DNA of 39,871 nucleotides from the NCBI GenBank assembly GCA_902787185.1, contig CADAFP010000017.1:1-39871 (forward strand), given 5' to 3'. The position numbers and the translations under genes are program-made. Each line of letters opens with the position of its first letter. Positions within the stretch are counted from its first letter, which is position 1. The DNA comes from an uncultured Bacteroidales bacterium. Its GTDB lineage: Bacteria > Bacteroidota > Bacteroidia > Bacteroidales > Muribaculaceae. Positions 1 to 39,871 of the stretch are shown here, one piece after another. A model generated the notes under the pieces. That model saw nothing but the letters and a program-made list of their open reading frames with translations, made no database searches and was not told the origin of the DNA.

Positions 1-149
1 CTGCCCTCGTCAAGGAGCATATTGATGCGCTCACGGGCAGTGAATTTGCCCTTCTCGTGCTGCTTGGCAATAGCCTTCTCGCCACCGCCCAGGCGTGCTT
101 TCTCGCGACGCTCAATCAGCTCTTGAATCTTATCAAGTTGTTTTCCCAT
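1..149 (-). CDS. mmdA: Methylmalonyl-CoA decarboxylase / propionyl-CoA carboxylase carboxyltransferase subunit (5' end only)
   Basis: Only the first 49 codons are in the window; the gene runs off the left edge. The protein begins MGKQLDKIQELIERREKA and continues with a GGGEKAIAKQHEKGKFTARERI stretch typical of the N-terminus of the biotin-dependent acyl-CoA carboxyltransferase alpha subunit (MmdA/PccB). The family moves the carboxyl group between (S)-methylmalonyl-CoA and biotin in propionate formation or use. It lies 62 nt downstream of mce on the same strand, the usual Bacteroidales arrangement, which supports MmdA over other members of the carboxyltransferase family. The subunit's catalytic part is not visible, so decarboxylase versus carboxylase cannot be settled. 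Confidence 0.8.
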   Translation of the reverse strand, partial: MGKQLDKIQELIERREKARLGGGEKAIAKQHEKGKFTARERINMLLDEG

Positions 150-172
150 TTTTAATTTTTCGATTTTTGTAG

Positions 173-211
173 TCTGTATAAAACCACTAATAGCTAATCG
201 CTGACAGCTAA
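173..211 (-). repeat. Post-stop short word repeat, mce-mmdA spacer
   Basis: Directly after the mce stop codon the minus strand repeats the words TTAGCT (twice) and ATTAG within about 30 nt. The spacer then becomes AT-rich up to the mmdA start. It is the same kind of arrangement as in the spacers at 5737, 6310, 22609 and 23497. Confidence 0.4.
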
Positions 212-628
212 TTACTCAGGCTTCTCGCAGAGTTCAATAAGAGCGCCACAAGTGCTCTTGGGATGCAGGAAGGCGATGTTCAGACCCTCAGCACCTCTGC
301 GGGGCTTCTCGTCGATGACGCGGCAACCGTTGGCCTGTACGTCTTCAATTGCTCCACCAACACCGTCCGAAACGGCAAATGCAACGTGCTGAATGCCACC
401 ACGGCCACCATTCTTCTCGATGAACTTGGCAATAGCGCTCTCGGGGGCAGTAGCCTCAAGAAGTTCAATCTTGGTCTGGCCTACCTTGAAAAAGGCGGTC
501 TTTACCTTCTGGTCAGCAACTTCTTCAATTGCGTAGCACTTGAAGCCCAGCATGTTCTCGTAGAAAGGAATAGCCTCCTCAAGCGAGGTAACAGCGATTC
601 CGATGTGTTCGATGTGCGAAATGTTCAT
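212..628 (-). CDS. mce: Methylmalonyl-CoA epimerase
   Basis: A 138-residue VOC/glyoxalase-fold protein. It interconverts (R)- and (S)-methylmalonyl-CoA, linking methylmalonyl-CoA mutase to the decarboxylase in the succinate-propionate pathway of the cytosol. Two beta-alpha-beta-beta-beta modules are visible: the first starts at HIEHIGIAV (His8), the second at GGIQHVAFAV (His81), and the chain ends with GALIELCE (Glu132). His8, a residue near 51-57, His81 and Glu132 match the metal ligand pattern of the family. The length is usual for the enzyme. The ATG at 628 fits the fold start directly. The gene precedes mmdA and is itself preceded by a tandem repeat array whose edge looks like a promoter (698-728). 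Confidence 0.93.
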   Translation of the reverse strand: MNISHIEHIGIAVTSLEEAIPFYENMLGFKCYAIEEVADQKVKTAFFKVGQTKIELLEATAPESAIAKFIEKNGGRGGIQHVAFAVSDGVGGAIEDVQANGCRVIDEKPRRGAEGLNIAFLHPKSTCGALIELCEKPE

Positions 629-697
629 AACTTTCTGATTTTTAATTGATTATTTAATGAAATTAAGTGAATTTGCAAAATAACGCACAAAATTACA

Positions 698-728
698 AAA
701 AATTAGTGCAAGTCGAGTGCAGAACAAA
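698..728 (-). promoter_or_regulatory. Candidate promoter of mce at the edge of the repeat array
   Basis: On the minus strand TTTG (725-728) is followed after 19 nt by TAATTTTT (698-705), one mismatch from the Bacteroidetes -7 box TAnnTTTG. A perfect TAATTTTG also lies at 688-695 but has no TTTG at the right distance. The -33 box and the spacer belong to the repeat unit; see the arrays at 11636 and 20441. Confidence 0.45.
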
Positions 729-880
729 AAGAATTTATTCTTTTTTTTATGCCGAGACGCCGCCTAATTTATCTAAAATTAGTGCAAGTCGAGCGCAGAA
801 CAAAAAGAATTTATTCTTTTTTTATGCCGAGACGCCGCCTAATTAATCAAAAGATTGTGCAAGTCGAGTTGAGCGTCAAA
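698..880 (+). repeat. Tandem repeat array, locus 1 (about 2.3 units, period 75-76)
   Basis: Units start with GTGCAAGTCGAG at 706, 782 and 857. The first two contain a CAGAAC linker, an AAAGAATTTATTCTTT dyad, a T-run and GCCGAGACGCCGCCTAAT. The third keeps only the head and a diverged dyad, and it runs into the stop region of the transglutaminase gene. The same head and tail words occur at 11636-11765 (inverted) and 20441-20694. This array fills the whole spacer between mce and the upstream gene. Confidence 0.85.
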
Positions 881-893
881 TAGAATTTGCATT

Positions 894-3473
894 TTATTTG
901 TCCAGGTTGCTGATGACCTTGGTGAACTGCTCTCCTAAACCGATGGTGTAGCCCTGTGAACAGAAGACCACGCGGTTGAATGTATCGGCAAGAATGAAGA
1001 CGGGCAATTGCGTCTCACTCTGCAGTTTCATCTCCTGGGCAATCTGATGGCGTATGGCACCACCATTGTCGATGCCATAGATGATATTCTTAGGCAACTG
1101 GCCGAAGTTCTCTTGCCTGTACTGCTGGGCTTGGGCCTCGTTTTCAAACAACAGCACAAACGGGCGGCCCCATTTATCCAAATCGGCAGTCTTCTTGGCA
1201 ATATCACGCATGGCATGGTTGGTGGGCTCTTGCCCCACGCCCAGCACACCCACGATGAAGTAGCCGCGCCCCGTCTGGGACAGAATGCTGACAGGATCGC
1301 CCTGAACGGGTTTCAAATCACTGTCAAGCAGTTGGAATTTGGATTCGGAATTGAAATTACCAATGACAGTCACAATGTCATCGCTCTGACGCATGGTCAG
1401 GTTGATGGTGGTGGTCTCGCCGGGATTTACCTTGAAGATGCGGTTGGCGACAAGCACTTTGCCGCTTGCGGCGCGGGTGCCGCTGGTGAGCATATAGGTG
1501 CCGGCATCCAGCGGAGTGCCGTTCTTGAAAGTACCGCTCCACGACGAGCCGTCTTCCAGGCCCGAGTCTCCTTCATCATAGTTCAGCAACTGTGTCGTGC
1601 CGTCATCCAAGATGCGTGAGATAGAGAAGTGGTGGTAATATTTTGGGTTATCGAGCGACTGGGTGGGGGTATAACGCAACTTGAGGAAACCGGTTGAGGC
1701 TTGTTGCTGCTCCACGGCTTCAAAGTCCACATCTTGCCAGTCACTGCCGTTGCGGTACTGCACCTTACCGGTGACGGGATCCATGCGGGACTCGATATCC
1801 AGCGAGCGCGCCAGGTCAACAAAGAAAATGTCTCGGCCACGCTTGTCAGCAACCTTGGAGCGCCATACGCCCATCGGCGTCTGGGCAATGTGCAGGGCGT
1901 TCTCCTCAGGATGGATACTGATGTTGTCACTCACCCAGCGGGCGAGGTCAAGGGGATTGCTGCGGAATCTTGCAACCGTCTGGGCATCAAAGGCATCCTG
2001 AAGAGCCACTTTAAATGGCGATGTAATCATTTCATATTCCACACGTTGTGCCAGTTGGCCGCTACGTGCATTGAAAGCATCCTCGAGGATGGCCATGGGC
2101 ACATCACGCATATCCTTGTCGTTCAGACCAGCCAGCACACCCAGCACACGCTCCATTTTGTCACTATGGCTGTTGGCAAACTCCAATATGGTTTGCCAGT
2201 TACCACGCGCCTTGACCAAATAATCGGCAACAGCGGGACAGAGCGATTGGGCACGCTCGAGGTCAGGGAAGGTGGCCTCATAGGCCTTGCGGATGGAGTC
2301 TTCACGGGCAAAACGCACCTTGTTTTCGGCGGCTTTCTCGGCTGTGACCTTAGGCATGAAGGCCTTCTCGACAGGCGGCACGATGTCAAAGGTCTCGTAG
2401 CTGGGTGCCGCATTGAGGCTATTGCTGCGGGTGAGAACAATATCGACGGTTTTGTCTTTGCCAAATGACACCTTTTGGTAGCCATACCAGCCGTTTTTGC
2501 TGGCCCACACAAGCATATCGCCCTTTCCGGCCGTGAGCGAGGTTTTCCCCTTGCCGTCGGTATATTTGGTGGCGGCAGGGTAAAACTCGCCATAGTTGTA
2601 GATACGGAACTCCACCCTGGCTCCCTTGACGGGATTGCCCGACTTGTCCAATACCTGAACTTGAACCGAGGCTGTGGCGGCATAGTTGCCAATCAGGTTG
2701 ATTTCAGTGAAATTACGGGTTCGTGACATCACCTCCTCAGGACCGTTGTAATCGCCAAAGGCACGCGTATGCATCAGCAAGGCCCTCGATGCGGGAGCAT
2801 TGAACCACCCTAAGTCGAGCACCGCCTCGGGTTCGCAAGCACCCATGAAGTGCCACTTGCCATCGGCCCACGCCTCAACCCACGCATGGTTGTCATCGGT
2901 ATGCGCCCAGCGTGGAGTATAGACCTGGCGAGCGGGAATGCCGATGGAGCGCAGGGCGGCAACGGTGAACGTCGATTCCTCGCCGCAGCGCCCGATGGCG
3001 GTTTTCATGCAGGCCATCGGCGACAAGGTGCGGGCATCACTCGGCTGATAAGTCACGTGCTCATGGCACCAGTGGTTTACCTCCAGGATGGCTTCTTCCA
3101 TGCTCATGCCGTTCACGCGCTCCTTCAACTCCTTGAAAAACTCAGGACGGGACATATCCAGCGCCTCGTTGTTGACACGCAGGGGCAGCACGAAGTGCTT
3201 GAACAGCAGTTCGGGAACCTTTTTGCCCCAAGGCATCTGCTCACGGGCCTCAAAGGTGGCACGCACGTTGTCAAGGTAAAATTGCACGCTGTAGTCGGTC
3301 ACATCGGCAAGCGGCATATAGGCATACAGGAATTTCAGGGCTTCCACCTCTTGTGGTGTCGCATTCAGTCCATTCACGTCGGGCGTTCTCAACGCCTCGA
3401 TGGATTGCGCATTGAGGCTGACAGGCATCAAGGCTGCCATAACCAGTAGCAGAATCACTAATCTTTTCATCAT
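894..3473 (-). CDS. Exported transglutaminase-like domain protein
   Basis: About 859 residues with a signal peptide (MKRLVILLLVMAALMPVSLNA, cleavage before QSIEA), so periplasmic or surface-attached. The transglutaminase/protease core lies at roughly 130-225: IGRCGEESTF carries the candidate nucleophile Cys (about 163) and DDNHAWVEAW the His (about 196). The position after it reads GACEPEAVLD, so the third triad residue is unclear. An Ig-like carboxypeptidase-regulatory segment follows (about 265-350), then a long alpha/beta region with a possible thioredoxin-like or beta-sandwich end. The family is widespread in Bacteroidales, but substrates are unknown to me. The longest frame opens with GTG at 3476; I prefer the ATGs at 3473 or 3470. 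A -7 box TACCTTTG lies at 3501-3508. Confidence 0.8.
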   Translation of the reverse strand: MMKRLVILLLVMAALMPVSLNAQSIEALRTPDVNGLNATPQEVEALKFLYAYMPLADVTDYSVQFYLDNVRATFEAREQMPWGKKVPELLFKHFVLPLRVNNEALDMSRPEFFKELKERVNGMSMEEAILEVNHWCHEHVTYQPSDARTLSPMACMKTAIGRCGEESTFTVAALRSIGIPARQVYTPRWAHTDDNHAWVEAWADGKWHFMGACEPEAVLDLGWFNAPASRALLMHTRAFGDYNGPEEVMSRTRNFTEINLIGNYAATASVQVQVLDKSGNPVKGARVEFRIYNYGEFYPAATKYTDGKGKTSLTAGKGDMLVWASKNGWYGYQKVSFGKDKTVDIVLTRSNSLNAAPSYETFDIVPPVEKAFMPKVTAEKAAENKVRFAREDSIRKAYEATFPDLERAQSLCPAVADYLVKARGNWQTILEFANSHSDKMERVLGVLAGLNDKDMRDVPMAILEDAFNARSGQLAQRVEYEMITSPFKVALQDAFDAQTVARFRSNPLDLARWVSDNISIHPEENALHIAQTPMGVWRSKVADKRGRDIFFVDLARSLDIESRMDPVTGKVQYRNGSDWQDVDFEAVEQQQASTGFLKLRYTPTQSLDNPKYYHHFSISRILDDGTTQLLNYDEGDSGLEDGSSWSGTFKNGTPLDAGTYMLTSGTRAASGKVLVANRIFKVNPGETTTINLTMRQSDDIVTVIGNFNSESKFQLLDSDLKPVQGDPVSILSQTGRGYFIVGVLGVGQEPTNHAMRDIAKKTADLDKWGRPFVLLFENEAQAQQYRQENFGQLPKNIIYGIDNGGAIRHQIAQEMKLQSETQLPVFILADTFNRVVFCSQGYTIGLGEQFTKVISNLDK

Positions 3474-3500
3474 CACTTTTGTTGGTTTTGATTCATCTTA

Positions 3501-3508
3501 CAAAGGTA
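3501..3508 (-). promoter_or_regulatory. Candidate -7 box of the transglutaminase gene
   Basis: The minus strand reads TACCTTTG, a full match to TAnnTTTG, about 28-30 nt before the start codon. No TTTG is seen 19-21 nt upstream, so the -33 element is weak or absent. Confidence 0.4.
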
Positions 3509-3594
3509 ATATAAAGCACTTGGTTATCATCTATATGCTATCGTTTTTTTTCACGATGAACAATGGTTTTCTCACTGTGATGACAGTAGTTATC

Positions 3595-3636
3595 TAAAAA
3601 AAGGAAGCCCCGCGTCACATTGCGGAGCCTCCTTTG
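3595..3636 (-). terminator. Intrinsic terminator after the DPP III gene
   Basis: About 30 nt after the DPP III stop, the minus strand forms a GC-rich hairpin (AAAGGAGGCTCCGC pairing with GCGGGGCTTCCTTT, two imperfect positions) directly followed by a run of seven T. Confidence 0.8.
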
Positions 3637-3664
3637 TTCGTACTATGTCCAGCACTCTTGCTGA

Positions 3665-5665
3665 TTAATGAGTCAGCGGCGAGTAGTCCTGACCGTAGCG
3701 CAGCATCTGGTCGATGTAGCCCTCGGTGTAGGAAACCTTCACGTCGATGAGCTTGCCGTTCTTGTCATACACGGGAGTGTAGATGGGGTTGACAAAGCCC
3801 TTGTAGGGAGCGATGTTCAGACCCTCGTAACGGGCGAGCACTTCCTTGTGGATAGCGGGATCGACCTTCACACCGTAGGTCTCAACCAACTGGCGACCAG
3901 CCTCGTAATCACCCTCGCTCTTGATGCGCTGCACCTCGGCGAGCAGCTCGGCGAACAGGCCACGCAGCTTCTGGTAGTCGTTGATGCGGATATAGGTCTT
4001 GCCGTCGCGCTTCACATACTCGATGACGTTGTCCTTCTTGCCATGCTCATAGCACCACTCGCTGATGAACTTGCGGTTGCGCATGTGGGCCTCCTCGATA
4101 TCCTTGCCCGGCACGATACGCGTCAGCTGCGTCATCAGTCCGTTCATGATATACTTGTAATACTCGGCCTTGTAAGTCTCCATGTCGGGGAAAATGCCCA
4201 ACTCCACGAGTTTGGGATCGGCCAGGTAATACAGGGCGAACAGGTCAGCACGGCCTTCCTCGAGCGACGAGCCATAGGCCTTGAGGGCATCCTGGTCAAC
4301 ACCGGGCAGCAGTTGGCCCGAAGCGTGGCCGAGGCACTCGTGCAGGTCAGTATGCAGGGCGTCGGCGATGTCGAGATACTTCTTCATCAGTTCGACCTCA
4401 ACATTGCTGTAGGCAAACTCCTCGTTGAAGCCTGTTCCGGCAGCCACCTTGTTGTAGGCGTCGGTGATGTTGTCGATAGATACCGACTTGGAGCCGTGAG
4501 CGGCACGAATCCAGTTGCTGTTAGGCAGGTTGATACCGATTGGGGTTGAAGGATAGCTGTCACCAGCAAGGATAGCGGCATTGATGACCTTGGCGCTCAC
4601 GCCCTTAACGTTTTTCTTCTTGAAACGGTTGTCAACGGGCGAGTTGCTCTCAAAGTACTGTGCGTTCTCACTGATGAGTTTGGAACGGCGAGAGGCGGCT
4701 TTGTCCTTAAAGTTGACCATACCTTCCCAAGAGCCAGTCATGCCCAGGGGGTCGCCATAGCTCTCGATGAAACCATTGATGAAGTCCACCTCGCTTGAGG
4801 TCTCCTCGGCCCACATGATGCTGTAGTCATCAAAGGTCTTGAGTGAACCGGTCTGGTAGAACTTGATCAGCTCGTTGATGTAGGCACGCTGTCCCTCGTT
4901 CTCGGCAACAGTTGCGGCCTTCTGGAGCCAATAGACGATTTTCTCGATAGCCTTGCTGTAGAGACCGCCCACTTTGTAAGGTTCCTCGACAATCTTACCG
5001 TTTTTCTTCACTACCTTGCAGTTCAGGCCCCATGAGATAGGAGTAAGGTCGGTGGTGTCCTTGAGGTTATTATAGAAGTCCTCAACTTCCTGCTGGGTAA
5101 CGCCCTCATACATGTTGCATGCCGAAGTGAGAATCAGGTCTTCTCCGTCGGCTTGGTTGACACGCTTGGCCATGAATGTGGGGTCAAAGATGACGCGGTC
5201 GAGCACCTTCTTCTCACTGGCGCGCTTGCTTGCTCCGGGCAGGGCGGCAAACTGCTTGTCAAAGAAATCCTTGGAGAACTCGGGCACGAACTTGTCCATC
5301 GAGTAGTGGTGATGGATACCGTTGCCGAACCACACCTGCTTCAAATACTTCACAAAGGCCTGGTAGTTCTTGTCGTCCTTTTTGCCCTTGTAGTTGCGGT
5401 AAATGTCCTCAAGGGTCTGGCGAACCATCAGGTTATATTTGCAGTTCTGGTCAAACAGGATGTCGCGGCCATTGAGAGCAGCCTCGGTGAGGTAATAAAC
5501 CAGTTCCTTCTGCTGCAGCGAGAGTTCCTCAAAGCCAGGAACCTGATAACGCAACACCTCGATGTCAGCAAATCGGTCAACCGAGTAGTTAAAGTCGGTG
5601 TTTTGAGCCATAGAATTCATGGATAGCGCTGCCATAGCGAGGGCAGCAAGAATCATTTTTTTCAT
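3665..5665 (-). CDS. Dipeptidyl peptidase III-type metallopeptidase (M49)
   Basis: A 666-residue zinc dipeptidyl peptidase, near the usual bacterial length. DPP III releases dipeptides from the N-terminus of short peptides. The hallmark zinc motif HEXXGH is present as HECLGH (His442), and the second motif follows about 30 residues later as EEGRAD. The N-terminus MKKMILAALAMAALSMNSMA is a signal peptide with cleavage before QNTDF, so this copy is exported, probably periplasmic, and would work on peptides taken in from the gut lumen. Its start is the ATG at 5665. The small lipoprotein gene lies just upstream on the same strand, 114 nt away, and a strong terminator lies downstream. Confidence 0.92.
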   Translation of the reverse strand: MKKMILAALAMAALSMNSMAQNTDFNYSVDRFADIEVLRYQVPGFEELSLQQKELVYYLTEAALNGRDILFDQNCKYNLMVRQTLEDIYRNYKGKKDDKNYQAFVKYLKQVWFGNGIHHHYSMDKFVPEFSKDFFDKQFAALPGASKRASEKKVLDRVIFDPTFMAKRVNQADGEDLILTSACNMYEGVTQQEVEDFYNNLKDTTDLTPISWGLNCKVVKKNGKIVEEPYKVGGLYSKAIEKIVYWLQKAATVAENEGQRAYINELIKFYQTGSLKTFDDYSIMWAEETSSEVDFINGFIESYGDPLGMTGSWEGMVNFKDKAASRRSKLISENAQYFESNSPVDNRFKKKNVKGVSAKVINAAILAGDSYPSTPIGINLPNSNWIRAAHGSKSVSIDNITDAYNKVAAGTGFNEEFAYSNVEVELMKKYLDIADALHTDLHECLGHASGQLLPGVDQDALKAYGSSLEEGRADLFALYYLADPKLVELGIFPDMETYKAEYYKYIMNGLMTQLTRIVPGKDIEEAHMRNRKFISEWCYEHGKKDNVIEYVKRDGKTYIRINDYQKLRGLFAELLAEVQRIKSEGDYEAGRQLVETYGVKVDPAIHKEVLARYEGLNIAPYKGFVNPIYTPVYDKNGKLIDVKVSYTEGYIDQMLRYGQDYSPLTH

Positions 5666-5736
5666 TTTTGTTGTCAGTTTATGTTTTTTTCAGGCATTAA
5701 ACATTAGTTTTTTGGTGATAGGGGTTGCGGATGCCA

Positions 5737-5775
5737 CCTAATGCCTATAGCCTAATGCCTAATAATGCCTAAAAC
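5737..5775 (-). repeat. Post-stop word repeat, lipoprotein to DPP III spacer
   Basis: Directly after the lipoprotein stop codon the minus strand holds three to four copies of TTAGGCATTA-like words within about 40 nt. The 3' half shares the phrase TTTTAGGCATTA with the spacer at 6310-6333, so the lipoprotein gene is flanked by matching short direct repeats. Confidence 0.6.
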
Positions 5776-5779
5776 CAAA

Positions 5780-6241
5780 TTACTTACTATTTGTGCCGTG
5801 GTAAGTGATATCCTTGCTGTTCATAATCACGATTTCCTCCTTACCGGGGGTCGTGTTGATGATGTAGTTGTTACCCTGGTCGTCTTTCATCAGGTAACCG
5901 TTCTTCTGCATAACGCATTTTTTGGTAGTAACAACACGCTCGGGAGCGGTAGCCTTGTCGGCACCCGGTTTCCACAGCGACAGACGGATGGAGCCGTCAG
6001 CGAGGTTCTCAAGGCGCACCTGGTAATCCTTGGTGTTAAATTCGGCCACAGTGTGGTCTTTGCCATCCTCGGTGGGTTTCACTTTCTCGACGCCGACAAT
6101 TGCTTTGTTCTTAGCGGTATCGGCTTGCTGAGTAGCTTCAACTTTGGTCTCGGGAGCCTGAGCCTCTTTGGCGGGCTTCTCGTTACAAGCGGTCATGGCA
6201 ATCATGGCCACAGCAGCAAAAAGAATAGATAATTTCTTCAT
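5780..6241 (-). CDS. Small hypothetical lipoprotein
   Basis: About 153 residues. The N-terminus MKKLSILFAAVAMIAMTAC is a lipoprotein signal with a lipobox ending in Cys, so the protein should be anchored in a membrane. A charged, low-complexity linker rich in Lys, Glu, Ala and Gln follows, then a globular part of about 100 residues ending KDITYHGTNSK. I do not recognise the domain. The frame also opens at a TTG at 6247, but the ATG at 6241 begins a typical MKK signal sequence. It lies between rlmI and the DPP III gene on the same strand, with word repeats on both sides. No function can be inferred. Confidence 0.7.
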   Translation of the reverse strand: MKKLSILFAAVAMIAMTACNEKPAKEAQAPETKVEATQQADTAKNKAIVGVEKVKPTEDGKDHTVAEFNTKDYQVRLENLADGSIRLSLWKPGADKATAPERVVTTKKCVMQKNGYLMKDDQGNNYIINTTPGKEEIVIMNSKDITYHGTNSK

Positions 6242-6309
6242 TGTCAATTAGTTTGAATTATTAAGTAGTTTGTTTGAAATTTTCAGTATGTAGGGCCTCG
6301 CCTTGCGTG

Positions 6310-6333
6310 GCCTAATGCCTAAAACCTAAAGAA
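6310..6333 (-). repeat. Post-stop word repeat, rlmI to lipoprotein spacer
   Basis: Immediately after the rlmI stop codon the minus strand has three copies of TTAGG within 24 nt and includes TTTTAGGCATTAGGC, which recurs on the other side of the lipoprotein gene. Confidence 0.5.
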
Positions 6334-6334
6334 C

Positions 6335-7516
6335 CTACTCCACATAAAGCACCAACCCTTTCAGGTACTCGCCCTCGGGGTGGTAGATGTTGATGGGATG
6401 GTCGGCAGGTTGGGTGAGTTGGTGCAGGATGCGCACTTTGCGGCGTGTCTGGGCTGCGGCACTGAACACCGCGAGGCGGAACTGCTCCTTGTTCACAGCC
6501 TGTGAGCAGGAAAAAGTGAACAGGATGCTGCCATGAGGCATCTTTTCCAAGGCCTTGGCATTCAGGCGGCGGTAGCCAATCAGCGCATTACGCAGGGCGC
6601 TCTTGTGCTTGGCGAATGCTGGCGGGTCAAGGATAATCAAGTCATAGGCGTCCTTCTCCATATTGTCGAGGAACTTGAAGGCGTCCTCGGCAAAGGACTT
6701 GTGACGTCCGTCCTCGGGAGCATAATTGAGCGCTACGTTATCATCGGTAAGGCGCACCGCCTTGGCCGAGCTGTCCACCGAGTGTACCATCTCAGCACCA
6801 CCCCTGAGGGCATATACCGAGAACCCACCCGTGTAACAGAACATGTTCAGCACCCTGAGTCCCTTGCTGTAACGCTCGAGCAGACGACGGTTCTCGCGCT
6901 GATCGACAAAGAAACCGGTCTTTTGTCCCTTGAGCCAATCAACATGAAAGCGCAGGCCGTTTTCCAGTGCCTCGTCGGTTTCCATGCCTCCGACAATATA
7001 ATCATTAATCGGGTCAAGATGAGCCTTGTAGGGTAGGGTGGTCTCACTCTTGTAATAGACATTACGGATGCCAGGCAACTCAGTGAGTGCGTGGGCAATG
7101 ATATCGCGGGCAAAGTGCATTCCGGGCGAGTGGGCCTGCATAACGGCGGTGGGGCCATAGATATCCACCACCAGACCAGGCAGGAAATCGCCCTCGCCAT
7201 GCACCAGGCGATAGGCGTTATTGTCGTCGCGCTGAAGCCCCAGCGACTGTCGCATGCGGTAGGCATCGCCCAAGCGTTGCTTATAGAACGCCTCGTCGAT
7301 GGCGGTGTCATCAAACGTAAGCATCCTCACGGCAATGCTTCCGATTTGAGAATGGCCGTTGCCGATAAGTGTGCCGTCGTGGGCATAGACCGTCACCAGG
7401 TCGCCCTCCTCGATGGTATCGTCGGCAGCAGCGATAGCGCCTGAGAACACCCAGGGATGGAATCGTTGCAACGATTCCTCCTTGCCGCGCTTAAGAGTTA
7501 CAGTTTTATAGGTCAT
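6335..7516 (-). CDS. rlmI: 23S rRNA (cytosine-5) methyltransferase, RlmI family
   Basis: A 393-residue class I SAM-dependent methyltransferase. RlmI methylates C1962 of 23S rRNA in E. coli. The N-terminal PUA domain (residues about 1-75, with FHPWVFSGAI) is followed by a central segment and a Rossmann methyltransferase domain. Motif I is seen as VLNMFCYTGGFSVYA with the acidic residue in VHSVDSS, motif IV as LIILDPPAF, and a Cys in FTFSCSQ. Length and order fit RlmI/YccW proteins. The start ATG overlaps the rseP stop codon by four nucleotides (ATGA), which points to translational coupling in a dxr-rseP-rlmI transcription unit. Confidence 0.9.
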   Translation of the reverse strand: MTYKTVTLKRGKEESLQRFHPWVFSGAIAAADDTIEEGDLVTVYAHDGTLIGNGHSQIGSIAVRMLTFDDTAIDEAFYKQRLGDAYRMRQSLGLQRDDNNAYRLVHGEGDFLPGLVVDIYGPTAVMQAHSPGMHFARDIIAHALTELPGIRNVYYKSETTLPYKAHLDPINDYIVGGMETDEALENGLRFHVDWLKGQKTGFFVDQRENRRLLERYSKGLRVLNMFCYTGGFSVYALRGGAEMVHSVDSSAKAVRLTDDNVALNYAPEDGRHKSFAEDAFKFLDNMEKDAYDLIILDPPAFAKHKSALRNALIGYRRLNAKALEKMPHGSILFTFSCSQAVNKEQFRLAVFSAAAQTRRKVRILHQLTQPADHPINIYHPEGEYLKGLVLYVE

Positions 7517-8928
7517 TTGAAAAAGAATCTATAGATATCGTTTCCATTAGCAAAAAGTAGCAGGGCAATAAGCAGAGCCATGCCGACGGTCTGAGCACGC
7601 TCCAGGAACTTGAGGCTGGGCTGACGGCCAGTGATAATCTCATAGAGCAGAAACAGCACGTGACCACCGTCCAGGGCAGGAATGGGCAAGATATTCATCA
7701 CGGCAAGCACTACCGAGATAAATGCGGTCAGTTCCCAGAATGCCAGCCAATTCCATGTGGGAGGGAAGATGCTGCCGATAGTACCGAAGCCGCCCAAACT
7801 CTTAGCGCCTGCAGGAGTGAAGATGAGCTTAAGTGACGTGGCATAGGATACCAGCTTATCCCAGCCCAACTGAATGCCACGGGGGATGGACTGCAACAGG
7901 TTATAGTGCTTGACTGTGGTCTTGAAAATATCAATGCCTGGGGCACGCAAGATACCCAACATGCCGTCACCGTCGATATACACATTGGATGCGGTGAACT
8001 TTTGGCCATTGCGCAGGTATTCGATAGAAACGGATTTCCCTTTGTTCTTCTGCAACTCAGCAGCAAAGCCCGTAAAGCTGGGGGTGGGAACGCCGTTAAC
8101 CGCGGTTAAACGGTCGCCAGGCTGCAAGCCAGCCTTCTCAGCACCCATGCGCGGTTGAATCTGCGAAATCACGACAGGTAAGCGGTAATCCATGAAGGCC
8201 TCCTGATCTTCGGCATCCTTTTGAATCATCTCGAGGAAGTCCTTGGGCAGTGAGATGGTAACCGTGTCCTTGTGATCACGCAGAACGGTTACTTCCTTAG
8301 CCATAAGGATAGCGTTAATCGACTCGAAGTTCAGGTAATCCAAAGGCTTTCCGTCGGCCATCAAGGGAATATCACCATCCACAAAGCCTGCCTGATGAGC
8401 ACCGTCGCAGTACTCCATACCCTCGGTGGCATCGGTAAACTTGATGTATTGCTCACCCACCGAATAAGCGATGCAGGAATAGATGATAATGGCCAGCAGG
8501 AAGTTAAACAGCACGCCGCCCAACATGATCAGCAGGCGTTGCCATGCAGGCTTGCTGCGGAACTCATAGGGCTTGGCAGGCTTCTTCATGGCCTCGGTGT
8601 TCATCGATTCATCAATCATGCCGGCAATGGAACAGTAGCCACCCAGTGGCAGCCAGCCGATGCCGTACTCGGTGGCACGCCACGACTTTTTGTTCTCGTT
8701 GGGGTCATTATCGCCAGCCACGGCCATCTCGTTGCCGTGCGAGAACCACTTGACATACTTGCCAGGTTTCCACTTGACGATGGACAGCCAGGGGTTAAAA
8801 AACATGTAGAATTTCTCTACCCAAACGCCAAAAATTCGTGAAAAGGTATAGTGTCCAAACTCATGGATCATCACCAGCAGACCCAGTGACAGAAAAAATT
8901 CAATAGTCTTAACTAATATCGGATTCAT
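7513..8928 (-). CDS. rseP: RIP site-2 zinc metalloprotease RseP
   Basis: A 471-residue intramembrane protease. The family cuts membrane-bound regulators, such as anti-sigma factors, inside the inner membrane. The first transmembrane helix carries the zinc motif HEFGH (residues 22-26). A long periplasmic part follows with one clear PDZ domain (about 255-320, around MGAEKAGLQPGDRL) and probably a degenerate first PDZ. The C-terminal membrane region has the second metal motif in ILPIPALDGGHVLFLL, which supplies the Asp ligand. The C-terminus ends in a last helix. The gene follows dxr by 50 nt, a neighbourhood shared by many bacteria, and overlaps rlmI by four nucleotides. Confidence 0.95.
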   Translation of the reverse strand: MNPILVKTIEFFLSLGLLVMIHEFGHYTFSRIFGVWVEKFYMFFNPWLSIVKWKPGKYVKWFSHGNEMAVAGDNDPNENKKSWRATEYGIGWLPLGGYCSIAGMIDESMNTEAMKKPAKPYEFRSKPAWQRLLIMLGGVLFNFLLAIIIYSCIAYSVGEQYIKFTDATEGMEYCDGAHQAGFVDGDIPLMADGKPLDYLNFESINAILMAKEVTVLRDHKDTVTISLPKDFLEMIQKDAEDQEAFMDYRLPVVISQIQPRMGAEKAGLQPGDRLTAVNGVPTPSFTGFAAELQKNKGKSVSIEYLRNGQKFTASNVYIDGDGMLGILRAPGIDIFKTTVKHYNLLQSIPRGIQLGWDKLVSYATSLKLIFTPAGAKSLGGFGTIGSIFPPTWNWLAFWELTAFISVVLAVMNILPIPALDGGHVLFLLYEIITGRQPSLKFLERAQTVGMALLIALLLFANGNDIYRFFFK

Positions 8929-8978
8929 TTTACTTTGTTAGTCAATCTAAATTGTATTGAGTACCTGTTTTCAAGAGG

Positions 8979-10148
8979 TTACAAGTTCTTAATTATCGAT
9001 GCCGCACGCTCACGGGCTTCGGCATTGCAAGCGACATAATCTTCATATCCCGGATGCTCAACCAGCGGTATCTGCATCATCGTTTTCTCGATGATAGCGT
9101 GAATATCGGTAAATTTGATTTGGTCTTGCAAGAAGGCTGCCACCGCTATCTCGTTGGCGGCATTCATCACACACGGAGCAGTGCCGCAGGTGCGTGCCGC
9201 AGCATAGGCGGTGCGCAACAACGGGAACTTGTCGAAGTCGGGACGCTCCATCGTCAACGTGGTCATGTCTTCGATGGTCATCTTGCGGCAATCACTCGCG
9301 AGTCTGCCGTCAGGCAAACCAAGGGCAAAACGTATGGGCAGATGCATGTCAGGGAGGCCCAACTGCGCCTTGACCGAACCGTCCTTAAAGGCGACCATCG
9401 AGTGGATGATTGACTGCGGATGTACCACAATCTCGATGTCATCAGGCTGGATGCCGAAGAGCCAGCGCGCCTCAATCATCTCAAAACCCTTGTTCATCAT
9501 TGTCGCCGAGTCGATGGTGATTTTGGCACCCATCGACCAGTTGGGGTGCTTGAGAGCGTCGGCTGCAGTGACGGTTTCCAACTGCTCTTTTGGCATCGTG
9601 CGGAAAGGGCCGCCCGAAGCTGTCAGCAGCAGGCGTTCCACGTCCTCCATGCGCTCACCCATCAGGCACTGATAGAATGCGCCGTGTTCGCTATCCACAG
9701 GGTAAAGAACACTCTTACTATCTTTCAACAGGCGGTCTATTAATTCGCCGGCCACCACCAGCGTCTCCTTGTTAGCCAGTGCGATACGCTTGCCAGCACC
9801 GATAGCGGCAACTGTCGATTCCAAGCCGCTATAACCCACCATGGCAGTTACCACAGTGTCAATCTCGGGGGCTGTGACGGCTTGGGCGATGGCTCGGCTG
9901 CCTGTTCCCACCTCGATGCCCGTTCCCTCAAGGGCATCGCGCACATATTCGTAATACTGTTCATCGGCAATGATGACCATCTTGGGACGCATCAGCCGCG
10001 CCTGTGCAATTAGCAGGTCGGCACTGCTGCGAGCCACCAGAAGCCAGGCGGTGAAGCGGTCGGGGTACTCGGCGATGATGTCGAGCGTCTGCCGCCCGAT
10101 GGAGCCTGTGCTGCCGAGTACTGCGATATTTCTTCTCTCTTGTGTCAT
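8979..10148 (-). CDS. dxr: 1-deoxy-D-xylulose 5-phosphate reductoisomerase
   Basis: A 389-residue enzyme of the non-mevalonate (MEP) isoprenoid pathway. It converts DXP to 2-C-methyl-D-erythritol 4-phosphate with NADPH in the cytosol. The NADPH-binding motif GSTGSIG lies at residues 12-18. The metal and substrate region reads PVDSEHGAFYQCL, and the flexible loop and SATMMNKGFEMIEA helix are intact. Length is normal, and there is no sign of damage. The ATG at 10148 is the first good start. A Bacteroidetes promoter candidate is 11-40 nt upstream, and the gene appears to head the dxr-rseP-rlmI unit. Confidence 0.96.
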   Translation of the reverse strand: MTQERRNIAVLGSTGSIGRQTLDIIAEYPDRFTAWLLVARSSADLLIAQARLMRPKMVIIADEQYYEYVRDALEGTGIEVGTGSRAIAQAVTAPEIDTVVTAMVGYSGLESTVAAIGAGKRIALANKETLVVAGELIDRLLKDSKSVLYPVDSEHGAFYQCLMGERMEDVERLLLTASGGPFRTMPKEQLETVTAADALKHPNWSMGAKITIDSATMMNKGFEMIEARWLFGIQPDDIEIVVHPQSIIHSMVAFKDGSVKAQLGLPDMHLPIRFALGLPDGRLASDCRKMTIEDMTTLTMERPDFDKFPLLRTAYAAARTCGTAPCVMNAANEIAVAAFLQDQIKFTDIHAIIEKTMMQIPLVEHPGYEDYVACNAEARERAASIIKNL

Positions 10149-10158
10149 GTCAAAGATG

Positions 10159-10189
10159 CAAAATTACGCATTTTCCCGATAACGGCAAG
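10159..10189 (-). promoter_or_regulatory. Candidate promoter of the dxr-rseP-rlmI unit
   Basis: Minus strand: CTTG (10186-10189, one mismatch to TTTG), 19 nt spacer, then TAATTTTG (10159-10166, full match to TAnnTTTG). The dxr start codon follows 10 nt further on, which implies a very short leader. Confidence 0.55.
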
Positions 10190-10240
10190 CGGTTTTTGAG
10201 AAAAACAATATTCACCACCATCCATGGCTCATCAATCATT

Positions 10241-10286
10241 CAAAAACAACACACCACCCAACCGCTTGTAAACGGTAGGGTGGCGC
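10241..10286 (-). terminator. Intrinsic terminator after the aminotransferase gene
   Basis: Minus strand: CCACCC and ACCG-type stem arms (10254-10264 against 10273-10283) around an 8-nt loop, then GTGTTGTTTTTG. It lies 40 nt after the stop of the PatB-like gene and before dxr. Confidence 0.75.
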
Positions 10287-10324
10287 ATTGTTAATCTTCT
10301 GATTCCAGGCGTTAAAAACCGAGA

Positions 10325-11509
10325 TTACAGGGCTTTGACAGCGGCCTCAAGCTGATGCATGGCCTGCTCGATAACCGAGCGTGGACTGCCCATGTTGAAT
10401 CGCATGTGGCACTTGCCGGCTTCGCCAAACATTGAGCCCTCGTTCATCGCCAGGCCCGCCTTGTCGCGGAATAGGGTGATGACCTCTTCGTGGCTGATAC
10501 CCAACCCTGTGCAGTCGAGCCATACGAGGAACCCCGCTTGCGGCTTGATAGCAACGATGCCTGGGATATGCTCACGGCAGTACTGTTCCACATAGTCGAT
10601 ATTCCCCTCGATATAGCGCAGACACTGGTCTAACCATTCGGCGCCATTGCGGTAAGCGGCCTCGGTGGCGATGATCGACACCAGGTTGGCATTGCACAAC
10701 TCGTTGGTTTCAATCCACTTGAAGAAGGGCTCACGCAGTTCGGGGTTCTTGACCACACACCAGGAGCTCTTCAGGCCCGCGATGTTGAAGGTCTTACTGG
10801 GGGCACCACAGGTCACCGTGATGGCTGCGGCTTCCTCGCTGACCGTCGCCATTGCCGTGTGCTTGTGGCCATAGAGCATGATATCACCAAAAATCTCATC
10901 TGAGAAGATGATAACACCGTATTTGTGGGCGAGGCTTGCCACGTGGCGCAGCACCTCAGGTTCCCAAGCGATGCCAGCGGGGTTGTGGGGATTGCAGACG
11001 ACCATCATCTTGGGGTGCTCCTGTTCAAAGATGCGCTCCAGACCTTCGAGGTCCATGCGGTAGAAGTTGTCCTCGGTGTGAATCAGGTCATTGTTTACCG
11101 TCACGCGGCCATTGCCGTTGATAACATCCTTAAATGGATAATATACAGGAGGTTGAATCACAATCTTGTCGCCTGGGCGGGTGAAGAAATTCACGGCGAG
11201 ACCAAAGCCAGTGACAATGCCAGCCACAAAGGTGACTTCCTCTTGAGTGAACTCGAAGCCGTTGCGCTCACGCTGCCAGTCGATGATAGACTGCCAGTAT
11301 CCGTCATACAGGCAGGTATATCCATATACAGGATGGTCGGCAAGGCGGTGAACTAACGCGTCGGTAATTGCCGGACAAACAGCAAAGTCCATATCGGCAA
11401 TCCACAACGGTAACAGATCGTCACGTCCGTAATCCTGTTTCAAAACTTCAATCTTCTTGCATTGTGTCCCATGGCGGTCAATGCATTTGTCAAAATCGTA
11501 GTTAGGCAT
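10325..11509 (-). CDS. PatB/MalY-type PLP aminotransferase (cystathionine beta-lyase)
   Basis: A 394-residue fold-type I PLP enzyme of the MalY/PatB group. Known members cleave C-S bonds of cystathionine or other cysteine conjugates, and some are called aminotransferases. The N-terminal DRHGTQCKK and PLWIADMDF segments are typical of PatB/MalY. Further seen are NPHNPAG (173-179), SDEIF with the PLP Asp (203-207), and the Schiff-base lysine in GAPSKTFNIAG (Lys239). The C-terminal Arg region reads CHMRFNMGSPR. It is a single-gene unit with a promoter candidate upstream and its own terminator. The true substrate cannot be read from sequence. Confidence 0.88.
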   Translation of the reverse strand: MPNYDFDKCIDRHGTQCKKIEVLKQDYGRDDLLPLWIADMDFAVCPAITDALVHRLADHPVYGYTCLYDGYWQSIIDWQRERNGFEFTQEEVTFVAGIVTGFGLAVNFFTRPGDKIVIQPPVYYPFKDVINGNGRVTVNNDLIHTEDNFYRMDLEGLERIFEQEHPKMMVVCNPHNPAGIAWEPEVLRHVASLAHKYGVIIFSDEIFGDIMLYGHKHTAMATVSEEAAAITVTCGAPSKTFNIAGLKSSWCVVKNPELREPFFKWIETNELCNANLVSIIATEAAYRNGAEWLDQCLRYIEGNIDYVEQYCREHIPGIVAIKPQAGFLVWLDCTGLGISHEEVITLFRDKAGLAMNEGSMFGEAGKCHMRFNMGSPRSVIEQAMHQLEAAVKAL

Positions 11510-11561
11510 TTTGTTGTATATGTTTTATTGGTATTGTTGCTGATGTAAAATATTACGGCTG

Positions 11562-11569
11562 CAAAAATA
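11562..11569 (-). promoter_or_regulatory. Candidate -7 box of the PatB-like gene
   Basis: Minus strand TATTTTTG fits TAnnTTTG; it lies 52 nt before the start codon. The -33 position offers only TGTG (around 11588-11591), so the match is partial. Confidence 0.4.
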
Positions 11570-11664
11570 CTTAAATTTCACCAATCGCACAGAAAAAAAG
11601 CAAATAATAATTGCTCATAAATTATTTCGTATAATAGGCGGCGCCTCGGAATTGCTCAAATAAA

Positions 11665-11696
11665 TTTGGCATTTCGCTCGACTTGCACTAATTTTG
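11665..11696 (+). promoter_or_regulatory. Distal candidate promoter of dapF within repeat unit A
   Basis: TTTG (11665-11668), 20 nt, TAATTTTG (11689-11696). The duplicate of the proximal promoter, 69 nt further upstream. Confidence 0.55.
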
Positions 11697-11733
11697 GATA
11701 AATTAGGCGGCGTCTCGGAATTGCTCAAATAAA

Positions 11734-11765
11734 TTTGGCATTTCGCTCGACTTGCACTAATTTTG
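11734..11765 (+). promoter_or_regulatory. Proximal candidate promoter of dapF within repeat unit B
   Basis: TTTG (11734-11737), 20 nt, TAATTTTG (11758-11765): a complete Bacteroidetes promoter made wholly from repeat sequence. The expected transcript start is near 11771, giving a leader of about 28 nt before the ATG at 11799. A TTG start at 11763 would fall inside the -7 box, so that longer frame is unlikely. Confidence 0.7.
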
Positions 11766-11798
11766 CACATCACTTGTTATTCAAATTCATATAAGGTT

Positions 11799-12632
11799 AT
11801 GAGCGACAAAATACATTTCATGAAAATGCACGGTGTGGGTAACGACTACATCTTTGTGGACACTGCACTTTACCCGATTGCTGACCCTCAGTCTGCCTCG
11901 ATTGCTTGGAGCAAACCACACACAGGCATCGGCAGTGACGGTCTGGTGCTCATCGGACGGGGTGAGACTCCCGACGTCGATTTCACCATGCGCATCTTCA
12001 ATGCCGACGGCTCCGAAGGGCTGATGTGCGGCAACGCCACCCGTTGCATCGGCAAGTACGTCTATGAAAAGGGGCTGACCGACAAAACGTGCATTCGGTT
12101 GCTCACAGCATCAGGAATGAGAATCCTTAACCTCAAAGTAGATGAAGGGCAAAGAAAGGTGAAGTCGGTAACCGTTGACATGGATGCACCAACACTGGAA
12201 AACACGTCGCTGTTCAAGCCCGAAAACAAGGAATCGCTGCCTGAGGGCGTGTTTGTGTCGATGGGCAACCCCCATTATGTCATTTTTGTCGATGACCTTG
12301 ATAAAGTGGACGTTGCTGCCTCTGGCTCACGCCTTGAACATCATCCCTGCTTCCCTGAACGATGCAACATCGAGTTTGCCCAAGTGACACCCGACGGCAT
12401 CAGAATGCGCGTGTGGGAACGCGGCAGCGGCATCACTATGGCTTGCGGCACCGGAGCTTGTGCCACGGCAGTGGCCGCAGCGGTGACAGGCCAATGTGAC
12501 AGAATGTCCCGCATCATCATGGATGGCGGGACACTCGAGATTGAATGGAGTGCAAAGGATGGCCACGTCTATCTGAGTGGACCAGCATCCTTTGTCTATG
12601 AAGGCGATATAGAATTGCCCGAGACCGACTAA
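11799..12632 (+). CDS. dapF: Diaminopimelate epimerase
   Basis: A 277-residue PLP-independent epimerase that turns LL- into meso-diaminopimelate for lysine and peptidoglycan synthesis. The two catalytic cysteines are in MCGNATRC (Cys77) and ACGTGAC (Cys216), each in one of the two mirrored domains. The N-terminal [15 protein letters not shown] is typical. I choose the ATG at 11799 because the frame upstream of it (TTG at 11763) overlaps the promoter and adds an unrelated dozen residues. It is the only plus-strand gene before 20 kb. Its stop codon overlaps that of the convergent ATP-grasp gene by four nucleotides. Confidence 0.96.
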
Positions 12633-13729
12633 CGTCCGGAATTATAGACAAGGTTAAGAATCTTATCGGTCATGTCGCCAAAGATGGGGCCGTTACACAT
12701 CTGGTGGATGTTGACGCCACCGAAGGTGAGGTTGGCCTCAATGATCATCGGGTCACCGTCCTCGTCGATGGCGAGGTCCCACGAAACAAGCGGGGTGGAC
12801 GAGCTCAACCTGGCTGAAACCGAACGGACCAATTCCACACATTTGTCATAACCCACAAGTTGGAAGTCCTTGAAGACGGCTCCCTGCGGATGCTTAAGCC
12901 ATTTCTTGCCGGTCTTGTCGAATGCCACCTCACGCAACTTGCCGTCTGGCTTGATGCCCACGGCAAGACCACCGTTGCTGGTGTTATCCACTTTTGCTCC
13001 GTCACGCCCCATCCTGAGGACCGATGAGATGATGTGCACCTCACCATCAAGTACTAAAGACATGATGCGCAAGCTGTTGATACTCCCCGCATACAACTGG
13101 TTGATGGCCTCATGCTGACGCACAACACACTGCACAATCAGGTCATGGGGATACTCCAGACATTCCTTCAATGCTTCCTCGGCACCGCTTTCCCTGAAAT
13201 CGACAAAACAAATGCCCTTGCCGCCCTCGGTGTTACGGGCGGGCTTGCTGATGACAAGCCCTTCCTTGCGACACAGTTCCACCGCCTGCTCAACCGTGAT
13301 GGGGTGGTAATCCTTGTCAAGGAGCAACCCCTTACACTTATGGATCACCGTCTTGGGCATCTTGATGTCATGAAAATACATGTCATACATGTTCTTGTCG
13401 TCAAGCTCATAGCTGCGGCGTGGATCGGTGAAGAAGAAGTCCACCTCGGCATAATAGATGTCATCAGGGATATAACGCTTGATGTCGGCTTTGCCGTCAC
13501 TACACCAATTGTAAAACTCAAACCACCTCAAGTCTTTTGACACGTCACGATAGTTCTTCCAATATGCCACGATGTCACGGCGCTGCTCATCGCTCAGGGG
13601 CACAAGGTTGCCCAGTTTAGGCGTTAAGGTGCGCTCGGCGACTTTCATGCGGTTTTTCCTCAAGTGGTTATCCTTGGCCTCGGCAAGCTTGCGAACCAGG
13701 TAACTGCGGATGTTGCTTAATAGTATCAT
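12629..13729 (-). CDS. Sugar-transfer-associated ATP-grasp protein, copy 1
   Basis: A 366-residue protein resembling the family called sugar-transfer associated ATP-grasp, often found near polysaccharide genes. The N-terminal 110 residues are helical and basic. The ATP-grasp core starts near residue 150 ([20 protein letters not shown]). Glycine-rich loop TEGGKGI, and the metal/ATP end [19 protein letters not shown], with a Glu-x-Asn pair, are present. There is no signal peptide, so it should be cytosolic. It lies 17 nt downstream of its paralogue (13747-14853), with which it shares long stretches such as [13 protein letters not shown] and [11 protein letters not shown]. The substrate is unknown. 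An ATP-grasp ligase is the safe level of the call. Confidence 0.75.
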
Positions 13730-13746
13730 GTCAGTTATTTGATATA

Positions 13747-14853
13747 CTAACGTTTATTGTGGTAAATGTAGGAGAGCATTCGGTCGGTCATGTCACCAAA
13801 AATGGGACCATTACACAATTGATGGATAACCACACCGCTATAGGTCAGGTTCACCTCAATAAGGATGGGTTCACCTGCGGGATCGATAGCAAAATCCCAT
13901 GACATGAGTTTAGTAGTGGTACACATCCTCCCGGCCAAGCGTCGCACGACATCATGGCAACGGTCAACGCCTACAATCTGCGTACCCTTAAAAACAGTGC
14001 CCTGGGGATGTTGTGACCACCGTTTGCCATACTGGTCAAAGGCATACTCCTTGAGCCATCCATCGCTAGAGACGCCCGTCATCATACCACCCTTGCTGGC
14101 GTTATCGACCACGGCGCCGCCTTGTCCCATCCTGATGATGGAGGACAGGATATGAACCTCACCCTCAAACACGAGCGACATGACACGTATGGTGTTGATG
14201 CTCGAGGGATGGATGCGGCTTATGGACTCATGCTGCTCGATAACTCGCTGCACATTGATGTAACGATTCTTGTTCTTCTCCAACCACTGCTTGAAGTCTT
14301 CAGGAGAAGTGGATGTAAGGTCGACAAAGGAGACACCATAACCACCCATCGACAAGCGAGCCTCCTTGCAGACGACACGCTGAGCCTCCTGGCACAAGGC
14401 CAATGCACGATCAATGGTGATAAGTTGATAATCCTTATCCAGAATCACTCCATCCATTATCCTAATGACTGTCTCAGGCATCGGAACGTCATGGAAGTAC
14501 AAGTCGTACATGTTCTTGTCGTCAAGGTCATCACTGCGGCGTGGATTGGTGAACGGGAAATCCATGTCGGTGAAATAAACGCCATCGGGGATATAATGCT
14601 TCAACTGTGACTTGTCGTCACAAAATGCGTTGTAGAACGCAAACCAATGCATCTCCTTGTCGATATTGCGATAGGGTTTCCAGTAGGCTGAAATTTCCTC
14701 ACGCTGGGCCGACGTTAACTCAAGGGCGTACGGAGCTTTGAGCGGAAAAATCTGCTTGGCTCGCCTTTTGCGTGACAATCGCACCAAATCCTCGGTGTAA
14801 AACCTCTCAAAACGATCCCGCAAACCTATCCGTATTGATGCTATCTTGTTCAT
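13747..14853 (-). CDS. Sugar-transfer-associated ATP-grasp protein, copy 2
   Basis: A 368-residue paralogue of the next gene, roughly half identical by eye over the full length. Shared landmarks are [20 protein letters not shown], the INTIRVMSLVFEGEVHILSS strand, and the C-terminal SWDFAIDPAGEPILIEVNLTYSG with the Glu-x-Asn pair. It comes first in transcription and has a promoter candidate about 66 nt upstream of its ATG. The pair looks like an old tandem duplication. No glycosyltransferase or capsule gene is nearby, which is unusual for the family as I know it, so the pathway is open. Confidence 0.75.
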   Translation of the reverse strand: MNKIASIRIGLRDRFERFYTEDLVRLSRKRRAKQIFPLKAPYALELTSAQREEISAYWKPYRNIDKEMHWFAFYNAFCDDKSQLKHYIPDGVYFTDMDFPFTNPRRSDDLDDKNMYDLYFHDVPMPETVIRIMDGVILDKDYQLITIDRALALCQEAQRVVCKEARLSMGGYGVSFVDLTSTSPEDFKQWLEKNKNRYINVQRVIEQHESISRIHPSSINTIRVMSLVFEGEVHILSSIIRMGQGGAVVDNASKGGMMTGVSSDGWLKEYAFDQYGKRWSQHPQGTVFKGTQIVGVDRCHDVVRRLAGRMCTTTKLMSWDFAIDPAGEPILIEVNLTYSGVVIHQLCNGPIFGDMTDRMLSYIYHNKR

Positions 14854-14918
14854 TTCTAGTCTTGTTTGAAATCACATTATCCAATCCTGTTGCTAAGGCA
14901 CTACTGCTATGCAAGTCA

Positions 14919-14949
14919 CAAAAGTATAATAATTTAGCCAATCGACACA
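14919..14949 (-). promoter_or_regulatory. Candidate promoter of the ATP-grasp pair
   Basis: Minus strand: TGTG (14946-14949, one mismatch to TTTG), 19 nt, TACTTTTG (14919-14926, full match). It precedes the upstream paralogue and would serve both genes. Confidence 0.55.
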
Positions 14950-14995
14950 TTGCAGTTTTGGAAAAAGTATGAGTCTGTGAAGGCTTAACAGGCAA

Positions 14996-17900
14996 TCAGT
15001 TCACTCCCAGGTCTTTGAGAACACGCGGGGCGGGTGTCTTGGGCATGGGCTGGCGGTCCTTGAGTTGCTCAAGGATGACCTCGATAGCCTTGTCGAGCTG
15101 CTGGTCGATGCCGTTGAACTCCATCACGGGATCATTGTCGATGATGATGTCGGGATCCACACCGTGATTCTCGACAATCCAGTGGCCACGAGTGTCATAG
15201 TTAGTGAAGAACGGGACGCGAATGTCGGTGCCATCCATATAGGGCAGAGAACCACTGATACCGACAATGCCACCCCATGAACGGGTACCGATGACGGGAC
15301 CAATCTTGTTCTCCTTGAAACTCCAGGGGAACAGGTCACCGTCGCTGGCACTGTACTTGTTCACCAGCAACACCTTGGGACCGTAGAGCGTGCGCTCGGG
15401 AATCGTGCCGTTGTAGCTGCTGCCGCGATACATGGTCAGTCGGTAAGGTTGGCGCAACAGGCGCTCAATCACCATCGGGGAGATGTTGCCACCGCCATTA
15501 CCACGGTCGTCAACGATAAGGGCCTCCTTGTCGGTCTGGGCAAAGAAGTAGCGTGAGAACTCGCGCAGGCCCTCAGGACCCATGTCGGGGATATAGACGT
15601 AGCCCACGCGGCCACCGGTCTTCTCGCTCACGTAGTCGATGTTGTGCTGCACCCACTCGAGGTGATAGAGGGGATACTCGTCCTGAATGGGTTTGACAAT
15701 GACCTTGCGGTTGCCGTTGATGGTCAACTCGGTCATCACGTCGGCCTTGTCGCGCAACAGGGTATAGATGTTGGCAACACCCTCGGTCGTCACACCGTCA
15801 ACAGCGGTTATGACGTCACCTTCCTTGACGTTCATGCCAGGCTCGAGCAGCGGTGAGCGCAGCGTCTCACGGTCGGGAGCGCCACGCAGGATTTTGGTGA
15901 TTTTATAGCCGTTGGCAACTTGCTGCAGTTCTGCGCCAAGCATGCCGATATTGTGCTGCTCGGCAGTGATGTGGTCACCACCGTCAACATAGGCGTGGCC
16001 AACTGCCAGCTCGCCAATCATACCACCGATGACGTAAGTCAAATCCAGGCGGTTCTTGACGTAAGGCAGCAGAGCGGCATATTTGTCATGCATCGCCTGC
16101 CAATCGACGCCGTGCATGTTCTCAAGATAGAAGCCGTCACGGTAGGCACGCCAGGCCTCGTTAAAGATCTGGTTCCATTCCTGCTCATAATTGACCGTTG
16201 CGATCATATCATTGAGGTTAACAGCTTCATTGAGCTCAACCTTGCGGGGAGCAAGAGGAGCGATATAGAGGTTGTCCCCCTTCATGTAGGCTGCGGTCTT
16301 CATATCGGCCGAGGGAACCATCATGGCACGGTCGGCAACAAGCTCGTCCTTCTGCTCGGCAAAGTCAAACACGCGCACACTGCCACGGCCACTGTACCAC
16401 AGGTGACTGCCGTCACACACGAAGTTCCCGTAACTGCCAGTACCCACGGGCACCTTGACAATGCGGTCGGTTATGCCTTCGATGTCAATACGGATAGCAT
16501 TTTCATCAACTTGCTTTTTACCCTTGGCGGCTTTCTTGTCCTTGGGAGCGTCCTTAGGTGCATCTTTGGCCTTGTCACCATTGGCCATCACCTGGTCGTC
16601 CTTGAGGAGGAAGGGTGAGGGGGTATCCTTAGCCAGCATCACCAGGTAGATACCCTCCATATCACGGTAAGCAAAGTTCCACTCCACGCTGCTGTAGATG
16701 GGATTGAAATCGCGTGCCGAGGCAAAAATCAGATACTTGCCGTCGCTGCTGAATTCTGGCGAATTGCTTTCATACCAGCGGTCGGTCACGGGATATTCCT
16801 TGCGCTCTGCGATATTGTACAGGTAAATTACACTGAACTCGTTGGCACCCATACGGGAGTAGGCGAGCCACTTGCCGTCGGGCGAGAAACTAGGAGTGGG
16901 GATTTCGCCCATTTCGTCCTGGATGAGGGTCTGTTTAGCCAGTGTCTTGACATTAAGCAGAACCATGCGGTTCTTACGGTCGGTATAGACAATCTGACTA
17001 CCATCAGGACTCCATACCAGATCACTGATGTAGGTGTCGTTGTCCTTGGTCAACTGGATGGCTTTGTCACTGCCCACGGGGCGCATCCAGATCTCGGTCT
17101 CGCCGGTCTGATCGCTGATGTAGGCGATATTCTTGCCGTCGGGGCTCCACATGGCATTGCGCTCATGCACACCGGGGGTGTGGGTGATGTTGCGTGTCAC
17201 GCCATGCTTGGCAGGCACGTCGAAGACCTCGCCACGGGCACTGATGACAATGCGGTTGCCGTCAGGGGCAAGGCTGGCAGCCGTCAGGTTGTCCTTGACC
17301 TTGCGTTGTTCCTCACGGGCAAAATTGTTCTCACTGTTCAGAAAAACCGTAATCTTCTCGCTGCGCTTGGTCACGGGGTCAAGCACATACAGGTAACCAC
17401 CGTTTTCAAACACGATTTTGCCACCGCCACAGTTGGCGAACTTCACGTCATATTCGGTGAAGTCGGTCACCTTCTGCGTAGCACCTGTACGGGTGTTATA
17501 CACAAAGATATTCATGCGGTTATCACGGTCGCTCATGAAGTAGATTTCGTCGCCAATCCACATCGGGTCGATGTCCTGAGCGATGTTGTTGGTGATATTG
17601 GTCACGCTCTTGGCCTGAGTATCGTAAATCCAGATGTCATCGGCCATGCCGCCCTTGTAGTATTTCCAGGTGCGGAACTCGCGGAAGACGCGGTTATAAG
17701 CCATCTTGGTACCGTCGGCATTATAGGAGCAGAAACCGCCCTCGGGCAATGGTAACTGCTGGGCCATACTACCGTCGATGGGGGCACACCACAGTTTGCC
17801 GTCAAAACTGTCACTGATGCGGTTGCGGTAAATCACGCCCTTGCCGTCAGGAGTCCACGTCATGGTGATGTTGTTGGGACCCATGCGGTCGCCCCAATCG

Positions 17901-18229
17901 TCACGGGGATTGCTGGCAGTGAACGTGATACGGCGGGGCTCGCCACCTTCAGCTGGCATGACATAAACCTCGGTATTGCCATCATACTGGCCAGTAAAAG
18001 CGATGGTACGTCCATCGGGAGAATAACGGGCAAAAGCCTCGTAGCCCTTGTGGGATGTCAATTTACGCGCCATGCCGCCACTGATGGGCACAGTGTAGAT
18101 GTCACCGGCATAGCTGAAAGCCACCTCACTGCCATTGGTACCGGGAAAACGCAGCAACCGGCCCTCATCGGCTTGTGCCGTCATTGCCATAGCAGCAAGT
18201 GCCGCCATCAATAAAACTTTTTTCTTCAT
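14996..18229 (-). CDS. Tricorn-type S41 serine peptidase, exported
   Basis: A 1077-residue tricorn protease homologue. Tricorn-type enzymes degrade peptides into small fragments. The signal peptide MKKKVLLMAALAAMAMTA is followed by QADEG, so the protein is periplasmic. Residues about 25-560 form beta-propeller repeats with YSPDGRTIAFTG, WSPDGKNIAYIS and FSPDGKWLAYS (PD40/WD40-like). A Lys/Asp-rich linker at about 560-590 is probably flexible. The helical C1 part (HGVDWQAMHDKY, with candidate His), a PDZ domain (about 755-850), and the S41 core with DDRGNGGGN and YSASDGD (candidate catalytic Ser about 962) follow. It lies 36 nt after the glycosidase-like gene, which suggests co-transcription. 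Confidence 0.92.
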   Translation of the reverse strand: MKKKVLLMAALAAMAMTAQADEGRLLRFPGTNGSEVAFSYAGDIYTVPISGGMARKLTSHKGYEAFARYSPDGRTIAFTGQYDGNTEVYVMPAEGGEPRRITFTASNPRDDWGDRMGPNNITMTWTPDGKGVIYRNRISDSFDGKLWCAPIDGSMAQQLPLPEGGFCSYNADGTKMAYNRVFREFRTWKYYKGGMADDIWIYDTQAKSVTNITNNIAQDIDPMWIGDEIYFMSDRDNRMNIFVYNTRTGATQKVTDFTEYDVKFANCGGGKIVFENGGYLYVLDPVTKRSEKITVFLNSENNFAREEQRKVKDNLTAASLAPDGNRIVISARGEVFDVPAKHGVTRNITHTPGVHERNAMWSPDGKNIAYISDQTGETEIWMRPVGSDKAIQLTKDNDTYISDLVWSPDGSQIVYTDRKNRMVLLNVKTLAKQTLIQDEMGEIPTPSFSPDGKWLAYSRMGANEFSVIYLYNIAERKEYPVTDRWYESNSPEFSSDGKYLIFASARDFNPIYSSVEWNFAYRDMEGIYLVMLAKDTPSPFLLKDDQVMANGDKAKDAPKDAPKDKKAAKGKKQVDENAIRIDIEGITDRIVKVPVGTGSYGNFVCDGSHLWYSGRGSVRVFDFAEQKDELVADRAMMVPSADMKTAAYMKGDNLYIAPLAPRKVELNEAVNLNDMIATVNYEQEWNQIFNEAWRAYRDGFYLENMHGVDWQAMHDKYAALLPYVKNRLDLTYVIGGMIGELAVGHAYVDGGDHITAEQHNIGMLGAELQQVANGYKITKILRGAPDRETLRSPLLEPGMNVKEGDVITAVDGVTTEGVANIYTLLRDKADVMTELTINGNRKVIVKPIQDEYPLYHLEWVQHNIDYVSEKTGGRVGYVYIPDMGPEGLREFSRYFFAQTDKEALIVDDRGNGGGNISPMVIERLLRQPYRLTMYRGSSYNGTIPERTLYGPKVLLVNKYSASDGDLFPWSFKENKIGPVIGTRSWGGIVGISGSLPYMDGTDIRVPFFTNYDTRGHWIVENHGVDPDIIIDNDPVMEFNGIDQQLDKAIEVILEQLKDRQPMPKTPAPRVLKDLGVN

Positions 18230-18265
18230 AATGTAACCTATATTTAATTGTTATTACTGTCATCT

Positions 18266-20425
18266 TTAAAAACTAATCACCCTCACGTGAACCGGTTCAC
18301 ATGGCGTGAACGACTTGGGTAACCTCAACTGGCTCACGGTGATGACATTGTCGCCCTTGAGCAGTTTCACTCTTACCATATTACTATAGGCCAGCTCATC
18401 GCCCTCGGCTTGGTTGCCCCTTGCCAGAATCAGCGTGCCCATCGGGTGGCCATTAGCCATCACCTTGCGCACGTCGAGCGTTCCTGTCGGACGGTAACCG
18501 ATGTCCAGCAGGTAATCGCCGCCACGAGCAACACTCACATTAACCACCGCCGTGTCGCTCTCGACATTGGGGAAAAACGCTACTTGCGGTGTCAGGTGGA
18601 AACTAAGCAGGGGTTTTGACATGAACCCATTCAGATAGCTGCCAGCCACCTCTACCGAGAATTCAGTGTAGCCTTCGGTTTCGGGAAGAACAAACACCGA
18701 GTCGTTCAAATTGGATAATTCACCATTCATCGACAGACGATAGGGGGTGCCCGGCACAAAATCCACAATGCGGCCCGTGTCGTTGCTCCACACTACTGTC
18801 GGCGTCAACGGGAGGGTAATCTCGTTGCGGTGGATGGTGACCTTCTGCGTCTTGCGTTTATTCTGCTTGAGGGTGATGATGATGTGGTGATGTCCCTCGA
18901 TGTCACTGGGCAGGAAGGCACTTTCAAGCGGATTGCCATTGTCGGTGATTGAGGCGATATCGTTGCCAATGCCCTCGATGGTGAAGTCAAGCACGGCCTT
19001 GCGGTAGTTAAGGCCATTAAATGTCTTTTTCCCTGGCATCCCATCAGGAACCATAGGCTCAAACTCGATGCCCTCGGGCTTGAAACTCATACCCAAGAAT
19101 ACGCGCAGGATCATCGCCACATTGCTGGCGCTGGTACCCAACTCGTCAATGTTGATGTCCTTCAAGTGGATGCCTCGCGACTGGTAAAGCGCCTGGGCAC
19201 GGTACAAGGCACCCAAGCCTCGACGCAGGGCGTTCTCATTACCCGTATAGGCGGCAGCCATGTTCCACAGTGCCTGGGTGGTCGCCCAGGATGAATTGGC
19301 GAAATAAGGCTCCAGGGGATTATTGGTGGGATATGTGACGTTCACACCCTTGTCCGAGACAGGTGTGTTGGCAATGAGGTTCTCGGCCCGGTCATCGTCG
19401 GCAATGCCCCACAACACACTCATCGCCTGGGACGTGTTGTCGGTCGTGGGAGACTGGCGCATAAATGCCATGCCATAAAGGAAGGAACTGTAAAAGCCCT
19501 TGTCTTCGTCCCACAGATGCTGATTGATGGCATCCTTAAGGTGCTGAGCGTCGTCGTCATAGGTATTCTCAATACCCAGTTCATCGCACATTTCGCCCAA
19601 AATGGCATAGGCATGTGAGGTCAAAATATTATTTCCCAGCGACATGCAGGCAAACAGGTCGTTATAACCCATCCAGGTCATGCGTCTGACGCCAAGCGGG
19701 CGGGATGTGGTGTAGCCTGCACCATGAATCAAGCCTGTGCCGTTGTCCAGCAACACATTGCGGTTGATATTGAGCGTCTTCTCGATAACGTGTTTGCTGT
19801 AAGCCAGCCACTTGCGGTCACCAGTGGCCTTATAGACTTCCCAAGCGGCCGTTGCCCAGCCGATGTGGTCGCTCACTACAGGCCACTGACCCTCACGCTG
19901 CATGATGATGCTGTCACGGTCCACGAGCGTGCGTAATGTTGCCATCGACTGGTGAGGCTTGAGACAAGCCAAAGAGAGGAGAATGGAACAGTACAGCCGG
20001 CTGATATTGTGAGTCACATTAAAGCGCCCGTTATTGTCGATGGCATCGGCAATGCGCTCTACCGACATATTATATAAGGCGTCAATCAATGGCTGAGCAC
20101 TCTTATATTCAGGCATCATGGCAGGACGGGTCTGGCGCATACGCCACGGCCTGCCATGAGTGAACTTTACTCGCGAGGTATCCACATGACCATAAAGGCT
20201 GTCTAAGCGACCCATCGTGATATTCGTCTCGATGCGATCAGGCTTGATGGCGACAGCAAACACGGTGTCCTCAATCACGCTGTCACCTGTCAGGGTGAAT
20301 GTCTCGTTTTGCACGATCACGCGGTTACTCATCTCGCTGCGACCATGGCAACCAGACAACAAACCAATGCTTACGGCAATTACCGCAAGCGTCACCGCAA
20401 TGCTTTGCATCCTGTTATGCTTCAT
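18266..20425 (-). CDS. Six-hairpin glycosidase-like lipoprotein
   Basis: A 719-residue lipoprotein: the N-terminus ends in GLLSGC (Cys26). The middle (about 110-440) has the helical rhythm and the aromatic/GNE-rich loops of (alpha/alpha)6 six-hairpin glycosidases, for example GQWPVVSDHIGWATAAW and NSSWATTQALWNMAAAYTG, and is followed by beta-sandwich segments. The exact GH family is unclear; alpha-L-rhamnosidase- or glucosidase-like families are possible. Probably acts on glycans at the cell surface or in the periplasm. The start may be the ATG at 20425 or the internal one at 20410: the promoter at 20433 leaves almost no leader for the first. The tricorn gene follows 36 nt downstream. The third repeat array is immediately upstream. 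Confidence 0.7.
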   Translation of the reverse strand: MKHNRMQSIAVTLAVIAVSIGLLSGCHGRSEMSNRVIVQNETFTLTGDSVIEDTVFAVAIKPDRIETNITMGRLDSLYGHVDTSRVKFTHGRPWRMRQTRPAMMPEYKSAQPLIDALYNMSVERIADAIDNNGRFNVTHNISRLYCSILLSLACLKPHQSMATLRTLVDRDSIIMQREGQWPVVSDHIGWATAAWEVYKATGDRKWLAYSKHVIEKTLNINRNVLLDNGTGLIHGAGYTTSRPLGVRRMTWMGYNDLFACMSLGNNILTSHAYAILGEMCDELGIENTYDDDAQHLKDAINQHLWDEDKGFYSSFLYGMAFMRQSPTTDNTSQAMSVLWGIADDDRAENLIANTPVSDKGVNVTYPTNNPLEPYFANSSWATTQALWNMAAAYTGNENALRRGLGALYRAQALYQSRGIHLKDINIDELGTSASNVAMILRVFLGMSFKPEGIEFEPMVPDGMPGKKTFNGLNYRKAVLDFTIEGIGNDIASITDNGNPLESAFLPSDIEGHHHIIITLKQNKRKTQKVTIHRNEITLPLTPTVVWSNDTGRIVDFVPGTPYRLSMNGELSNLNDSVFVLPETEGYTEFSVEVAGSYLNGFMSKPLLSFHLTPQVAFFPNVESDTAVVNVSVARGGDYLLDIGYRPTGTLDVRKVMANGHPMGTLILARGNQAEGDELAYSNMVRVKLLKGDNVITVSQLRLPKSFTPCEPVHVRVISF

Positions 20426-20432
20426 TCACTGC

Positions 20433-20463
20433 AAAGGTAGTGCAAGCCGAGCGGAAAACAAAA
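20433..20463 (-). promoter_or_regulatory. Candidate promoter of the glycosidase-tricorn unit at the repeat edge
   Basis: Minus strand: TTTG (20460-20463) inside the repeat, 19 nt of repeat head as spacer, then TACCTTTG (20433-20440) just outside it. All boxes are exact. The predicted transcript start is close to 20427, only a few bases from the ATG at 20425. Confidence 0.65.
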
Positions 20464-20694
20464 GAATTTATTCTTTTTTTTCCCGAGGCGCCGCCTACCT
20501 TGCCCGAGCAAAGCGAGGGAACGGGTGCAAGCCGAGCGGAAAACAAAAGAATTTATTCTTTTTTTTCCCAAGGCGCCGCCTACCTTGCCCGAGCAAAGCG
20601 AGGGAACGGGTGCAAGCCGAGCGGAAAACAAAAGATTTTATTCTTTTTTTTCCCAAGGCGCCGCCTACCTTGCCTGAGCAAAGCGAGGGCAAGA
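20441..20694 (+). repeat. Tandem repeat array, locus 3 (three units, period 85)
   Basis: Units start with GTGCAAGCCGAGCGGAAAAC at 20441, 20526 and 20611. Each has an AAAGAATTTATTCTTT dyad (one base changed in unit 3), a T-run, a GCGCCGCCTACCTTGCC block and a CGAGCAAAGCGAGGG tail. The first two units differ by one base or so, so duplication is recent. Head and GCCGCC block are shared with loci 1 and 2; the extra tail is unique to this locus. In the last unit CTTGCC and GGCAAG can pair. Confidence 0.9.
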
Positions 20695-20888
20695 CAAACA
20701 AATTGGCATGTTTTCATGACAGATGACTACTTATATTAGCAATATTTTACAAAGAATAGTGGTTTGGCACATTCATTGCATTTAGGATTGTGACAAGAAC
20801 TGACAGCGGATTATAGCTGCCAAGTATGACAATGGTTTGTTTTTAACCCATTGATAAAGAGAATAGTAATAAGTGTTTTATTTAACGT

Positions 20889-21014
20889 ATGATTATGGAA
20901 AAGTCAGTTTACAACAACCCCACAATGACAACACGTCAGCTCCCACCACATGCCTATCATCCTAATCCTTCGCTCGATTGTCACCGCCGAGCCTACATTG
21001 CTTATCCCAAGTGA
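20889..21014 (+). CDS. Possible small protein (41 residues)
   Basis: An ATG-started frame of 41 codons beginning MIMEKSVYNN and ending AYIAYPK, with a Pro/His-rich centre (QLPPHAYHPNP). It lies alone in a 695-nt intergenic region and stops 8 nt before a strong hairpin. I do not recognise it. There is no Shine-Dalgarno site, and I found no convincing promoter, so it could be chance. The remainder of the gap between 20700 and 20888 shows nothing I can name. Confidence 0.25.
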   Translation: MIMEKSVYNNPTMTTRQLPPHAYHPNPSLDCHRRAYIAYPK

Positions 21015-21060
21015 ATAAAAGACTGTAGGCGACAGCCGTTCTCAGCCTGTCGCCTACAGT
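21014..21060 (-). terminator. Strong hairpin terminator after the nfn operon
   Basis: A perfect stem, ACTGTAGGCGACAG (21022-21035) with CTGTCGCCTACAGT (21047-21060), and an 11-nt loop. On the minus strand it is followed by CTTTTATT. It lies about 60 nt after the nfnB stop. It may also end plus-strand transcripts of the small frame before it. Confidence 0.8.
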
Positions 21061-21120
21061 AATATACGGGTTAGGATAGGAGAGCGGTCAATGCGTCACG
21101 CTCCCTTGATTCCCTCTTGA

Positions 21121-22581
21121 TTATGCTTTGGTCAATGCCTCGGCCATGTTCAGAGCGGCACGACGGCCGTCACCCATGGCGAGGATTACGGTAGCACCAC
21201 CACGCACGATGTCACCACCGGCATAGAGGTCGCCAACCGACGACTGCATGGTCTCCTCGTTGACAACGATGGTATTGCGCTTGCTGATGTCCAATCCGGG
21301 AATCGAGCGGGGCACGAGCTGATTGGGTGATACGCCGACGGCAACAATCACCAGGTCAACGGGGATTTCCTCGATGGCGCCCTCGATGGGCACAGGGCTG
21401 CGGCGGCCCGAAGCATCGGGTTCGCCCAGTTCCATCTTCTGCACGCGCATGGCAACCACGCGGCCCTTGTCGTCACCGATATACTCGATGGGGTTGTGCA
21501 ACGTCTTGAACTCAACGCCTTCCTCCTTGGCATGGCCTACCTCCTCACGACGGGCGGGCATCTCCTCCTCGCTGCGGCGATAAATGAGGATGACGCGCTC
21601 GGTACCCATGCGCAACGCGGTGCGGGTGGAGTCCATAGCGGTGTTACCACCACCGATAACAGCGATGGTTTTGCCACGCAGCACGGGAGTATCACCGCCG
21701 CGGCCGGCTTCCATCAGGTTGATGCGGGTGAGGTATTCATTGCTCGACATGATGCCGTTGAGGTTCTCGCCAGGGATATTCATAAAGCGCGGGAAACCTG
21801 CGCCAGAACCCACAAACACACCCTTAAAGCCCATCTCATGCAGGTCATCATAGGTGATGGTCTTGCCCACGAGGCAGTCCTTGACAAACTCAACGCCCAT
21901 CTTCCTCAAGCCCTCGATCTCGTAATCAACGATGTTGTTGGGCAAACGGAACTCGGGGATACCATACTTCAACACGCCACCAATCTCGTGCAGTGCCTCA
22001 AAGACGGTCACGCTGAAACCCTTCTTGGCCATGTCACCAGCAAACGAAAGTCCCGAGGGGCCACTGCCGATAACAGCGACCTTAATGCCATTGGCGGGAG
22101 CCATAGCGGGAACCTCCTGAGGCAGATTGTTACGCTGCCAGTCGGCGGCAAAGCGCTCCAGATAGCCGATAGCCACAGCGGGGTGACCCATCTTGGTGTG
22201 GATGCAGCGCGACTCGCACTGCTTCTCCTGCGGGCACACACGGCCGCACACGGCGGGCAGTGAGCTGGTTTCCTTGAGGGTTGCGGCGGCCTCGCCGAAC
22301 TCACCACGCTCGATGTTCTTGATGAATTTGGGGATATTGATGTTCACGGGGCAACCGGTGACACACTGCGGGTTAGCGCAGTCCAGGCAGCGGCTGGCCT
22401 CAACAACGGCCTGCTCAGCGCTGATGCCCTGGTTCACCTCCTCGTTGCAGGTGATGCGATATTTGGGGTCGAGCTGCGGCATCTCCACGCGGGGGATAGC
22501 GGTGCGCTCCTTGGGAGTCTTAGAGTTGCGCAAGTCGATGCGCCACTGTTCGTTACGCGATTCCATATTATTCTGTTCCAT
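21121..22581 (-). CDS. nfnB: NADPH-binding flavoprotein, NfnB / glutamate synthase small subunit type
   Basis: A 486-residue iron-sulfur flavoprotein of the GltD family. Cysteines for two [4Fe-4S] clusters are at 45, 65, 68, 73, 77 and 112, 116, 122, 126. The FAD-binding VIGSGPSGL starts near 171 and the NADPH-binding IGGGNTAMDST near 310. No glutamate synthase large subunit is adjacent; instead an NfnA-like partner precedes it by 72 nt. That pairing fits NfnAB, the ferredoxin-dependent NADH:NADP+ oxidoreductase that bifurcates electrons, with NfnB as the large subunit. A glutamate synthase small subunit acting with a distant partner is the alternative. Confidence 0.85.
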   Translation of the reverse strand: MEQNNMESRNEQWRIDLRNSKTPKERTAIPRVEMPQLDPKYRITCNEEVNQGISAEQAVVEASRCLDCANPQCVTGCPVNINIPKFIKNIERGEFGEAAATLKETSSLPAVCGRVCPQEKQCESRCIHTKMGHPAVAIGYLERFAADWQRNNLPQEVPAMAPANGIKVAVIGSGPSGLSFAGDMAKKGFSVTVFEALHEIGGVLKYGIPEFRLPNNIVDYEIEGLRKMGVEFVKDCLVGKTITYDDLHEMGFKGVFVGSGAGFPRFMNIPGENLNGIMSSNEYLTRINLMEAGRGGDTPVLRGKTIAVIGGGNTAMDSTRTALRMGTERVILIYRRSEEEMPARREEVGHAKEEGVEFKTLHNPIEYIGDDKGRVVAMRVQKMELGEPDASGRRSPVPIEGAIEEIPVDLVIVAVGVSPNQLVPRSIPGLDISKRNTIVVNEETMQSSVGDLYAGGDIVRGGATVILAMGDGRRAALNMAEALTKA

Positions 22582-22608
22582 TTTTATTCTTATCGTTTTA
22601 AGTTTTAG

Positions 22609-22653
22609 TCAATAACTGTTAACCATTAACTATTAACTGTTAACTATTAACTG
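22609..22653 (-). repeat. Post-stop word repeat, nfnA-nfnB spacer
   Basis: Right after the nfnA stop codon the minus strand alternates GTTAACA and GTTAATA words for about 45 nt with a 14-nt period. It is the clearest of the spacer repeats in this window. Confidence 0.7.
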
Positions 22654-23436
22654 TTACTGCGCCCCTTTTAAGCGCATCATCAACTCATCAAAATCAATCT
22701 CATGGGCATTGAACTCGGGACCCTCGACACACACAAAGCGCGTCTTGCCTCCCACAGTCACGCGGCAAGCGCCGCACATGCCGGTTCCGTCAACCATGAT
22801 GGCATTGAGCGAAGCCTCGGTGGGCACCTCATATTTCTTGGTCAACAGGGCACAGAACTTCATCATGATGGCGGGACCGATGGTCACGCAGTAGTCCACA
22901 TGCTCACGCTTGAGCACCTCTTCCATACCGACTGTGACAACACCCTGGTTGCCATAGCTACCGTCATCGGTCATGATAATGACCTCGTCGCTCGATGCGC
23001 GCACCTCATCCTCAAGGATGATGAGATCCTTGGTGCGGCCTGCCAGCACGCTGATAACGCGGTTGCCGGCCTCTTTCATGGCACGGATGATGGGGAGTAG
23101 GGGAGCGGTACCTACGCCACCACCGGCGCACAGCACGGTACCATACTTCTCGATGTGAGTGGCCTGACCCAGGGGACCCACCACGTCATGCAGGAACTCA
23201 CCCGGCTCCAGAGCGCAAATCTTGCGGGTGCTGTCGCCCACACTCTGGATGACCAGCGTGATGGTGCCGGCCTTGGGGTCGCTGTCGGCGATGGTCAAGG
23301 GAATACGTTCTCCTTTTTCGCCGCAACGCACGATCACAAAGTGACCTGCACGGCGTGCCTTGGCGATGAGGGGAGCCTCAACGACAAGCTTAGTCACGTT
23401 AGCAGAAAACTGCTCTTTACTAATGACTTTGTTCAT
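22654..23436 (-). CDS. nfnA: NfnA-like FAD/NAD-binding subunit (DHOD electron-transfer/sulfide dehydrogenase family)
   Basis: A 260-residue ferredoxin-reductase-type protein. An N-terminal FAD barrel (residues about 1-95, with IPLTIADSD) and a C-terminal NAD domain (CAGGGVGTAPLLPI at 103-116) are evident. The end carries Cys221, Cys224 and Cys236 with Asp216 close before. A three-Cys, one-Asp [2Fe-2S] site is what I recall for NfnA subunits, but PyrK-type proteins are related. The protein would take electrons from or to NADH and pass them to its NfnB partner. It lies between the flavodiiron gene (82 nt) and nfnB (72 nt). Confidence 0.85.
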   Translation of the reverse strand: MNKVISKEQFSANVTKLVVEAPLIAKARRAGHFVIVRCGEKGERIPLTIADSDPKAGTITLVIQSVGDSTRKICALEPGEFLHDVVGPLGQATHIEKYGTVLCAGGGVGTAPLLPIIRAMKEAGNRVISVLAGRTKDLIILEDEVRASSDEVIIMTDDGSYGNQGVVTVGMEEVLKREHVDYCVTIGPAIMMKFCALLTKKYEVPTEASLNAIMVDGTGMCGACRVTVGGKTRFVCVEGPEFNAHEIDFDELMMRLKGAQ

Positions 23437-23496
23437 TGTTTGTCTTTTAGTTATTAGTTGATATGATGTTAAATATAATTTCTGTTTTTATTAACC

Positions 23497-23515
23497 TCTA
23501 TAGTCTCTATAGCAT
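23497..23515 (-). repeat. Post-stop word repeat, fprA-nfnA spacer
   Basis: Four nucleotides after the flavodiiron gene stop the minus strand contains CTATAGAG twice, separated by one base. Same position as the other spacer repeats. Confidence 0.4.
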
Positions 23516-23518
23516 CTA

Positions 23519-24706
23519 TCACAATGCAGCGGCAAACGCTTTACCGAACTCGCGGCACTGTGCCAGATTGTCCTGCTCGGGAACCCACTGGGCTCGGATG
23601 CCGTCGTTAACTGTCTCGATACCTGCAGCCTTGAGGTGTTCGGTAATGAGCTTGGCGGCCTCACCGCTCCAGCCGTAGCTGCCAAAGGCGGCGCCTTTCT
23701 TTTTCTTCAGTTTCATGCCCTTGAGCATCTCCAGGATGCCGGCGATGGCATAGCTGTAGCCGTTGTTGATGGTGGGAGAGCCCACGAGCACGGCACGAGA
23801 GTGGAACACCTCGGTGAGGATGTCATTTTTGTCATTCAGGGCAGCATTGTAGATTTTGACGGTCGTCGTGGGCGACTGCTCGCGGATGCCGTCGGCAATG
23901 GCCTGTGCCATCAGGCGGGTGCTCTGCCACATCGTGTCATAGACGATGGTCACCTGATCCTCCTGGTAGTTGTCGCTCCACTGCAAATATTTCTCGATAA
24001 TCAGCCCGGGGTTATTGCGCCAGATGATGCCATGGCTGGGGCAAATCATCTTCAGCGGCAGGTTCATCCCCACGACTTCTTTCACCTTGCGATTGCAAAG
24101 GGGACTGAAAGGAGCGATGATGTTGGCATAATACTTCTCGGCTTCCTGCAGCACCTCGGCCATGCACACCTGGTCATCATAGAGCGACTCGGTGGCATAG
24201 TGCTGTCCGAATCCGTCGTTGCTGAACAGGATTTCCTCGCCGCTCAGGTAGCAGAACATCGTGTCGGGCCAGTGCAGCATGGTAGCCTCGATAAAGGTCA
24301 ACGTGGTGTCGCCCAGCTCCAGCTTGTCACCCGTCTTGACGTTGACAAAGTTCCAGTCCTGATGGTAGTGGCCGCGAATGATGGCCTCGCCCTTGGCGGT
24401 GCAGTAGATGGGCGTGTCGGGAATTTCGCGCATGAGGTCAACGAGAGCGCCGCTGTGGTCTATCTCGTTGTGACACATCACGATATAGTCAATCTTGTTG
24501 AGGTCAATCTCCTTCTTCAAGTTAGCCACAAACTCACGGCTGTAGGGCAGCCATGACGTGTCGATGAGCACGTTTTTCTTGTCACGAATCAAGTAGGAAT
24601 TGTAGCTTGAGCCACGGTGAGTGGACAACTCGTCGCCATGGAAGGTCTTCAGTTCCCAGTCCACTTTACCTACCCAAGTCACTCTCTCGGTCAGTTTTTT
24701 ACCCAT
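23519..24706 (-). CDS. A-type flavoprotein / flavodiiron protein (FprA family)
   Basis: A 395-residue flavodiiron protein. Such enzymes reduce O2 to water or NO to N2O in anaerobes. The metallo-beta-lactamase domain (1-245) shows the diiron motif HNEIDH (His79, Glu81, Asp83, His84), then His in MLHWPDTMFCY, Asp in FSNDGFGQHY and His in CPSHGIIWR. The flavodoxin domain (about 250-395) begins VTIVYDTMWQSTRLMA and has the VLVGSPTINNGYSYA loop. No rubredoxin domain is fused. Its place upstream of nfnA and nfnB suggests that the three genes form one redox unit, with the transhydrogenase balancing NAD(P)H and ferredoxin. A TACCTTTG box lies upstream. Confidence 0.93.
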   Translation of the reverse strand: MGKKLTERVTWVGKVDWELKTFHGDELSTHRGSSYNSYLIRDKKNVLIDTSWLPYSREFVANLKKEIDLNKIDYIVMCHNEIDHSGALVDLMREIPDTPIYCTAKGEAIIRGHYHQDWNFVNVKTGDKLELGDTTLTFIEATMLHWPDTMFCYLSGEEILFSNDGFGQHYATESLYDDQVCMAEVLQEAEKYYANIIAPFSPLCNRKVKEVVGMNLPLKMICPSHGIIWRNNPGLIIEKYLQWSDNYQEDQVTIVYDTMWQSTRLMAQAIADGIREQSPTTTVKIYNAALNDKNDILTEVFHSRAVLVGSPTINNGYSYAIAGILEMLKGMKLKKKKGAAFGSYGWSGEAAKLITEHLKAAGIETVNDGIRAQWVPEQDNLAQCREFGKAFAAAL

Positions 24707-24753
24707 TTGTCTGTAGTATAGTCAGTTAATAAGTTGATTTCCAAAATATCCCG

Positions 24754-24761
24754 CAAAGGTA
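24754..24761 (-). promoter_or_regulatory. Candidate -7 box of the flavodiiron-nfn operon
   Basis: Minus strand TACCTTTG, exact match to TAnnTTTG, 47 nt before the flavodiiron start. A -33 TTTG is not seen at the expected distance. Confidence 0.45.
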
Positions 24762-25307
24762 CTGCTTTTTATTCACAATGGCCTAAAAAATCCAATATTT
24801 TTCTTTTTAATTATGTGTGTTCATGGCCTTGTCGTCTAAAATCAAATCAAAAACTCAAAAAAACTCAATGGAACACAACTACAGTGGAATTTCATTCACA
24901 ATAAGTACCCTGTGTTAAACAATATTAATGCTTCCGCTTGAATAATTCAGTTTTATATAAAAACTGCTTCTGTATTTCTTATGCATTAGGATTTGATTGC
25001 TTCACTATTATAGCCACATTGTCGTGCCACACTGAGTAAGGCGACACAAGGTTAATGTGAGTTATAGAAAGTGGGGGCATGACAGTTTACCTTCAGATCG
25101 CAATTCTTCTTAAAGCGCTTCGAACTCTTGCCTAAGGTGTAACTCTCTAGCCTGCTTTCGTTCTTTGGCCTTTCGTAATACAACGATGGCCTCCTCGTGC
25201 GACGCGAACAAAATATCCGTGCCATAATATCAGATCTATCTTGTATTTCTTGATTACAAAAATAAATAATGCTTTTTTAAAAATACAATAAAAAAAGCAT
25301 CAGATCC
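24762..25307. other. Intergenic region without a convincing gene
   Basis: AT-rich spacer between the flavodiiron gene and the RNA candidate. It contains only the possible coding remnant at 25110-25229 and an AT dyad (ATGCTTTTTT at 25269-25278 with its complement at 25291-25300). No tRNA, array or insertion-sequence end was seen. Confidence 0.5.
25110..25229 (-). pseudogene. Possible C-terminal gene remnant
   Basis: An open frame of about 38 codons without start, ending LRQEFEAL and stop. It reads as a charged amphipathic helix (EEAIVVLRKAKERKQARELH), unlike random AT-rich sequence. The upstream codons are interrupted by a stop; a one-base shift would continue the frame into KKYKIDLIL. It may be the decayed end of a lost gene, of unknown family. 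Evidence is weak. Confidence 0.25.
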
Positions 25308-25339
25308 TTTTGAAATGTAAAACTAATATCGTAATTTTG
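25308..25339 (+). promoter_or_regulatory. Promoter of the RNA candidate
   Basis: TTTTG (25308-25312), 19 nt, TAATTTTG (25332-25339): a complete Bacteroidetes promoter pair. The transcript should begin near 25345. No reading frame follows for over 300 nt. Confidence 0.7.
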
Positions 25340-25344
25340 CAGCG

Positions 25345-25647
25345 ATTCAGTTTGCCCTTTTGGGGCAATCGGAGTCAAGACATTTTGTAAAAGGACGTTA
25401 CTACGACGTTTATCTTCGGTCTTCGAACTTCGCAACTTTGAACCATTCCCGAAGGAACGGCAACAGCAACGTCCATGTTGGGCGTATTATACCCACTGGC
25501 TTCATTTTTTGATGTTGCTGGTCAAGTTATAATACCGCACGGCGTGGGCTAACTGCGTTGCTTACCTTGGAATGGAGGCAGCGAAGGCCCGAAGGCGAGG
25601 TAAGCTGACAAGTACAGCGACCCACGTCTTTTGTTTTTTTATACCGT
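25345..25647 (+). ncRNA. Structured RNA candidate, about 300 nt
   Basis: The segment has a strong promoter, no credible reading frame, higher GC than its surroundings and many local complementarities: TTGCCC with GGGCAA (loop TTTTG) near 25352; CCATTCC with GGAACGG closed by CGAA at about 25443; CAGCAACGTC with GATGTTGCTG (one G-U pair) enclosing a GGG/CCC hairpin at about 25463-25520; GCTTACCT with AGGTAAGC at 25559-25614; and CGTGGG with CCCACG at 25542-25626, followed by TCTTTTGTTTTTTT as a terminator. I see no RNase P, tmRNA or SRP signature. A 6S-type or Bacteroidales-specific RNA is possible, as is a leader of the gene at 25692. Confidence 0.6.
25618..25647 (+). terminator. Terminator of the RNA candidate
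   Basis: The closing arm CCCACG (25621-25626) is followed at once by TCTTTTGTTTTTTT. The pairing arm is CGTGGG, about 75 nt upstream, so the stem holds an inner hairpin domain. Confidence 0.55.
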
Positions 25648-25691
25648 GTTGAATCAGAGGCCGCAATAAGCACACCAACAGAATTGCAGTT

Positions 25692-26318
25692 ATGAAAAGT
25701 ACGTACCTATCACTTCTACTTCTCGCTTCATGCTTAATCTCCTTTGCGCAGCCGCCTGGCAAACTCATGTGCGGGCCAGTTACTTTTACGGCGATAGTCG
25801 ATCAGGACGGTGACGATCGTGATGCCATCGATTGGCGAATGATGACAATCAGTTTTTATGAAAATGGATCTGATACCGCTTTTGTTCTAATTCAGGATGT
25901 ATTATCTAGCGAAAGCCAGATTCTACCAATGACGAAACGAGTTTACAATCAAGACGATGTTATGGCCTTTTTTGTAGATGCTAAAGCAATGGGATTGATC
26001 TCTTTCCATATTAACATTCCCAGAACAAGAATAAATGTAGGAGACCTGAGTTCAAAGGCATTTATTCAGTTTTGTACTAGTCAGGAAGATAAGGAAACTT
26101 TTAGACATCACATATTTAGTAATAGAAGACAACATAGATTCGATGATTACATTATGACAAATATTTGCTTCTATATTGCTGATGATCAATCAGATAATTA
26201 CTTTTGGCTGAGAACTTTAAGCAAGAACTGTCAGCAATACATAGATTCTTATAATTCCATGGTTGATTATGTTAACTCCATTTGCTCTACTTCAGAGTTC
26301 TATCATTGTGATAATTAA
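25692..26318 (+). CDS. Exported protein of unknown function, QPPGK family copy 1
   Basis: 208 residues. The signal peptide (MKSTYLSLLLLASCLISFA) is cut before QPPGKLMCGPVTFTAI, which is identical in the next gene down to the DNA. The rest is unrelated at first sight but shares SFYENG, a pattern of hydrophobic strands and the end YIDSYNSMVDYVNSIC with copy 2 (SFYEDG, YVEQYDKLVDYMYNLM). Four Cys in the mature part may form disulfides. No known domain is recognised. It is the first gene of a plus-strand group of four exported proteins, 45 nt after the end of the RNA candidate. No promoter of its own is visible. Confidence 0.65.
   Translation: MKSTYLSLLLLASCLISFAQPPGKLMCGPVTFTAIVDQDGDDRDAIDWRMMTISFYENGSDTAFVLIQDVLSSESQILPMTKRVYNQDDVMAFFVDAKAMGLISFHINIPRTRINVGDLSSKAFIQFCTSQEDKETFRHHIFSNRRQHRFDDYIMTNICFYIADDQSDNYFWLRTLSKNCQQYIDSYNSMVDYVNSICSTSEFYHCDN
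25746..25797 (+). repeat. 52-bp identical block, copy 1
   Basis: Starts at the GCG codon for the last signal-peptide residue and covers 17 codons plus one base. Every base, including synonymous sites, equals 26498-26549. Both copies are in the same codon phase, 752 bp apart, in direct orientation. Confidence 0.95.
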
Positions 26319-26434
26319 AACTGTTTAATACGATAATAATTCCAACAGCAATAAATAATCAATTATGCTAGAATTTATTGTCTTAGGGACAAACAATGTG
26401 AAATATTAAGATAGTTATTAATTCTAATTTGATT

Positions 26435-27022
26435 ATGAAGAAGTTATTATTATTAATTTGCTTATTCACGAGCACAATGAATGTGTTAGTCGTTAAAGCG
26501 CAGCCGCCTGGCAAACTCATGTGCGGGCCAGTTACTTTTACGGCGATAGAACAAAATGATCGCACGACTCAAGTTATCACCCGCATGAGCTTTTATGAGG
26601 ATGGCAACTCGTCTGGATATATTTATATTGAACATGAAGATGGTAATAGTGAAGTAATTCCTTTAGAAAAGAAAGTAGATATTTACAAGAGTAATCATAC
26701 AGGTGAAAAAGATATATACCTTTATGCAGACTGTAATAAAATTAAGGATTTATCTCAATGGCAACTTAGAATGACTACAAGCGATTTAGTCGTTCCTTGT
26801 TCACCACCATCTATTGGATTGCTTACCATGTCATCTGATGGAAGGTTTAAGCGCTTTACGTATTATTTATACGAATACACTGAAAATGGCGGACGCTTAC
26901 CATATCTGTCAAAACGGACTCAGTACGTCGAACAATATGACAAACTTGTTGACTACATGTACAATTTAATGAACAAACAGCGTTCTGGTTTTTTTAAACC
27001 CGGAAAAGTTCAAAAGTATTAA
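26435..27022 (+). CDS. Exported protein of unknown function, QPPGK family copy 2
   Basis: 195 residues from the ATG at 26435 (a TTG two codons earlier is less likely). The signal peptide MKKLLLLICLFTSTMNVLVVKA is cut before QPPGKLMCGPVTFTAI. The mature part then diverges strongly from copy 1, while keeping SFYEDG, an IPLEKKV strand and the C-terminal YVEQYDKLVDYMYNLM. The end is short and basic (GKVQKY). The family is not recognised. The mixture of one identical block and otherwise low identity suggests gene conversion or repeated cassette exchange between paralogues rather than simple conservation. The gap to copy 1 is about 115 nt and AT-rich. Confidence 0.65.
   Translation: MKKLLLLICLFTSTMNVLVVKAQPPGKLMCGPVTFTAIEQNDRTTQVITRMSFYEDGNSSGYIYIEHEDGNSEVIPLEKKVDIYKSNHTGEKDIYLYADCNKIKDLSQWQLRMTTSDLVVPCSPPSIGLLTMSSDGRFKRFTYYLYEYTENGGRLPYLSKRTQYVEQYDKLVDYMYNLMNKQRSGFFKPGKVQKY
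26498..26549 (+). repeat. 52-bp identical block, copy 2
   Basis: See 25746-25797. Crossing-over between the two direct copies would delete 752 bp and leave one in-frame hybrid gene carrying signal peptide 1 and mature part 2. Confidence 0.95.
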
Positions 27023-27040
27023 CAGTTAAATCGTTTTATT

Positions 27041-27577
27041 ATGAAAAAATTAATTCTTCTTTCTATCGCTCTAATGCTGGCGTTGTTGCAGGTCAACGGA
27101 CAGGTGTATAAGTACCGCTGGACTGCCACTTATAACAAAAGTGGTGCAAGTGTTATCGGTGGATCACGCCAGTATGGTGTGTTTTATCTGTGTTTTTCAG
27201 GCAACTCTTTTTTCATCAGTGATTCCAATGGCAATCGTGACAATGATTTCGGCTTCAGTAATAAGTGGGCGTCAGGAGGTCTTGGATATGGCAAACCTGT
27301 AAATCCGTTGGATTGGGGTTATAAGGGGACAGACGATAACGGTTGCCTGGTCTATGTCAATAACCGCTCATTGATCAATAATCAAGGACGCATAATCGAT
27401 TACGTCCACGACACCGCTCGTTTCACATCTGACATGAAAAAAGTGAACGTTTATATAGACCCGAAGTTCGTGTCTGGTGGATACTCTACTTATCCCTTTA
27501 CTGTATATTCTTCAGGAGGGTTTGTTGTAGTTCTTGAGTTGGTTGAAGACGCTCTCAATAATCAAGAAATGTATTAA
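27041..27577 (+). CDS. Exported protein of unknown function, FSGN type
   Basis: 178 residues with signal peptide MKKLILLSIALMLALLQVNG, cut before QVYKYRW. The mature part is rich in Gly, Ser, Asn and aromatic residues, as in a beta-rich secreted domain. FYLCFSGNSFFISDSNGN resembles FFLTFSGDQVYESNSSG in the following gene, so the two are probably distant paralogues. It starts 18 nt after the stop of the previous gene and ends 15 nt before the next start, which argues for one transcript. No known domain is recognised. Confidence 0.65.
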   Translation: MKKLILLSIALMLALLQVNGQVYKYRWTATYNKSGASVIGGSRQYGVFYLCFSGNSFFISDSNGNRDNDFGFSNKWASGGLGYGKPVNPLDWGYKGTDDNGCLVYVNNRSLINNQGRIIDYVHDTARFTSDMKKVNVYIDPKFVSGGYSTYPFTVYSSGGFVVVLELVEDALNNQEMY

Positions 27578-27592
27578 ATCAAAACGTTGACT

Positions 27593-28237
27593 ATGAGAGT
27601 ATTTTTAAAATTAACACTCACTATCGTTATTGCCACACTCGCATTTTCGAATACATTGGCGCAGACCTACTATTATGAGCAGGTTGCAGCTGTCAATAAC
27701 GGTGTTAAAACAGACAAGTCCGGAGACGGCTTCTTCCTGACATTTTCAGGCGACCAGGTGTATGAGAGCAACTCATCAGGTCGGAGCCTTGGCTATGGGT
27801 CGTTGAAATTTGTGAGGTCCGAAGGCGGTAGATCTTTATATGTGGGATCTACTTATTTGTTTCTAGGAGCTGAGTTGCAATATGTGTTCAACAGCGATCG
27901 TAGCCGCATAAATGTTCATTTGGACAACAGCCGCATTCTTGTGTATGAGCGCAAGAACACGGTTTCCAACCCGCGACAATATGAAAGCATCCACATTGAT
28001 CCTGTAATAGATTCGAGCGGGAGTTCATCAGGAAGTAGAGGTCAGAATGGCAATAGTAATGGATCCAGAAGTCGTACCAAGTGTAGCCATTGCAACGGTA
28101 GTGGTGACGACGCATACAGTACTGGAATGAGTGGATATGGAGCCCAAACCAAGTGGTGCTCAAAGTGCAATAAGAATGTGTCGATGGACCATGCTCATCG
28201 CACTTGCCCCTATTGCAACGGGACTGGATATAAATAA
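27593..28237 (+). CDS. Exported protein with DnaJ-like zinc-binding tail
   Basis: 214 residues from the ATG at 27593 (the TTG at 27587 is less likely). The signal peptide ends LAFSNTLA before QTYYYEQV. The first half is a beta-rich domain similar to the gene before it. A Ser/Gly/Asn linker (about residues 142-160) leads to a tail with CSHCNGSG, CSKC and CPYCNGTG, the CxxCxGxG pattern of the DnaJ zinc domain, with six Cys and two nearby His. Zinc binding is likely by pattern. A zinc ribbon on an exported protein of this size is uncommon in my experience. Its role is unknown. Confidence 0.7.
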   Translation: MRVFLKLTLTIVIATLAFSNTLAQTYYYEQVAAVNNGVKTDKSGDGFFLTFSGDQVYESNSSGRSLGYGSLKFVRSEGGRSLYVGSTYLFLGAELQYVFNSDRSRINVHLDNSRILVYERKNTVSNPRQYESIHIDPVIDSSGSSSGSRGQNGNSNGSRSRTKCSHCNGSGDDAYSTGMSGYGAQTKWCSKCNKNVSMDHAHRTCPYCNGTGYK

Positions 28238-28274
28238 CAAGTTTATTATAAGACAGAAACGCTAAAAATGGATT

Positions 28275-28309
28275 GTGGGTGTGTCATAATTCAGTTATGG
28301 CTCACCCAC
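28275..28309. terminator. Hairpin between convergent genes
   Basis: GTGGGTG (28275-28281) pairs with CACCCAC (28303-28309); an inner CATAA/TTATG pairing extends the stem. It lies between the stops of the exported-protein island and the LRR gene and could end both transcripts, although neither side has a good T-run. Confidence 0.45.
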
Positions 28310-28364
28310 TTGTGCTTCAGGATAAAGTGTATAAAATACTAATGTGGTGTCATTGTAATATCTA

Positions 28365-29666
28365 TTAATGGCGGATTATCGCATCAATGACTTTATTCAC
28401 GTCAGCGATGTTTACCACGCCGTCCCCGTTGACATCACACTTCAGGTAATCATCGTCACCACCGGGATTGCCTTCATCAGCATCACCGATGATGGTCAAA
28501 AACTGTCCCCATCCTGAGTCGGCCATATACGCCCTTTCGGTGTCTGACGGCACATGCAGTGGAGCATGATTATAAACATTAGCCATGAACATGGACAAAT
28601 CACCCCATGTTGGTGGTGTCGTCGCCTTGCAAGTCACCGTTGCGATGGCAGGGGCATTCATGAAGGCTTCTTTGCCAATGGTCGTGATGGAATTGCCTAT
28701 ACAAACGCCTGTCAAGCCCGTACAACCTTTAAAAGCATACATCCCGATTTCAGTAACTGAGTTGGGAATATCTATGTTCGTCAGGCCTACACAGCCATAA
28801 AACGCATTGCCACCGATGCTGGTGACCGAGTTGCCTATGATCGCGCTTTTCAAGCCCGTGCAGCCATTGAAAGCAGCGCTACCGATATTGGTAACTGAGT
28901 TGGGAATGCTGATACTTGACAAGCTGGTGCAACCAGCAAACGCATGGTTTCTGATGGTCGTGAGGGAGTTGCCAAGGGTCAGATTTGCCAGGCTCGTACA
29001 ACCTTCAAACGCAACTCCTCCGATGGAAGTAACGGAATTGCCGATGCTCACACTTGTCAGACCGGAACAACCCTCAAATGCGTTATCTCCAATGGTCGTG
29101 ACATCGTTGCCAATAGTCACGCTTGTTAACCCCGTGCATAACATGAACGCTTCATTTCTGATAGCAGTTACGCCTTCTGGAATCACCAAATCGGTAACTT
29201 CAGTGCCATTCAGATAGAGATGATGGGCATAATAAAGTGGATTGCTTTTACAAGTCATGTTGCACCATGCCACCATATCAGTAATGTTGACGCGGGTCAA
29301 ACCTGTGCAATACCAAAACGCATCCCATTTAATTACAGTGATTGAGCTAGGAATTGTGATACTCGTCACCAAACCGTTCTGATAGAAGGCATGGTCACCA
29401 ATTTCAGTGACCTGAAAAGTCTTGCCGTTAAATGTGACAGTAGCGGGAATGACCACGTCGCCAGTGTAATCATTCACAAAATACTCTGTATGGGTATAGT
29501 AAGAATAAGTTTTGTAGGTAACACTGACGTCGTTCCCGTTTTCTAAAATCTTGTAATAGATTCCATCGACATTAAAGTCATAGACTTCTTCGGCAGTGGC
29601 AGCCGCCGACATCATGAGTGCCAGCAGCAGTACTGATAATTTGATGATTCGTTCCATTGTGTTCAT
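28365..29666 (-). CDS. BspA-type leucine-rich-repeat surface protein with dockerin-like tail
   Basis: 433 residues. Signal peptide ends near SAAATA. About nine LRR_5 (BspA-type) repeats of 23 residues run from about 100 to 370, with the pattern LTSVxIGNSVTxIGxxAFxGCxG; the matching 69-bp units are visible in the DNA. After an Asp/Gly linker (EGNPGGDDDY) the protein ends with a single dockerin-like calcium loop, DVNGDGVVNIADVNKVID, three residues before the end. BspA proteins mediate adhesion to host or other cells. The single dockerin-like segment is common in Bacteroidales exported proteins, and it does not imply a cellulosome. Start: ATG at 29666, or 29657. Confidence 0.88.
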   Translation of the reverse strand: MNTMERIIKLSVLLLALMMSAAATAEEVYDFNVDGIYYKILENGNDVSVTYKTYSYYTHTEYFVNDYTGDVVIPATVTFNGKTFQVTEIGDHAFYQNGLVTSITIPSSITVIKWDAFWYCTGLTRVNITDMVAWCNMTCKSNPLYYAHHLYLNGTEVTDLVIPEGVTAIRNEAFMLCTGLTSVTIGNDVTTIGDNAFEGCSGLTSVSIGNSVTSIGGVAFEGCTSLANLTLGNSLTTIRNHAFAGCTSLSSISIPNSVTNIGSAAFNGCTGLKSAIIGNSVTSIGGNAFYGCVGLTNIDIPNSVTEIGMYAFKGCTGLTGVCIGNSITTIGKEAFMNAPAIATVTCKATTPPTWGDLSMFMANVYNHAPLHVPSDTERAYMADSGWGQFLTIIGDADEGNPGGDDDYLKCDVNGDGVVNIADVNKVIDAIIRH

Positions 29667-29752
29667 GTATTAAGGTTGAATATAGTATTTGACTGAGTTA
29701 GTTGACTGTTGCAGCGAGATGCTCAGGACCGGAGTAGTTTTGGTAAAGTTAC

Positions 29753-31672
29753 TTAATTGGAGATTTCGCCGCCAGTGTAGAGTTGGTAGTATTTGCCCTT
29801 GAGGGCGAGGAGTTCGTCATGGGTGCCACGCTCGATGATGCGACCATGCTCCAGGACGATGATGCAGTCGCTGTTGCGGACGGTCGAGAGGCGGTGGGCA
29901 ATGACGAAGGTCGTGCGGCCCTTCATCAGGGAGTCCATGCCGCGTTGCACGAGGGTCTCGGTGCGGGTATCGATGCTGCTGGTTGCCTCGTCGAGGATGA
30001 GCATGGGCGGATCGGCCACTGCAGCACGGGCGATGGCCAAAAGCTGTCGCTCTCCCTGGCTCAGATTGCCGCCGTCGGCATTGAGAATGGTGTGGTAGCC
30101 GTCGCTCAGGCGCCTGATAAAACCGTCAGCATTAACCAGTTTGGCTGCTTCGATGCATTCTTGGTCGGTTGCTTCGAGTCGGCCATAGCGAATGTTGTCG
30201 AGCACAGTGCCCGTGAACAGGCGCGTCTCTTGCAATACCATGCCCAGACTATGGCGCAAGTCCCTCTTACTGATGTCGTTGACGTTGATGCCATCGAGCA
30301 GAATCTTGCCGTCCTGAATGTCATAGAAGCGGTTAATCAGGTTGGTGATGGTCGTCTTGCCGGCACCAGTGCCGCCCACAAAGGCAATCTTCTGGTCGGG
30401 CATGGCATCGATGTCAATGTCAAAAAGCACTTGCTTATCTTCATTGTAACCGAAGTCCACATCATTGAACTTGACACCCCCTGAGACCTTGACGTAACGG
30501 AATTTGTCATCCTCCTTGGGGATTTTCCATGCCCAAATGCCGGTGTGGTGGTTGCAGGGATGCAGCAGGCCGTCGGCACCACGCTTGGCATTGACCAGGC
30601 GTACCTTGCCGGCATCGGGTTCGACTTTCTCGTCCATAATCTTAAAGATGCGGTCAGCACCCACCGAAGCATTGAGCACGCTATTGATTTCCTGGCTGAT
30701 GCTGGCGATGGGGCGGGCGAAACTTTTGTTCAACGTGAGGAACGCAACGAGCGTTCCCAGCGTCATGCCTGTGTGACCATTGAGGATGAGCCAAGCACCC
30801 AACACGCCCATGAGCACATAACTCAAGTGGCCCAGGTTGCCGTTCACGGGCATGACAATATTGCCGATGCGGTTGGCATCATAGGTATTGCTGCGCAGTT
30901 CCTCGTTGAGCGTCTCAAACTGCTGGATGGCCTTGTCCTCATGGCAGAAGACCTTGATGACCTTCTGGCCCGTCATCATCTCCTCGATAAAGCCGTTGAC
31001 CTCGGCCAACTTCTGCTGCTGCACGCGGAAGTGCTTGCGTGAACGCTTGCCCAAATAGGTTGTGGACCATGCCATAATCAGTGCCATGACAATCGAGAGA
31101 ATCGTCATGGGAACGCTCATCACAATCATGCTTGCAAACGTGATTCCCAAGGTAATCAGCGAGTTGAACGCCTGTGGCAAACTGTTGGATATCATCTGGC
31201 GCAGGGTGTCAACATCATTAGTATAAGAAGACATCACATTGCCGTGGGCGTGGGTGTCAAAATACTTGATGGGCAACAACTGCATGTGCTCAAACATGCC
31301 TTTGCGCAACTTCAGCATCGTCCCTTGAGTGACATTGATCATCAGGCGGCTGTGCAGATAGGAACACAGGGCGCCAAAGGCGAGCACAATACCCAGTTTG
31401 ACCAGCGTATCGGCAAGCGGACCATAGTCGGGATGCGCCTGGCCAATCATCGGCGTGATATAGTCGTCGATGAGGGTACGCGTGAATAGGGTAGAGGCAA
31501 GGGTGGTGCAGGCGGTCACTACGATGCACACAGCCACTGCCAGGAACGAGAACTTGTAATTCTTCATCACAATCTTGAACAGGCGCCACAAGGTGCTGCG
31601 CTTGTTCACTCCGGTAGTATCCACCACAGTATGGCGTCCGTGGCCTCCTCCAGGTCCTCCAGGCATTCTCAT
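29753..31672 (-). CDS. ABC exporter half-transporter, catalytic subunit
   Basis: 639 residues: an N-terminal Gly/His-rich tail, a six-helix membrane domain (about 40-340) and a nucleotide-binding domain. Walker A is GGTGAGKTT, the signature LSQGERQLL, Walker B MLILDEATSSID with the catalytic Glu, and the switch His is in FVIAHRLST. It is therefore the subunit with the full ATP site. An insertion around HTGIWAWKIPKEDDKF precedes the ATPase part. The start codon overlaps the stop of the partner gene by four nucleotides. The substrate (drug, lipid or peptide) is not evident; the LRR gene follows 86 nt downstream. Confidence 0.9.
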   Translation of the reverse strand: MRMPGGPGGGHGRHTVVDTTGVNKRSTLWRLFKIVMKNYKFSFLAVAVCIVVTACTTLASTLFTRTLIDDYITPMIGQAHPDYGPLADTLVKLGIVLAFGALCSYLHSRLMINVTQGTMLKLRKGMFEHMQLLPIKYFDTHAHGNVMSSYTNDVDTLRQMISNSLPQAFNSLITLGITFASMIVMSVPMTILSIVMALIMAWSTTYLGKRSRKHFRVQQQKLAEVNGFIEEMMTGQKVIKVFCHEDKAIQQFETLNEELRSNTYDANRIGNIVMPVNGNLGHLSYVLMGVLGAWLILNGHTGMTLGTLVAFLTLNKSFARPIASISQEINSVLNASVGADRIFKIMDEKVEPDAGKVRLVNAKRGADGLLHPCNHHTGIWAWKIPKEDDKFRYVKVSGGVKFNDVDFGYNEDKQVLFDIDIDAMPDQKIAFVGGTGAGKTTITNLINRFYDIQDGKILLDGINVNDISKRDLRHSLGMVLQETRLFTGTVLDNIRYGRLEATDQECIEAAKLVNADGFIRRLSDGYHTILNADGGNLSQGERQLLAIARAAVADPPMLILDEATSSIDTRTETLVQRGMDSLMKGRTTFVIAHRLSTVRNSDCIIVLEHGRIIERGTHDELLALKGKYYQLYTGGEISN

Positions 31673-33435
31673 GATCGCACCTCCTTTCTGTTGTCTTGGG
31701 GTTTGTCAAAGTCTCCACCCGATTCCTCCTGAATAGCACAGATTTCTTGGTATATCTTGCAGGATTTCAGCAGATTATCGTGAGAGTCAAAACCCATCAT
31801 CTTGCCATTGTCGAGCACCAGGATGCGGTCACAGTCCTTTATGCTGCTGATGCGTTGGGCGATGATGATCTTGGTCATCTCGGGAAGATTAGCACGCAGA
31901 GCTGCGCGGATTCGGGCGTCGGTCGTGTTGTCACAAGCACTGGTGCTGTCGTCCAGCACCATGATCTTAGGTTTCTTCAACAGGGCTCTAGCGATGCACA
32001 GACGCTGTTTCTGGCCACCTGACACGTTGGCACCGCCTTGCTCAATGCGCGTTTCGTAGCCGTCAGGCATCTCGCTGATGAATTCGTCGGCACATGCTAC
32101 CCGGCAAGCCTCGCGGCATTGCTCCAGCGTGGCATTCTCGTCGCCCCAACGCAGGTTATCGAGAATCGTGCCTGAGAATAACACATTCTTCTGCAACACG
32201 ACCGAGACATGATTACGCAGGGACTCAAGGTCATAGGTGTTCACATTGTTTCCACCGACAAGCACCTCACCTTTGGACGCGTCATAAAGGCGGCTCATCA
32301 AGTTGATGAGCGATGACTTGCCGCTGCCAGTTCCGCCAATCACGCCGATAGACTCGCCGCTGGCGATATGGAGGTCAATATTGTTAAGGGCATACTCACC
32401 GCTGCCACCCTTATAGGCAAAAAATACATGGTTAAAATCGATACTGCCATCAGGAACCTCGGTGATGGCATCGTCAGGATTGACAATATCAGGAATTTCG
32501 TTAATTACCTGTGCCACACGCTGTCCACTGGCAAGACTTTGAGTAATGGTCACAAAAATCATGCTCAGCATCATCAGTGACATCAAAATGGTCATCACAT
32601 AGGTGAACAGCGAGGTCAACTGGCCTGTCGTCAAGTCGCCAGCGACAATGAATTGGGCACCAAACCACGAGATGGCGATGATGCAGCCATAGACCACCAT
32701 GTTCATCAGCGGGCGGTTAAGCGCCATCAAGCTCTCGGCCTTAACATTGAGGTCATAGAGACGTTTAGCGGCATTCCAGAACTTGGAATTCTCGAAATCC
32801 TCACGAACAAACGCCTTAACCACACGGATGCCGGAGACATTCTCTTGAACAACGCCGTTCAACACATCATACTGCTTGAATACCAGGGCGAACATCTTAG
32901 ACACCTTGCTGATAATCAGTGCCAAAATCACACCGAGCACCACGCTGGCGACGATGAAGATAAGGCTGAGCTGAGGACTGATGACAAAGCACATCACAAT
33001 GCTGGAGAGCAAGTTGAACGGTGCACGCACCGAAGTGCGGATAATCTGCTGATAGGCGTTCTGCAGATTTGTCACGTCGGTCGTCATGCGAGTCACAAGG
33101 CCCGAAGTGCTGTACTTGTCAATGTCGCTGAAAGCAAACCGCTGAATGTTTTTGTACATGGCATCGCGCAGGTTGCAGGCAAAGCCCGACGAAGCATAGG
33201 AAGCATATCGGCCTGCCATGATGGCAGCCATCATGCTCAAGAAAGCCATCACAAGCATAATCAGGCCATACTTGTAAACGCTGGGCATGTGTCCTGCGCT
33301 GATGCCGTTATCGATGAGCTTGGCGGTCACATATGGGATGAGCACGTCAAGCACAACTTCAAGCATGATAAACACGGGAGTCAACAGCGACGCCGTTTTA
33401 TACTGCTTGACTTGTTTGAGTAGGGTTTTTAGCAT
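31669..33435 (-). CDS. ABC exporter half-transporter, degenerate-site subunit
   Basis: About 588 residues from the ATG at 33435 (MLKTLLKQVKQYKTASLL). The frame remains open to 33474, but the extra codons overlap a -7 box. A six-helix exporter membrane domain is followed by an ATPase part with Walker A GGTGSGKSS, signature VSGGQKQRL, Walker B IMVLDDSTSACD with Asp replacing the catalytic Glu, and IIAQRISSI with Gln replacing the switch His. These two changes mark the degenerate half of heterodimeric exporters such as TM287/288 or LmrCD. The partner is encoded by the overlapping next gene. Confidence 0.9.
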   Translation of the reverse strand: MLKTLLKQVKQYKTASLLTPVFIMLEVVLDVLIPYVTAKLIDNGISAGHMPSVYKYGLIMLVMAFLSMMAAIMAGRYASYASSGFACNLRDAMYKNIQRFAFSDIDKYSTSGLVTRMTTDVTNLQNAYQQIIRTSVRAPFNLLSSIVMCFVISPQLSLIFIVASVVLGVILALIISKVSKMFALVFKQYDVLNGVVQENVSGIRVVKAFVREDFENSKFWNAAKRLYDLNVKAESLMALNRPLMNMVVYGCIIAISWFGAQFIVAGDLTTGQLTSLFTYVMTILMSLMMLSMIFVTITQSLASGQRVAQVINEIPDIVNPDDAITEVPDGSIDFNHVFFAYKGGSGEYALNNIDLHIASGESIGVIGGTGSGKSSLINLMSRLYDASKGEVLVGGNNVNTYDLESLRNHVSVVLQKNVLFSGTILDNLRWGDENATLEQCREACRVACADEFISEMPDGYETRIEQGGANVSGGQKQRLCIARALLKKPKIMVLDDSTSACDNTTDARIRAALRANLPEMTKIIIAQRISSIKDCDRILVLDNGKMMGFDSHDNLLKSCKIYQEICAIQEESGGDFDKPQDNRKEVRS

Positions 33436-33463
33436 CTTAACAAATTCTGATGAAGTGTAAGCA

Positions 33464-33471
33464 CAAAAGTA
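33464..33471 (-). promoter_or_regulatory. Candidate -7 box of the ABC exporter operon
   Basis: Minus strand TACTTTTG, exact match to TAnnTTTG; the transcript would start near 33458, leaving about 23 nt before the ATG at 33435. The -33 position has only TTTC at an approximate distance. Confidence 0.5.
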
Positions 33472-33474
33472 CAA

Positions 33475-34234
33475 AAATAATTCTTATTGAAAGATAATCA
33501 TACACATATTTTTAATATAAAAAGAAAAACGGTAGGGTAGAGACAAAGGATTGTAAATAACATAAATATTTTGTTTAAAGTAAAACATATAATAATTTGA
33601 TTATAAATAGTTTAAAGTTATATAATTTGTGAAAAATTTCCTGTTTTCACCATAATATCAACTCAATCGCTTTCAATTTTTAGGATACGTGCTCAAATAA
33701 ATTAAATAATTACTTTAATATATTTTTATTATTATTTTATTAATTAGTTGTTTACAATTTCAAATTGATTTGATATCTATAGTTCAAATAATGTGGATTC
33801 ATGCCATCCTTCGTATTCGTGTGCTTTGTGCTATTGATTGACAGAGATGATGGATAATAATAGTTTTCTATTTATTTTATCTGTTCCTTAACTCGATGAG
33901 AATTCAATATTTCCTTTCGACTTTATATCTTGCCGGAAATCTCTGCTTCATAGAGAACACGAATTTGGCAATATCTATAAGGTAGCAATAGAGAACTAAG
34001 TCCAGTCTAAAAATCTTTCGTCAATGGGTGGAGAACGAAGGATGTGTTTTGCACAGGAATCATTTAATTAAGATAATTCAATTTCTATGACTAAGCTAAC
34101 ATAAAGAATCTCAAAAATTTATGACTTGATCTTTTCCAGGAGAGTACATTAGATTAAAATAACAATTCATATTATGTAAAATACACTATCACAATTTATC
34201 TGTTTTATATCCCCTATCAGTGCCACGAAAAATC
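33475..34234. other. AT-rich intergenic region, no gene seen
   Basis: About 760 nt, very AT-rich, with runs such as TATTTTTATTATTATTTTATT. No frame longer than a few dozen codons, no RNA signature and no repeats shared with the rest of the window were found. It separates the ABC operon from the helicase gene's 3' end. The composition contrasts with the genes on both sides. Confidence 0.6.
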
Positions 34235-36322
34235 TCACTTCTTTCTCTTTCTTCCTGCTTGCTTGAATAAGGCTTTGCGTAATCGGTCAGCAATTTCTTG
34301 TTCATCATCGGCTAAATCATCCAAGCCGACTTTCTCATAGATGTCATGTAACCGGTCATGTGGTTCGGGACGTTTTTTGTCGGCTTTGGCTGCTCTCTTG
34401 TACATCTTTATGGCAGCGGGGATGACGCGCATCTTCTGCATCAGTTCAGCCATCGTCAACAGTGCCAGATAATTCTGCTTATCCAGTTCTAGGGCATTTT
34501 TCAGTTCCTGTACAGCACTTTCAAGCTGATCGAGTGTCATCATCAAGCGAGCTTTTCCAATCATGGCCTCGATACAATCCGGCATAATCCGTAACGCTTT
34601 GTTGTAATTGGCCAGCGCAGAACGGATAGCGACATCGTCAAGACGATTGCCGTAGGGGGCACTACCCTCTCCCACTACCCCACCCTCATCAAGGGCCAGA
34701 GCCTGGTCACCCATCATGGCATATTCCAGTGCCAAACTCTGAAGGGTTTTCTTCTGACTGTTAATGACTTCTTGTAATCGCGCTATAGTTTTGAGTTGTT
34801 TCTTGAAGATATTTAATTTTTTGGAAATCAGTCTCTTTACCGCAGGATTTTGAAGCTCATCTTTAATTTTCATCGCCTCGGCAAAGTAGTTGACACAGTC
34901 CTCATACTCTCGCTGATCAAAAGCATGAACGGCACGCCGATAGAGCTGATTGGCGCGCTCCTGTTCCATGGCCTCGTTGATGAGTTGACGGTTGTTAAAC
35001 TGGCGACTGAACTCCACAACAGCCATATTGACGATGATATCCCGCTCACTGAGCGGTTTGAGCAGTGTGATGCCCTCAATCGAGGTGCAGCGCGACAGGG
35101 CCACGTAGGTTTGGCCGCCCGTGAACGCACCGCCCGCAAAATCAATCACCACGTGGTTGAATGTGAGTCCTTGGCTCTTGTGCACGGTGAGGGCCCAGGC
35201 GGGTTTGATGGGAATCTGGGCGAATGTGCCCAGGACCTTCTCCTCGACTTTTTTCTCCTTTTCGTTGTAGGTGTACTGCATATTTTCCCAAATTTCCCGT
35301 TCCACAGGCACCTTACTGCCATCCTCAAGGGCGACAAATACCGATGAATCAGTCAGTCGCGTCACCTTGCCAATGGTTCCGTTACACCATCGGCCATCCT
35401 TGTCATTACGGATAAAGATGACCTGAGCACCCTCTTTCAAGGCCAAGCGGAATGCCGTCGGGAGGCTGTTCTCGGGAAAATCGCCCTCAATAGCGCCCTC
35501 ATAGATGTGTTCAGGCGTCTTGAGCGCACGCATGTGCTCGTCATTGATCGAGTCAACGGTGTCGCGCCGTGTGGCGAGGGTGATGGCAAACTCATCATTC
35601 ACTTCCTGGTAATCAGGATTGCAACGATGATTCAGACGTGCCATGTCGGCAGGTGTCGCGCGATTGACTCGCACACGGTCAAGCAGGGCGATAAAGTCAT
35701 TGTCACTCTGCCGATAAATCTTGCGTAACTCAATGGGCACCAGATTAATCTGTTCAAACGCACGCGCATTGAAAAAGAAGAAATTCTTGTAATATCGGCG
35801 CAGGATGTCACGGGTGTCATGCGTCACGACAGGTTCCAGCTGGAAAATATCGCCCACCAGCAACAGCTGCTTGCCACCAAAGGGTTCCCGCATGTTTCCC
35901 GAATATACCTTCAACACACGGTCCACAAAGTCGATGATGTCGGCACGTACCATCGAAATCTCGTCGATGATGATGAGTTCCAGCTGCTGAATGAGTTTCA
36001 CCTTCTCCTTGGTGTATCGCAGCATCTTGCGCATCCTCGCCGGATTGGCATAGTCCGGATCATCGGGAACCATCGGTTTAAAGGGAATCTTGAAGAAAGA
36101 ATGCATCGTCTGGCCACCGACGTTGACGGCAGCGATGCCCGTGGGAGCCAGCACGATGGTTTTCTTGCGTATGGTCTCGCGAATGTATTTCAGGAAAGTG
36201 CTTTTGCCGGTTCCTGCCTTACCGGTGAGGAACACTGAGCGGTGGGTATGTTGCAACACATCCCATGCGTCCTGAAACTCAGGATTGTTGAGGTCGATAT
36301 TTTGCAGTTCTTCGCTTGCCAC
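34235..36322 (-). CDS. PIF1-like/RecD-like DNA helicase with TPR tail
   Basis: 695 residues. The helicase core (1-430) has motif I GKAGTGKST (34-42), motif II IIIDEISMV, and the C-terminal UvrD_C_2-like TVHKSQGLTFNHVVIDF with YVALSRC. The remaining part (about 440-690) is helical with tetratricopeptide-like repeats (for example ALANYNKALRIMPDCIEAMIGKARL) and a lysine-rich end KQAGRKRKK. SF1B helicases unwind DNA 5' to 3'; the TPR part probably binds a partner. The start is a GTG preceded by a full Shine-Dalgarno site. It follows lepA by 27 nt, so co-transcription is likely. A strongly similar architecture occurs in other Bacteroidetes, from memory. Confidence 0.88.
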   Translation of the reverse strand: MASEELQNIDLNNPEFQDAWDVLQHTHRSVFLTGKAGTGKSTFLKYIRETIRKKTIVLAPTGIAAVNVGGQTMHSFFKIPFKPMVPDDPDYANPARMRKMLRYTKEKVKLIQQLELIIIDEISMVRADIIDFVDRVLKVYSGNMREPFGGKQLLLVGDIFQLEPVVTHDTRDILRRYYKNFFFFNARAFEQINLVPIELRKIYRQSDNDFIALLDRVRVNRATPADMARLNHRCNPDYQEVNDEFAITLATRRDTVDSINDEHMRALKTPEHIYEGAIEGDFPENSLPTAFRLALKEGAQVIFIRNDKDGRWCNGTIGKVTRLTDSSVFVALEDGSKVPVEREIWENMQYTYNEKEKKVEEKVLGTFAQIPIKPAWALTVHKSQGLTFNHVVIDFAGGAFTGGQTYVALSRCTSIEGITLLKPLSERDIIVNMAVVEFSRQFNNRQLINEAMEQERANQLYRRAVHAFDQREYEDCVNYFAEAMKIKDELQNPAVKRLISKKLNIFKKQLKTIARLQEVINSQKKTLQSLALEYAMMGDQALALDEGGVVGEGSAPYGNRLDDVAIRSALANYNKALRIMPDCIEAMIGKARLMMTLDQLESAVQELKNALELDKQNYLALLTMAELMQKMRVIPAAIKMYKRAAKADKKRPEPHDRLHDIYEKVGLDDLADDEQEIADRLRKALFKQAGRKRKK

Positions 36323-36328
36323 TACCCT

Positions 36329-36336
36329 ACCTCCTT
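36329..36336 (-). promoter_or_regulatory. Canonical Shine-Dalgarno site of the helicase gene
   Basis: Minus strand AAGGAGGT, 6 nt before the GTG start at 36322. It decides the start codon and stands out, because other genes of the window lack such sites. Confidence 0.75.
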
Positions 36337-36349
36337 CATATTTTTCAAG

Positions 36350-38137
36350 TTAGTCGAGCTTGAGTACAGCGAGGAAAGCCTTTTGTGGCACTTGCACGGT
36401 ACCGATCTGCTTCATGCGCTTCTTGCCCGCCTTCTGTTTCTCGAGCAGTTTGCGCTTGCGGCTGACGTCACCACCATAACACTTGGCGGTCACATCTTTG
36501 CGCACCTGTTTCACCGTCTCACGGGCAACAATCTTGGCACCGATGGCGGCCTGGATGGCGATATCATACTGCTGGCGGGGAATCAGTTCCTTGAGCTTCT
36601 CGCACATGCGGCGTCCAAGCGTCACGGCATTGTCCACATGCGTCAAGGTGCTCAGGGCATCGACGGGTTGTCCGTTGAGCAGAATATCCAGTTTAATCAG
36701 TTTAGAGTCACGATAACCGTTGATGTAATAGTCAAACGAGGCATACCCCTTACTGATACTCTTGAGCTTGTCATAGAAGTCGATCACGATTTCGCCCAAC
36801 GGAATGTCAAAGGTGAGTTCCATTCTGTTGCCCGAAATGTATTCCTGCTTGGCAAGTTCACCACGCTTTGACAAGCACAGGGTGATGATGGGGCCCATGA
36901 ATTCACTCTGTGTGATAATCGAGGCACGGATGTAAGGCTCCTCAATCTTCTCGATGACTGCGATGTCAGGCAATCCAGCCGGATTGTGCACTTCGGTCAT
37001 GCCACCCTTCTTGTCATAGACCTTATAGGATACGTTGGGGACGGTGGTAATCACCTCCATATTGAACTCGCGGCTCAGACGCTCCTGAACAATCTCCATG
37101 TGCAGCAAGCCCAGGAAACCGCATCGGAAACCAAAGCCCAGTGCTACCGACGACTCGGGAGTGAACGTCAAGGCAGCGTCGTTCAGCTGCAACTTCTCCA
37201 ACGAAGCGCGCAGATTCTCAAAATCCTCGGGATCGATGGGATAAACGCCCGCAAACACCATCGGTTTCACTTCCTGGAAACCCTCGATAGCCTTTTCGCA
37301 AGGGCGTTGCACATGAGTGATGGTATCACCCACACGCACCTCGGTCGAATTCTTGATGCCCGAGATGATATAGCCCACATTGCCTGTTGACAGGCGGTCG
37401 CAGGGCTGCTGACGCAACTTGAGAACGCCCAACTCATCAACATTATATTCCTTTTGGGTATTGACAAACTTCACGAAGTCACCCTTGGCAATTGAGCCGT
37501 TCAATATCTTGAAATAGACGATGATGCCCCTGAAGGAGTTGAACACAGAGTCAAAAATCAAAGCTTGCAACGGAGCCTCAGGATCACCCTCGGGCGCAGG
37601 GATGCGGTCAACGATGGCATCGAGGATGGCGGGAACGCCTTCACCGGTGCGCGCACTACAACGGATGATGTCACTGGGGTCACAACCCAGCAACTCGACA
37701 ATCTCATCCTCCACCTCGTCGGGGTGTGCGCTGTCCATGTCAATCTTGTTGATAACGGGAATGATTTCCAATCCGTTGTCAATCGCCATATACAGGTTGG
37801 AGATGGTCTGTGCCTGCACGCCCTGGGTGGCGTCCACCACCAGCAAAGCGCCCTCGCACGCCGCAATCGAGCGCGACACCTCGTAGGAGAAGTCCACGTG
37901 TCCCGGGGTGTCAATCAGGTTGAGCGTGTATTTGTTGCCGTCCTTCATGTAGTCCATCTGGATGGCATGGCTCTTGATGGTGATGCCACGCTCACGTTCC
38001 AGGTCCATGTCATCAAGCACCTGGGCCTGCATGTCCTTGCCTGCCACCGTGTTGGTGACCTCGAGCAGTCGGTCGGCGAGCGTGCTTTTGCCGTGGTCGA
38101 TATGGGCCACGATGCAGAAGTTACGTATTGTCTTCAT
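36350..38137 (-). CDS. lepA: Elongation factor 4 (LepA)
   Basis: A 595-residue translational GTPase acting on ribosomes, in the usual length range. G1 is AHIDHGKST (11-19), G3 DTPGHVDF, G4 NKID, and the effector region RERGITIKS is intact. The LepA-specific C-terminal domain includes the PKQxF-like end [15 protein letters not shown]. Start: ATG at 38137. A TAAATTTG box lies 32 nt upstream. The helicase gene follows 27 nt downstream. Nothing unusual is seen. Confidence 0.97.
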
Positions 38138-38169
38138 TCGTCGTTAGATGTCTTTTCTGTTCTGAAGTG

Positions 38170-38177
38170 CAAATTTA
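38170..38177 (-). promoter_or_regulatory. Candidate -7 box of lepA-helicase unit
   Basis: Minus strand TAAATTTG, exact match to TAnnTTTG. No clear -33 TTTG. Confidence 0.4.
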
Positions 38178-38231
38178 CTACTTTTTTTCCACACCACAGG
38201 GGAGTGAAAACCAAAAACTGAAAACAGACAA

Positions 38232-38268
38232 CAAAAAATCCGTGTGAAGCAACTGCTCACACGGATTC
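38232..38268 (-). terminator. Intrinsic terminator after dnaK
   Basis: A perfect stem (ATCCGTGTGA at 38238-38247 with TCACACGGAT at 38257-38266; loop 9 nt) followed on the minus strand by TTTTTTGTTG, 25 nt after the dnaK stop. Confidence 0.88.
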
Positions 38269-38290
38269 TTTCTACTGTCACTTATGAAAA

Positions 38291-38872
38291 TTACTTTACT
38301 TCCTCATAGGTGGTGTCCTCGACGTTATCGCCGCCCTGGTTGGGAGCGCCACCACCAGGATTACCCTGGAAGCCGCCCATGTTGTTGGGGTCAAAGCCTG
38401 CGCCGGGCTGGCCTTGTGCGCCACCTGCCTGCTGATACATCTTCTCGAACAGGGAGTTCAACTCGGCAGATGCGGTGTCGATAGCAGCAAGGTCTTGGCT
38501 CTTGTGGGCATCCTTGAGCTTGCCCAGAGCACCCTCAATCTGGCTCTTGATGTCGGCGGGCAACTTGTCGCCACTCTCCTTGAGCACCTTCTCGGTTTGG
38601 AAGATGAGGGCGTCGGCGCCGTTGATCTTGTCGATGCGCTCCTTCTCGGCGGCATCGGCGGCGGCGTTAGCCTCGGCCTCGTCCTTCATGCGCTGGATTT
38701 CGGCGTCGCTCAAACCGCTCGAAGCCTCGATGCGGATGCTCTGTTCCTTGCCGGTGGCCTTGTCCTTAGCGCTCACGTTCATGATACCGTTGGCATCGAC
38801 CTCAAAGGTCACCTCAATCTGAGGAATGCCACGGGGAGCGGGAGCGATGCCATCGAGGTGGAAGCGGCCCAG
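38291..38872 (-). CDS. dnaK: DnaK C-terminal part (frame after the deletion)
   Basis: The frame opens near 38872 with [23 protein letters not shown], continuing the substrate-binding domain of Hsp70, then the helical lid and a Gly/Gln/Pro-rich tail ending [10 protein letters not shown]. It is in a different frame from the upstream part, and an apparent 46-nt deletion separates them. A GTG start at 38812 has no meaning for a chaperone fragment. Together the two parts make a standard DnaK; alone this piece would not bind nucleotide. Confidence 0.85.
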
Positions 38873-39871
38873 CTCTCAACCTCGGGCTGGTTGTCGGCAG
38901 CGGTCGAGAAGACCTGACTGCGACGGGCGGGGATAGTGGTGTTGGCCTCGATGAGCTTGGTCATCACGCCACCCAGCGTCTCAATACCCACACTCAGGGG
39001 CACCACGTCGAGCAGCAGCACGTCCTTGACGTCGCCGGTGAGCACACCGCCCTGGATGGCGGCACCCACAGCCACTACTTCGTCGGGGTTAACACCCTTG
39101 GACGGAGCTTTGCCGAAGAACTTCTCGACAATCTGCTGAACGGCGGGGATACGGGTCGAACCGCCCACGAGGATGACCTCGTTGATGTCGCTAGTGCTCA
39201 GACCGGCATCGGCAAGTGCCTTGCGGCAGGGCTCGATGGTGCTCTGAATCAGGTCATCGCACAGCTGCTCAAACTTGGCACGCGTCAAGGTCTTCACCAG
39301 GTGCTTGGGCATACCGTCAAGCTGGGTGATATAAGGCAGGTTAATCTCGGTGCTGGTCGAGCTGGAGAGCTCAATCTTGGCCTTCTCGGCAGCCTCCTTG
39401 AGGCGCTGCAGAGCCATTGGATCCTTACGCAGGTCCATGTTGTTCTCCTGCTGGAACTCGTCGGCAAGCCAAGTGATGATGCGCTGGTCGAAGTCGTCAC
39501 CGCCCAGGTGGGTATCACCGTTGGTGGCCTTTACCTCAAACACGCCGTCACCCAATTCCAGGATAGAGATATCAAAAGTACCGCCACCCAAGTCAAACAC
39601 GGCAATCTTCTTATCGCTGTTGTCCTTGTCCAGACCGTAAGCCAGAGCGGCTGCGGTAGGCTCGTTGACAATACGCTGCACCTTCAGTCCGGCAACCTCA
39701 CCGGCTTCCTTGGTGGCCTTACGCTGAGCGTCGTTGAAGTAGGCAGGCACGGTGATGACAGCCTCGTCAACAGTGGTGCCCAGGTAATCCTCGGCAGTCT
39801 TCTTCATCTTCTGAAGAATCATGGCCGAAATCTCTTGCGGGGTGTACTGGCGGCCGGCAATCTCAACGCGG
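38809..39871 (-). CDS. dnaK: DnaK N-terminal and middle part (5' end outside window, frameshifted at its end)
   Basis: Hsp70 chaperone: an ATP-driven folding factor of the cytosol. The frame is open from the right edge ([19 protein letters not shown]). It contains [27 protein letters not shown] and [14 protein letters not shown] of the ATPase domain, then [12 protein letters not shown], and the start of the substrate-binding domain ([14 protein letters not shown]). After NQPEVE the frame changes to [17 protein letters not shown] and ends at 38809. The expected 15 or so residues with the VLQGE-type strand are missing. Until that point it is fully normal. The damage may be a genuine mutation or an assembly fault. 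Confidence 0.9.

Follow-up and report, generated by a model that had tools for sequence, protein, structure and literature searches.

A dispersed hairpin repeat of Bacteroidales genomes whose outer stem resembles a promoter −7 box

Three intergenic tandem arrays, next to mce, dapF and a glycosidase gene, lie in the window analyzed here (a stretch of 39,871 nt from an uncultured Bacteroidales bacterium), and they raise the question of whether they form one repeat family and what such a family does ahead of genes. An earlier note on this DNA had described the arrays as a dispersed, possibly mobile repeat whose one end is always a promoter pointing at a gene. TRF located the arrays at 698–869 (locus 1; period 75, 2.3 copies), 11635–11765 (locus 2; period 69, 1.9 copies) and 20440–20689 (locus 3; period 85, 2.9 copies), and the head word GTGCAAGYCGAGYG occurred in seven exact copies, at 706, 782, 11675 and 11744 (both on the minus strand), 20440, 20525 and 20610, and once more, carrying a single mismatch, at 857; both results confirm the three arrays. 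Within the window, GTGCAAGYCGAGYG with up to three mismatches did not clearly exceed chance (20 matches against 11.9 expected; 4 of 100 shuffles reached 20); the longer edge word GACTTGCACTAATTTTG, with the same tolerance, gave 6 matches against 0.11 expected and was not matched to that extent in any of 100 shuffles.

The three arrays belong to one dispersed family, and the unit is a conserved hairpin that extends beyond two common words. From 5′ to 3′ the unit consists of CAAnnnnn, the core word GTGCAAGYCGAG, a variable stem-loop, the core word CGAGRCGCMGCC and n′n′n′n′n′, the left and right edges being mutually complementary. The foldable parts are the outer stem (nnnnn/n′n′n′n′n′), a short G-C block with an AA bulge and a GYC/GRC helix, followed inward by opposed GA/GA (CGAG/CGAG) and then by the variable inner stem-loop; the inner stem, the Y/R pair and the outer 5-bp stem are the parts that covary. 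Analysis of 27 diverse units of one length class revealed 93.2% paired cells compared with 73.1% after shuffling, 127 cells with changes on either side of the pair together compared with 38.5, and a covariation score of 0.543 compared with 0.170, slid controls reaching at most 0.100. Note that this set (inner length 28) was obtained from 50 units by discarding those with fewer than 5 of the 7 inner pairs and then reducing redundancy at 90% identity, a filter that favors the inner stem and not the outer one. The outer stem was also scored unfiltered in named genomes, in a box class of units, whose outer-stem letters are CAAANNTA/TANNTT and whose head end reads outward as TANNTTTG, and in the other class: among the matches listed, 4.70 of 5 positions were paired in the former (3.86 when permuted; largest of 1000, 4.09) and 3.98 of 5 in the latter (1.88 when permuted; largest, 2.37).

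A regular expression fixing the two core words yielded, among the matches listed, 139 units in 119 arrays, with 113 non-identical first units. Among these 139 units the Y/R pair was C-G in 116, T-A in 14, T-G in 7 and C-A in 2; invariance elsewhere in the core words is a product of the expression, which does not include the outer and inner stems. CAA stood eight bases ahead of the core in 82 of the 113 units among the matches listed. The edges are complementary over 5–6 nt, which recalls the terminal inverted repeats of MITEs, yet their letters vary from copy to copy, whereas those of MITEs are constant. The outer stem plus the Y/R pair leaned to one strand (G.T 31, A.C 13; p 0.010), and in the A1 alignment alone the strand test was not significant (G.T 17, A.C 9; p 0.17). 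When four examples were folded as DNA, either strand formed a similar, weak to moderate hairpin, z ranging from −0.98 to −4.75 for the GTGCAAG strand and from 0.12 to −4.21 for its complement; since single-sequence folding is weak, the case for a hairpin rests on covariation. Twister and k-turn RNAs were rejected as candidates, since the GA motif found here lacks the three-nucleotide bulge and Rfam gave no match at gathering score across the window.

Members of this hairpin repeat family occur dispersed in the genomes of Bacteroidales from gut and rumen. In the window's own genome, the covariance model gave 60 matches (E up to 0.001) in 44 arrays, 15 of them with more than one unit, in agreement with the earlier description of a dispersed and locally expanded repeat. 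The exact 14-mer head word has 19 copies in that genome, and a two-part pattern gave 17 matches compared with none for its reversed control; one of the 17, C3:68937, does not resemble a unit. The two-part pattern was present in 54 of 61 same-genus genomes, a loose list in which some hits look like coding chance, and the model found units in 56 of the 61 (best 85 candidates per genome at most scored), most sampled genomes of the genus holding dozens of model matches each and the top count being at least 85. At E 1e-5, with the best candidates per genome scored, the model matched 26 of 198 genomes in a sample of the order, the own genome included (25 of 197 others); of 247 genomes sampled from the phylum, it matched the own one alone. 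Named genomes, when scanned, gave at least 119 stretches, every listed record being assigned to Bacteroidales, to Bacteroidia or to families or genera therein; Prevotellamassilia timonensis (L152) is one named carrier. Phage carriage, also considered, found little backing, a viral collection containing only four stretches with the element. Most of the genomes compared were metagenome-assembled.

The consensus given for the main Bacteroidetes sigma factor is TAnnTTTG at −7 with TTTG near −33 (PMC7366714). A head edge CAAANNTA, which outward reads TANNTTTG and corresponds to this −7 box as a match of sequence only, was present in 70 of the 113 units and absent from 43 among the matches listed. 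CAAA in the inner stem (TTTG when read outward) lay 19–20 nt from the edge in 51 of the 70 box units compared with 7 of the 43 others (p 3e-9, among the matches listed), and in the own genome, by manual count, in 21 of 28 box arrays compared with 4 of 15 others. Since the two kinds of unit fall largely into separate subfamilies, this −33 association could reflect common ancestry.

The orientation of the arrays was assessed with genes called by a simple longest-frame rule. Among the matches listed from named genomes, 12 of 72 box arrays and 14 of 47 others overlapped a called frame and were left out, leaving 60 and 33; in the own genome, 43 of 44 arrays were placed (C80 had no fetched locus), and 5 of 28 box arrays were left out for the same reason. 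In named genomes, 56 of the retained box arrays had a left gene, and the head faced its start codon in 53 of them, among the matches listed; in the own genome the box-class head faced a start in 20 of 23 (head alone against one half, p 0.0005). The tail end showed no clear bias, the right gene reading away in 21 of 53 arrays in named genomes, among the matches listed, and the count being 13 of 22 in the own genome; Fisher tests of head versus tail gave 3e-10 for named genomes, among the matches listed, and 0.047 for the own genome. Non-box arrays faced a start in 18 of 28 cases with a left gene in named genomes, among the matches listed, and in 6 of 9 in the own genome. The genome-wide bias that the earlier note had proposed to look for is present in the box class, in both sets of genomes; its claim that one end is always a promoter does not hold as worded, 43 of the 113 units among the matches listed lacking the CAAANNTA head. 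The box-class edge looks like a ready-made, putative promoter facing a gene.

Within the window, the three loci differ in how this layout is realized. Array 1, on the plus strand, comprises one unit at 698–770 (head flank 698–705, hairpin core from 706; R1 covariance-model score 60.5 bits), a second at 774–845 (core from 782; 57.1 bits) and the head remnant of a third at 857–870, one mismatch from the head word. The edge at 698–705 had been read as a near-match promoter −7 box; its letters are TAATTTTT, and an intact native TAATTTTG stands outside the array instead, 2 nt nearer mce, at 688–695 on the minus strand and 67 nt from the mce start codon. Of 30 mce loci fetched, including that of the window, 29 have a TANNTTTG box at 66–68 nt from the start codon. 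Array 1 does not supply the predicted −7 box of mce; with an intact native box and the array immediately upstream of it, the element could only have replaced what lay upstream. A decayed counterpart of this array was detected in genome G009 (L264).

At the other two loci, the boxes of the TTTG-N19/20-TANNTTTG layout stand where they had been placed. Array 2, on the minus strand, consists of a gene-distal unit at 11631–11696 (box TAATTTTG at 11689–11696, TTTG at 11665–11668; 75.1 bits) and a gene-proximal unit at 11700–11765 (box TAATTTTG at 11758–11765, TTTG at 11734–11737; 82.0 bits), each with a 20-nt spacer, upstream of the dapF ATG at 11799. The two units thus provide two complete predicted −33/−7 sets, the gene-proximal box lying 41 nt from the start. 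Of 29 fetched dapF loci with no unit at this place, 27 carry a TANNTTTG box no more than 80 nt from the start position that the protein match gives by extrapolation, which suggests that the dapF unit sits on the native −7 position. Array 3, on the plus strand, contains units at 20432–20501 (66.9 bits), 20519–20586 (core from 20525; 43.1 bits) and 20604–20671 (core from 20610; 40.0 bits), followed by a tail at 20666–20693 with the right edge and a linker hairpin (TACCTTGCC...GGGCAAG), the TRF array ending at 20689. The head box of its gene-proximal unit, CAAAGGTA at 20432–20439 (TACCTTTG on the minus strand), is separated by 19 nt from CAAA at 20459–20462 and lies 6 nt from the called ATG of the glycosidase gene (18266–20425, minus strand), so a transcript from it would be leaderless or be translated from a later ATG. 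Pfam supports the gene labels mce (product matching glyoxalase families) and dapF (DAP_epimerase); the glycosidase gene has an MGH1-like GH match just above the cut-off.

Comparison with element-free relatives showed, at two sites, an apparently precise insertion beside CAANNNNN; the evidence from occupied and empty sites comes from these two. At both, an empty X-CAANNNNN-Y corresponds to a filled X-CAAnnnnn-hairpin-n′n′n′n′n′-second small hairpin-CAANNNNN-Y. L095, L152, L147, L224, L229 and the Alistipes loci L132, L142 and L165, which are array-versus-array comparisons or composite repeats, were not counted as empty sites. The first site, from genomes of the same genus, is the interval that separates dapF from the following co-oriented gene, whose protein begins with MINQQLLNPKSIVVIGG. 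L215 is empty there (GCAAAGGTA-ATCAAAATTCCC), and L217, L218 and L225 are filled with a unit and the second small hairpin, flanked by two CAAAGGTA copies (the inner one with one change in L225), the inserts being 79, 78 and 79 nt long, respectively. Each of these three has the TTTG of the element 20 nt away from TACCTTTG. L215 carries the native TTG-N20-TACCTTTG, which in L217 and L218 lies behind the insert; in L225 its spacing is altered. The head faces the start codon of the next gene at a distance of 224, 44 and 219 nt in L217, L218 and L225, respectively, with further sequence between head and start codon in L217 and L225. Gain in three genomes or loss in L215 would leave the same pattern at this site.

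The second site is a 75-nt, frame-keeping insert in a second, partial comM copy of the own genome, which reads GAC-CAACTGTT-unit-AACAG-AAGCCGTAGG-CAAATGTC-ATCT. At that point 24 of 29 comM loci of relatives have CAGATGTC, as does the intact comM copy of the own genome, 4 have CAAATGTC and one differs, so 28 of 29 fit CARATGTC. Since the left copy pairs with AACAG and the right copy equals a native form, it is the left edge that appears to move along with the element. A model in which the target is copied into the element by templating, the left flank giving rise to the right edge, was rejected; comM argues against it, the inner AACAG being matched by CAACTGTT and not by CAAATGTC. Among the matches listed, a right-hand CAA+N copy was exact in 12 of 112 units compared with 2.8 when permuted, and with one mismatch in 25 compared with 16.4 (largest 24, barely below the observed count); the rarity of exact copies suggests that many units have a decayed second hairpin and target copy or lack them. 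Of the 25 named units with a recognizable right copy, 20 had inner letters that matched the left edge and 11 had inner letters that matched the right copy, among the matches listed. The two sites are in line with past movement of the element, as proposed earlier, though loss at L215 would look the same as gain in the other three genomes.

We interpret the repeat as a small non-autonomous dispersed hairpin element whose outer stem would double as a −7 box, and we assign this reading a probability of roughly 0.6. Insertion would occur next to a CAANNNNN similar to the outer stem of the element; where a native −7 box serves as this target, the incoming copy would set an element-borne −7 and −33 ahead of the gene and leave the native promoter about 80 bp further back, and because the outer stem is itself a predicted −7 box, a new complete promoter would result. 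Further units would arise in tandem, each adding one −33/−7 pair. The promoter cassette of the earlier note is retained in its orientation, layout and insertion, all in the box class or at the two sites, and is altered in that the element is a structured hairpin, its outer stem apparently serving as the −7 box. A more specific and tentative version, which we regard as unlikely, is a cassette that aims itself, the outer stem base-pairing with native −7 boxes and steering insertion. With a guide stem that is a −7 box, every insertion would swap in a new upstream promoter half and keep the transcription start, and unit number would equal the number of tandem promoters.

Several alternatives were weighed against the hairpin with a built-in promoter. 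A selfish hairpin with merely a taste for targets would prefer CAAANNTA sites that happen to be −7 boxes, its orientation bias reflecting the target and no working promoter being involved. Insertion beside CAANNNNN at both occupied sites and the −7 boxes already present in unit-free relatives at dapF (27 of 29) and mce fit this account, but CAAA at exactly 19–20 nt in 51 of 70 box units compared with 7 of 43 others, among the matches listed, inside an otherwise freely varying stem, does not, and we consider this account improbable. Somewhat less doubtful is that the units are old and fixed, no longer mobile, and owe their spread to slippage or gene conversion: the decayed mce-array counterpart in G009 and the occupation of the post-dapF site in three genus genomes agree with it, whereas precise element-free sites and the patchy presence in the order (25 of 197 other genomes, best candidates per genome scored) speak against it.

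A REP/BIME family moved by a host Y1 (RAYT-type) transposase would account for the irregular hairpin stem and for the strand lean, and Y1_Tnp matches occur in 55 of 61 genus genomes, with one of the four Y1 matches of the own genome lying 234 nt from a unit (C10). However, neither the model nor the pattern found a unit in 20 fetched Y1 loci (about 1.5 kb flank), and unit and Y1_Tnp counts were uncorrelated over the 61 genomes (Spearman −0.02). Among these genomes, several of them incomplete, the six with no Y1_Tnp match hold 30, 55, 9, 48, 9 and 43 units, and all five unit-free ones have Y1_Tnp matches. The REP-type GT[AG]G spans the hairpin foot in just 14 of 113 units among the matches listed. 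Y1/RAYT as the mover is unsupported by adjacency and by co-occurrence, and we hold this origin to be quite improbable. A structured RNA, either a cis-regulator or a small RNA, would explain the strong covariation and the G.T lean, but the left gene reads away in 53 of 56 box arrays among the matches listed, so on that side the structured strand is not entered by transcription of a neighboring gene, and the proposed promoter starts outside the hairpin. Rfam gave no match at gathering score across the window; a sub-threshold manA-II match appeared at array 2 (17.6 bits, cut-off 100), the sole stretch searched with loose filters. We regard this possibility as very remote.

If the promoter-bearing hairpin is real, copying of the repeat could rewire the switching-on of an adjacent gene: one short sequence would be both mobile hairpin and promoter, and its target preference would explain landing where it is able to drive a gene. 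Promoter recruitment and swapping in Bacteroidales would become directly testable, and intergenic regions of these bacteria may hold element-derived promoters, which matters for regulon reading and strain comparison.

In the accessible portions of the literature on the motif letters, Prevotella intergenic repeats and Bacteroidetes mobile promoters or RAYTs, no description of this element was found. GTAG/CGTC-tagged palindromes are likewise small palindromic repeats, the CGTC type being reported also for Bacteroidetes, but those REPs are described as predominantly downstream of coding regions, whereas box-class units face start codons (PMC3733652). With REP/BIME and the atypical structures that flank TnpA-Y1 subclass 2.6, the element shares short hairpins, copies elsewhere in the genome and a Bacteroidetes host, and, as in REP/RAYT systems, it appears to fold on one strand into an imperfect hairpin (covariation; strand lean 31 to 13); it differs in having no conserved GT[AG]G foot and no Y1 gene association in the 20 loci, although it may prove identical with the subclass 2.6 structures (PMC6006769). 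BrickBuilt of Porphyromonas gingivalis, for which outward promoters were demonstrated by lacZ fusions in E. coli, is also intergenic, tandem and from Bacteroidales, but its 23-nt repeats are described as lying in a MITE with small inverted-repeat ends (PMC4596501). The present element has hairpin units of 69–85 nt, and the array periods of 69, 75 and 85 depart from a 23-nt tandem unit with MITE ends. Putative mobile promoters are non-coding, multicopy sequences with a promoter at their edge that spread ahead of genes. The term is used in PMC4596501, and the hairpin element resembles them in being non-coding, dispersed in many copies and located ahead of genes with a predicted edge promoter; unlike them, it would carry this promoter within a covarying hairpin, with the outer stem as the −7 box.

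Just 6 nt separate the -7 box of array 3, the three units beside the glycosidase gene (window 18266-20425, minus strand), from the ATG called for that gene, a spacing which suggests that the transcript is leaderless or that translation begins at a later start codon. At the site after dapF, two loci of the genus (L217 and L225) carry about 170-180 nt of extra sequence between the head box of the unit and the start codon of the following gene, whereas a third (L218) lacks it; the extra sequence is possibly another insertion into the same promoter. The tail of array 2, the two units upstream of dapF, overlaps a sub-threshold Rfam match to manA-II (window 11593-11654, minus strand; 17.6 bits, E = 1.2), which is most likely due to chance.

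Analysis of the four Y1_Tnp matches in the window's own genome revealed a unit nearby in a single case, on contig C10 (31,469-31,539; L367), where 234 nt separate the unit from the Y1_Tnp reading frame. At locus L141, the unit is immediately upstream of GCGGAAATAGCTCAGTTGGTAGAG, a stretch on the unit's tail side that resembles the start of a tRNA gene. In Alistipes (L132, L142, L165 and L172), the unit seems to be nested inside a longer dispersed repeat that includes another hairpin, of type GTGCAGAGCC...GGCTTTGCCGAG; L172 contains an additional copy of the repeat without the unit.

Several genomes of the genus contained one or two extra partial comM copies, located a few kilobases or less from the full-length comM (Mg_chelatase) frame. 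Copies in the window's own genome are found on contig C16 at 9178-9408 and 12,807-13,037 (L394), and full-length and partial copies occur together in G007 (C28), G024 (C5), G033 (C12), G049 (C18), G052 (C28) and G055 (C30). The pattern looks as if integration takes place at comM and a portion of the gene is thereby regenerated.
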